A stretch of 43,377 bases of DNA from Bacteroidota bacterium. GTDB taxonomy: Bacteria > Bacteroidota > Bacteroidia > Chitinophagales > Chitinophagaceae. This document shows, one piece after another, positions 1 through 43,377 of this stretch. The position numbers and the translations under genes are program-made. The stretch is from positions 1 through 43,377 of the forward strand of contig JAUZOE010000037.1 in NCBI GenBank assembly GCA_030706605.1, read 5' to 3'. Position 1 is the first letter of the stretch. Every line of letters starts with the position of its first letter. The notes beneath the pieces were generated by a model. That model made no database searches. It was not told the DNA's origin and saw only the letters and a list, made by a program, of their open reading frames with translations.

Positions 1-367
1 AAAAAACTGCACCCCCTTTTTTCTAATCGCTTATCTTTAAAACAATTAGTATAATCAGGATTAAATAAGGATTGATAGGTCGGTATCATTATTAAAAATT
101 TGACTACAAAAATAAGGAAAGATGTGGGTACACGGTAGATTTGCAACGAGGATTAATTAGGGAAATAAAATTATATTTATACCAGCACAAGGAATTACAC
201 GGGGAAAGAAGATACTTGTGCATAAAGACTTTGATTATTAGTTTGAAAAAGATAGTTCTCGTCGCAAATGAGGACTAGTTTGGGATAGCCTATTTGTATT
301 TTTTTAAACGATAGGCAAAAACGAAATAAATAAAAATTCATAAATTTAGAATCTAAAATATCGTAGA
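1..367. other. Intergenic lead-in with two REP-like motifs
   Basis: No convincing gene is seen here. The stretch is AT-rich and contains two decayed copies of a short motif with the core TTTGCAAnnnAGGAyTAA, at 140-158 and 256-281, which recurs at 965-990 and 6439-6462. A 6-bp inverted repeat (GCCTAT at 288-293, ATAGGC at 311-316) lies about 50 bases before the thioredoxin-like gene and could be a small hairpin in its leader. The only open frame in the stretch is minus-strand, overlaps the next gene's start and looks random. Confidence 0.5.
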
Positions 368-919
368 ATGAAAACATTGAAATTGTTGGCGCCCTTCCTT
401 TTTTCTGTTTTTATTATTACTAACTCTTATGCGCAAATGAAACCTAAAAATGCAGATGAGGTAATCAGGCAGGCAACCGCAGAAGCAGCTAAAACCAACA
501 AAAATATTTTTGTGATCTCCCACGCTTCCTGGTGTATCTGGTGCCACAGGATGGATACGGCCATGAATGATAAAACCATAAATCTTTTTTTTGACAAAAA
601 CTATGTGATAAAACATCTTACTATGGATGAAAGCAAGGATAAAAGAAACCTGGAAAACCCTGGGGCAGCCGCACTGAGAACAAAGTATTATGGAGATCAG
701 CAAGGAATTCCTTATTGGTTTATTCTTGATAAAAAAGGGAAATTACTTGCAGATTCAAGACTACATTCTGACGACGGAGAGGTTACCGGAAATAATGTAG
801 GTTGCCCCGTAAAGCCTGATGAAGTTGACTATTTTATAGATGTTCTTAAAAAAACATCTGCCCTTACTAATGCGCAACTTGAAATGATCCGGAAAAGGTT
901 TTTGAAAATTGGAGAATAA
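368..919 (+). CDS. Exported thioredoxin-family protein
   Basis: A 183-residue protein with a clear Sec signal peptide (residues 1-22, ending SYA before Q23). It has a thioredoxin-like fold with the active-site motif WCIWC at 55-59 followed by His60, and an Ile-Pro cis-proline region (QQGIPYWFI) later in the chain. The two cysteines in CxxC spacing indicate disulfide exchange in the periplasm. The WCxWCH form is typical of the thioredoxin_7/DsbD-gamma-like group rather than of cytosolic thioredoxin. Its partner is unknown, and no cytochrome-c-maturation or DsbD-like gene is adjacent. It is alone on the plus strand and convergent with the sulfatase. Confidence 0.85.
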   Translation: MKTLKLLAPFLFSVFIITNSYAQMKPKNADEVIRQATAEAAKTNKNIFVISHASWCIWCHRMDTAMNDKTINLFFDKNYVIKHLTMDESKDKRNLENPGAAALRTKYYGDQQGIPYWFILDKKGKLLADSRLHSDDGEVTGNNVGCPVKPDEVDYFIDVLKKTSALTNAQLEMIRKRFLKIGE

Positions 920-1203
920 ATCTTTTCCTATATTATTTCAGATAATTTTAAACCCATTTTCCTGGCCTCGTTTGCAAACAAGGATTAATTACTCTTTTCG
1001 CTTTTCCAAGGCTGTGGCTACCCCATATCTTTAAGCCAGGCAGGACGATCTATCTATACTAGTAATAAAAATAATTATCTTAGGCTTTGATATAAATTTC
1101 ATAAACGGGTAGTGAATCTCCGCCGTTATTGGCCTAACAGGTGTATAGTTACCTCACAAGACCAACAACAGCGGGAAATCAATTTTTTCATGAAGTTGTT
1201 GAT
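920..1203. other. Intergenic region with REP-like palindrome
   Basis: No gene is supported between the thioredoxin-like gene and the end of the original sulfatase frame. A palindrome centred on GTTTGCAAAC occurs at 965-990 within a copy of the REP-like motif that is also seen near the left edge of the window. The rest shows no recognisable feature. Confidence 0.45.
965..990. repeat. REP-like short palindromic motif (best copy)
   Basis: The core CCTCGTTTGCAAACAAGG is nearly self-complementary and is followed by ATTAATTA. From the TTGCAA core onward it matches the copy at 141-161 with only a few differences. Weaker copies are at 256-281 and 6439-6462. The pattern fits a dispersed REP-type repeat. 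No transposase for such repeats is present in the window. Confidence 0.5.
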
Positions 1204-1287
1204 TTAAATATTGTCATTGAATTTCTTCATTTGGATTTGTAGTTCATTTTTTAATGAATCCTGTATAGCTTTATACTCCGGATTGTC
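1204..1287 (-). pseudogene. Severed C-terminal tail of the sulfatase
   Basis: Reading on past the TAG at 1288-1290, the same frame stays open for 27 more codons to TAA at 1204-1206. It encodes DNPEYKAIQDSLKNEL and a short basic end, which is the usual tail after the DPxELxNv motif of this sulfatase family. The TAG sits where a Tyr or similar residue is expected (family pattern nvYdnPEY). This is direct evidence of a nonsense change, since the reading frame itself is intact. Confidence 0.75.
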
Positions 1288-2751
1288 CTAAACATTATGA
1301 AGTTCCATCGGATCTTTTTGCAAATCATACAATTCCCAATCTTTATTTTCATAATAATCAATCAGCTTGTACCTGTCTGAGCGAACACCAATATGTTTTG
1401 CAACATTGTGTTCTCCTCCTGATTCATAATAGTGATAGTAAACGTACCTGCGCCAATCTTCCGGGGTTTTGCCTTCCCATACAGGCAGCATACTTCTCCC
1501 CTGCATGCCACCAGGGATTTTCACATGAGCTACGTCCAACAATGTTTCTGCCAGGTCCAGGTTCATCACCATCTCATTATTTACGCTTCCTGGCTTTATT
1601 ACACCCGGCCATTTAACGATAAGGGATGTACGAAAAGATGGCTCGTACATAAAACGTTTATCAAACCAGCCATGTTCACCCAAATAAAATCCCTGGTCAG
1701 ATGTATAGACGACAATGGTATTTTTATCCAGGCCTTTTTCTTTTAAATAATCCATCAACCGGCCCACATTATCATCCACTGACTGAATGGTTCGCAGGTA
1801 ATCTTTGATATATCTTTCGTATTTCCATATTGCTAATTCTTTGCCTTGTAAACCTGCTTTTTTAAAGGCTTCATTTTTCGGCGTATACGCAGCTACAAAA
1901 GCAGCTTGCTCACCCGGAATAAGGCCTCCGAAAATATTTTTCCAAGCTTCATCCAAACGTTGATATGGCTCACTAACTGTAAAATTTTCTTTTAAATCAT
2001 AATTAGCCGCCAGCCATTGGGCAACCTGCATTTTCTGTTCTTTAGCTGCACGGGTTCGTGTGCTGTAATCATCAAAAAAGGTTGACGGCACCGGAATGTT
2101 TATACTGTCAAATTCATGGAGGTATTTGAGTGCCGGCATCCAATCGCGGTGAGGCGCTTTGTTCCACACCAAAACACAAAAAGGCTTTGAGGTATCACGG
2201 CCATTTAACCAGTCAATGGCTTTGTCAGTAGTAAGATCGGCTACATATCCTTCCGCCCGTTTCGTCCCGGCAGAATCTATAAAATCAGGATTGTAATAAG
2301 CACCCTGTCCGGGGAGAATATTCCAAAAATCAAAACCAATTGGATTAGATACCAAATGCCATTTCCCAATCATCGCGGTTTGGTAACCGGCCTGGTGAAG
2401 CAATTTCGGAAACGTTTCCTGCGAACCGTCAAACACTTCATTGCCATTTCCTTTGATGCCATTCATGTTGCTATATTTTCCCGTGAGAATAGCTGCCCTG
2501 CTTGGTGCACAAAGAGAATTATTTACAAAAGCGCGGTTAAACAGCATTCCTTCTTTTGCAAGCAAATCAATGTTAGGCGTATGATTGAAACTATCGCCAT
2601 AAGCGCTGATGGCCTGGTAGCCATGGTCATCGCTCATGATGAAGACGATGTTGGGACGCGGGGCTGGCGGTTGCTGCCTTTCAGAACAGGAACTAATGAT
2701 ACTCATTAAAAGAAAAATCAAAGCCGATATTTTCAATGCTGTATGATTCAT
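1288..2751 (-). CDS. Lipoprotein sulfatase (Cys type), C-terminally truncated by TAG
   Basis: A 487-residue S1-family sulfatase that removes sulfate esters from a glycan at the cell surface or in the periplasm. A signal peptide ends in a lipobox at Cys22. The metal-binding DD is at 41-42 (SDDHGY). The signature CAPSR is at 81-85, with Cys81 as the residue converted to formylglycine, so a formylglycine-generating enzyme is required from elsewhere in the genome. The later SDQGFYLGEHGWFDKRF stretch gives further metal and sulfate ligands. The call stops at the TAG; the frame continues for 27 codons, so the full form would be 515 residues. All catalytic parts are kept and activity may persist. 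A copy of the palindrome-bearing repeat (2781-2916) precedes the start, linking it to the FAD oxidoreductase and cytochrome c genes near 33 kb. Confidence 0.93.
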   Translation of the reverse strand: MNHTALKISALIFLLMSIISSCSERQQPPAPRPNIVFIMSDDHGYQAISAYGDSFNHTPNIDLLAKEGMLFNRAFVNNSLCAPSRAAILTGKYSNMNGIKGNGNEVFDGSQETFPKLLHQAGYQTAMIGKWHLVSNPIGFDFWNILPGQGAYYNPDFIDSAGTKRAEGYVADLTTDKAIDWLNGRDTSKPFCVLVWNKAPHRDWMPALKYLHEFDSINIPVPSTFFDDYSTRTRAAKEQKMQVAQWLAANYDLKENFTVSEPYQRLDEAWKNIFGGLIPGEQAAFVAAYTPKNEAFKKAGLQGKELAIWKYERYIKDYLRTIQSVDDNVGRLMDYLKEKGLDKNTIVVYTSDQGFYLGEHGWFDKRFMYEPSFRTSLIVKWPGVIKPGSVNNEMVMNLDLAETLLDVAHVKIPGGMQGRSMLPVWEGKTPEDWRRYVYYHYYESGGEHNVAKHIGVRSDRYKLIDYYENKDWELYDLQKDPMELHNV

Positions 2752-2780
2752 GTTTTGTATTTAGATATGAAGTTATTTAT

Positions 2781-2916
2781 TTCTTAGCAATGTCTCTCCA
2801 ATGGAAACGCTACGTAAAATGCTCTTTTACTACCCGGATAACAACTAAATTTAATTGTTTACGAAAACCAGAAACTTAAACCAAATAAATAAATCTTTGT
2901 ACACGCAGGAAGACAG
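2781..2916. repeat. Palindrome-bearing repeat element, copy A
   Basis: This stretch lies between the divergent sulfatase and small membrane protein genes. One end (TTCTTAGCAATGTCTCTCC) and the other end (CTTTGTACACGC) match the two ends of the repeats at 32811-33008 and 33441-33645, but in the opposite orientation relative to the adjacent gene. It is about 60 bases shorter because the part between the first end and the central palindrome is missing. The palindrome at 2840-2859 is preserved. Confidence 0.7.
2840..2859. promoter_or_regulatory. 20-bp palindrome, putative operator (copy A)
   Basis: The sequence AACAACTAAATTTAATTGTT is symmetric except for one base pair. It is overlapped at 2857-2868 by a second dyad, GTTTAcgaAAAC, which has one mismatch. 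The same composite recurs at 32890-32909 and 33524-33543 while the flanks differ much more, as expected for a transcription-factor site. It lies about 90 bases before the sulfatase start and about 105 before the small protein start. The binding protein is unknown and no matching regulator gene is in the window. Confidence 0.6.
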
Positions 2917-2963
2917 AATATTAATTCTATCTTTAAAGAACACAAAGCCTTAAACAAATTAAA

Positions 2964-3161
2964 ATGAACAAAAGGAATAATAGCATTCTTTACTTAATTC
3001 TCGGATTATATTCGATAATGGTAAGCTGGTATTACAATCATTCAATTCTGTTAGTAATTATCCATTACATTTTCTGGCCCATTTATTTACTGTACGAATT
3101 ACTCAACGGCCGGCTGGCCCACAATATGTGGAAGATAATTCCTGAGTCTTATTTCAATTAA
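2964..3161 (+). CDS. Small two-helix membrane protein, unknown function
   Basis: A 65-residue protein made almost entirely of two hydrophobic segments (about residues 8-24 and 27-48) with a polar C-terminus ending in WKIIPESYFN. No known domain was recognised. The ATG follows an A-rich leader, and the frame has good codon use for its size. It is divergent from the sulfatase with the palindrome-bearing repeat between them, and its stop lies five bases from the convergent esterase stop. It could be a small envelope protein co-regulated with the glycan genes, but that rests only on position. Confidence 0.6.
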   Translation: MNKRNNSILYLILGLYSIMVSWYYNHSILLVIIHYIFWPIYLLYELLNGRLAHNMWKIIPESYFN

Positions 3162-3166
3162 ATTTA

Positions 3167-4300
3167 TTATTCGGCTTGCAGCCCAGGTATTAAAGTACTT
3201 AATATCTGCTGTGCATACCAACGAATCAAAAAATCATTGGGATGGTTAATATCATTCCCTGTCATATCCTGGTAAGATTTATATTTAAGCAGCTCCGCAT
3301 GTACGGAGGTCATATCCACCAGCACAATGCCCAGCCCTGTCAATTCATCCAATACTTTTTTGAAAAATTGCTGTGTTCCTACAAAATCAGATTCAGGATT
3401 AGGCAGCATAGTTGCCACTAATATAAATTCCGCTTTAGGATTATTCCGTCTTACTTTATTGATGATCCCATGAATATTCGCTTTAAACACCTGCGGATCC
3501 ATCCGGCCTGTGCCATCATTCATCCCAAAAGCGATGATAACAAGATCGGGATTATGAGCCACTACACCCTCCTCAGCAGTTGCTAACCCCCATTTGGAAT
3601 CCTTGCCTCCAACTGAGGTATTAGTAAATGCAATATCTCCTTTATAATATCTCCTTAAACCATCCGCAACCAGGTTTCCCCAACTGGGCAAATAAGGAGG
3701 GGCACCGGTTTCGCCGCTTGCATTGGAACCTGCAGCAATACTATCCCCAAAAAGCAATATTTTTAATACTGATCTTCTTTTTAGCTTATCCATTGCTTCA
3801 GGAAGATCGCCTCCCTGGAAGGGCGATATCGGACCTTTCCATAATTTAGCCGCATGGGTATAGGTAACTGCCAACTGGTGATTATGGAAAAATGATCCTT
3901 CCTTAAATAAGATAAATCCGCCACCCTTTTTCGGAAATGCATTCTTTAATGTATCAGGATAGAGTTGCGCCTTTGTTAGATAAGGAGCCTGCGAACCTTT
4001 CAACAACCTCAATAGTCCATTGTTATATTCCCAATCTACTCCCTCTTTGTAATCAATATTTAATGCAGAATTCCTGACAGAAAGAATTTTAACAGGGGTA
4101 AATAGCAGATGCGCTATAGGTAATTCTCCATTTCCTGAAACCATCAATACCGATTCATTGTACATGGTCGTAGTTTTCCAGAAAGGAATTAATGCAGTAT
4201 CGATCCTGTCATTTTCCTGGGCCATTAAATTCGTAGAGGAGCATAACATAATACAGCATGCCAGGGTTTTGATTGGCATAAGTTTGAATACATGTTTCAT
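3167..4300 (-). CDS. Exported SGNH/GDSL-family esterase
   Basis: A 377-residue protein with a signal peptide (1-28, ending LMAQ). An N-terminal beta-rich domain of about 170 residues precedes an SGNH hydrolase domain. Block I has the GDS motif with catalytic Ser187 (LLFGDSIAAG), block II the oxyanion Gly (SVGGKDS), block III FGMND with the oxyanion Asn, and block V the Asp-His pair near INHPND. Proteins of this layout remove acetyl or other acyl groups from plant or algal polysaccharides. It is followed on the same strand, upstream, by the GH43-like lipoprotein (102-base gap), so it is probably co-expressed with the glycan enzymes. The exact ester it cleaves cannot be told from sequence. Confidence 0.88.
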   Translation of the reverse strand: MKHVFKLMPIKTLACCIMLCSSTNLMAQENDRIDTALIPFWKTTTMYNESVLMVSGNGELPIAHLLFTPVKILSVRNSALNIDYKEGVDWEYNNGLLRLLKGSQAPYLTKAQLYPDTLKNAFPKKGGGFILFKEGSFFHNHQLAVTYTHAAKLWKGPISPFQGGDLPEAMDKLKRRSVLKILLFGDSIAAGSNASGETGAPPYLPSWGNLVADGLRRYYKGDIAFTNTSVGGKDSKWGLATAEEGVVAHNPDLVIIAFGMNDGTGRMDPQVFKANIHGIINKVRRNNPKAEFILVATMLPNPESDFVGTQQFFKKVLDELTGLGIVLVDMTSVHAELLKYKSYQDMTGNDINHPNDFLIRWYAQQILSTLIPGLQAE

Positions 4301-4402
4301 TTAGCAAAAGTTTTAAGAGCCTGTTTCGTACAGGCCAGCCGGATGATAAAAAAATACATTATAAGCAGATTACTTATTTTGACACCAAACAATTATCCCG
4401 TT

Positions 4403-6358
4403 TTACAATTCAATTTTAATGCAATCTACAGGCAAAGGCCCATCCAACGATTCAATGTATACTGCATGGCTCCCACTGGTAAGATCGCCGGATTTAAATA
4501 ATACAGACGATTTTATTTCCCGGGAACTTTTTAAAGATAAATTTTTAATTAATTTCCCGTCAAGATAAATATTTATAGTGCCATACATAGGTCCCCTGGG
4601 AGAGAAGAGTTCAAATCCTTTGCCATCAAAATTCCATTTCGCAAAACCTGAATCTCTTTTGGATACCGCTCCTTTGCCGTATAAAAACATAGTATCTTTT
4701 TTAAAGACCCAATCGCTATCCTGGTCACCGGCGGCCACCAGGGCTCTATAATATCCATAAGTAACCAATCCTTTCACTTCAGGTCCTTCTACCACAAACC
4801 GATCGGCAAATAAATAACTATGAGGATTTAATAATACCCCTACTACACCGGGATTACTTTTTAAGGCTCCTTCCCAACATTTTACATCATTTATAAAAAG
4901 CCTGTATTTCCCATCGATTTTTTTTATCTGAAGAGTATTCTCATTGGGGTTCCAGTTTGGTACATTACCCGAATCAACATGAACGATACTTTTCCCGCTA
5001 TCATATACATTCATCTTCCAATTGTTTTTATTAACTACAATTTCCTTATAATTCGCATCATCCTGGTCTAACTCAAACTTCCCCCAGCCGTTTAGTATAT
5101 CAAGAGGCGTATGAAAATCCCAAATAATATGCATGGTACCATCAAGTTTAAATTTTACGTCAATGTCTTTAACTTCTGTTGCCTTTTTAATATACGAAAA
5201 TGAATTTCCTTCATTAGCGGTAAGGTTAAAACCCCTGTCTCTGTATGGATGATCCCAGGAGGCTTTGGCAAGATTGATGGTACCATAATCTGTTTTGTCT
5301 TTGGATGGAAACATAACATATATTGAATCATTATCATCCACAAAGCCTGTAAAAGTTTGTCCCCATATCCCGGCATACTCATTTTCAACATTAGCGGAAT
5401 GCCACAAAGTTCCGGCACTGAAAATTTCATATTTATCAGCATTGGTTATGTCTTCTATCTTCACGCGGTAAACTGATTGATAGTTCCTGTTAACTGAAAC
5501 AGATGTTGCCGGAAAATAAACATATCCATCATGCGTAAACGCAGGAAAATATTCCTGGAGAGGCGGGTAGTTTGTTTTTCTTTCTACATTCAGCATTATT
5601 TTCGTATCGCCATAAGGTCCTTCAGGCTTTGAAGCAGTAGAGACAGCTAATGCCCAACTGCGGGCAGGAGCACTATCCATCATGTATATCAGCACCCAGT
5701 CATTTTTGCGTTTCACGATCATGGGGGCATACATTCTCCAGTACCTGTTCAACAAGGGCTTTTGCTTATACTGAGTATTGATTTTAACGGGTTTCTTTGA
5801 AACAACAAAAGGGCCTTCGGGCTTGTCGGCTACTGCGTAACCAAGACCCGACTGCCCGGCGTTCTGCCAATCGAAATTACCAGGTACCCAATCGAATACC
5901 ATGTGATATTTTCCATCGGCATAGGTTACCATAACATCAGGCACCTGGATCTTAATAGAATCATAACTAAGCATGTTTGCAGGAAACAAGTCGCCTATTT
6001 TATTCCACGTTTTTCCTCTATCGGATGATTTATAAATGACACAGTTGAAATCCGCCGTAGTGGTATCCTTATCTGATTTATAAAATTCTTTGTATTCACC
6101 GATATATAAATACCAGTTATGACTTACCGGATCAGAATATAAGAAACCATTCACCGGCCACTCCATTCCTTTACGACCTCTATACACCGGGTTGCCGGCA
6201 AAACGCCCGAAAGCATCCCATGTAGGACTTCCGAAAGCGTAATCGTGCGACCATTCATTCATGTTCGATTGCAAGGCATAATCATTTTTGTCTTTGACTA
6301 CCCTACAGGAATTAAAAAGGATAGAGAAAAAAATGATGGAGAAAAAAAAGCGGTTCAT
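4403..6358 (-). CDS. GH43-like five-bladed propeller lipoprotein
   Basis: A 651-residue lipoprotein (hydrophobic leader, lipobox at Cys18). Residues about 40-400 have the pattern of a five-bladed beta-propeller glycosidase: GNPVYRGRKGMEWPVNG near the start, QVPDVMVTYADGKYHM, repeated YGYA/GPF blade-edge motifs (DKPEGPFV, SKPEGPYG) and WRMYAPMIVKRKNDW. The C-terminal third reads as beta-sandwich, with a possible concanavalin-type domain (WNPNENTLQIKKIDGKYRLFIND) and a last beta domain. The fold is that of GH43 and related furanosidases or xylosidases, but the catalytic acids were not securely placed, so a divergent or non-catalytic role is possible. It sits in the minus-strand run with the esterase and glycosidases. 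Confidence 0.7.
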   Translation of the reverse strand: MNRFFFSIIFFSILFNSCRVVKDKNDYALQSNMNEWSHDYAFGSPTWDAFGRFAGNPVYRGRKGMEWPVNGFLYSDPVSHNWYLYIGEYKEFYKSDKDTTTADFNCVIYKSSDRGKTWNKIGDLFPANMLSYDSIKIQVPDVMVTYADGKYHMVFDWVPGNFDWQNAGQSGLGYAVADKPEGPFVVSKKPVKINTQYKQKPLLNRYWRMYAPMIVKRKNDWVLIYMMDSAPARSWALAVSTASKPEGPYGDTKIMLNVERKTNYPPLQEYFPAFTHDGYVYFPATSVSVNRNYQSVYRVKIEDITNADKYEIFSAGTLWHSANVENEYAGIWGQTFTGFVDDNDSIYVMFPSKDKTDYGTINLAKASWDHPYRDRGFNLTANEGNSFSYIKKATEVKDIDVKFKLDGTMHIIWDFHTPLDILNGWGKFELDQDDANYKEIVVNKNNWKMNVYDSGKSIVHVDSGNVPNWNPNENTLQIKKIDGKYRLFINDVKCWEGALKSNPGVVGVLLNPHSYLFADRFVVEGPEVKGLVTYGYYRALVAAGDQDSDWVFKKDTMFLYGKGAVSKRDSGFAKWNFDGKGFELFSPRGPMYGTINIYLDGKLIKNLSLKSSREIKSSVLFKSGDLTSGSHAVYIESLDGPLPVDCIKIEL

Positions 6359-6726
6359 GATTTCAAATTTGTTTTAGAAATTCCCTTTATTAATTTCCGA
6401 TTGCAGCCTCAGCACTTTCATTATCGCCCCTTCATGGTCTTCGTTTGCAATCAGGACTAAATCTATACTTTTAATATTTTGCATAACATGAGTGGAGACA
6501 AATTTTTAATCAGTGATAAATCAGGAGGTTACTTCTCACAGGCGGAGATGTAGCAAAGATAAAGAGGCGTTGTCGTATCTGTGTCAATGAAGCTTTTAGA
6601 AATTATAAGGTTGTGCACTTTAATTGCGTGATGTACTTTCAAGGCACAAATACCCAGCCGCCCTGTATTGCAAGAATGAAGTATATGCCATGAGTAGGAA
6701 CTTCCTGTGCCAACCAAAAGATTTAA
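6359..6726. other. Gene-free spacer with repeat remnants
   Basis: No gene is supported in these 368 bases. They hold a weak REP-like copy at 6439-6462 (TTTGCAATCAGGACTAA) and, at 6614-6659, a segment resembling 12026-12070. A 62-codon minus-strand frame here covers the repeat and shows no protein-like features. The spacing suggests that the six-hairpin gene and the propeller gene may have separate promoters. Confidence 0.5.
6614..6659. repeat. Dispersed repeat, copy 1 (pairs with 12026-12070)
   Basis: Both copies contain ATTGCGT, then a variable stretch, then GCACA(A/G)ATACCCAGCC in the same order and spacing, giving about 45 aligned bases with roughly three quarters identical by eye. Neither lies in a gene. 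The copies bracket the two glycosidase genes at 6.7-11.8 kb, both on the plus strand. Confidence 0.5.
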
Positions 6727-8574
6727 TCACAAGGTTTCGAGATAACCAGGTATAGATAACATTGGAAGATAATTATCGACTAAAAATCCTTCGTAACCCC
6801 AACATTCTCCCTTCCAGTTTTTCCAGTCTTTGGTCATATTGTTATTTGAACAATATCCATCAAATCCACCTTCATTATAGCTTTCCATCAAGGCTAAAAA
6901 AATCTCATTGGCTTCTTTTTCCATTTTTAATTTGTAAAGCGCCTGTATAGTAAAGTAAACATAACAACCTGAAGCACCTCCATTCTCATACACCTGGAAG
7001 TTTTGATATCCCCAACGCGTATTTCTATCTGTATAATCTTTATCTGCAATGGGAATGAGATTACCAGGCAGTCCCAATTTGAAATTTGTAAAGCCAACTT
7101 CTTTCATCTTATCTAATAAACGTAGCATAATACTTTTTGCCTCAGGATCTTCAATCAGCCCATAAGATATGGCAACGCCATTAACAAAGGTGAAGTAGTA
7201 ATCATGTAATTCTCCATCTGCGCTCCTCCATCCTCCAAGCACACCGGTATCCGGATTAAAGAATCTTGAAAAATAATTACTTTTAAGTTTCTTAGCAAAA
7301 GCCTCATAGTTATGGCTATCCCCGAGGTTATTTAAAATTGCTGCAACTTGTGACAACAAAGTACAAGCCCGGTAGGCTAATGCGTTAGAATATGCATCAT
7401 CATGTCCAAAACCAATCGTATCCCACCAGTTGGCAGGTCGCTTAAAATCTTTAATCCAACTATCTGAATTTCCTGAATAACCGTATTCAATAATACCATC
7501 ATTATTGGTATCAGTGGCCATCATTTTTGATGCCCAGGCTGCGATTCCCTGGTAATTTTTATTGGCCCATTCCAAATCCTTTGTATCAATAATATAATAA
7601 CAAGCGGCCATAATTAAAGAAGGAAAACTATCCGAGGAATTATAAGCACTTTGCCAACTAATTTTTCCATCCTTTCCATACCCCACCATACCATATCCCA
7701 ACATACCATTCAAATATTGATCAAGCGTATTTCTGATTAGATCCATGGCAGAAAGCCCTTCAGCAAGAGGAGGCGTCTTCCTTGCCATTTCAGCATACAT
7801 AAAAAAGGTGAACGCGCATGCATCACTTGTAGAATTATTTGCTAATGTCCTGAAACGAGGGTTAAGCTGAAAAATATTTATATAATTCTTTTTAAATCCA
7901 TTAAAAGTGTTGTCATTCTTAACTTTATTTATGTCAGGGAATATGGTTACGGATTCAAACCTATAAGTTATATCCTGGTGATTAGAATCGGCTGCAGCTA
8001 AACCAATTTTGATATAAGGTTTTTTGGTTAGTTCTGCATCATAAAAAAGAGTAATCCCTGGATCATTACAATATATCCGAAAAGTACCCATCCCAGGTAA
8101 ATGCAATACACATGGAAAATTAATTTGTTTATCTGACCGCAGGTTACCCAATACTGTACAATGATTTATTTTTTGAGAAAAAATGATTTCAAAAGGAGAA
8201 ACCTTTAATCCGTTTTTCCACCGTGTTTGAATTATGAAACTCTTATCGTGCATTTTACATTCCCAAACCGGAACGTGTTTCTTTTTTGTTTTCAGAAAGT
8301 AAGCAATACTTTTCGATCTTACCCTGCTCTCATATTGTCCTTCAGAGTTCTCTACATTTTTGAATAAGGGATTTACCGAAAATTGCTTAAACCCTAAACT
8401 ATCCGTAGAAAAAAAAGAAAATTCCGGCCTGTCTCTTCGCAACTGCATTTTCAAATAGGAGGACTCAAAAGAGAAATCCTTGCCATCATCTGCCAGGAAT
8501 GAAAACTGCCCGGGTATCCCTACAGCAATTGCCCCAAAAGCAGATTGTTGGATAAAAGTGCGACGAGTTGCCAT
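6727..8574 (-). CDS. Six-hairpin (alpha/alpha barrel) glycosidase-like protein with Tat-type leader
   Basis: A 615-residue exported protein. Its N-terminus (RRTFIQQSAFGAIAVG) is a twin-arginine-like signal, suggesting export of a folded protein. Residues of about 30-230 form a beta-rich domain. From about 250 on there are helical hairpin repeats with the aromatic and acidic patches of (alpha/alpha)6 glycosidases: DTNNDGIIEYGYSGNSDSW, RPANWWDTIGFGHDDAYSNA, FNPDTGVLGGWRSADGELHD and WGYQNFQVYENGG. This fold covers GH15, GH63, GH78, GH127 and similar families; the family was not fixed. The neighbouring GH106 rhamnosidase makes a role in trimming the same glycan plausible. Confidence 0.75.
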   Translation of the reverse strand: MATRRTFIQQSAFGAIAVGIPGQFSFLADDGKDFSFESSYLKMQLRRDRPEFSFFSTDSLGFKQFSVNPLFKNVENSEGQYESRVRSKSIAYFLKTKKKHVPVWECKMHDKSFIIQTRWKNGLKVSPFEIIFSQKINHCTVLGNLRSDKQINFPCVLHLPGMGTFRIYCNDPGITLFYDAELTKKPYIKIGLAAADSNHQDITYRFESVTIFPDINKVKNDNTFNGFKKNYINIFQLNPRFRTLANNSTSDACAFTFFMYAEMARKTPPLAEGLSAMDLIRNTLDQYLNGMLGYGMVGYGKDGKISWQSAYNSSDSFPSLIMAACYYIIDTKDLEWANKNYQGIAAWASKMMATDTNNDGIIEYGYSGNSDSWIKDFKRPANWWDTIGFGHDDAYSNALAYRACTLLSQVAAILNNLGDSHNYEAFAKKLKSNYFSRFFNPDTGVLGGWRSADGELHDYYFTFVNGVAISYGLIEDPEAKSIMLRLLDKMKEVGFTNFKLGLPGNLIPIADKDYTDRNTRWGYQNFQVYENGGASGCYVYFTIQALYKLKMEKEANEIFLALMESYNEGGFDGYCSNNNMTKDWKNWKGECWGYEGFLVDNYLPMLSIPGYLETL

Positions 8575-8736
8575 AAATTTTTGTTTAATTATGCTGGTCT
8601 TAAATATTATTTTCTATAAAATTATTCCAATTTCAATTCTCCTTCAGTTTCCCAATAACACACATACTTAACAATTTTTCAACGCATTATTGAAAGCTCC
8701 CGGCATCAAAAATCAGACTTGTAGTTTACACTACAT

Positions 8737-11700
8737 TTATTCTACGCTTTGAATGATAACCGGCCCAATCAATCCTGATTCAAATAAGGGAGAATTCTTG
8801 TTATAAGGATCATAAGTTGAAAATGCAAATCTTCCACTGGTTCGTTTTTCACCTTTTAAAAGCCATGCAGGCAATTTTCCATCCTTTATACCATCGTACG
8901 GCAATTGATCGTCTCCAATCAAACGGTTTGGCCATAGGTTGGCTACTGATATTTCCAACTGGTTATCTTTTTGCTTAACGATCCCTGTAATATCTACCTT
9001 CCATGGGGCGGTCCATACAACTCCCAGGTCATGCCCGTTTATCACTACACGAGCCATGTTTTTTACATTTCCCAAATCAAGGTAAAGGCGTTTATGATTG
9101 TTGGTATCGCCTGCTGCAGGAAGATCAAAACTCTTTCGATAAACTGCTATTCCTGAATAATATTTGATACCATTTTCCGGTCTGCTTGTCCAATCTGCCA
9201 ACGTATCAAATTTCACTTCTGCAGGCCCTCCCCATTTAGGATCGAAAGCCACGGTCCACGGCCCATCTAATGTTGCTATCTTTTCTACTCCAGGAAAATT
9301 TTTCCTCCCGGCTGCTTCCCCGGCTGAACCTTTTGCAAATACTATAAAGTAACTCTGGTACGCATCCAATTGTAATGGAATGGTGGTTTGTTGATCGTTT
9401 ACTGTAAATTCAGGCAATGGCCTTGTTTTGCCGGTTAAAGGATCCCAAAGTTCCGGATCTCCCACATTGGTACGGAAAATACAATTAGCTTTTATAAGTT
9501 GATCGCTACGATTAGATACAAAATAAATATCCCAATTCTTTGAAGTCCGATGAGTATAACGGATAGGGGCAAGCGATTCAAAATCTTTCTTTACTCCCAT
9601 TTTATTTAATAGGCCGGCAGTCAAATCATAATCAGGATAAAGTATCCCTGTCTTTTGATTGATAAGATTGTTGCCACATATAATTTTTCCTTTACCATAA
9701 ATATGTTCGGCCTCTGTCAAAGGAACATCCAGGCTTCCCCACATATCTTTAGCCATCGCCTGCACCTTTTGGTCACATTCCGGGAACCCTGAAAGACTGG
9801 GTGATTTTTGAGGTGGATTTCCAATCACTACTGCCCCCTCTTTAATAAGATCTTTAATTTTTTCGAGCAATGAAGGGGTCATGGTTTCCACGGCTGGCAG
9901 CACCAGTAACCGGTAGGTAGCACCTCCCGGAAATTGAATCTGTTGATTTTTCACTGTAGCAGAAAACAATTGCAGGGGGGAACAGCCATCGAAGTTATAT
10001 CCTTTTCTATCCGGAATAGTATCGTTACCTGTTAAAGCCGATGGTGGTGGCATAAACACCTGTGGAGCGCCTTCCGGTGTTAAGTACAAAATGTCGGCAA
10101 CTGATTTTCCTTGTTGTAAAATATACTGGCAACGGGAAATATAAGTATGATAATCAGCCACCATTGGCCACCAGGTTTGTTTCCTGTCCCAATGAACCCC
10201 ATAAGGGCCCATCGTCATCCCCGGACGTAATGAATCTGCCAAGGGCTTGTGTTCAAATGTGTGATAAAAAAAACGGTTAATACCAGCCGCAAAAGCCCAG
10301 TCTCCCTGGTTCTTCATAGATCCGGGATATTGTTTCCACGCTTCCTTTCCCCCGGAGGTAAAGGCTTCGGCCTGAACGACCGGGATACCCTTGACGTGTG
10401 CGATAGAAGTAGCTTCTATACAACTAAACGAACTATTAAATCCATATCCTTTGCTCCAAAACTCGCACATCGGGATATCCGCTACTGACCCAAGTTCAAG
10501 GTCTGCAGTTGGGTTCATATCATAGGGTTCAATAGACAAATCCAGTCCGTGTCGGTGTGCATATTTTTTTACTTGCCCGGCATGATACGCTAACACTAAT
10601 TCCTGGCTTGTTTGCCGCAGATCCCATAAAAACCGTTCGCTTACCTCCGGGTTATCGACGATGTTTCCGGCATAAACGGGATAAAATGGCAAAGGATCGT
10701 AACCTCTTCTTTTAATAAATTCCTGCCGGAATTGAGGTGTCCAGTTTTGAGATCCCATTTCCCAGCTATCCATGTGGAGTACGTGTAACCCTCCGAACTT
10801 TGCTGTATCGACAGTCCCTATCTCGTCAAGAATAGTACCTACATATTTATCAAGATGAGCATTTAAGGCCACTGTATCAAATTTGTTAGTTTCAAAACCT
10901 AAGCCCTGAACAGGCGCCGGTCGGGTAACAGCTCCATTGTTGCGACTTCCAAATCTCATGATCGTCCAGTTGCCATCAGGAACTACCCAGTTCAATGTTC
11001 CGTCGAGCAGCAGCTTATCCGTAAGGTCAATAACCTGGCTCTTTTGAATATCCGCAGCCGGTGAATCAACATATTCACTTAAAGAAGGTAAATACGGTTT
11101 AACGCCCGGCTTTGAACTATAGGGAGCACGATAATAAAGCGCCTTCTCATCTATGTCTTCTATTTTTTTATTAAGGGCAGGCGTTGGAAAGGCAAGCACA
11201 GCAACATCTTTATAGAAATCATTCCATTGTTTTTTTAATTCAGGCGAAAATGATCCTTCACCAAAGTAGGGTTTTTTGGGTAAAGGCAACGGGAGTTTGA
11301 TTGTATATTTTTCAGCACCCGATACCTGGATCGTACTGGAAACCAAATGCTGCATGGACTGTTCAGGAGCCACCCAAGGGCCGCCGCTTCCCGTCCAGCC
11401 GGGTCCTAACCCCAATGTCATTCTAATTCCTAATTGCTTACATTCAGTTACTGCGTGTTTAAATAATTCCTGCCATTGACTGCTTAAAAAGTCAACCGGC
11501 CCCTGGGGAATCCCCACATTTACTTCAAGGAAAATAACATTCCTTATGCCTGCCTTTTTCATTGATTCCAGGTCTTTCGTCATACCCTCCTTTGAAAGAT
11601 TCCCATCCATAAAATACCAATATACCCCGGGACGGGCCGAATCAGGGGGTTTAAGAAAACCTTCTTTCAAAACCTTTATACCAGTTTGTATAGGTTTTTT

Positions 11701-11781
11701 ACTGCAACCAAAAAATAAAACAGCTACAGTTATGAGATAAATACTTATAAGAACTGTTTTATTTTTTTTACCTGCTATCAT
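8737..11781 (-). CDS. GH106 alpha-L-rhamnosidase lipoprotein
   Basis: A 1014-residue lipoprotein (lipobox LFFGC at Cys26). The N-terminal part has the GH106 pattern: PPDSARPGVYWYFMDGN, MTKDLESMKKAGIRNVIFLE, then GLGPGWTGSGGPWV, and later acidic motifs SIEPYDMNP and VQAEAFTSGG followed by FYHTFEHKP. The C-terminal region (about 850-1010) contains a galactose-binding-like domain with LYLDLGNVKNMARVVING and a VVWTAPWKVDIT stretch, as usual in this family. GH106 enzymes cleave terminal alpha-L-rhamnose from rhamnogalacturonan, ulvan-like or other rhamnosides, outside the cytoplasm. Length is normal and the frame intact. It is the first gene of the minus-strand run, with a 162-base gap to the six-hairpin gene. 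Confidence 0.92.
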   Translation of the reverse strand: MIAGKKNKTVLISIYLITVAVLFFGCSKKPIQTGIKVLKEGFLKPPDSARPGVYWYFMDGNLSKEGMTKDLESMKKAGIRNVIFLEVNVGIPQGPVDFLSSQWQELFKHAVTECKQLGIRMTLGLGPGWTGSGGPWVAPEQSMQHLVSSTIQVSGAEKYTIKLPLPLPKKPYFGEGSFSPELKKQWNDFYKDVAVLAFPTPALNKKIEDIDEKALYYRAPYSSKPGVKPYLPSLSEYVDSPAADIQKSQVIDLTDKLLLDGTLNWVVPDGNWTIMRFGSRNNGAVTRPAPVQGLGFETNKFDTVALNAHLDKYVGTILDEIGTVDTAKFGGLHVLHMDSWEMGSQNWTPQFRQEFIKRRGYDPLPFYPVYAGNIVDNPEVSERFLWDLRQTSQELVLAYHAGQVKKYAHRHGLDLSIEPYDMNPTADLELGSVADIPMCEFWSKGYGFNSSFSCIEATSIAHVKGIPVVQAEAFTSGGKEAWKQYPGSMKNQGDWAFAAGINRFFYHTFEHKPLADSLRPGMTMGPYGVHWDRKQTWWPMVADYHTYISRCQYILQQGKSVADILYLTPEGAPQVFMPPPSALTGNDTIPDRKGYNFDGCSPLQLFSATVKNQQIQFPGGATYRLLVLPAVETMTPSLLEKIKDLIKEGAVVIGNPPQKSPSLSGFPECDQKVQAMAKDMWGSLDVPLTEAEHIYGKGKIICGNNLINQKTGILYPDYDLTAGLLNKMGVKKDFESLAPIRYTHRTSKNWDIYFVSNRSDQLIKANCIFRTNVGDPELWDPLTGKTRPLPEFTVNDQQTTIPLQLDAYQSYFIVFAKGSAGEAAGRKNFPGVEKIATLDGPWTVAFDPKWGGPAEVKFDTLADWTSRPENGIKYYSGIAVYRKSFDLPAAGDTNNHKRLYLDLGNVKNMARVVINGHDLGVVWTAPWKVDITGIVKQKDNQLEISVANLWPNRLIGDDQLPYDGIKDGKLPAWLLKGEKRTSGRFAFSTYDPYNKNSPLFESGLIGPVIIQSVE

Positions 11782-12195
11782 TTTAATTTAATTAAACATT
11801 ACTATTTTCAATTTGACAAAAATTTACTGTTGGTCTTAAATGCAACCTTAAGCAATCAAGCCCTTTTACGCGAGGTCCGCTTGTGCTGTTGATAAGAAGA
11901 AATTTGTAAATTCACTCATAATAAAACCGGCTGATTGTAAATATAGTAAATATAGTAGTGCATAGAATTGTTGCGAAAAGGAGGGATTAGTTGATTTATT
12001 TATAGTTAGTAATTGGTCACCAGCGGACACATTGATTGCGTAGGGTATTCAATAGCACAGATACCCAGCCACACAAAAGCTATGCTGCATATCTGCAAGT
12101 GGGGGGGGGGAATGAATGCAGGATTCGGAGCAGATGGCTTTCATTCACAATTGATATCCCCACTGGCAAGCAGGCCCAAAAACTGAAATTGAACC
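11782..12195. other. Upstream region of the GH106 gene, repeat-rich
   Basis: No gene is supported. The stretch must hold the GH106 promoter (read leftward), though no clear TAnnTTTG box was found. It includes a dispersed repeat copy at 12026-12070, a run of ten G at 12101-12110 and, from about 12140, sequence homologous to the leader of the FMN reductase copy at 14616-14673. An 81-codon plus-strand frame (12036-12281) crosses all of these and is not credible. Confidence 0.5.
12026..12070. repeat. Dispersed repeat, copy 2 (pairs with 6614-6659)
   Basis: It shares ATTGCGT and GCACAGATACCCAGCC with the copy at 6614-6659. It lies just before the homopolymer G tract and the truncated FMN reductase fragment, in a stretch that appears to have been assembled from several repeats. 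Confidence 0.5.
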
Positions 12196-12363
12196 ATGAA
12201 ACAAAAGAAAAATATATTAGTGATCATCGGGAGCGCCAGTCAGCATTCGGCAAATCAACAACTGATGGACCGTTTTACTGACCTGGTAAAAGACGAATTT
12301 AATCTGAGAATGTTCAATGACTTAAAAACGCTTCCTCATTTTGACCCCGAATTATCAATTCAA
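12140..12363 (+). repeat. Long direct repeat, left copy (FMN reductase leader plus 5' end)
   Basis: About 224 bases align in the same orientation with 14616-14839. The leader shows GTCCCAAAAAC/GGCCCAAAAAC and AATTG before ATGAAA, and the coding part is close to 90 percent identical by eye. Homology stops abruptly just after the codons for ELSI. The two copies flank the BlaI-M56 operon. Confidence 0.7.
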
Positions 12364-12366
12364 TAA
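12196..12366 (+). pseudogene. Truncated NADPH-dependent FMN reductase fragment
   Basis: The 56-codon frame starts MKQKKNILVIIGSASQHSAN, the flavin-binding beta-alpha start of the NADPH-dependent FMN reductase (flavodoxin-like) family, and ends right after HFDPELSIQ. An intact member is about 180 residues, so roughly two thirds are missing. It is paralogous to the frameshifted copy at 14674-15221. No continuation was found in the 600 bases downstream. It is presumably non-functional. Confidence 0.8.
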
Positions 12367-12966
12367 CGATGATAAGCAAAAACTTTGAGGCAGGTAATTT
12401 CATTATTTTGAATTGAGAAGTTAATGACTTTAAAATGTTTGATAAAACTATGCCTATTTTTTGAGAGCTGCTTTATAAAGAATCCATTAAATGAGCAGGA
12501 ATTTTAAATTCATTTTCGCCGGTTTTATAATGAGGTAAGAAGATGGGAAGTATAGCAGCGCACGCGATTTTTTCGGTATGAAAGGATTGGTTTCATTGAG
12601 CTATAGTTTATACGAAGTGGCTCAAGTAGCCCACGGTAAGGCTAATCTTCATTCTTGCATCATGGAAGGCACGACAAAGCAATCTTTTATCCTACACTGA
12701 TATCGCTAACGCAAAGTCTAAAATTTTCCATTTTCTTTTGCTCTCAGAAGAAAAAGTAATAATAGTAGTAATACTTTAAGCTTTTGAAAGCAAATCTAAA
12801 GCTCCTGCCTGGCTTCCAGGCATGGAGTAAAGACTCGCCTTGGGGGAAAAAATCCAAGGCGGCGGATTTTAATATACTGAAAACTTCATTAATGTCCCGG
12901 CAGGGGGTTTATGCCACCCACTTTGTTTGCCATCCCCCCGCCAGGATATTAAATTCTACTCTTTCC
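12367..12966. other. Gene-free stretch with three stem-loops
   Basis: No coding signal was found in these 600 bases. The left half has no recognisable homology; at 12662-12689 a short piece (GGCACGACAAAGCAATCT) looks like an inverted partner of the sequence near 15252. The right third contains three consecutive strong stem-loops (12802-12827, 12836-12861, 12896-12945) just beyond the M56 stop. A 123-codon plus-strand frame running through the hairpins into the M56 gene is an antisense artefact. Confidence 0.5.
12802..12945. terminator. Triple stem-loop downstream of the M56 gene
   Basis: There are three inverted repeats in a row: CTCCtGCCTGG/CCAGGCatGGAG around a 3-base loop (12802-12827); CGCCTTGG/CCAAGGCG (12836-12861); and CCCGGCAGGGGG/CCCCCCGCCAGG with two mismatches over a 26-base loop (12896-12945). 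They are much richer in GC than their surroundings. Position fits transcription termination for the BlaI-M56 operon, but three separate hairpins are more than a terminator needs and the block may be a mobile palindromic repeat or structured RNA. Confidence 0.5.
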
Positions 12967-14061
12967 TTACTTAATCTTCACCTTTTGTCCTACAACTATC
13001 GTCCCCTCAGCAGCAGCTTTTCTTTCATTTGCAAGTCCTTTTTGAAAAGAAGCACTTTGCTCCTCGGCTGCTGCTTTTCTTTCATTTGCAAGCCCCAACT
13101 GGAAAAAATTGTTTTGCTCTTTGATTGCTGCTTTTTGATCATTAGTAATCCTTAACCCTTTTTTATCATTACTAATTGATTTTTGCTCCTTCACCTGAGC
13201 AAAAGCCAACGTAATCATTAAAAGTAAATAAAGAGGAATGATTGACATCTTCCTTAAGATTACCCCATTTTTAACCATTTTTTTGTTCATCATAATTAAT
13301 CGTTTTTTTGTTAATGAATAATTCAAATTACTGGCCAGGTATGTAGAATGATTCCGGAATACGAGATTAAGTAAAGTGTTTTGATAATCATGTAAATCAT
13401 GTGTTGATAACACTTTATCATCGGCTAAAAATTCATGGTTCAATTGAATTCCTTTTCGGAAAAGCCAAAGCAGGGGATTAAACCATAGGATTATTTTTAC
13501 TAATTCAACTATTAGAATATCGGCTGAATGATATTGTAAGCAATGGACTTGCTCGTGAATGATTACCTCTTTTTCTATTTTGCCATTTTCATACTCAGAC
13601 CGATTAACAAATATGTATTTGAAAAATGTGTAGGGCAAGGTTTCTTTTTCGATAAGAACAATTTTGGTTTTACGGTTATTGATCAAAGAACTTGTGCGAA
13701 TTTGTCTTATGATTTTGTAGATATTTAAGGCAAATCGCAACAACAGGATAAACGATATAATTAAATATAAGGTTACCAAAACATTATTAACTGTAAAGTA
13801 CTGTATCGGCTGAATAGTTTTCTCTTCTCTTTGTATAAGACTCCCTGCTCCATTTAAAAATTCATGAATATTAGAATTTACCGGTAAATCTAAACTTGTC
13901 CGAATTGTTATTAATGATACTAATATGGAAAAGAGTAATGAAAACAGTAAATAATACCTATTGAAAACAAAAATTTTTATATTACGAAGAAACAAATGAT
14001 AAAAACCATACAAAATTGTCAAACAGATTGCTGATTTGATCACGAATGCTATCATATTCAT
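12967..14061 (-). CDS. M56-family (BlaR1-like) membrane metallopeptidase
   Basis: A 364-residue integral membrane protein with hydrophobic segments at about 4-24, 33-53, 90-112 and 272-290. The zinc-protease motif HEQVH is at 169-173, with a further Glu ligand in NHEFLAD (about 210). In BlaR1/MecR1 systems this domain leads to cleavage of the BlaI-type repressor. Here the C-terminus has no penicillin-binding sensor; instead, after the last membrane segment, it carries about three 19-residue repeats (307-363; core GLANERKAAAEEQ). The signal it senses is therefore unknown. It starts five bases after the BlaI-like gene ends, so the two form an operon. Confidence 0.9.
   Translation of the reverse strand: MNMIAFVIKSAICLTILYGFYHLFLRNIKIFVFNRYYLLFSLLFSILVSLITIRTSLDLPVNSNIHEFLNGAGSLIQREEKTIQPIQYFTVNNVLVTLYLIISFILLLRFALNIYKIIRQIRTSSLINNRKTKIVLIEKETLPYTFFKYIFVNRSEYENGKIEKEVIIHEQVHCLQYHSADILIVELVKIILWFNPLLWLFRKGIQLNHEFLADDKVLSTHDLHDYQNTLLNLVFRNHSTYLASNLNYSLTKKRLIMMNKKMVKNGVILRKMSIIPLYLLLMITLAFAQVKEQKSISNDKKGLRITNDQKAAIKEQNNFFQLGLANERKAAAEEQSASFQKGLANERKAAAEGTIVVGQKVKIK
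12973..13143 (-). repeat. 57-bp tandem repeats in the M56 gene
   Basis: Codons 307-363 form three units of 19 residues. Units 1 and 2 share KAA..EQ..fFQ.GLA, and units 2 and 3 both begin NERKAAAE. Unit 3 diverges after seven residues into the C-terminal end. The DNA of units 2 and 3 is highly similar (TTTCATTTGCAAG on the plus strand in each), so copy number could change by slippage or recombination. Confidence 0.75.
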
Positions 14062-14066
14062 ATCTA

Positions 14067-14444
14067 TTATTTTTGTTTTTGTTGGTTTTCAATCTTTTTT
14101 TCAACAAGACGTTTAAGCTCTTCTAATTCGGAAAGACTAAGCTTTGTCTCGTTTGTAAAGAAGGAGGCAAATTGAGAAGTGGAGTTATTGAAAAAATCTT
14201 TTATCAATAAATTAAAATTCCTGGAGAAATAATCGGCTTTTTTTACCAATGGATAATATTCTCTATTACTACCGTGTTGATTGTACCCTACAAACCCTTT
14301 GTCTATCATACGTTTCAATAAGGTTGAAACTGTCGTGGTTGCAGGTTTTGGTTCAGGGAATTCGTCAAGAATATTTTTCATATAGGCTTTCTCAAGCTTC
14401 CAGATAAATTTCATAACTTGTTCTTCCGCGTTGGTTAATTGCAT
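14067..14444 (-). CDS. BlaI/MecI/CopY-family repressor
   Basis: A 125-residue winged-helix repressor. The N-terminal LTNAEEQVMKFIWKLEKA and PATTTVSTLLKRMIDKGFV stretches are the family's first helix and recognition helix, and the NREYYPLV strand follows. The C-terminal half (about 75-125) is the helical dimerisation and cleavage region. It is followed by the M56 protease gene after five bases, the standard two-gene layout in which the protease inactivates the repressor. Its own promoter carries a matching dyad (14469-14480) on the -7 box, so it should repress itself and the protease. No beta-lactamase gene is nearby, so the regulated targets are probably elsewhere. Confidence 0.93.
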   Translation of the reverse strand: MQLTNAEEQVMKFIWKLEKAYMKNILDEFPEPKPATTTVSTLLKRMIDKGFVGYNQHGSNREYYPLVKKADYFSRNFNLLIKDFFNNSTSQFASFFTNETKLSLSELEELKRLVEKKIENQQKQK

Positions 14445-14468
14445 TGCTCTATGTTTTTAAATGTAACT

Positions 14469-14480
14469 CTACAAATGTAG
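14469..14480. promoter_or_regulatory. BlaI-type operator dyad
   Basis: CTACAAATGTAG has perfect 5-bp half-sites (CTACA/TGTAG) around two bases, matching the known TACAnnTGTA-type BlaI/MecI core. It covers the -7 promoter box of the operon on the minus strand, which would give direct blocking of RNA polymerase. Confidence 0.75.
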
Positions 14481-14502
14481 ACCTTATTTTTGTATTACCA
14501 AG
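14472..14502 (-). promoter_or_regulatory. Bacteroidota promoter of the BlaI-M56 operon
   Basis: On the minus strand there is a -33 element CTTGG (complement of 14498-14502), 19 bases between its TTG and the next box, and a -7 element TACATTTG (complement of 14472-14479) matching the TAnnTTTG consensus. The ATG at 14444 lies 28 bases after the -7 box. This is one of the clearest promoters in the window. Confidence 0.7.
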
Positions 14503-14615
14503 TTTTTTATTTTTTTAGCGGGATGTTAGCGATAAAAATAAAAACCAGTTTACCCGATTTTACAATTCTTAATAATAATGTAGATTTGACAGCAGGGGCC
14601 TTTTTCATTTACCAT

Positions 14616-14839
14616 TTCATACATATTGAAACCTTTAGCACGGGCGTGCCAGTCCCAAAAACAGCAATTGCACATGAAAGAAAAGAAAAATATACTGGTG
14701 ATTATCGGGAGCGCCAGTCAACATTCGGCAAACCAACAACTGGAGGACCGTTTTGCTGACCTCGTAAAAGACGACTTTAACCTAACCGTGTTTAATGACT
14801 TAAAAACACTTCCTCATTTTGACCCCGAATTATCAATCC
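14616..14839 (+). repeat. Long direct repeat, right copy
   Basis: Partner of 12140-12363, in the same orientation. The homology covers about 55 bases of leader and the first 55 or so codons of the FMN reductase gene. Recombination between the copies would delete or duplicate the BlaI-M56 operon between them. Confidence 0.7.
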
Positions 14840-15221
14840 ACTATCTGCCTGCATCAATTGTAGCCTTTAGGAACTAATCAGCAAAGCAGACGGAATTGTA
14901 ATTTGCACGCCCGAATATGTGTTTAGTATTCCCAGCGGACTCAAAAACGCAATTGAATGGTGCGTTGCCACAACCGTATTTTCAGATAAACCCGTTAGGC
15001 TTTTGACGGCTTCGGCAAGCGGGCAAAAAGGGCATGAAGAATTGCAATTGATAATGAAAACGATAATGACACGGTTTACCATGGAGACCACTTTACTGAT
15101 ACCCGGAATTAAAGGAAAAATAAATACGCAGGGCGAAATCACCGATGCTAAAACGATGGCCGGCTTAATAAAATTTACCGATGCCTTTAAAACTCTGGTA
15201 CATGATGCGGATGGAACTTAG
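14674..15221 (+). pseudogene. NADPH-dependent FMN reductase, single frameshift
   Basis: The first frame gives MKEKKNILVIIGSASQHSAN to VAFRN and stops at 14875-14877. The frame one base back resumes at GAA (14871) and encodes ELISKADGIVICTPEYVFS, IPSGLKNAIEWCVATTVFS and KTLVHDADGT to a TAA at 15219. Joined, they make a flavodoxin-like NADPH-dependent FMN reductase of normal length (about 180 residues) with the PEYVFSIPSGLKNAIEW flavin-site motif. The junction reads AG GAA where AGG GAA would restore the frame, so loss of one G is the simplest explanation. A read error is possible. The truncated paralogue is at 12196. Confidence 0.85.
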
Positions 15222-15420
15222 CTATTTTTGTATAACCCTATTTTAGTTCAAGACAGATTGCTTCTTCCCAGCGATGTCAGATGCTTAAAAGAATTATAGA
15301 ATTACTATTCATTGAAACGGTACAATGGCACAGGCCGAACAAACACGCGAATTGCAAAGCAATCATGAACACCAATAAAAATTATGCGAATAACCGATTG
15401 GGTTGTTCTTGAACTTTTTG

Positions 15421-15450
15421 GTTACTTTTTCTTTCATGAGAAAAAGTGAC
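15421..15450. terminator. Hairpin between convergent genes
   Basis: Arms GTTACTTTTTCT and AGAAAAAGTGAC pair over 12 positions with one G-T wobble around a 6-base loop. The hairpin lies about 200 bases after the FMN reductase copy and 32 bases beyond the stop of the convergent outer-membrane protein gene. The A and T tracts in the arms fit a two-way terminator. Confidence 0.45.
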
Positions 15451-15481
15451 AAACAAACTATTGTTGCGAAGTTGCCCTTTT

Positions 15482-18400
15482 TTAAAATATGGCTCTTAAT
15501 GAGGCCCGGCCTGTATGTACCACCGGATTGCTCCCCGGCTTTCTTCCTTCATATTGCAAATTGAGTTCTATATTACCGGCAAGCCGCTTGGTAAGTTCCA
15601 GGTTCCATAGATAATTTTTGCCCGGCAATAATCCATCTAATAAAATATACCCAACCGTACTATTGGCATCGCCTGTAAAATTAATATTGTTGAAAGAAAA
15701 TCTCCCGTTGATGGTACTGTTAGAAAGTACGTTGTATTTTACTTCTGCGGCAAGCTCATTATTGATAGCTTTCTCCATTAGGGCAATTTTATTTTTACGG
15801 GTATCATGTGTATAAATCAGGCTTACCCGAAAATCGCTTTTATAAATATAACTCACTGAAGGCTCTGTGGATACTTCATCTACCAGGTAATTGCGGTTGG
15901 CAAATGAAGGCGTGGTCAATTGATTACGGATAAATTGATTGGTGAGCGAGGTGGTAATGGAACGATTTAAATTCCACCTTCCTTTTAGAGTCAGGTTGCG
16001 GCGCGAATTACTTTCAAATCCATAATTCAATAACGCTTTATTGTTGTTCAGCCGGTGCGTGAGATCGAGCCCCCACTTGGCACTGGTACGATTAAAATAA
16101 ATAGTATTGGACAAAAAGGAAGTTAAAGTAATCAGCGAAGTATCTACCAGTTTACCAAATGGGTTAAATTCGAATGATCCGTTTGAAATATCTTTTTTAT
16201 TTACCTGCAGCGAAGAAGTGGTACTGAACTTCCCGATAAATTTCGCAAAGCGGCTGTTTACAGTATTTGAGATAAGAGATGCCGGGTTCAGGTTAAGGTT
16301 GTAATTGAACTGGATATAATTGGCCTTTACATAATCATTGGTAGGGGTAAAAACCCGTATCCATCTTTTTTGATCCTGGAAAACGGCTACTTCAAATTCA
16401 TTGAGCTGTGGTATGCCATCATTGTTATAATCAATCCAGGTATAATATCCCTGCCCCGCAGGCACTTCCAGGTAAGTATATTGTCTTTTCTGTTCCTGGC
16501 CCGATCCCAGCTCGTATAATACACTTCCCCTCAAAAAACCTTTCCATTCATTCACGGCATATTCTGCACGGCCCAGCAGGCTTTCATCACTCTGCTGGTT
16601 AGAAATTCCTTTGGTTACCACATTCAGTTTGCGGTAGGTAAGGTTTAGCTTTAATTGTTGATGCTCATTTTTCAACAATTCGGTAGTTAGCCCAATATTC
16701 TGGCTCCTGTCGGCTGTGATCAAATTCTTTTGATAAGGTATTTTATCTTCCCGGGTAAAATAAGTGAGTCCCCAACGGTTTGGTTTGGCATCGGAAGATT
16801 TTACATACACCTTCCACTGGTTAAAAGCAAAACTAATAGGCATCAAGGTATCAGAAACCTTATTCAGTTGTTGATTATTTTCAGAAGAATAGCCCCCCCC
16901 GATCTTTATATTATTCAGCCCGGGAAATTTCCGGAACAAATCAATTGAGGGCCTCAGGTACGATCCTTTCTGCACCGAACTGTTGATATGGGTAATAATA
17001 AACTGGTTGGTAAAATTCCAACCTTTTATTTCCATCTTATTGTCAATTGAATTCCTGATGCCGCGATACTGATCGCTACGGTCATAATTAGTGAATTGAT
17101 ATTTTAAATAATTACTTTGCTTATCAGATAATTGCATAGAAGCATTCACCAGGTTTTCTGTAGCAGCAGGCGCATTAAACGGAAGGCTCCAGTCCCGGTT
17201 AAATTCTACATTGCGTAATGCTTCAATTGGCTTAAATCTATCCTGCACATATTCGTATCCAACGGCTGTTTGCAACACCAGTCCCGGTTTTATATTTTTA
17301 AAAACATCGTTCTGCATTACATAATCCACCTTGGCAGCCGCGCCTTTATCATTCTGTTTATCTATTGAAGAAAAAGTATTGACATCATAATTACTAAAGG
17401 CCACTTCGGCTTTGATAGAAGATTTGGCATTAAAAAAATATTGGGCCGCCGTAGTGATCACCTGTTGTTTTTTGGGAGTGATCAATAAAATAACCGGGTC
17501 CCAATCGCCCTGCCGCACGCCATTCACAGGCTGTATCCATGAAAACACCCGGCCATTGGCATTTCCATCATTTACGATTACATAATTCCCCTTGCCCGTT
17601 CCCACATTGGTAAACGACAGATTGTATAACTGGTCGTTGGCGTTGGTTGAATGTACATAAATGCTGTCGTGAATGCCATTGTATAATGTGTCTATCTTTT
17701 TATAAAGAATGGTATTGATCGAAAACGTATCGGGCGTGGCATTGGGATAGGTAGCACTGTCAATGTTAGATCCTATCTGCGATAAATATTGTTTTTGTTC
17801 TGTGGTAAGCGTTTGATTGATCGAGGAGTTTTTGGCATCTGCATTGGAATAAACGCCGACGCTCAGTTTTAATTTATTATTAATATTGACCTCATCATTG
17901 GCATAGATCATTGAATTGAGAAAATTCCTGTCAGAATATTCAAATTCCACCTGTATCCTGCTGTCTTTGGTAATTAAACGTTTAACGGTAAAGGTTATTT
18001 CAGCAGTATTGTAATTAATAATGTAATCCTGGTCTTCGCCACGGGTTAATAATTGCCCGTCAATATAAACTTTTTCTGTACCGGCAAGTACCGTAAAATA
18101 CAATTCGTTATTGGCGCCTGTAAGCCGGTAGGGGCCCTGGTTACCTTCCAGGGGAGTAATTACATTCCTGGTAAATTTGCCTTTGGCAATAGCGCCGCTG
18201 AACAAAAACGAATTGCTGACATTCTTATTGATCTTATTGTCGGTGATAAATGAAGTTCCCTGTAATCTTTTATAAAAATTGAGAAAATAATTCTGGCTTT
18301 GCCTCACATCAATATCGCCAAAGTTAGCCTGCCATCCATGCTTCTTTATCTGCATATAAATTTTATCAAAATCCTGTAGGTTCTGCGTATTGCCTTCCGG

Positions 18401-18958
18401 CTGTATAGGCAGGGTGTTATCACTGATCGCAGCCGTTAGTTCCAGGCTGTCGCCAATAAAACCATTCAACTGCAGGTTGAGGGTAGAGTTGATAACGGCA
18501 TCCTGGTTGTTTCCAAATGAAATGCCCCGGCCAAAGCTTCCGTTATAATCAATATTGCCAAAATCAATTATTTTATTTTCAAATACCTTATTGGTAAAGA
18601 CATAAGGACTCTCTACCGAAAAATTGAACCGGATGCTATCGAAATTAAAATGCCTGGTAATGGAATTAAGCCGGTAAGGGAAAACCCGGTAAGTAATCAA
18701 TACACTGTCTGGCAATTGGGTTGGCTTCTTCCAGACTAATAATGAATTTACATAATCGAGACTGTAAGCAGCCGAAGGCACCCCGTTGATGATCACTGTA
18801 TTAGGGATGATGCTGTTGCTGTCGAGACGTAACGGGTTTAAGTGAGTAGAAATGATTTTGCTGCGGAGATTAGAAAGCGATCCGGGATTCTTTTGAGAAA
18901 AGCCATCAGCAATAAAAAACAGACACAGAATAAAGAGATATAGTTTCCCCGTTTGCAA
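15482..18958 (-). CDS. Large outer-membrane beta-barrel protein, function unknown
   Basis: A 1158-residue exported protein (signal peptide about 1-21, ending GFSQ). An N-terminal domain contains NTVIINGVPSAAYSLDYVN, a type of beta-sandwich seen in surface proteins. At about 285-345 there is a GTEKVYIDGQLLTRGEDQDY segment followed by INYNTAEITFT and RIQVEFEYSD, which resembles SprA-type strands. The remaining two thirds alternate polar and aromatic residues as in a big barrel, ending in Phe (RASLRAIF), the usual outer-membrane assembly signal. It is distinct from TonB receptors, with no plug or carboxypeptidase-like domain. No operon partner is evident; a role in surface export or assembly is a guess from the SprA resemblance. 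Confidence 0.75.
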   Translation of the reverse strand: MQTGKLYLFILCLFFIADGFSQKNPGSLSNLRSKIISTHLNPLRLDSNSIIPNTVIINGVPSAAYSLDYVNSLLVWKKPTQLPDSVLITYRVFPYRLNSITRHFNFDSIRFNFSVESPYVFTNKVFENKIIDFGNIDYNGSFGRGISFGNNQDAVINSTLNLQLNGFIGDSLELTAAISDNTLPIQPEGNTQNLQDFDKIYMQIKKHGWQANFGDIDVRQSQNYFLNFYKRLQGTSFITDNKINKNVSNSFLFSGAIAKGKFTRNVITPLEGNQGPYRLTGANNELYFTVLAGTEKVYIDGQLLTRGEDQDYIINYNTAEITFTVKRLITKDSRIQVEFEYSDRNFLNSMIYANDEVNINNKLKLSVGVYSNADAKNSSINQTLTTEQKQYLSQIGSNIDSATYPNATPDTFSINTILYKKIDTLYNGIHDSIYVHSTNANDQLYNLSFTNVGTGKGNYVIVNDGNANGRVFSWIQPVNGVRQGDWDPVILLITPKKQQVITTAAQYFFNAKSSIKAEVAFSNYDVNTFSSIDKQNDKGAAAKVDYVMQNDVFKNIKPGLVLQTAVGYEYVQDRFKPIEALRNVEFNRDWSLPFNAPAATENLVNASMQLSDKQSNYLKYQFTNYDRSDQYRGIRNSIDNKMEIKGWNFTNQFIITHINSSVQKGSYLRPSIDLFRKFPGLNNIKIGGGYSSENNQQLNKVSDTLMPISFAFNQWKVYVKSSDAKPNRWGLTYFTREDKIPYQKNLITADRSQNIGLTTELLKNEHQQLKLNLTYRKLNVVTKGISNQQSDESLLGRAEYAVNEWKGFLRGSVLYELGSGQEQKRQYTYLEVPAGQGYYTWIDYNNDGIPQLNEFEVAVFQDQKRWIRVFTPTNDYVKANYIQFNYNLNLNPASLISNTVNSRFAKFIGKFSTTSSLQVNKKDISNGSFEFNPFGKLVDTSLITLTSFLSNTIYFNRTSAKWGLDLTHRLNNNKALLNYGFESNSRRNLTLKGRWNLNRSITTSLTNQFIRNQLTTPSFANRNYLVDEVSTEPSVSYIYKSDFRVSLIYTHDTRKNKIALMEKAINNELAAEVKYNVLSNSTINGRFSFNNINFTGDANSTVGYILLDGLLPGKNYLWNLELTKRLAGNIELNLQYEGRKPGSNPVVHTGRASLRAIF

Positions 18959-19294
18959 GCAGTAGGATTTTAGAAAACATTAAAATTAACTGATTTTAGG
19001 GATTTGCTGCCAAACGACATTGTTTTAATATACCCACAGAAAACCCGGTAACCCCATAAAAACGATTGAAAGCAGTAGTTAGTATATGAATGCCATTATA
19101 TCGGGATTGTATTGAAGATAATGGAAAATGGATGACACTGTATATTTGAAAGTCAAATTGTTTTTTCCTTCCCAGGTAATGTTGCGGAGAAAATTTCAAT
19201 AAGATTTAATAAATGCTTTCTTTAATTCAACAGTAGAATAAACAGGTATTATTGATTAACCTTTATCTCTATTACACATTTTACTGAATTTAGT
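18959..19294. other. Intergenic spacer without clear features
   Basis: These 336 bases lie between the Crp/Fnr-type gene and the large barrel-protein gene, both on the minus strand. They should contain the promoter of the barrel gene, but no TAnnTTTG box stood out. A 67-codon minus-strand frame at 18996-19199 has no signal peptide, domain or other support. Confidence 0.4.
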
Positions 19295-19984
19295 CTACTC
19301 AATTAATTTTTCAAGTTTTGCTTCTTTTAAAATTGCAATATCCTTTCCTGATAAACGAACAACCTTTTCATGCTCCAATTCTGTAATCATCCTGAAAAAT
19401 GTTTCGTAAGTAGTACCTGCGTAAGAGGCGAGGTCCTGCTTGGTTAAAGTTATATTTATGTATCCTTCCAGGTTCTGACCAAAATCCCTTTTCAACATTA
19501 AAAGGGTTTCGGCAACGCGTGCTTTTACATCTAAGTGGACAAGGTTTCCGATTCTTCTTTCGGCAAGTTGAAGTTCATTAGCATACAATTGCATAAGTGT
19601 ATAGGTAAGCCCCGGATTCACCTGCAACGAAGTCTCAAAGAAAGCTGTATCTATAAAACAAAGGATCACTTCATCCAGGGCAGTTGCCGACACGGGGTAC
19701 ACTTTCTGGTTTCCCAATCCCCTGTATCCAATAATGTCTCCTTCTTGTGCAAAATGTAAAATAAGTTGTTTTGCTTCACCCCATTTTCTATGCACTTTAA
19801 CGCGGCCCTTAAATAAAAAATAAATCCCATTTACAGGATCTCCTTCTTCGAAGATTTTTTGACCTTTTTTAATAACGATGTTTTGCTTATGAGTTTCTAT
19901 TGCCGGCATCCAATGCTTCAAACAATTCCTGCACAGAAAACATGATTTCAGATTGCAAAGATTCCCTTTTTTCATAGTGTACAA
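19295..19984 (-). CDS. Crp/Fnr-family regulator with N-terminal cysteines
   Basis: A 229-residue regulator. Residues about 35-130 form the cyclic-nucleotide-binding-type beta-roll (KGQKIFEEGDPVNGIYFLFK, then EGDIIG). A long dimer helix follows, then the winged helix (about 175-225) with TKQDLASYAGTTYETFFRM; the Glu and Arg of the recognition helix (YETFFR) are those that read TGA half-sites in FNR/CRP proteins. Cys10, Cys15, Cys18 and Cys21 near the start resemble the FNR Fe-S cluster region, so oxygen or redox sensing is possible, though the spacing differs from E. coli FNR. It is divergent from the ClC gene. A start at Met4 is an alternative. Confidence 0.88.
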   Translation of the reverse strand: MYTMKKGNLCNLKSCFLCRNCLKHWMPAIETHKQNIVIKKGQKIFEEGDPVNGIYFLFKGRVKVHRKWGEAKQLILHFAQEGDIIGYRGLGNQKVYPVSATALDEVILCFIDTAFFETSLQVNPGLTYTLMQLYANELQLAERRIGNLVHLDVKARVAETLLMLKRDFGQNLEGYINITLTKQDLASYAGTTYETFFRMITELEHEKVVRLSGKDIAILKEAKLEKLIE

Positions 19985-20058
19985 AATTTTTTAAATACAA
20001 CTTAATTTAGTTTAAATAATATCATATTACCATAAATTTACTAAAACTAGCCATAAAA

Positions 20059-20074
20059 TATGATATAAATCATA
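20059..20074. promoter_or_regulatory. FNR-box-like dyad before the ClC gene
   Basis: TATGAT, four bases, ATCATA form a perfect inverted repeat containing TGAT-N4-ATCA, close to the FNR consensus TTGAT-N4-ATCAA. It lies in the 121-base gap between the Crp/Fnr-type gene and the ClC gene. The site nearly abuts the putative -7 box at 20073-20080, so binding there would more likely repress the ClC gene. Confidence 0.55.
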
Positions 20075-20080
20075 CTTTTG
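20073..20080 (+). promoter_or_regulatory. Putative -7 box of the ClC gene
   Basis: TACTTTTG fits the TAnnTTTG consensus, 26 bases before the ATG. No good -33 TTG is present at the usual distance, as is often so for factor-dependent promoters. Confidence 0.45.
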
Positions 20081-20105
20081 CGTCAAATAAGATCAGAACC
20101 CATTC

Positions 20106-22001
20106 ATGAAAAAATATGAAAGACCTGAAAATGGAATCCCTATTTCAATTTCACTACAGTCCACTCTTGAAGCAGAAAGTATTTCGCAGTATGTACCTGT
20201 TCATAAAAAGCGGTTACTTACCGTGTCGTTGCTATCTGTTTTTGTAGCGGCTATTATCAGCTTTATCGCAAAATTCCTCATTTATTTAATTTACTTTATC
20301 ACCAATATCTCCTTTTATGGAAAATGGTCATTATCACATTCGACTCCGACAAATAATTCACTCGGCATATTGGTGATTGTTATCCCGGTAATAGGTGGAA
20401 TTATTGTTGGATTCATGGCCCTTTATGGCTCCAAAGGCATCAGGGGACATGGCATTCCCGAAGCAATGGAACAAATTTTAACCAATCAAAGTAAAATAAA
20501 ACCAACCATTACTTATCTAAAACCGATTTCATCAGCTATTGCCATTGGCACAGGTGGGCCTTTCGGAGCTGAGGGACCTATTATTGCCACGGGCGGTGCG
20601 TTAGGCAGTACACTTGGCCAATTATTAAAAATTACGCATAACGAAAGAAAAATATTACTGGCTGCAGGCTCTACTGCAGGAATGGCGGCCATATTCGGAA
20701 GTCCCGTTGCAGCCATTTTTTTAGCAATTGAATTATTACTTTTTGAGTTCTCCCCACGTTCAATTATTCCTGTATCCCTGGCCTGTATAACCGGAGCTGC
20801 AGGACATCATTTATTATTTGGAACCGGCCCTGTTTTCGCAATGAGTACATTTATCGAACCACCCACCAATACCTCACTTGCTGCCTATAGTGTGATGGGC
20901 ATCTTGATTGGTTTCTTTTCTATAGGCGTTACAAAAATGGTTTATCTCATTGAAGACGGATTTGAAAAGCTGCCCGTGCATTGGATGTGGTGGCCTGCTA
21001 TCGGGGGATTAGCAGTTGGCATAATCGGATATTTTTCTCCGCGTACTTTGGGCGTAGGATACAGCAACATAACGGATATACTCGATGGCAACATGACTCT
21101 GCAAATAGTTTTCAGTTTATGCCTGTTGAAATTTATTTCGTGGGCCATTGCGCTGGGCAGCGGTACTTCGGGAGGAACCCTTGCTCCTTTACTTACCATT
21201 GGCGGCGCTATGGGTGCATTGTTTGGAAGTGTTATACTTTATATTTTTCCTTCATCAGGAGTTACCTTGCCATTAGCCGCACTGGTAGGAATGTCAGCTT
21301 TATTTGCCGGAGCATCAAGGGCATTTTTAACGTCTATCATTTTTGCTCTGGAAACCACTAACCAGTCAAATGCATTATTACCACTGCTGGCAACTTGTGG
21401 TTCTTCTTATTTTGTTTCCTACTTTTTAATGGACAGTACGATCATGACAGAAAAAATTTCCCGCAGGGGTGTAAAAACGCCTGATTCTTTTGAGCCCGAT
21501 ATCCTGGAAAAAATTACGGTTGAACCTGTAATGGAAAAAAACGGATTGATCATTAGTGAAGATAATAGCGTTGGTGAAGTAATCGACTGGCTTAATAAGG
21601 AACCGGAATATAATAATAATTACTTTATCGTGTCTAATGAAAAGGGGGAATACAAAGGGATAGTAAGTTCGTCAAATTTGTTTAGCAGTATTCATCAACC
21701 TGGTAAATTAATCGGTGTACTTATCAGGAGAAAATATATTTCCGTTTTCATTGATAGTAGTTTACGGAAAGCTGTAGAATTAATGGCCGAGGAAAACATA
21801 GACGTTTTGCCTGTATTGTCTAAAACGGGTAATAATGTTATTGGTATAGTATCATATAAAAATATAATAGCCTGCTACAAACAAGGTATGGATGAACATT
21901 TAAAAAAATATCCTGACATTTCATTAAAGAGAAGAGGCTTGAAACTATTGGTAAAAGGGCAAAGAATCATCAGCAGTTGGAAAGCTAAAGAAGAAGGGTA
22001 A
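20106..22001 (+). CDS. ClC-family chloride channel/antiporter with CBS domains
   Basis: A 631-residue inner-membrane protein. The ClC pore motifs are present: GHGIPE at 114-119, GGPFGAEGP at 150-158 with the gating Glu156, and GSGTSGGTLAP at 351-361. About ten to twelve helices span residues 35-440. The C-terminal part (about 455-605) has two CBS motifs, VEPVMEKNGLIISEDNSVGE and KYISVFIDSSLRKAVELMAE, which sense nucleotides in this family. The Ser that binds anion in the first motif of the E. coli protein (GSGIP) is His here. A second Glu in AIFLAIELL is a candidate for the internal proton Glu, so H+/Cl- exchange is possible. It is convergent with the ABC ATPase and preceded by an FNR-like dyad. 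Confidence 0.92.
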   Translation: MKKYERPENGIPISISLQSTLEAESISQYVPVHKKRLLTVSLLSVFVAAIISFIAKFLIYLIYFITNISFYGKWSLSHSTPTNNSLGILVIVIPVIGGIIVGFMALYGSKGIRGHGIPEAMEQILTNQSKIKPTITYLKPISSAIAIGTGGPFGAEGPIIATGGALGSTLGQLLKITHNERKILLAAGSTAGMAAIFGSPVAAIFLAIELLLFEFSPRSIIPVSLACITGAAGHHLLFGTGPVFAMSTFIEPPTNTSLAAYSVMGILIGFFSIGVTKMVYLIEDGFEKLPVHWMWWPAIGGLAVGIIGYFSPRTLGVGYSNITDILDGNMTLQIVFSLCLLKFISWAIALGSGTSGGTLAPLLTIGGAMGALFGSVILYIFPSSGVTLPLAALVGMSALFAGASRAFLTSIIFALETTNQSNALLPLLATCGSSYFVSYFLMDSTIMTEKISRRGVKTPDSFEPDILEKITVEPVMEKNGLIISEDNSVGEVIDWLNKEPEYNNNYFIVSNEKGEYKGIVSSSNLFSSIHQPGKLIGVLIRRKYISVFIDSSLRKAVELMAEENIDVLPVLSKTGNNVIGIVSYKNIIACYKQGMDEHLKKYPDISLKRRGLKLLVKGQRIISSWKAKEEG

Positions 22002-22037
22002 CTGTTCCTGGGGGTGAATTTTCTTCGTTTCCTTCCT

Positions 22038-22072
22038 AACCTTGGGCTCAGTGCTGCTTGCAGAACAAGGTT
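22038..22072. terminator. Hairpin between ClC and ABC genes
   Basis: AACCTTG (22038-22044) pairs perfectly with CAAGGTT (22066-22072), with a possible inner stem around GCTGC/GCAG. It lies between two convergent stops, as expected for a shared terminator, but lacks a long T run. Confidence 0.45.
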
Positions 22073-22087
22073 GAATAGGCTCCTCCA

Positions 22088-22780
22088 TCAGACTCTGAAA
22101 TAATCCTCCAACTCAGTCAGAGTATCTGAGGATGTCTGAAAGTCTTTAATGATCAATCCTTTTTCCATCAGCAAAATACGTGTACACACTTCCGTTATAT
22201 GATTGAGATCGTGGCTGCTGATAAGAATGATCATTGGTTTCTTTTTATTTAATTCCCTCACCATTTGTATCAATCTTATTTGAGAGGAAGGGTCAAGATT
22301 GGCAAATGGCTCATCAAGAATCATTATATCCGGGTCCTGTATCAAGCACGCGGCAATACCTACCTTAAACTGGTTTCCTTTTGAAAGATCCCGGATGTAT
22401 TTGCCACTTTTTAAAACATATCCGTCAAAAAAAGCCGTTAACCCTGAAAGCATTTCGTCAACATTCGCCCTGGTGCGGTTGTGTAATTTTCCTACAAAAT
22501 AAAAATACTCTTCGGGTGTCAGGTAAGGAATTAAAAAGCCTTCATCGATATAGGAGGCTGTATAATTTTTCCAATCTTCATTTTTTGAAATATCTTTTTC
22601 ATTTGATAATACTTCACCACGATCAGGTTTTACCAAATCAAGAATTAACCTGAATAATGTTGTTTTTCCTGCACCATTATTACCAACCAAACCAATAATT
22701 CCATTCCTGATTTCAAGTTGTGCAATATCAACAGCGATTTTGCGGCTATACGTTTTTAGAAGATTATTTATGGTTATCAT
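22088..22780 (-). CDS. ABC transporter ATP-binding protein
   Basis: A 230-residue single ATPase domain. Walker A GNNGAGKTT is at 33-41, the signature LSKGN at 132-136 (in place of LSGGQ), Walker B IMILDE at 152-157 and the switch His at 190 (ISSHDLNH). It lies 47 bases downstream of the DUF5687 membrane gene on the same strand, so the two likely form one exporter-type complex in the inner membrane. The Lys in the signature motif resembles the export-type subfamily. The substrate is unknown. Confidence 0.93.
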   Translation of the reverse strand: MITINNLLKTYSRKIAVDIAQLEIRNGIIGLVGNNGAGKTTLFRLILDLVKPDRGEVLSNEKDISKNEDWKNYTASYIDEGFLIPYLTPEEYFYFVGKLHNRTRANVDEMLSGLTAFFDGYVLKSGKYIRDLSKGNQFKVGIAACLIQDPDIMILDEPFANLDPSSQIRLIQMVRELNKKKPMIILISSHDLNHITEVCTRILLMEKGLIIKDFQTSSDTLTELEDYFRV

Positions 22781-22827
22781 TTTCTCATTCCTAATTTAAT
22801 ATTTTTGTTTATTTCTAATTTCCTCCA

Positions 22828-24303
22828 CTACTTCTCCCTAAACCCTTCCAGCATTTTATATTTATTCTTTTGAAACTGAATCACTATTTTATCAAGCCAC
22901 CAATCCTGCATTATAAAACAAATTAATCCTAAAATGCCAAGGGCTGCTATTCCACTCCATGCATTAATCAACAATACAAAAGGTAAATAAATAGCGACAC
23001 CTATCACCAGGATAATAAGAGAATACAACCATTGCGCAGCACCGATTCCCTGGTAATTAAAAGTAGCACCTTTGCTAAGATCTATTCCTTTATAACTTCT
23101 TGTTCCGATAAAACAGGTGAGTACGGCATGAATACCGATATTAAAAAGCCACGTTGCAATTAATATAGGAATCAATTTCCAACTTATAAATCCATAAAGT
23201 AAACTAAGTAAAAATGAAATAGTGGAAAATATAATCAGCAGAAATAGTTTGCTTTTGATGTAAGTCTTTATTTGATTGTTTCCTGCCATCAATCCATCAA
23301 AATGGAGACTTTGCCATGCAAAAACAAATTGCCCGTAACTAATCATAAACATCGATGTTACTATGAACGAACCTAAAAGAAGTTGTCCAAACCTGTTTTT
23401 ATCCACGAATTCCGGCTTAAAAAACAGGAATCCATAAAAAAGAAAAATAGCAGAAAGCAGCAAAAGTGTGCGGGGCCTCTTATTTCGTAAAATCAGTTTA
23501 ATATCTATTGCCATCAGATCACCATAAGTGCCAAATCGCTGAAGCCAGTTATAATCGGCGGATTTTTTTTCTCCGGAAGATTTTTCCAAATTTTCAAGAT
23601 AAAAATTATTTCGTAAAAACCCGCTGTTATTATACCAGGAGGCAATTGCCATTGATAAAAATACAATGCAAAAAGTTGGCACCTTTATAACGAAAGTAAA
23701 AAGAGAAACAGACCAGTTTCTCAATGAAAATATCTGGAAATAATCGGCCAGGATTACCAAAATAATCGCAAGAAAAAAACCAATAAGCCACCATTGACTT
23801 AAAATCGTTTTTCTTTTGATAAACAATACCAGGAAGTGATTAAAAAAAGCCAGGCTAAAAATACTTATGACCATGACAAGGGAAATCATTGAGCCGTATT
23901 TTCCCCCAATGACTGAAATAATAAAAGGTAAAAATATAAATAAGGGTAAGAATATAAATATAGAGAAAAGAGAGCGCACGTTTAAGAACCGAACCAATTT
24001 ATTGCGCCTGATATTTTGAGTCAGGTAAGGCAGAACTGCAAGAGTTGGCAGATCCTGCATGATAAAACGCATAATAATATCAAAAGAAAAATAATAAAGA
24101 ATTAGGCCTAGGAAAACAGGGATTACCTCATGCCCATGCGATACTTCTGATAATATCTTATCCAAAGAAAATCCCAGGAAAATAGCCACCCCAGAAAGGT
24201 ACAACACAAAAAAACCGATTATTATTTGCATGGCCACATTTCTTCCGGCACTGCGGCTTCGCCAAAAAGATTTCCACTGATGTTGTAATAGAGTATAAAT
24301 CAA
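22828..24303 (-). CDS. DUF5687-family ABC membrane subunit
   Basis: A 491-residue polytopic protein with roughly ten to twelve hydrophobic segments and a cytosolic N-terminus LLQHQWKSFWRSRSAGRN, the hallmark start of the DUF5687 family in Bacteroidota. A polar loop (LEKSSGEKKSADYNW, about residue 240) divides two halves. It is the first gene of a two-gene operon with the ABC ATPase. The family is thought to be the permease partner; what it moves is not known. Confidence 0.85.
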   Translation of the reverse strand: MIYTLLQHQWKSFWRSRSAGRNVAMQIIIGFFVLYLSGVAIFLGFSLDKILSEVSHGHEVIPVFLGLILYYFSFDIIMRFIMQDLPTLAVLPYLTQNIRRNKLVRFLNVRSLFSIFIFLPLFIFLPFIISVIGGKYGSMISLVMVISIFSLAFFNHFLVLFIKRKTILSQWWLIGFFLAIILVILADYFQIFSLRNWSVSLFTFVIKVPTFCIVFLSMAIASWYNNSGFLRNNFYLENLEKSSGEKKSADYNWLQRFGTYGDLMAIDIKLILRNKRPRTLLLLSAIFLFYGFLFFKPEFVDKNRFGQLLLGSFIVTSMFMISYGQFVFAWQSLHFDGLMAGNNQIKTYIKSKLFLLIIFSTISFLLSLLYGFISWKLIPILIATWLFNIGIHAVLTCFIGTRSYKGIDLSKGATFNYQGIGAAQWLYSLIILVIGVAIYLPFVLLINAWSGIAALGILGLICFIMQDWWLDKIVIQFQKNKYKMLEGFREK

Positions 24304-24622
24304 AAAGTAGCTTTGAAATGGGAAGATAAAAATAAAATGCTGCTTTTAAAAAATAATTCCCCAGCCAACTGACAAAAGTTCAGAATTTTCGTTTTCTTAT
24401 AACTTCTAAGTAAATATTTCCAATCTATCCATAGCGAGCTATGCTATTGGTAAGTTTGTGATCAATAAGGTCAAAAATGTTTTAATTTTGTAATAAGAAA
24501 GATCAATATTTGCGAAAAGCACAGTCATTTTCTTTTAAATAATTCCCATAAGAAAATGATCATTTAATGCATTTAAAAATACCAGGTAAAATATTATTAA
24601 TAGAATTCTTAAATCAAATTTC
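24304..24622. other. Divergent promoter region between DUF5687 gene and barrel-protein gene
   Basis: No gene is present in these 319 bases. An imperfect dyad lies at 24429-24450 (CCATAGC ... GCTATTGG). At 24483-24490, TAATTTTG fits the -7 consensus for the plus-strand gene, with TTTG at 24455-24458, a spacing slightly longer than usual. Nothing clear was seen for the minus-strand operon. Confidence 0.4.
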
Positions 24623-25372
24623 ATGAAAAAGATTTCTTCATTTTTATTTTTAGCCACTTTCATTTTATTTACTAATTTTTTAAAGGCACAAAATTTTACT
24701 TTAGGAGTAAGAGGCGGACTCAGCATTCCCAATTTGAAAGCCAGTGGTTCTGAAACCAATCCCTTAAATACCGGGTATAAATCCAGAATGGGACCCGATG
24801 CGAGCCTGTTCAGTGAATACCATATTTCATCATTATTTTCACTACAGGCCATGTTGGAATATTCATCACAGGGAGGCAAAAAATCAGGTATGCAAGCTTT
24901 CCAAAACCCACAAGGACTTACTCCACCATATTTATATGCTAATTTCAAAAGCGAAGCGAAACTAAATTATTTGTTGGTCCCGGTTCTTGCAAAATTTGGA
25001 TGGAATCTTAGTAAACACTCACCTGTAAGAATTTATTTTGATGCGGGTCCTTTTGCTGGATTTTTACTTTCTGCACACCAGGTAACCAGTGGTTCCAGTA
25101 TGATATATGCCGATCCCGGTGGGCAACAACCAGCAAGCCCTTCAGCGCAATCATTTAATTCAAATAATGACATCAAAGACCAGCTCAACACTTTCAACTT
25201 TGGCATTTCGGGCAATCTGGGCTTTGCATATCATTTCGACAAAAGCAATATTTTTATTGAAGGCGGCGGCAATTATGGATTCTTAAATATTCAGAAGGGC
25301 ACTGCCAATGGTAAAAATCATACAGGGGCAGGAACGGTTGCATTGGGTTATGGATATACTTTTGAAAAATAA
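24623..25372 (+). CDS. Outer-membrane beta-barrel protein (PorT-like)
   Basis: A 249-residue exported protein with a signal peptide (1-22, ending LKAQ). After it comes NFTLGVRGGLSIPNLKASG, a start typical of the small Bacteroidota outer_membrane_beta-barrel (PorT) group. Alternating strands follow and the end is GYGYTFEK. A loop at about 150-185 rich in Ser, Pro and Gln is probably surface exposed. No specific substrate or partner is evident. Confidence 0.8.
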   Translation: MKKISSFLFLATFILFTNFLKAQNFTLGVRGGLSIPNLKASGSETNPLNTGYKSRMGPDASLFSEYHISSLFSLQAMLEYSSQGGKKSGMQAFQNPQGLTPPYLYANFKSEAKLNYLLVPVLAKFGWNLSKHSPVRIYFDAGPFAGFLLSAHQVTSGSSMIYADPGGQQPASPSAQSFNSNNDIKDQLNTFNFGISGNLGFAYHFDKSNIFIEGGGNYGFLNIQKGTANGKNHTGAGTVALGYGYTFEK

Positions 25373-25787
25373 TGGTCAATACCCTTCATATAGATATCTA
25401 ACAGCCATGCTTTAAGATGTTCAAATTATCATTTCATATCAAGCAGCCATAATCGTTTGCTTCAGAGAGCCACGGAGAAACAAAGCCCTGGGAAATAAAC
25501 ATTACAGTTTTAAGCGGTGAAATTATTTTACCCCAGTTCAATGTGTCAATAATAAATATAAAAGCTATTATAACTCTTTACAGATCATCGATAAGAATTC
25601 TTTTTATACTTTACACAGAAGTATTAACAACGCTATGTTTCAATGTACATTTATTTTTGTGATATATTTAAGAGTAGCCTCCCGTGTTATCTTCAATAAA
25701 TAAATACTTTTAAAGCACCGTACTAATGCTACCTTAAAACGATTGACTGCCTAAACCATAATTGGTTGGTACAAAATTTTATTGTTT
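25373..25787. other. Intergenic region before the OMP_b-brl gene
   Basis: There is no gene in this 415-base gap. TATTTTTG at 25652-25659 fits the -7 consensus and would give a leader of about 120 bases for the OMP gene. No REP-like or palindromic element stood out. Confidence 0.4.
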
Positions 25788-28556
25788 ATGAGAAAACTAA
25801 TACTCTTCCTGGTTGGTGCTATTTTATCAATTTCTTCTTTTGCACAATTAGTTAACGTATCTGGCAGTGTGAAAGATCGTAATGAAAATAAACCGGTACA
25901 AAATGCCGTGATAGCATTGCTGACTCCAACAGATTCTATTCTCTATAAATTTACACGCACAGATGCCGGAGGAAAATTTATTATGAAAAATGTAACTCCG
26001 GGCAAGTATATTTTAATGACCACACAGCCCTACTTCGCCGATATGCTGGATAATATTGATGTGAAAAAAACTATCCAGCTTCCTCCAATAAACCTTCTTT
26101 CAAAAAGCGAATTATTGCAGGAAGTAATAGTAAAATCCGGAACTCCTTACCGCATTAAAGGCGATACTACTGTTTATACTGCTGATAGTTTTAAAGTAAG
26201 CGCAAATGCGAACGTTGGAGAATTATTGAAAAAATTACCGGGAATACAGGTTGATAAAGACGGGAAAATAACTGCCATGGGAGAAACCGTACAGAAAGTA
26301 TTGGTAGATGGTGAAGAGTTTTTTGGTGATGACCCTGGTATGGCGGTTAAAAATTTAAGGGCCGATGCCGTAAAAGAAGTGCAGGTGTTTGATAAAAAAA
26401 GTGACCAGGCAGAGTTTACCGGAATAGATGATGGTAAAACGCAAAAGACTATCAACCTCAAATTAAAAGAAAATGCCAAACATGGTTACTTCGGAAAAGC
26501 AGATATATCGGGAGGGACAAAGCAAAATAATGAAAACCGTTATAATGATAACCTGATGTTCAGCTCTTTCAGGGGAAAAAGAAAATTCTCTGGATTTTTA
26601 TTAAATGGAAATACAGGAGAGAATCGCCTCAACTGGCAGGATGAACAAAAATATGGAGGTAGCGATTATAGTGCGAACCTAGATGATAATGGAGATATAA
26701 GTTTTCAATCGAACGGGTCAAACGATGATGAACCCCGTGTAGATCCTCAAAATGGATTTATGACCAATGTAAATGGCGGGCTGTTATACAGCAATAAATG
26801 GAATGATAAATATGATTTCAACCTTGCTCCTAAATATACCAGCGAACAGTATACCAATCAAAAACAAACCCTTTCACAAACACAAGTGGGAGATTCGGTA
26901 CTCAATCAAAACTCAACAGAAACAGACAATGTGAACAGGCATTATTTTAAAATAAGAGGCATATGGGACTTGAAACTTGATTCCATGAATTCCTTAAAGA
27001 TTCTTTCCAATACTAATTTTTATCATACCGAAAGCGGGAGTGTTATTAACTCTGTAAGTACCGGCAATACAGGCACCTTAAAAAATACAAGTACCAGGGA
27101 TCTGCAAACCGCTAATGATAAAAATGCCGTATCTGGTAATCTTATTTTCAGGCATAAATTTCATAAAAGCAGGAGAACATTAACTTTTTCGGGAAACTGG
27201 GATTTTTTAAATAACCAGGGAACCAATTTTTTAAAGTCAGATAACCAGGCCTATTTTGATGGCACTCCGGCAAGCAGCCAGAACCTCAACCAAATGAAAG
27301 ACTATAATACTTTCACTAAAAATTTATCGGCTCAAATAGTGTACACAGAACCGTTATCAAAGGAGTATTCATGGGAATTAGGCTATCAACTTGCTTATAA
27401 TTACGGCACTAATAATCAGCTTACTTATAACTATACTCCTTCTTCCAACAAATATGATGGATTGGTAGATTCTTTATCTAACCAGTTTAAACAAAATATT
27501 CTTCAGAATATACCTTCAACAAGAATCAATTTTGCCAATAAGAAATGGAAAATAAATGTCGGATCCGGCTTTGGTTTTACCAATTTCGATTTAAAAGACA
27601 TCACTTTTAATAAGGATTATACCAGGAACTATGTCAATTTCTATCCTTCATCAAACATTACTTATACTTATAAACCCAACCATAGTATCAGGTTTAATTA
27701 TACAGGTAACACTACACAACCTACCATTAACCAGTTGCAGCCTTTACGAAATAATAATGATTATTTTAATCAATATATTGGCAACCCCGATTTAAAACCC
27801 TCTTTTACCAATTCAGTCCGTGTATCGCACAACAGCTATAATTTCTTAAATCAACTTTTTGTATATCAATCTTTATATGTAAGTGTTACCAGCAATGCAA
27901 TCACAACCAACCGTATCATTAATGTTGATTCAGGAAAAACAACCAGCCAGCCTGTAAATACCAATGGAAATATTTCAATCAATTTATATGGTGGCATGGG
28001 TTTTAAAATCAAAAAAATTGATACAAGGATCAATTTTTATCCACAGTTATCCTATAACAAATATGCTGACATCATCAATAGCCAAAAAAGCATTTCAAAA
28101 ACAGTGAGCCCGGGTGTTTATTTTGGAATATCCAAATCAAAAGAAAAGAAATATGATCTTTCCATTGGTGATAATTTTAATTATAATGCTAATACCACTT
28201 CTCAAAACGGTACCAAAATTCATTACAACACCAATACGCTCAGTATAAATGCAACATTGTATATTAAAAAAGTATGGTCATTGATTTCTGACCTGCAAAT
28301 GTATTCCAGGCAGAAAACCCCTCAATTTACTTCTAACCTGAACTCCACTCAATGGGGAGCAAGAATACAGCGCACTTTTAAAAATGATGAGTTTACGACT
28401 TATTTTTCTGTTCATGATATTTTGAATCAAAATGTGGGTATTGACAGAAATTTTAGCAGTAATACTTATACGCAGATAACCAACAACAGGCTAAAGAGGT
28501 ATTTTTCAATTGGCTTTGAATGGGATTTTAAAAACAAAGCATCAAAAGCAAAATAA
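25788..28556 (+). CDS. OMP_b-brl-family outer-membrane protein with carboxypeptidase-like N-domain
   Basis: A 922-residue outer-membrane protein. The ATG at 25788 starts a clean signal peptide (MRKLILFLVGAILSISSFAQ), so the TTG six bases earlier is not used. Residues about 22-105 form a carboxypeptidase-regulatory-like domain (VSGSVKDRNENKPVQNAVI). A plug-like domain follows (YRIKGDTTVYTADSF; LLKKLPGIQVDKDGKITAMG; VLVDGEEFFGDDPGMA), then a long barrel. This is the TonB-receptor-related OMP_beta-brl type, not a SusC. The GLPGLI gene starts 19 bases after it, a frequent pairing. It likely takes up or exports an unknown ligand. Confidence 0.9.
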   Translation: MRKLILFLVGAILSISSFAQLVNVSGSVKDRNENKPVQNAVIALLTPTDSILYKFTRTDAGGKFIMKNVTPGKYILMTTQPYFADMLDNIDVKKTIQLPPINLLSKSELLQEVIVKSGTPYRIKGDTTVYTADSFKVSANANVGELLKKLPGIQVDKDGKITAMGETVQKVLVDGEEFFGDDPGMAVKNLRADAVKEVQVFDKKSDQAEFTGIDDGKTQKTINLKLKENAKHGYFGKADISGGTKQNNENRYNDNLMFSSFRGKRKFSGFLLNGNTGENRLNWQDEQKYGGSDYSANLDDNGDISFQSNGSNDDEPRVDPQNGFMTNVNGGLLYSNKWNDKYDFNLAPKYTSEQYTNQKQTLSQTQVGDSVLNQNSTETDNVNRHYFKIRGIWDLKLDSMNSLKILSNTNFYHTESGSVINSVSTGNTGTLKNTSTRDLQTANDKNAVSGNLIFRHKFHKSRRTLTFSGNWDFLNNQGTNFLKSDNQAYFDGTPASSQNLNQMKDYNTFTKNLSAQIVYTEPLSKEYSWELGYQLAYNYGTNNQLTYNYTPSSNKYDGLVDSLSNQFKQNILQNIPSTRINFANKKWKINVGSGFGFTNFDLKDITFNKDYTRNYVNFYPSSNITYTYKPNHSIRFNYTGNTTQPTINQLQPLRNNNDYFNQYIGNPDLKPSFTNSVRVSHNSYNFLNQLFVYQSLYVSVTSNAITTNRIINVDSGKTTSQPVNTNGNISINLYGGMGFKIKKIDTRINFYPQLSYNKYADIINSQKSISKTVSPGVYFGISKSKEKKYDLSIGDNFNYNANTTSQNGTKIHYNTNTLSINATLYIKKVWSLISDLQMYSRQKTPQFTSNLNSTQWGARIQRTFKNDEFTTYFSVHDILNQNVGIDRNFSSNTYTQITNNRLKRYFSIGFEWDFKNKASKAK

Positions 28557-28575
28557 AATTTTAAAAACAGTAGCC

Positions 28576-29346
28576 ATGAAAATCAGAGTTTATTTTTTAG
28601 CAATTGTATTATTATCATTTGTTACAGCACATGCGCAAAAATTTATCAGTAAAGCAGTAATTGAATACGAAGTAAAGGCCAACGTAAAAAAAACAATGGG
28701 CAGTGGTATGTTTGAAGATATGTTGAAAGATCAAATGCCCACATTTAAAACAGGATATTACAATTTTACTTTTGCGAATAATAAAAGCATTTACCAATTT
28801 GATCACTGGGATGAAGAATCAAAAAAAATTCCACAGTACTGGAGAAAAAGTGAGGAAGAAAATGTTTGGTACTGCAACTATAGCAATGGTACATTAGACA
28901 TGCAAAAAAATATAGGTGGCACTAATATAAATATTGAAGATTCTATTCCGAAGATGCAATGGAAGATTACCAATGAGAACAGGGTAATAGCAGGCTTTAA
29001 CTGCAGGAAAGCAGTTGCCATTATATTTGACAGCGTATATGTTTTTGCTTTTTACACGGATGAAATAGTAGTTCCGGGAGGACCTTGTTCTATACAGGGA
29101 TTGCCTGGAATGACATTGGGTGTAACGATCCCCCGGTTATATACCTCATGGATCGCTACAAAAGTGATGCTCAATGGGGTAGATGAAAGCACCATCAAAC
29201 CGGTCTCTGCCAAAAAGCATTATGATTTGAAATATCTGGAAGCAACCATCAGGGATAGCTATAAAGATTGGTATAGTGACGATCCAACTAGGAATAAAGA
29301 AATCCTGGAACAAAAGGATAGATCTTTATGGCAGTATTTATTGTAG
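28576..29346 (+). CDS. GLPGLI-family exported protein
   Basis: A 256-residue protein starting at the ATG at 28576, which gives a proper signal peptide (MKIRVYFLAIVLLSFVTAHAQ); an earlier in-frame start would overlap the upstream gene and hide this signal. It carries the family's name-giving motif as GLPGMTLG, preceded by a YTDEIVVPGGP stretch, and an ENRVIAGFNCRKA segment typical of the family. The family is Bacteroidota-specific and of unknown function, usually paired with an outer-membrane receptor-like protein, as here (19-base gap). Confidence 0.9.
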   Translation: MKIRVYFLAIVLLSFVTAHAQKFISKAVIEYEVKANVKKTMGSGMFEDMLKDQMPTFKTGYYNFTFANNKSIYQFDHWDEESKKIPQYWRKSEEENVWYCNYSNGTLDMQKNIGGTNINIEDSIPKMQWKITNENRVIAGFNCRKAVAIIFDSVYVFAFYTDEIVVPGGPCSIQGLPGMTLGVTIPRLYTSWIATKVMLNGVDESTIKPVSAKKHYDLKYLEATIRDSYKDWYSDDPTRNKEILEQKDRSLWQYLL

Positions 29347-29550
29347 ATCAAAAGGTATATTCCATTGATGTAGCTGCAATAGTCATTTCTGTTTAAGCGA
29401 TACCCTTTAAATTAACAGTAAGTTATACAAAGTGAGTTTGATTCTATTGCATTTTTTCCCTGATATTTTTTACTTTGCGATGGATATTTTTTATGGATTA
29501 TCGATTGTAATTGGTAAAGAGAATTGTTATTATCAATCAATTATGTTTTT

Positions 29551-30462
29551 ATGAAGGGCGTTTTCACTGACCAGGTAGCCATGCTTTTTAGCACTCCCAT
29601 TACCTTAACTTTGGTATTGCTCGAGATCTTTATCAGTGTAAGATATGATAAACAATATTACAATGTAAAAGACACTAAAGCCAACCTCTTACTGGGTTTG
29701 GGTTATATGATTACTGATACTTTGAGCCGCGGTGCAGGTTTGTTTTTATTAGCAGTATTTTACTTTTATGGATTACACCTTTTTTCTTTTATTTCAGGGC
29801 ACCTAGTTTTTTACTGGATTTTATTGGTATTGGCAGAAGATTTTACTTACTGGTTTATGCACCTTATGGACCACCGGATCAGGTTCTTATGGGCAGGACA
29901 TATTCACCATCATTCATCAAAAGAGTTTAATTTTTCTGTAGGCCTCCGGTCAGCCGTATTTGAACCCATAGAAAAGTTTTTCTTTTTTATTCCATTAGCT
30001 TTTATCGGCTTCCGGCCATTGGATATCGTGTTAATTTATGTGCTGTCGCAAGGCTGGGGCACTTTTGTACATACAAAAGCTATAAAGAAACTCGGCCCTC
30101 TTGAATATATTTTTACCACGCCTTCTCACCACCGTGTACATCACGGGGTTAACATAAAATACCTTGACAAAAATTATGGCATGTTTCTTATTATCTGGGA
30201 TAAACTTTTTGGAACCTTCAGGGCCGAAGATCCCGCAGAACCGGTAGAGTATGGCGTCTTAAAAAATGTAGCCTATAAAAATTATTGGGATATCATATTC
30301 AATGAATATAGGCAAATCGTAAATGATTCCAAACAAAACATTTCTTTCAAAGAAAAGCTGAAATATATATTTGGCCCCCCGGGCTATAGCCATGACGGAA
30401 GTCGCAAAACAACCCGTGAATTGCAAATGGAAGAAATCCCTGGTAAGAATAATGAAAATTGA
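29551..30462 (+). CDS. Sterol desaturase/fatty-acid hydroxylase-family membrane protein
   Basis: A 303-residue membrane protein from the ATG at 29551 (a TTG 27 bases earlier is less likely). It has four or so membrane segments and the three histidine clusters of the di-iron hydroxylase family: HLMDH, GHIHHHSS and HHRVHHG. Such enzymes insert oxygen into lipids such as fatty acids, sterols or carotenoids. The C-terminal portion ends in a charged tail (KTTRELQMEEIPGKNNEN). It is alone on its strand; the substrate is unknown. Confidence 0.88.
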   Translation: MKGVFTDQVAMLFSTPITLTLVLLEIFISVRYDKQYYNVKDTKANLLLGLGYMITDTLSRGAGLFLLAVFYFYGLHLFSFISGHLVFYWILLVLAEDFTYWFMHLMDHRIRFLWAGHIHHHSSKEFNFSVGLRSAVFEPIEKFFFFIPLAFIGFRPLDIVLIYVLSQGWGTFVHTKAIKKLGPLEYIFTTPSHHRVHHGVNIKYLDKNYGMFLIIWDKLFGTFRAEDPAEPVEYGVLKNVAYKNYWDIIFNEYRQIVNDSKQNISFKEKLKYIFGPPGYSHDGSRKTTRELQMEEIPGKNNEN

Positions 30463-30574
30463 CTGGTAAATGGCTGGCTACAAAACTATGAGCAAAAGTA
30501 CCAGTCAATATCAATAAATGCCTTTACAGTGTTGTAAATTTTTAAGCCCCTCCCAAGACGGCCTCTGATTCCCT

Positions 30575-30940
30575 TTACTTATCGGTATCTCTCACCAAAG
30601 TCTCATGCACTATCTCTCCGCTTCCAAAATCAATATCCACGCCACAAGAATCTTCATAGAATTTTCCTGTATGCGGGTAAGGGTTACCATCTACCGTAAC
30701 AGAAAAAGAGAATTTATCGCCGGAAACTTTACCATCATCGATGGAGACTGCTCCCCTTGGAGATTCAGCGGTACCGGTCAGTACATTACCATCCACTTTA
30801 AAATTATATACCGCTTCTACCTGGTCACCATTGGGAGTAGTAAAGTCTCCCTTCCATTTACCATCAAGTGAGGCAGCTATTGCCATTACGAACAGGAAGC
30901 AAGTGCATATAGCACCAATAAATATCAACTTTCTTTTCAT
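30575..30940 (-). CDS. Small exported lipocalin-like beta protein
   Basis: A 121-residue protein with a signal peptide (1-23, ending AIAAS). The mature part LDGKWKGDFTTPNGDQ, LTGTAESPRGAVSIDDGKVSG and DKFSFSVTVDG is a regular run of beta-strands with GKW...GT repeats, as in small lipocalin-like or calycin folds. Similar short proteins occur widely in Bacteroidota, sometimes labelled after glycosidase-associated domains; there are no catalytic residues to call. It is convergent with the hydroxylase. Confidence 0.75.
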   Translation of the reverse strand: MKRKLIFIGAICTCFLFVMAIAASLDGKWKGDFTTPNGDQVEAVYNFKVDGNVLTGTAESPRGAVSIDDGKVSGDKFSFSVTVDGNPYPHTGKFYEDSCGVDIDFGSGEIVHETLVRDTDK

Positions 30941-31134
30941 GTGAAATTATTTTTTTTGTAATCTACATTAAATTTAAAAATAAAACAAGCATGAGCATCA
31001 AACAAATATTTCAATGACCTCCACACAGGTTTCCTTTGATAATAAGAAATTACAGGATAAAGAGATGACGGGATTATTTTATATTAAAATATTACACCTT
31101 ATCTTATCAACTTCTTCCTTTAGAGACTAATTTT

Positions 31135-32781
31135 TTAGAACCTTAATACCATGCCACTATTGACCAGTTTCTTTTGCAACTCTGCATAACTAATATCCTG
31201 CACCTTCTTCTTTTGTCTTACTGCAAAGGCAGCCGCAATCCCTGAAGATTGACCCAGCATCATAAATACCGGTTCCATCCGAATGGAGCCGTAGGCCACG
31301 TGGGATGCTGACAGACATACGGGTACCAGTAAATTGCTGCATTCATTTCGTTTGGGAACAATGGCCCGGTAGGAAATTCCATAAGGGGGTTTTACCCCTA
31401 TCTCAACGTCTCCCTCATCCTGCACATCGCCATCCGGTGTTACATATCTTTGAACATTATGGCTGTCCATATTATAATTGCCCATAGCTATGGATTCAGG
31501 TACCGCCTTATCTCCCTTTAAATAATTTTCGCTCATCACAAAATCGCTCACCATGCGCCTGGCTTCCCTGACGTACAACTTATACGGCATATGGCCATTG
31601 TCTTTAAATTCATCTTTGTGCAATCCCCATGAAGCATATTTTTTCCTCACCTCAGCAGGTATCCCCGGATCGTGCTGCACAGTCCATATTAATCCTTTTG
31701 TCCAATAGGCATGTTCTTCATCCATTTTTCTCCTGAGGGCATAAGAAGCTTCAGGATAGGAGTAATCCATACCTATATAATCTGTGGAAACACCACCATC
31801 ATTATTGGAGTCTGTTTTGCGATTAGGTAATGGAGAGAGTTTCCAAAATGTTTGTACACCCTTTTGCGCAGCCCTTACAATCAATTCAAAATCTCTTTTT
31901 TGATAGTTGGCAGGCTTTGCCACCATTATCCTGTTCGCGGGCACATCGGTAAGGCATACCCTGTAACAATAGGCCTGTATCTTTTTATCGCCCTCGCCGT
32001 CTTTGCCTCCTGCATCCCTACGTATGCCAGGCAAAAGCCCGCTTGAAGGATCTCCCTTTTGTACATAAGGGTCTATGCCGCGGGGCAGGTTATTTTTTGT
32101 TGCCAATGCAGTTTCTATTCCATTGATCGTTTCATCGTATTGGCTGTTGGCTTCCCTGCCTGTAGTATAAGATACCCCCGCAGCAGCCATCAGGTCACCT
32201 TCATAGGTGGCATCTATGAATACTTTGCCCCTGTAAGTGTTACCATTTAACATGGTGATGGATACTATATTACCATTTATTTTTTTAACGCCATGCTTTC
32301 GGTCCAGCCATTGATCTGTTTTCAATGGTATTTTATTTTCTGTAATCAGATCGTTAAAAACCTTTTCCGCGGCATGTGGTTCAAAAGTCCACATCATGCT
32401 ATCGGTAATTTTGTAAATAGAATTGCCTGCTTTTTCCTGGTAGTCTGCAAAAGCTTCTTCTTTCCAGGTATAGGCATTTTGATAATGGTTCCTTATCCTG
32501 TGAAAAAAATCAAGGGTAAGCCCGCCGATCGTTTTGTGGCGATCCTGGTTTCCTATGTCTGTCCAGCCCAACCCGCTGGTAGTAAGGCCGCCAACATGTT
32601 TTTCCGGGCTCAGCAACATTACGGATGCGCCGTTTTGTTTGGCCGCCACTGCTGCGATTACTCCCGCTGAGGTAGCTCCATAAATGACCACGTCGTAACT
32701 ATTATCAACGCTTTGTGCCTGTGCGGGATGATTTATAAAAAGCAAAAAGAATAGAATATTACGTATACTGTTTTTTTTCAT
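31135..32781 (-). CDS. Secreted FAD-dependent oxidoreductase
   Basis: A 548-residue protein from the ATG at 32781; 20 earlier codons in frame would mask the signal peptide (MKKNSIRNILFFLLFINHPA, then QAQ). The FAD-binding Rossmann segment is YDVVIYGATSAGVIAA (29-44), followed by VGGLTTSGLGWTD and later FIDATYEGDLMAAAGV and LVPVCLSASHVAYGSIRMEP, as in the FAD_oxidored (PF12831) family common in polysaccharide loci. The reaction is unknown; oxidation of a sugar or uronide is plausible. A palindrome-bearing repeat copy precedes it, and a cytochrome c gene lies upstream on the same strand, a possible electron acceptor. Confidence 0.88.
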   Translation of the reverse strand: MKKNSIRNILFFLLFINHPAQAQSVDNSYDVVIYGATSAGVIAAVAAKQNGASVMLLSPEKHVGGLTTSGLGWTDIGNQDRHKTIGGLTLDFFHRIRNHYQNAYTWKEEAFADYQEKAGNSIYKITDSMMWTFEPHAAEKVFNDLITENKIPLKTDQWLDRKHGVKKINGNIVSITMLNGNTYRGKVFIDATYEGDLMAAAGVSYTTGREANSQYDETINGIETALATKNNLPRGIDPYVQKGDPSSGLLPGIRRDAGGKDGEGDKKIQAYCYRVCLTDVPANRIMVAKPANYQKRDFELIVRAAQKGVQTFWKLSPLPNRKTDSNNDGGVSTDYIGMDYSYPEASYALRRKMDEEHAYWTKGLIWTVQHDPGIPAEVRKKYASWGLHKDEFKDNGHMPYKLYVREARRMVSDFVMSENYLKGDKAVPESIAMGNYNMDSHNVQRYVTPDGDVQDEGDVEIGVKPPYGISYRAIVPKRNECSNLLVPVCLSASHVAYGSIRMEPVFMMLGQSSGIAAAFAVRQKKKVQDISYAELQKKLVNSGMVLRF

Positions 32782-32810
32782 ACCTGGTATTTGTGATTGA
32801 GTATTTACCT

Positions 32811-33008
32811 TTCTTTTTAGCAATATCTCCCGATATGCCACGTTGCGTGTACAAGATTTATTGATTGGTTTATGTTGCCGGTTTACATAAACAATTAAAT
32901 TTAGTTGTTAATCTGTAACCAACAAAAAACAATAATTCCTATTTTATTTTAGCCGGTTAGTGAAGGAGAATTTTATGCAATGTCTCCGTTGGGAAAGATA
33001 GCTAAGAA
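32811..33008. repeat. Palindrome-bearing repeat element, copy B
   Basis: It fills the gap between the FAD oxidoreductase and the cytochrome c genes. It is nearly collinear with copy C (33441-33645). Its ends are inverted repeats of each other: TAGCAATATCTCCCGATATG at one end and, on the other strand, TAGCTATCTTTCCCAACGGA at the other. The centre has GTTTACATAAAC (32881-32892) overlapping the palindrome at 32890-32909. Confidence 0.75.
32890..32909. promoter_or_regulatory. 20-bp palindrome, putative operator (copy B)
   Basis: AACAATTAAATTTAGTTGTT is the same as the site in copy C and the reverse complement of the site in copy A. It lies about 110 bases before the FAD oxidoreductase start. Confidence 0.6.
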
Positions 33009-33013
33009 AAAAA

Positions 33014-33430
33014 TTATTTTTTCAGAGACAGGATGTAGGTAACTATCAATTTTGCATCTTCAAATGAAAGTTGGGGATGAGGTACCATTACCGGGTAACC
33101 CCAACTTCGGCTTCCTCCGCTGATTACTTTTTGAGCAAGCTTCTTAATATAAGTTTTGTTGACAGGGTATCTTTTTGCTATATCTTTAAAAGCCGGCCCC
33201 ACCGATTTTTCGTCTTTTTTATGACAGGTATAACAATCTGAATAAGCAATCAGGACTTCACCCTTTTCGGGAACGCCGGCAGGTATGGTATCATTTATGC
33301 CTGGTATTTGTTTTATATAATCAATCGTTTTCCGGGTATTCTTTTCCTCAGGCTTACTATTGCAACAAAGCAGGTATAATGTGGCAAACAATAAGTAAAC
33401 GATTAAAAGAGGTTTTTTCTTTCTAAACAT
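33014..33430 (-). CDS. Lipoprotein c-type cytochrome (class I)
   Basis: A 138-residue protein with a hydrophobic leader and cysteines at 22-23 that suit a lipobox (LYLLCCNS). Haem is attached at CYTCH (66-70), and the likely distal ligand is Met in GYPVMVPHP. The pattern CxxCH, then VGPAFKDIAKRY and a GSRSWG loop, fits the small cytochrome c551/552 group. It would carry electrons at the outer face of the inner membrane or in the periplasm. It is the neighbour of the FAD oxidoreductase, and each gene has its own copy of the palindrome-bearing repeat. Confidence 0.9.
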   Translation of the reverse strand: MFRKKKPLLIVYLLFATLYLLCCNSKPEEKNTRKTIDYIKQIPGINDTIPAGVPEKGEVLIAYSDCYTCHKKDEKSVGPAFKDIAKRYPVNKTYIKKLAQKVISGGSRSWGYPVMVPHPQLSFEDAKLIVTYILSLKK

Positions 33431-33440
33431 ATGAGTAATA

Positions 33441-33645
33441 TTTCTTTTTCATGGCAATGTCGCCCGATAGGGAAATTTGCGTGTACAAGTTTTATTGATT
33501 GGTTTAACTTGTCGGTTTATGTAAACAATTAAATTTAGTTGTTAATCTGTAACCAACAAAAAACGATCATTCCTGCTTTATTTTAACCGCCTGGCAAATG
33601 AGAATTTTATGCAATGCCTCCTTTGGGAGAAATGGCTAAGAAATA
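33441..33645. repeat. Palindrome-bearing repeat element, copy C
   Basis: Its best end pair is GGCAATGTCGCCCGATAGGG at the cytochrome side and, on the other strand, AGCCATTTCTCCCAAAGGAG at the far side, so it has imperfect terminal inverted repeats of about 35 bases. Small hairpins (CCCgataGGG; CTCCtttGGGAG) lie in each end. The centre (about 33521-33564) matches copy B over more than 40 bases with no differences. Confidence 0.75.
33524..33543. promoter_or_regulatory. 20-bp palindrome, putative operator (copy C)
   Basis: AACAATTAAATTTAGTTGTT, identical to copy B, overlapped by the dyad GTTTAtgTAAAC at 33515-33526. It lies about 95 bases before the cytochrome c start. Confidence 0.6.
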
Positions 33646-33737
33646 AGAAGGCTCCAGAAAAAGTAACTTGTTTTTGTCATAGAAAACTTTTACTGAACCT
33701 TTAGGGTTTTTTTCGCAAAAAATAAAAACCAGGGAAA

Positions 33738-34184
33738 ATGAGTGATACAAAATTTACTACCGGAGAGATTCAAACTAAAAAGGGCGTATTAAAATTTGAA
33801 CTTTTTGACGATGATGCACCAGGAACCGTAAATAATTTCAAAAAATTAATATCACAAGGGTATTATGATGGATTAACTTTTCACCGTGTAATTCCTGACT
33901 TTATGATCCAGGGTGGTTGCCCCAACGGAACCGGCACTGGAGGCCCCGGCTACTCCATAAAATGTGAAACCACGGGTACGCGGCAACGGCATGATCGTGG
34001 CGTAATGTCTATGGCTCACAGGGGACGCGATACCGGGGGCTCACAGTTTTTTATTTGCCATAACCGCGCCAATACCAAACACCTGGATGGCGTACACACC
34101 TGTTTTGGAAAAATAACAGAAGATCTGGAGCTACTGGACAATATCCAGGAAGGTGATATCATGGAAAAGGTTATTTTAACTTAA
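33738..34184 (+). CDS. Cyclophilin-type peptidyl-prolyl isomerase
   Basis: A 148-residue cytosolic cyclophilin without signal peptide. Active-site residues are in place: Arg50 and Phe48 (TFHRVI), Phe55 and Gln58 (DFMIQGG), MSMAHRG and GSQFFI (101-106), and [10 protein letters not shown] (115-124). The position of the cyclosporin-contact Trp is His/Thr, as is usual in bacterial forms. It catalyses cis-trans turning of proline bonds in protein folding. Length is at the short end of the family but all motifs are there. Confidence 0.95.
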
Positions 34185-34228
34185 CTATTAGCCAGAAGAA
34201 GGGAATCACATTGCAGGAATCAGCATGT

Positions 34229-34277
34229 ACCCGGTTATAAGATAGCTGTAAAGAACACAGCTCTAAGTAACCGCGGT
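34229..34277. terminator. Two-tier stem-loop between convergent genes
   Basis: Inner stem AGCTGT/ACAGCT with a 7-base loop and outer stem GGTTA/TAACC, plus ACC/GGT at the edges. It sits between the convergent cyclophilin and DUF937-like genes and has no T-run, so it is either an unusual terminator or a structured element. Confidence 0.4.
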
Positions 34278-34339
34278 ATTAATTTTATAATTCTTTACCT
34301 GTAAGTGGGGCTCCTAATAAGGTTCTTCGTCTACCCAAT

Positions 34340-34774
34340 CTATTTAATCATATTGAGCAAACCGCCCAGTCCACTACTGCCTGCGCCTGGTAAAGATTTC
34401 GTAATACTATCGGCAGTTAAACTGGAATCGTTAGGATCATTCGCCTTATTGGCAAACTTTTGAATTAACCCTGGTAAAGAAGCTGCGATGGCACCTGTTA
34501 TTAGTGGAGACAGCCCAAACTTGCTGGCAAGACTACCTACCAGGCCTCCTTCAATAGCGTTTGTAACGGGGCTACCTGATGTCAAAACGTTTTGGAGATT
34601 TGATAATAATCCTCCAACACCCCCCTGCGCAACTGCCTGGCTTGCTAAACCATTGGTAACATGGGTGGCAATTTCATTATGTACTTCATCCAGCTTGTCG
34701 GCTGGTATACCCTGTGTCACTTCAGTATTGTTTCCTAAATGTTCTTTTACTAGATCTAAGATTTGATCAAACAT
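34340..34774 (-). CDS. DUF937/YidB-like small protein
   Basis: A 144-residue protein, no signal peptide, rich in Gly, Ser, Ala and Leu. The N-terminal MFDQILDLVKEHLGNN and GGVGGLLSNLQNVLTSG, then SPLITGAIAASLPGLIQKF, resemble the DUF937/YidB family, where helical repeats alternate with glycine-rich turns. The C-terminus GLGGLLNMIK is also typical. Function is unknown; it is convergent with the cyclophilin gene. Confidence 0.75.
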   Translation of the reverse strand: MFDQILDLVKEHLGNNTEVTQGIPADKLDEVHNEIATHVTNGLASQAVAQGGVGGLLSNLQNVLTSGSPVTNAIEGGLVGSLASKFGLSPLITGAIAASLPGLIQKFANKANDPNDSSLTADSITKSLPGAGSSGLGGLLNMIK

Positions 34775-34962
34775 AATTTTACTTTTTAAAATTTGATTCA
34801 GAAGAAATAAAGGTATGAGATTTTCATTTTTACTGTGAAAAATTTTTATGCCGTAACCGGCGATTTACAATTAAATGTAGGTATATACTGCTATTTAAAA
34901 GCCTGTATTGTTTTATGAAAAAGAATTTTTAGAGGATTATTCTCAATAATTAATTGTTATTT

Positions 34963-34970
34963 TAATTTTG
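34963..34970 (+). promoter_or_regulatory. Putative -7 box of the DUF3078 gene
   Basis: TAATTTTG fits the TAnnTTTG consensus. It overlaps the upstream in-frame TTG at 34968, which argues that translation does not begin there. No good -33 element was found. Confidence 0.4.
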
Positions 34971-35063
34971 GACCAACTATTGCGTACCCTTTTTCTTAAT
35001 CCCGGAACGGACAATATTTGTCGGGCTTCCATTATTATTCATGATTTTAAAAACAAATTAATA

Positions 35064-36017
35064 TTGAAAACAAATTCTTCTGGTCGTTTCGCTTTCCTGA
35101 TTACTCTTATTACTGCCACTGTATTTAGCATCAACAGTTATGGACAGGATCAATCTGTAAAAGATATGAGTACCAGCGCCACTAAGGAAATTAAAAAAGA
35201 AAAGATTGATAGTGGTAAAACCTGGAAAACAGGAGGACTTTTTAACCTGAACTTTGGGCAGGGAAGCCAAAGCAATTGGGCTGCAGGAGGAGATGATTTT
35301 TCTTTATCAATTGCTACTTATCTTGGATTCCATGCTTTTTATAAAAAAGACAAATATAGCTGGGACAACACCCTTGACCTGAATTATGGCATGGTAAATA
35401 CGACCAGTCTCGGAACCCGGAAAAATGATGACCGGATTGACCTGCTATCCAAGGTGGGTTATGCACTGAATCCCAAATTAGATGTAACAGGTTTATTTAA
35501 TTTCCATTCCCAATTTTCAAAAGGATACAATTATAATGGCGACGGCACCAAAGATCTTTTATCTGATTTCCTGGCACCCGGTTATGTTTTATTAAGCGTT
35601 GGTTTGAATTATAAGCCTGCAAAGGGGCTATCCATTTTTGTATCTCCCCTTACTTCGCGATGGACATTAGTGAGAAATGATAGTTTATCGGCCAAAGGCC
35701 TGTATGGTGTAGTCCCCGGCAAAAAATCCAGGAATGAAATAGGTGCTTTTGCAAGCATCACTTATATAACCGATTTAAATAAAACCCTCAGCTACAATGG
35801 AAGGCTCGATTTGTTTTCAAATTACGAGCACAATCCGCAAAATGTAGATGTCATGATGAACAATATGTTCCTGGCAAAAGTTTCTAAAATACTCACTGCA
35901 AGCCTTAGCCTTAATTTCATATATGATGATGATGTAAAGCTTTTTGGGCCCAATCATGATTCCCCTGCATTACAATTCAAATCACTGATAGCAGTAGGAC
36001 TAAGTATCAAATTATAA
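35064..36017 (+). CDS. DUF3078 outer-membrane protein
   Basis: A 317-residue exported protein if the TTG at 35064 is used, which yields the signal peptide MKTNSSGRFAFLITLITATV followed by FSINSYGQ. No ATG is available in this frame before the mature part. An ATG at 35041 in another frame reads MILKTN and stops; the sequence around it is a near-duplicate of the next 17 bases. The mature protein begins with a charged segment and then KTGGLFNLNFGQGSQSNWAAGGDD, the hallmark of DUF3078, and continues as barrel strands to LIAVGLSIKL. The family is Bacteroidota-specific and of unknown role. Confidence 0.82.
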   Translation: MKTNSSGRFAFLITLITATVFSINSYGQDQSVKDMSTSATKEIKKEKIDSGKTWKTGGLFNLNFGQGSQSNWAAGGDDFSLSIATYLGFHAFYKKDKYSWDNTLDLNYGMVNTTSLGTRKNDDRIDLLSKVGYALNPKLDVTGLFNFHSQFSKGYNYNGDGTKDLLSDFLAPGYVLLSVGLNYKPAKGLSIFVSPLTSRWTLVRNDSLSAKGLYGVVPGKKSRNEIGAFASITYITDLNKTLSYNGRLDLFSNYEHNPQNVDVMMNNMFLAKVSKILTASLSLNFIYDDDVKLFGPNHDSPALQFKSLIAVGLSIKL

Positions 36018-36115
36018 AAGAGTATCTCTGCCTTCCCTGGCCGATGCCGCTCAATAGTAATATTATTGTCATATTTCTCCTGTTCGTTAAACCTTTATTC
36101 ATTTTTTTGTCAATT

Positions 36116-36129
36116 ATTTTCCGGAAAAT
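36116..36129. promoter_or_regulatory. Perfect 14-bp palindrome between two barrel-protein genes
   Basis: ATTTTCCGGAAAAT is fully self-complementary. It runs into GGAAAAtacTTTTCC and then CCCgaaaacaGGG before a T-run (about 36136-36155), so it may be part of a terminator for the DUF3078 gene or an operator for the gene at 36211. Confidence 0.4.
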
Positions 36130-36210
36130 ACTTTTCCCGAAAACAGGGCGTTTTTTGTTCCTGTAAATTAAAAAATAAGGTTTTGATTTAGAAACCATAA
36201 CAATTGAATT

Positions 36211-37095
36211 ATGAAAAAAATGAGTAAAAAGGTTTTGTTGTTTGTAGGACTCTGCTGCTTGCTTCAAAGCTTAAAAGCACAGGATTCAACTGAAAATGCA
36301 GTGCCTGAAAAATCTCACTGGGAAGCAGGATTAAGTTATCTCAACAATAGTGTTTACCTGGGCAGGAAGGATACATTAAAGGTCCCGTATTTAACACCTT
36401 CAATCAGCTATTATAATAAATCAGGCTTTTATTTTAGCAGTAGCTTGTCTTACCTGAATAGTGGTGGTGAGAGCCGTATTGATCTTTTTGAAATGACAGC
36501 CGGGTATCTTTTCACTATCAATAAATTTGAGGGGGATATATCCATTGCCAAAGATTTTTATAACACTCAAAGCAAGAATGTAAAATCAGAAACAAAAGGC
36601 TACACCAATATTAGCCTCTCTTACGATTTTGGATTTATAAAACCTTCTCTGCAGGGGGGAGTTACTTTTAGCAACAAAGATGATTACAATGCCGGTTTTA
36701 GCCTGGAACATTCTTTTTATGCATTTGATGATAATTTAGAAATTGATCCTTCTTTTTTAATCAATGCAAGCACTCAAAATTATTATGGGTCTTACTACAC
36801 TAAAAGAAGATATTCAGGAAAGCGCAAGAAACAAACAGGTCCCGGCACTATCATCAATGGCTATTTGCCCAATGCCGCTGAATTTAAAATAATGGATTAT
36901 GAATGGAGCGCACCCGTTAATTACTCTTTGGGCAAATTCCTTTTTAATTTTACACCAACACTGGCAATGCCGGTAAACCCCAATATAGTAGTACTTACCA
37001 TTACCCCTCCGTCAGGTATTTCTACTACAAAAACAAGAACTGAAAAATTGAGTAATGTTTTCTTCTGGTCGGCCGGCGTTACTTATAGTTTTTAA
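36211..37095 (+). CDS. Exported beta-barrel protein, unknown function
   Basis: A 294-residue protein with a signal peptide (MKKMSKKVLLFVGLCCLLQS, cut near LKAQ). The mature part alternates strands and tight turns (WEAGLSYLNNSVYLGRKD, PSISYYNKSGFYFSSSLSYL, NISLSYDFGFIKPSLQGGVT) and ends in FWSAGVTYSF with terminal Phe, as for an outer-membrane barrel of about 14 strands. There is a basic loop around 205 (KRRYSGKRKKQTGPG). No family name is claimed. It is on the same strand as the DUF3078 gene, 193 bases apart. Confidence 0.75.
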   Translation: MKKMSKKVLLFVGLCCLLQSLKAQDSTENAVPEKSHWEAGLSYLNNSVYLGRKDTLKVPYLTPSISYYNKSGFYFSSSLSYLNSGGESRIDLFEMTAGYLFTINKFEGDISIAKDFYNTQSKNVKSETKGYTNISLSYDFGFIKPSLQGGVTFSNKDDYNAGFSLEHSFYAFDDNLEIDPSFLINASTQNYYGSYYTKRRYSGKRKKQTGPGTIINGYLPNAAEFKIMDYEWSAPVNYSLGKFLFNFTPTLAMPVNPNIVVLTITPPSGISTTKTRTEKLSNVFFWSAGVTYSF

Positions 37096-37292
37096 AAAAC
37101 GACAATTATTTTAGAGATTAACAGCTATGTGTACGCTATTAAGATATTTGAAAGTCAGGTTTACAAACCAGGATTTGTTTGCCATACTTATGTCATTTAT
37201 TATTAGCAATTAAACTATGTTTCAGAAGAACAATCTAGTATAAACTGAATTAAAAATTTTATTAACAACCAAAAACAAAAAAATCAAAAAAA

Positions 37293-37622
37293 ATGAAAAA
37301 GGTAATTTTAACTCTATTAGTAGCCATGCTTACTGCAGGTGCATTTGCACAAACTACCACACCTGCACCTGCTACTGACAAGAAAAAAGACATGAAGGAT
37401 TTAAGAAAAGATGTAAGGGATACACGCCACGATAAGAGGCAAAGAACACATGATCTTAAGGAGGGAGATAAGGCCGCAGCCCGGGCTGAAACAAAAGATA
37501 TCAGATCAGACAAGAAAGATATCGCCGCCAATACAAAAGACCTTAAAAAAGATGGCGTAAAACATCCCATAAAGCGCGCTCACAGGCAAATTCACAGGCA
37601 AAATGTTCATCGCAATCATTAA
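37293..37622 (+). CDS. Small, highly charged exported protein
   Basis: A 109-residue protein with a signal peptide (1-20, ending AFAQ). The mature part is almost wholly Lys, Arg, Asp, Ala and Thr in an irregular heptad-like rhythm (KKDMKDLRKDVRDTRHDKRQ; AETKDIRSDKKDIAANTKD), then a His/Arg-rich end (KRAHRQIHRQNVHRNH). It is probably a long helix or disordered and may bind polyanions in the periplasm. An A-rich leader precedes the ATG. It is its own unit, closed by a strong terminator at 37681-37706. Confidence 0.75.
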   Translation: MKKVILTLLVAMLTAGAFAQTTTPAPATDKKKDMKDLRKDVRDTRHDKRQRTHDLKEGDKAAARAETKDIRSDKKDIAANTKDLKKDGVKHPIKRAHRQIHRQNVHRNH

Positions 37623-38014
37623 GGTTTAGATGTAAATGATTTTCAGGTTATCATATTAATTTGAAAATTTGTTGAATTTGAAGGCTGCCCTTTAAGGCGG
37701 CCTTTTCTTATACAGTATGCCTCCAATAAATTGGAATGACCAATCCCTACTATCCACAATAAACTTACATTATAAAAGTACTGCTGAACTGAGTTTAAAC
37801 CCGGTACCACTACATTTTAAATAATAAAAAATACCAGTACTGTAAATTATTAAGCAGAAAGTTTAATAGAAATTGAATATTTGTTATAGATTTATTGCCT
37901 GTGCTGCCCTAAGTTATTAACTTGAGAACGGCGCAACTTCCTGCCTGAAACGGATTAACGATTGCCAGGGCAGATTGCTATATAATTTATATTATCAGAC
38001 ATTCACTTCCAACT
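37623..38014. other. Intergenic region with terminator
   Basis: Apart from the terminator at 37681-37706, these 392 bases show no gene. AATATTTG about 135 bases before the DUF4272 gene is one base off the -7 consensus. Several short A/T-rich dyads are present but none is outstanding. Confidence 0.4.
37681..37706 (+). terminator. Rho-independent terminator
   Basis: AAGGCTGCC pairs with GGCGGCCTT (nine pairs, one G-T wobble) around a 6-base loop and is followed by TTC-TT. It lies about 60 bases after the stop of the charged exported protein gene. Confidence 0.75.
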
Positions 38015-38659
38015 ATGACAGAAAAAGAAAGAAAAGACAGAATCGACATATTTTTAAAGCAATTCAATATTACTTATAACAATAAGTACCCTATAAGTGA
38101 CACAACAAAAACAAGAGTAATCAGGGATGCCGCGGACATAGCAAAACGGATTTTAATTTTGACTTATTTAAATGTGTATTCTGAAGATGGCCGCAAGGAT
38201 ATCATAATTCGATTTTTAAAATCAGAGGAGCTTTGGGATGCTTTATCTAACGGAGAAAAGATACTACTCGAAAAAGATTTACTCAGCGACAAAGATAAAA
38301 TTGACCTTTCATGGCATTCGGAAGTAATTCATTTAATGCTTTGGGCTATTAATAAAATTGAAACTTTGAGCTTACCCACCGAACAATGTGAAATTCGTGA
38401 AATGCTTAAATTATTGCCCCCCTATTTCAAATCAACCAAGGAGTTTGTTCAAAAAGCAACAACACGTTCATCTAAAGAAATTTCAGACATGGCTGATTTT
38501 ATAGACAAGCTTTATTGGGCAATCCGGCAAGAAGAACAACTTGGTGAAGGGGAGATTCCTTTTGATATTGACTCAAATATTTTAGAAGAAAGATATTATG
38601 GAATAAACTGGATTACATTTCCCGAAGATAACTGGGATGACATCACCATGAATAAATAA
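38015..38659 (+). CDS. DUF4272-like protein
   Basis: A 214-residue cytosolic protein with no signal peptide. The order of motifs (RVIRDAADIAKRILILTYLN, a LWDALSNGEK helix, LSWHSEVIHLMLWAINKIE, then a closing YYGINWITFPEDNWDDI segment) matches the DUF4272 family, which is of unknown function and often lies among accessory genes. It stands alone between a terminator and the convergent sdh operon. Confidence 0.75.
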   Translation: MTEKERKDRIDIFLKQFNITYNNKYPISDTTKTRVIRDAADIAKRILILTYLNVYSEDGRKDIIIRFLKSEELWDALSNGEKILLEKDLLSDKDKIDLSWHSEVIHLMLWAINKIETLSLPTEQCEIREMLKLLPPYFKSTKEFVQKATTRSSKEISDMADFIDKLYWAIRQEEQLGEGEIPFDIDSNILEERYYGINWITFPEDNWDDITMNK

Positions 38660-38783
38660 ACAAATTCCAGTATTACCTGGAATAGTTTTACAGGATTGAC
38701 GAACTACTAACATTCATCGTACTCAGGGCCTGGGTTAAATACCTGCTAAGTCCAGGTAATATATTGGAGTGGGACAGTCTCTT

Positions 38784-39548
38784 TTATACTTCAGAAGAAA
38801 GCGAAGCCCCCAGGAACTCGCGGTTCATTCTTGCAATGTTTTTAACTGAAATACCTTTAGGACATTCCGCTTCACAATTATATATATTACCGCAGTTACC
38901 AAATCCTTCTTTATCCATTTGCTGAACCATATTCATAACTCTTGTACGTCTTTCTGGATCGCCCTGTGGAAGCAAAGCCAGTTGGGAAACTTTAGCACTC
39001 ACAAAAAGCATGGCAGAACCATTAGGGCAAGCTGCTACACAAGCGCCACAACCTATGCAGGCTGCTGCATCAAAAGCTTCATCAGATTTGGCCTTATCTA
39101 TAGCAATCACGTTGGCATCAGGAGCATTCCCGGTATTTACAGAAACAAAACCTCCGGCCTGAATAATTCTGTCAAAAGCCTTTCTATCGACCATCAAATC
39201 TTTTACTACAGGGAATGAAGCAGACCTCCAGGGTTCCACTACTATGGTATCCCCATCTTTATAAGCACGCATATGTAATTGGCAAACGGTATTTTTTTGC
39301 CATGGACCGTGTGCCCTTCCATCTACATACATACTACAGGCACCACAAATACCTTCGCGACAATCATGATCAAAAACGATAGGCTCTTTATTTTCCTGAA
39401 CCAATCTTTCATTAAGCACATCAAACATTTCAAGAAAAGACATTTCAGAAGAAATATCTTTTACTTCATACGTTTCAAAACGCCCCCTGGAATTTTCATC
39501 CTTTTGGCGCCATACTTTTAATGTAAGATTCATATTGTAATGTTCCAT
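38784..39548 (-). CDS. sdhB: Succinate dehydrogenase/fumarate reductase iron-sulfur subunit
   Basis: A 254-residue subunit that passes electrons from the flavoprotein to the quinone site. The [2Fe-2S] ligands are Cys63, Cys68, Cys71 and Cys89 ([16 protein letters not shown]). The [4Fe-4S] and [3Fe-4S] clusters use [12 protein letters not shown] (164-175) and the cysteines at 219, 225 and 229. It is the last gene of the sdhC-sdhA-sdhB operon, 59 bases after sdhA. A start at Met6 is an alternative, since family members begin near [10 protein letters not shown]. Confidence 0.97.
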
Positions 39549-39607
39549 CAGTAAATTGTTTAATGGTTATTTGGCAACAACTATAATTGTTTTATTGTCG
39601 ATTTAAA

Positions 39608-41581
39608 TTACTTATAACTCCTTTGGCTTGGCTTGGCTAATTCAAAATGCAATTCCTCTTTGTGTAATATTTCATTATTTTCGGTGTATTCCCAGGCTGC
39701 TACATAACTAAATTCTTCATCATTACGCAATGCTTCGCCTTCCGAAGTCTGGCTTTCTTCCCTGAAATGCCCGCCACAACTTTCTTTCCTGTTGAGGGCA
39801 TCTTTGCACATGAGTTCTCCCAATTCTAAAAAATCGGCTACCCTACCCGCCTTATCCAATTCCGGGTTCATTTCAAATATGCCCCCCGGAACTTTTACAT
39901 TTTCCCAAAATTCTTTTCTCAAAGCTTTGATTTCTTCTATGGCCTCTGTTAATCCTTTTTCATTACGGGCCATCCCGCATTTTTCCCACATTATTTTTCC
40001 CAACCTTTTATGAAAGTTCTCCACTGATTCAGTGCCTTTAATGCTCATTAATTTTTCGATTCTTTCCTTTACCGCATTTTCTGCTTCTTCAAAAGCCGTA
40101 TGTGTAGTAGGTATAGCATTGGTCCTTATCTGCCCGGCCATATAATTGCCAAGTGTGTAAGGAATTACGAAATAACCGTCAGCCAATCCCTGCATTAAGG
40201 CGGAAGCTCCTAACCTATTAGCACCATGATCGCTAAAATTAGCTTCGCCCAATGCATACAAGCCAGGAACATTCGTCATTAATTCATAATCTACCCAAAG
40301 CCCACCCATTGTATAATGCACCGCCGGGTAAATCCGCATTGGCACCTCGTAAGGGTTTTCCCCGGTTATCTTTTCATACATCTCAAACAGATTTCCATAT
40401 TTTGCAGCCACTACTTCTTTGCCCAGTTTGCTTATGGTTTCTGCACTTTCATCATTCAATCCTCTCTTATGTACCTCTACTTTTCCATAACGTTTAATAG
40501 CATCTGCAAAATCAAGATAAACAGCCATCTTGGTAGTCCCCACTCCATATCCTGCATCACATCTCTCTTTAGCTGCACGTGAAGCCACATCACGGGGCAC
40601 CAGGTTTCCAAAAGCCGGATACCTTCTCTCCAGGTAATAATCGCGGTCTTCCTGCGGAATATCAATAGCTTTTCTTTTTTCGCCTTTATTTTTGGGCACC
40701 CAAATTCTGCCATCATTTCTGAGGCTTTCACTCATCAGGGTAAGTTTACTTTGATGATCGCCGGTAACAGGAATGCAAGTTGGATGAATCTGTGTATAAC
40801 AAGGATTGGCAAAATAGGCGCCTTTTTTATGAGATTTCCATGCGGCGGTTACATTGCTTCCCATAGCATTGGTGCTCAGGTAAAAAACATTACCATATCC
40901 TCCCGAACAAATAAGCACCGCATGCCCGAAGTATCTTTCTAACTTCCCGGTAACTAAATTTCTTGCGATAATCCCCCTGGCTGCACCATCAATTTTTACA
41001 ATATCAAGCATTTCATGTCGGGAATACATAGTTACATTTCCCAGTGAAACTTGTCTTTCCAAAGCACTGTAAGCGCCAAGCAGTAATTGTTGCCCTGTTT
41101 GTCCGGCTGCGTAAAAGGTACGCTGTACCTGTGTTCCGCCAAAAGAACGATTACTTAATAATCCACCATATTCACGGGCAAAAGGAACACCCTGTGCCAC
41201 GCATTGATCAATGATATTGCCACTTACCTGGGCCAGGCGGTACACATTACCTTCCCGGGAACGGTAATCGCCACCTTTTACAGTTTCATAAAAAAGACGG
41301 AAAACTGAATCACCATCGTTTTGATAATTTTTTGCTGCATTAATGCCTCCTTGAGCGGCGATGGAATGTGCCCGGCGCGGACTATCCTGGAAACAGAACG
41401 ACTTTACCTGGTATCCCAATTCACCAAGTGTAGCAGCAGCAGAAGCCCCTGCAAGACCGGTACCTATAACAATAACTTCCAGTTTTCTCTTATTGGCAGG
41501 GCTTACCAGGCTTACATGGTCTTTATAGTCATTCCATTTTTGGTCAAGTTTGCCTGCGGGAATTTTTGCGTCTAATGCCAT
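39608..41581 (-). CDS. sdhA: Succinate dehydrogenase/fumarate reductase flavoprotein subunit
   Basis: A 657-residue flavoprotein that oxidises succinate to fumarate (or the reverse). The FAD-binding GTGLAG motif is at 40-45. The covalent FAD His is His72 in [13 protein letters not shown]. Substrate-site motifs follow ([50 protein letters not shown]). It is the long form found in Bacteroidota and epsilon-type B complexes. It lies between sdhC and sdhB on one strand. Confidence 0.97.
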
Positions 41582-41635
41582 ACGTTAGTATTAAATATTT
41601 TGTATGCGTAAAAGAATTTTCTTTGTTATCTGATT

Positions 41636-42304
41636 TTACTGAAGCCATCCTGCCATAAATGCAATGGGCATTAAGGCAAATAATATGCAGATGGCTATTG
41701 AATAAAAAATACCGATGCACCTGATGACCGGAGTCCATCGCTTATGATTGATTCCAAAAGTCTGAAAAGCACTTTGAAATCCCTGTAATAAATGTAATAA
41801 AAGTGAAACCAATCCTATCATGTATAAAGTGAACCATAATGGATCAGTAAAAACTTCTCTCATTTTGTCATATAGATTTACCTGATCTCCATGAAAATAC
41901 AATTCATTTTTAGTGCTTGCCCAAAAATGAGACAAGTGCATCACAAGGAATAATAATAAAAAAGTTCCCAACCAGCCCATATAGCGACTATACCATTTTA
42001 TTTCGCGGGGGAAATTTTGTTTTTCATATTTTATTTTTCTTGCATCTCTGTTCTGTTTCCACAACAAAAGACCCTGTATGATATGCAGAATAAAAACAGC
42101 GAACAAGCCTATTTCAAGAAATCTTATAAAGTAATTATGAAGCATAAAGGAAGCTGCAGCATCAAATTTCACACCACCATCATCATAAAAAATCATGGCG
42201 TTTATAGAGGCATGAACCAGGAGGTAGATGATTAGAAAAAACCCCGTTAAGGCCATTAAAACTTTTTTACCTATTGAAGAAGTGAATAACTGTTTCCAGG
42301 TCAT
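41636..42304 (-). CDS. sdhC: Succinate dehydrogenase cytochrome b subunit
   Basis: A 222-residue membrane anchor with five hydrophobic segments, the single-subunit type B anchor that carries two haems b and has no separate sdhD. Candidate haem-ligand histidines lie in helices at His31, His74, His123 or His126, and His171 (LLVHAS, FILHIIQG, VMHLSHFW, LLLHLLQG). It binds menaquinone in this phylum. It is the first gene of the operon; a promoter box lies 28 bases before the ATG. Confidence 0.95.
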   Translation of the reverse strand: MTWKQLFTSSIGKKVLMALTGFFLIIYLLVHASINAMIFYDDGGVKFDAAASFMLHNYFIRFLEIGLFAVFILHIIQGLLLWKQNRDARKIKYEKQNFPREIKWYSRYMGWLGTFLLLFLVMHLSHFWASTKNELYFHGDQVNLYDKMREVFTDPLWFTLYMIGLVSLLLHLLQGFQSAFQTFGINHKRWTPVIRCIGIFYSIAICILFALMPIAFMAGWLQ

Positions 42305-42331
42305 AAGTGAGAGAGTTAAAATTTCAGATAG

Positions 42332-42339
42332 GCAAATGT
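42332..42339 (-). promoter_or_regulatory. -7 box of the sdhCAB operon
   Basis: On the minus strand TACATTTG fits TAnnTTTG and lies 28 bases before the sdhC start, giving a leader of about 20 bases. It is the same octamer as in the BlaI promoter, but without a dyad. No clear -33 TTG was found. Confidence 0.5.
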
Positions 42340-42535
42340 ACTACATGAACCTTAATTTTTTTATAAGAAGCATACGTGAAATCGCAAAAATGGAAACTTA
42401 TTTCTATAAGATATACCAATACAGGGTTGTAGAACAAAAATATGATTAGAATCACATGCTAAAGCAACAAATATTGGGCATTTCGATCTCCGATTTCACT
42501 AAAAATGAGGTTATTTTTTGCAAACATGGACCATT

Positions 42536-43102
42536 TTAGTGGTCCAATCTTCTCAATAAAATATTATCTACCTGGTTAAAAAACACTTCAGGTTTCATGG
42601 TGCGCCAATTAGATATAGAAAGCATTTCTACATAATTATTAAGTCGCGCTTTTATAAAATCATATTGGGTTTGTGAAGGCATATTTATTGAGACAATCCA
42701 TCCATTTTTTTCTTCCAGATCCTCATACCATTCTTCATAATAACAATCGTCGCTACTGTGAAAATTAAGAACGTTTTCGGTTATCAGGATAAATTTTGAA
42801 ATTCCCTGCAGCAAAAATTCATCTATCACTTCGCGTTTCAGGCGCATGATATCATTTTCAATGGCATCGTTCCACTCTCCAAGCATTTCAATGATTAGAT
42901 ATTGCTCATCATAATCTGCCATTAATACTTTTAAATACAAAGTGCGGCTTCCAAACTCATCCCATAGCGGATGGATATAATAATTGTAGATAGTATTTAC
43001 AAATTCCATCTGGCTGTATTCCCTTCCATAGAAGGGTGATCGCTGATCCTCTTCAGAAGTATACAAATAAAGCCAGTTATCATATGGTTCTATATCCTGC
43101 AT
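42536..43102 (-). CDS. Acidic protein of unknown function
   Basis: A 188-residue cytosolic protein, no signal peptide and no recognised domain. It is acidic and aromatic (MQDIEPYDNWLYLYTSEEDQ; DDCYYEEWYEDLEEKNGW) with basic patches only toward the end (WRTMKPEVFF; LLRRLDH). The alternating hydrophobic pattern suggests an alpha/beta fold. It lies upstream of sdhC on the same strand with a 231-base gap that contains the sdh promoter box, so it is probably a separate unit. The partial IS982-type element starts about 140 bases before its ATG and might interfere with its promoter. Confidence 0.7.
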   Translation of the reverse strand: MQDIEPYDNWLYLYTSEEDQRSPFYGREYSQMEFVNTIYNYYIHPLWDEFGSRTLYLKVLMADYDEQYLIIEMLGEWNDAIENDIMRLKREVIDEFLLQGISKFILITENVLNFHSSDDCYYEEWYEDLEEKNGWIVSINMPSQTQYDFIKARLNNYVEMLSISNWRTMKPEVFFNQVDNILLRRLDH

Positions 43103-43243
43103 TCAAGATTTTTTCTATTACAAAATTAGTCAATTGACTGAAGTATATCCACCTCCTTTAAAAGTGGGTATTGAAATTTATCATAAAAAATCAACTGGTT
43201 CTAAACAAGATTAAAATCAGTAAAGTCTAATTTTATGTAATTA

Positions 43244-43377
43244 ACCCAAGTTGCTAATTAAAAAGGACATCGATAAAGAATAATTTTGAGTTACGACACT
43301 TAAAAAATCTTTACCGATGCTTAATGAAGATAAAATTATAGCAATTTTCTGTTTAGTGGATGATCTGCTAAAAGGAA
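43244..43377 (+). mobile_element. Left end of an IS982-type insertion sequence (runs off window)
   Basis: The transposase start at 43317 implies an IS whose left end lies a short way upstream. The likely terminal repeat begins near 43244 with ACCCAAGTTGCTAATTAAA, and a second sign is the change in base composition there. The exact end cannot be proved because the right terminal repeat is outside the window. Confidence 0.45.
43317..43377 (+). CDS. IS982-family transposase, N-terminal fragment
   Basis: The 20 codons visible read MLNEDKIIAIFCLVDDLLKG, which matches the conserved start of IS982-family transposases (D-K-I-x-x-I-F-C-L-x-D-D). The gene continues past the end of the window, so integrity is unknown. 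Confidence 0.65.
   Translation, partial: MLNEDKIIAIFCLVDDLLKG

Follow-up and report, generated by a model that had tools for sequence, protein, structure and literature searches.

Decayed elements of about 200 bp with REP-like hairpin ends, probably moved by RAYT transposases, in a Chitinophagaceae genome

The window analyzed here, a stretch of 43,377 nucleotides from a Bacteroidota genome (GCA_030706605.1, contig JAUZOE010000037.1), contains three copies, A, B, and C, of a repeat that very probably represents a decayed, non-autonomous element of about 200 bp, carrying two inverted REP-like hairpins and moved in trans by a RAYT (REP-associated tyrosine transposase). We regard it as a real mobile element, mostly of a known kind, because its hairpin ends match those around RAYT genes in sister species. 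We class the copies as fossil RAYT-linked miniature elements, long REPIN or MITE forms whose centre spans about 120 bp. An earlier note had proposed a MITE-like element; mobility is borne out by additional copies, sharp edges, and a transposase with the same ends, but the ordinary MITE mechanism is not, given RAYT/REP hairpins and no target-site duplication.

Copies in the window and in related genomes

The three copies lie within a few bases of where the earlier note had placed them (Table 1). By BLAST (query 1-203), B and C share 84% identity; an ungapped comparison over 215 nt gives 81%. The claim that all copies share both ends and the centre holds for B and C only, because A, a deleted copy that keeps the core and the right end, has lost its left hairpin along with about 41 central bases. 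The inverted-repeat ends are genuine, and prove to be hairpins pointing in opposite directions. The sulfatase, FAD oxidoreductase, and cytochrome c genes were correctly named as neighbors: A lies 27 bp upstream of the sulfatase start (2751), B 30 bp upstream of the ATG of the oxidoreductase (32781), and C 15 bp upstream of the cytochrome c start (33430). Copy A is indeed inverted relative to its gene, turning its other end to the sulfatase. A longer oxidoreductase ORF that starts at the GTG at position 32841 would run into B. On their far sides, B stops 3 bp short of the cytochrome c stop codon and C ends 93 bp upstream of the peptidyl-prolyl isomerase gene. The window copies contain no ORF of 100 aa, and an Rfam scan of the window returned no matches over the gathering score.

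Table 1. Features of the three copies and their neighboring genes, in window coordinates
Feature	Position	Strand
Sulfatase gene, neighbor of A, outside the element	1288..2751	-
Copy A, partial: left part of centre, core, and right hairpin	2779..2907	-
REP-like hairpin, right end of A	2779..2817	-
Core palindrome AACAACTAAATTTAATTGTT in A	2840..2859	
FAD-dependent oxidoreductase gene, neighbor of B	31135..32781	-
Copy B, two-ended	32812..33010	+
REP-like hairpin, left end of B, tail outward	32812..32850	-
Left part of B centre, weakly similar to leader and first codons of G016 RAYT	32851..32896	+
Core palindrome AACAATTAAATTTAGTTGTT in B	32890..32909	
REP-like hairpin, right end of B, tail outward	32973..33010	+
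Cytochrome c gene, between B and C	33014..33430	-
Copy C, two-ended	33446..33644	+
REP-like hairpin, left end of C	33446..33484	-
Core palindrome AACAATTAAATTTAGTTGTT in C	33524..33543	
REP-like hairpin, right end of C	33607..33644	+
Peptidyl-prolyl isomerase gene, beyond C	33738..34184	+

The search of the genome and its relatives that the earlier note had proposed did yield more copies: the own genome has seven clear copies and a weaker eighth, and the sister species G018 and G006 have others. They are scattered and have sharp boundaries, and most lie between genes. Five of the seven clear ones are 30 kb off or on other contigs, and similarity between B and C drops to 15-40% identity immediately beyond both ends. 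Several copies are reduced to the right half. Copies C18b and C19b overlap gene 3' ends, copy C60 of G006 sits between converging genes, and others have a peptidase gene and an IS-like end as neighbors, or lie upstream of histidine kinases. Given these gene settings, the earlier description of the sites as preceding glycan or redox genes fits the window but not the family.

A search with copy C against 149 relatives matched three genomes: its own, G018 (a real copy), and G143 (within a long ORF). R3, searched against 147 family genomes, where about 0.15 matches are expected at E<=0.001, matched the own genome and gave three weak matches (E 4e-4 to 7e-4); G018 and G006 went unmatched and are perhaps absent from that sample. 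R1 gave weak matches in the own genome on C35 (E 0.003) and C28 (E 0.006). The element is absent upstream of the histidine kinase gene in G009 and G012, and upstream of the FAD oxidoreductase in G016, but the next genes differ there, and comparison with these three relatives gave no clean empty site. Target-site duplications, which the earlier note had suggested looking for, did not exceed shuffles at 11 elements; the longest word shared between flanks is 5 nt, in B, and 39% of shuffles reach the same.

Hairpin ends and their RAYT counterparts

The ends of the element are REP-like hairpins with an 8-bp stem, a 3-bp upper stem, a short loop, a bulged A, and a TRAGAA-like tail. They are mutually inverted in B (32812, minus strand, and 32973, plus strand) and in C (33446, minus, and 33607, plus), and A retains one. 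The foot of the hairpin reads TTCTCA, TTCCCA, or TTCTTA, and the 5' GT[AG]G tetranucleotide is absent from it.

In G016, a RAYT gene (L095:5660-6217, minus strand) is flanked by a hairpin of the element type in inverted orientation, with 39 of 39 bases identical, and the RAYT gene of G006 (L133:1460-2015, plus strand) is likewise flanked; these two sister species thus supply the transposase with matching ends that the earlier note had asked for. When 13 hairpins flanking RAYT genes were aligned with eight element ends, 90.9% of cells were paired and covariation was 0.445, versus 0.175 in shuffles (0/500), figures raised by the choice of the RAYT hairpins in a scan that demands pairing (143/143 cells paired). 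Seven of the 11 pairs were changed on both sides, a count that 14 of 500 shuffles reached. The eight element ends by themselves had 68 of 88 cells paired, against 34-40 when slid. A first end alignment, A4, in which RNAalifold found only three pairs, gave way to A5, built from fewer ends in exact registers; A5 omits the left ends of C18a, of C120 in G018, and of C33 in G006, and most half-copy ends, for their poor fit to the architecture.

A scorer trained solely on the 13 RAYT-flanking hairpins picked the left end of C as the best site in the window and ranked the five window ends 1, 3, 7, 8, and 9, with other sites at ranks 2, 4, 5, and 6; the maxima of shuffled sequences span a range that takes in the scores of four of these five ends. 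A sequence profile built from the RAYT hairpins alone (nhmmer) gave only E 0.11 and 0.31. Across the own genome, the R2 profile has 20 matches at E<=0.05, six of them being sequences from which the model was built. The genome also has short doublets of inverted hairpins, similar to REPINs, at C1:11223/11263, C1:29323/29363, and C24:48083/48123. The short doublet L203 folds with z -4.9; whole-strand folding of B (z -0.81) and C (z +0.16) is no better than that of shuffles. Taken together, the element ends and the hairpins flanking RAYT genes are structured elements of one kind.

The RAYT proteins score 61.2, 65.9, and 63.6 bits, with E values from 1e-16 to 4e-18, against NF047646 (REP-associated tyrosine transposase) and count as relatives that fall below the curated equivalog cut-off of 80. 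The second His of their NHVH motif is 82 residues from the Tyr; they have WE rather than WQ, and YMHDNP or YLHNNP, near the YIH[QN]NP of TnpAREP subclass 2.6. The G016 ORF, which NCBIfam did match, had no match in Pfam, and a PDB search with the RAYT produced no credible relative. Near-identical hairpin-bounded units occur at different places in sister genomes. Two elements in G016 are 95% identical over 284 bp and cut at the hairpin tails; RAYT copies in G053 are 96.8-98.6% identical, with left edges at the tail and the preceding 40 bases unrelated. Flanking hairpins matched above shuffles at 14 of 20 RAYT loci, the remainder of the 33 being 12 without an ORF bearing the required motif and one at a contig edge. 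In a second hairpin comparison, 33 of 48 rows exceeded their own shuffles, five of 53 rows lying at edges and L199 and L201 repeating L162 and L182; the matched hairpin of L197 is not inverted. R1 had no match at 30 other RAYT loci.

The own genome yielded no intact cognate RAYT, only remnants, of which the two closest to the RAYT protein (C51, C32) have different 3' ends. Hairpins that are in part broken and the failure to find an intact gene of this RAYT subfamily make the family look extinct there. Each element would originally have been bounded by two inverted REP-like hairpins, tails outward. The presumed mover is a RAYT, hence a Y1 HUH transposase, from a subfamily of Bacteroidetes type; it would recognize these hairpins and move the element in trans, probably by single-strand cleavage at the hairpin foot and, as in IS200/IS605, with no target-site duplication.

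The left centre weakly resembles the start of the G016 RAYT at an equal distance from the hairpin, with a summed score reached by 32 of 5000 shuffles and two of 1674 control windows. The match is seen in four of six copies and for G016 only; it fails for the G006 and G053 starts. This suggests that the left centre could be a relic of a RAYT leader and first codons, and therefore that the element might have started out as an internally deleted RAYT unit. The right half gave no clear signal against RAYT 3' ends (27, 101, and 51 of 200 shuffles reach the sum). Its comparison with the G006 5' end, intended as a control, was reached by five of 200 shuffles, and p-values of a few per cent are therefore not trustworthy alone.

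The core palindrome and alternative readings

With up to three mismatches, the core palindrome occurs three times in the window, versus 0.06 expected. The own genome has four mismatch-free places, and 11 with <=3 mismatches versus 11 in the control, so only the perfect sites stand out. Those copies of the own genome that keep the left half and core, namely A, B, C, and C18a, all have the 20-bp palindrome perfect, although only 51 of their 124 shared columns are identical; no run of 19 identical columns such as theirs arose in 20000 shuffles. They lie 15-111 bp upstream of gene starts. The G018 and G006 copies carry degraded versions of the palindrome. In a wider collection of genome contigs, from which the own or very near genomes may be missing, the exact palindrome occurs in 18 stretches, which we take as chance; by title none comes from the groups of interest, bar three Bacteroidota (Muribaculaceae, Aequorivita, and Flavobacteriales).

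Given conservation this strong, the palindrome may have been kept for regulatory use, and the earlier idea of a spread regulatory site stands as a possibility. One reading, compatible with a RAYT-moved element and tentatively entertained here as a possibility, is that insertions brought a regulatory site that selection in the host then kept. It would unite the signs of mobility with a constrained core near start codons, but the constraint on the core comes from at most three independent copy lineages. The repeat might instead be a promoter and operator module common to the genes of a small regulon; it would then be a divergent regulatory region, carrying a 20-bp operator and hairpin 5' leaders, that multiplied through promoter duplication. 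Such a regulon was considered first, for the palindrome, perfect amid diverged sequence, and for the closeness to gene starts; it was dropped as the main reading because right-half copies lie at gene 3' ends and the ends match RAYT hairpins. A copy between converging genes, degraded palindromes in both sister species, and no further perfect site in the genome also argue against it, and we consider it improbable. The size, inverted ends, intergenic sites, and lack of a 100-aa ORF would suit a classical MITE derived from a DDE transposon that has terminal inverted repeats, but ends that are self-complementary hairpins common to RAYT genes, and no target-site duplication above shuffles at 11 elements, make this very improbable. 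The earlier note held that a single local segmental duplication, with no more copies, would undo the mobile-element idea; B and C do lie in direct orientation, 634 bp apart, but their unrelated flanks and the distant copies leave that reading almost no weight.

Relation to known systems

REPINs are known mostly from Proteobacteria. Our search of the open-access literature found no published account of the present element and no MITE reports for Chitinophagaceae. In the present case a Bacteroidetes-type RAYT family has non-GTAG hairpins, whose stems vary between RAYT lineages while pairing is kept, and the RAYT/hairpin sets are natural pairs for testing REP choice by RAYTs. Units that seemingly move whole, together with long REPIN-like forms, bear on RAYT domestication, and if the core binds a regulator, a REPIN-like element would here have spread an operator. 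A bolder proposal, which we think unlikely, would be that the RAYTs of this group are not purely domesticated, that hairpin-bounded units, whether full or internally deleted, move as transposons, and that one lineage of deletion derivatives spread a working operator, a palindromic site that this host has kept before catabolic genes.

IS200/IS605 elements have a Y1 HUH transposase and subterminal hairpins and are not known to make target-site duplications. The present elements are alike in presumed transposase type, hairpin ends, and the lack of duplication, but their two hairpins are mutually inverted. Quentin et al. (2018, PMC6006769), who also give IS200/IS605 background, describe TnpAREP subclass 2.6 with "atypical secondary structures" at its flanks, motifs NH[LIV]H, WQ, and YIH[QN]NP, and about 82 residues from HuH to Y. 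The partner RAYT agrees in its NHVH, the Y motif 82 residues on, a C-terminal SS, and non-GTAG flank hairpins with copies elsewhere in the genome, but has W followed by E, not Q, and Y[ML]H[DN]NP as its Y motif. MITEs such as ERIC, NEMIS, and RUP, which are named in a 2013 paper on GTAG- and CGTC-tagged palindromic DNA repeats (PMC3733652), are similarly 70-300 bp long, non-coding, beside genes, and inverted at their ends; the ends here, in contrast, are REP-like hairpins of a Y1 transposase, with no target-site duplication seen. TIRtrons/TIRYT, described in that source, likewise have a tyrosine transposase within longer inverted repeats (TIRs, with a GGGGWSAS motif) that form small repeat families, whereas the repeats here are hairpins sharing one architecture.

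The elements also share a layout with REPINs/BIMEs, REP doublets in the account of Bertels and Rainey (2011, PMC3116915): two inverted palindromic REP units, intergenic, with a RAYT that has matching flank hairpins, and with single or decayed units as remnants. A RAYT flanked by the same REP is present in G016 and G006, and the own genome showed only remnants with other ends. The present elements differ from REPINs/BIMEs in having no GTAG tag and a low copy number, and their old copies no longer fold as one hairpin. They are about 200 bp long, versus about 78 bp for the short doublets of the own genome, and their centre is conserved in sequence; for a mostly known kind of element, this centre is unusually long and partly constrained.

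Element copies and their sites

The own genome is a 4.27-Mb draft in 71 contigs, and contig C31 is the window. The earlier note described three MITE-like copies (A, B and C) sharing both ends; all three are present, and B and C, which are 84% identical, are two-ended, while A has no left hairpin. The adjoining genes encode a sulfatase, an FAD oxidoreductase, a cytochrome c, and a peptidyl-prolyl isomerase. The core palindrome, AACAAYTAAATTTARTTGTT, has three sites in the window against 0.06 expected, and four perfect sites genome-wide; allowing up to three mismatches gives 11 genome sites, equal to the count for a reversed control pattern. Separately, 12195-12365 and 14673-14843 form a 171-nt direct repeat with 88% identity; judged by eye, each is a copy of the opening part of a small protein gene, and the pair brackets BlaI-like repressor and M56 peptidase genes.

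Element copies in the window
Copy	Position	Orientation	State
A	2779-2907	reversed	core and right end kept; left hairpin and about 41 centre bases gone
B	32812-33010		two-ended
C	33446-33644		two-ended

With R1, a sequence-only model built from six copies, the own genome yields seven at E<=4e-10 (three on C31, two each on C18 and C19). The model itself included four of them; newly found were both C19 copies and C18:50529-50688. A weak but readable eighth lies at C18:50101-50248 and gives E 5.8e-4 with a further element model, R3. R1 was run on 20 genomes of the genus: 16 give a match at E<=0.1, and E<=1e-5 is reached only by the own genome and the sister species G018 and G006. The further copies sought since the earlier note thus exist, both here and in relatives. 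A local segmental duplication, which that note named as the competing explanation, is ruled out: directly beyond the ends the flanks of B and C are unlike, identity being 30-40% over the nearest 20 bases and 15-30% farther out.

The copies on G018 C120 and G006 C33 represent one locus, before a histidine kinase gene. About 190 bases of this upstream region are common to G009 and G012, both without the element; because the next genes differ there, neither provides a clean empty site. In G016, a third sister species, the FAD oxidoreductase (77% identical) also has no element at its gene, and the neighbours are not the same. The G018 element contains about 75 bp of GC-rich inserted sequence (locus L093, about 3890-3970), which the G006 copy does not have. 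Outside the C18 copy, on its left, are a terminator-like palindrome (L004, 1640-1890) and about 700 bp without a long ORF, where a small RNA is possible.

Transposase genes and their hairpins

The G016 match of R1 (E 5.7e-5) belongs to a transposase flank: on contig C4 the model hits twice, in opposite orientations, on either side of one ORF that scores 63 bits, under the cut-off of 80, against NF047646, the model for REP-associated tyrosine transposase (RAYT). Its flanks are inverted hairpins identical over 39 bases. A second intact RAYT gene, on G006 C85, encodes a protein 68% identical and has ends of the same kind, so the transposase with matching ends suggested for search is found in these two relatives. 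R1 had no match at 30 other RAYT loci. Several relatives (46-65% identical) have hairpins with other stems, GCAACGTC/GACGTTGC, GCCGAGTC/GACTCGGC, GCATCGTC/GACGATGC and TGCGAGTC/GACTCGCA, that keep the GTC...GAC core together with a bulged base, A in all except one, where it is T; loci L165, L167, L173 and L174, among others, have a different core or loop. In G011 C130, a RAYT gene sits between arrays of GCATCGTC-type hairpins, five per side, tails all outward (L169, 869-2289). Of genes similar to that for the G016 protein, only remnants turned up in the own genome (C51, C32), with unlike ends. Its contig C70 carries another RAYT pair with different hairpins: two adjacent genes (L182/L201) with identical GTTGTTGGCGTCCCCGCCAACAA ends, the host's second REP family.

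Our alignment of 13 RAYT-flank hairpins with eight element ends spans 39 columns and has a single gap column, in the loop. In this alignment, to be read with the caution that pairing was required in the scan that supplied the RAYT hairpins and that badly fitting ends were left out, 90.9% of cells pair under the named structure versus 37-44% when slid, both-side changes occur in seven of 11 pairs (seven being reached by 14 of 500 shuffles), and the covariation score is 0.445 versus 0.175 in shuffles, reached by none of 500. For the eight element ends, which were not selected for pairing, 68 of 88 cells pair versus 34-40 when slid. To avoid circularity, a pair-and-position scorer was trained on the 13 RAYT hairpins only and run on both strands of the window. 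The left end of C scores highest (20.4 versus 18.4 for the best of 30 shuffled windows). The window's five element ends rank 1, 3, 7, 8 and 9, with ranks 2, 4, 5 and 6 falling elsewhere; the remaining four ends score 9.0-11.5, values that lie among the maxima of shuffled windows. In a sequence-only profile built from these 13 hairpins, two element ends come first (E 0.11 and 0.31).

Searching the own genome with a hairpin model, R2, gives 20 hairpins at E<=0.05, of which six had gone into the model. Among the 20 are three inverted doublets about 78 bp long, their two hairpins separated by two bases. Tails point outward in doublets and long elements alike, as around the G016 and G006 RAYT genes. 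Against shuffles, the doublet at L203 shows much stronger folding (z -4.9); whole-unit folding of B and C is no better than shuffles, which fits decay. At three own-genome sites (L087 about 9846, L203 about 1001, L206 about 1366) an IS-like end, TGTCTYGTCCTRAAATARGTTTACAC, lies beside or inside REP hairpins, as if an IS with this end preferred them.

Probable movement and the element centre

Bounded units appear elsewhere. G016 has two 284-bp elements that are 95% identical and contain a remnant of RAYT residues 2-56; their edges fall at the hairpin tails, give or take a few bases, and their flanks are unrelated. In the related genome G053, three RAYT copies (96.8-98.6% identical) begin at the tail on their left side, preceded by 40 bases of unrelated sequence; farther out the similarities are weaker, with L161 and L197 76% identical over 115 bp and pieces of L198 bearing REPs also alike, and on the right the L161/L198 likeness continues about 140 bp more. 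Target-site duplications, which the earlier note suggested looking for, did not emerge: none exceeded shuffles at 11 elements. Their absence is expected of Y1 transposition.

The R1 match in the G016 RAYT unit extends beyond the hairpin (model 6-103). In A, B and C, the 46 bases on the inner side of the left hairpin align to the G016 RAYT leader and first codons (ATGCCGGTTCAGCAAACAATT) at equal distance from the hairpin, the match ending within the palindrome; the last 30 of them also align in the G018 C120 copy. The summed score over six copies is matched by 32 of 5000 shuffles and two of 1674 control windows. C18a, a copy on own-genome C18, and the G006 C33 copy do not align to this start, and the centre gave no signal against the RAYT starts of G006 and G053. 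These alignments hint, short of proof, that the element arose from a RAYT unit by internal deletion, like the G016 pair.

Of the 124 columns that A, B, C and C18a share, 51 are identical, and one identical run of 19 columns, reached by none of 20000 shuffles, spans most of the palindrome. Such conservation suggests constraint on the palindrome, in this host only, since it is altered in the G018 C120 and G006 C33 copies. Some other copies overlap 3' gene ends, which rules out the whole family as a promoter set.

Relation to known REP systems

In Quentin et al. (2018, PMC6006769), TnpAREP subclass 2.6 is mostly from Bacteroidetes, with atypical flanking hairpins that do not have GT[AG]G and have copies elsewhere in the genome. 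The G016 protein resembles that description in its NHVH and 82-residue spacing to Y, and differs in reading WE and YMHDNP. REPINs, as defined by Bertels and Rainey (2011, PMC3116915), are inverted REP doublets. Our elements are like these in way of working, having the doublet and the RAYT link, and unlike them in being longer, without the GTAG tag or a whole-unit fold. We class them as long REPIN-like, RAYT-linked miniature elements.
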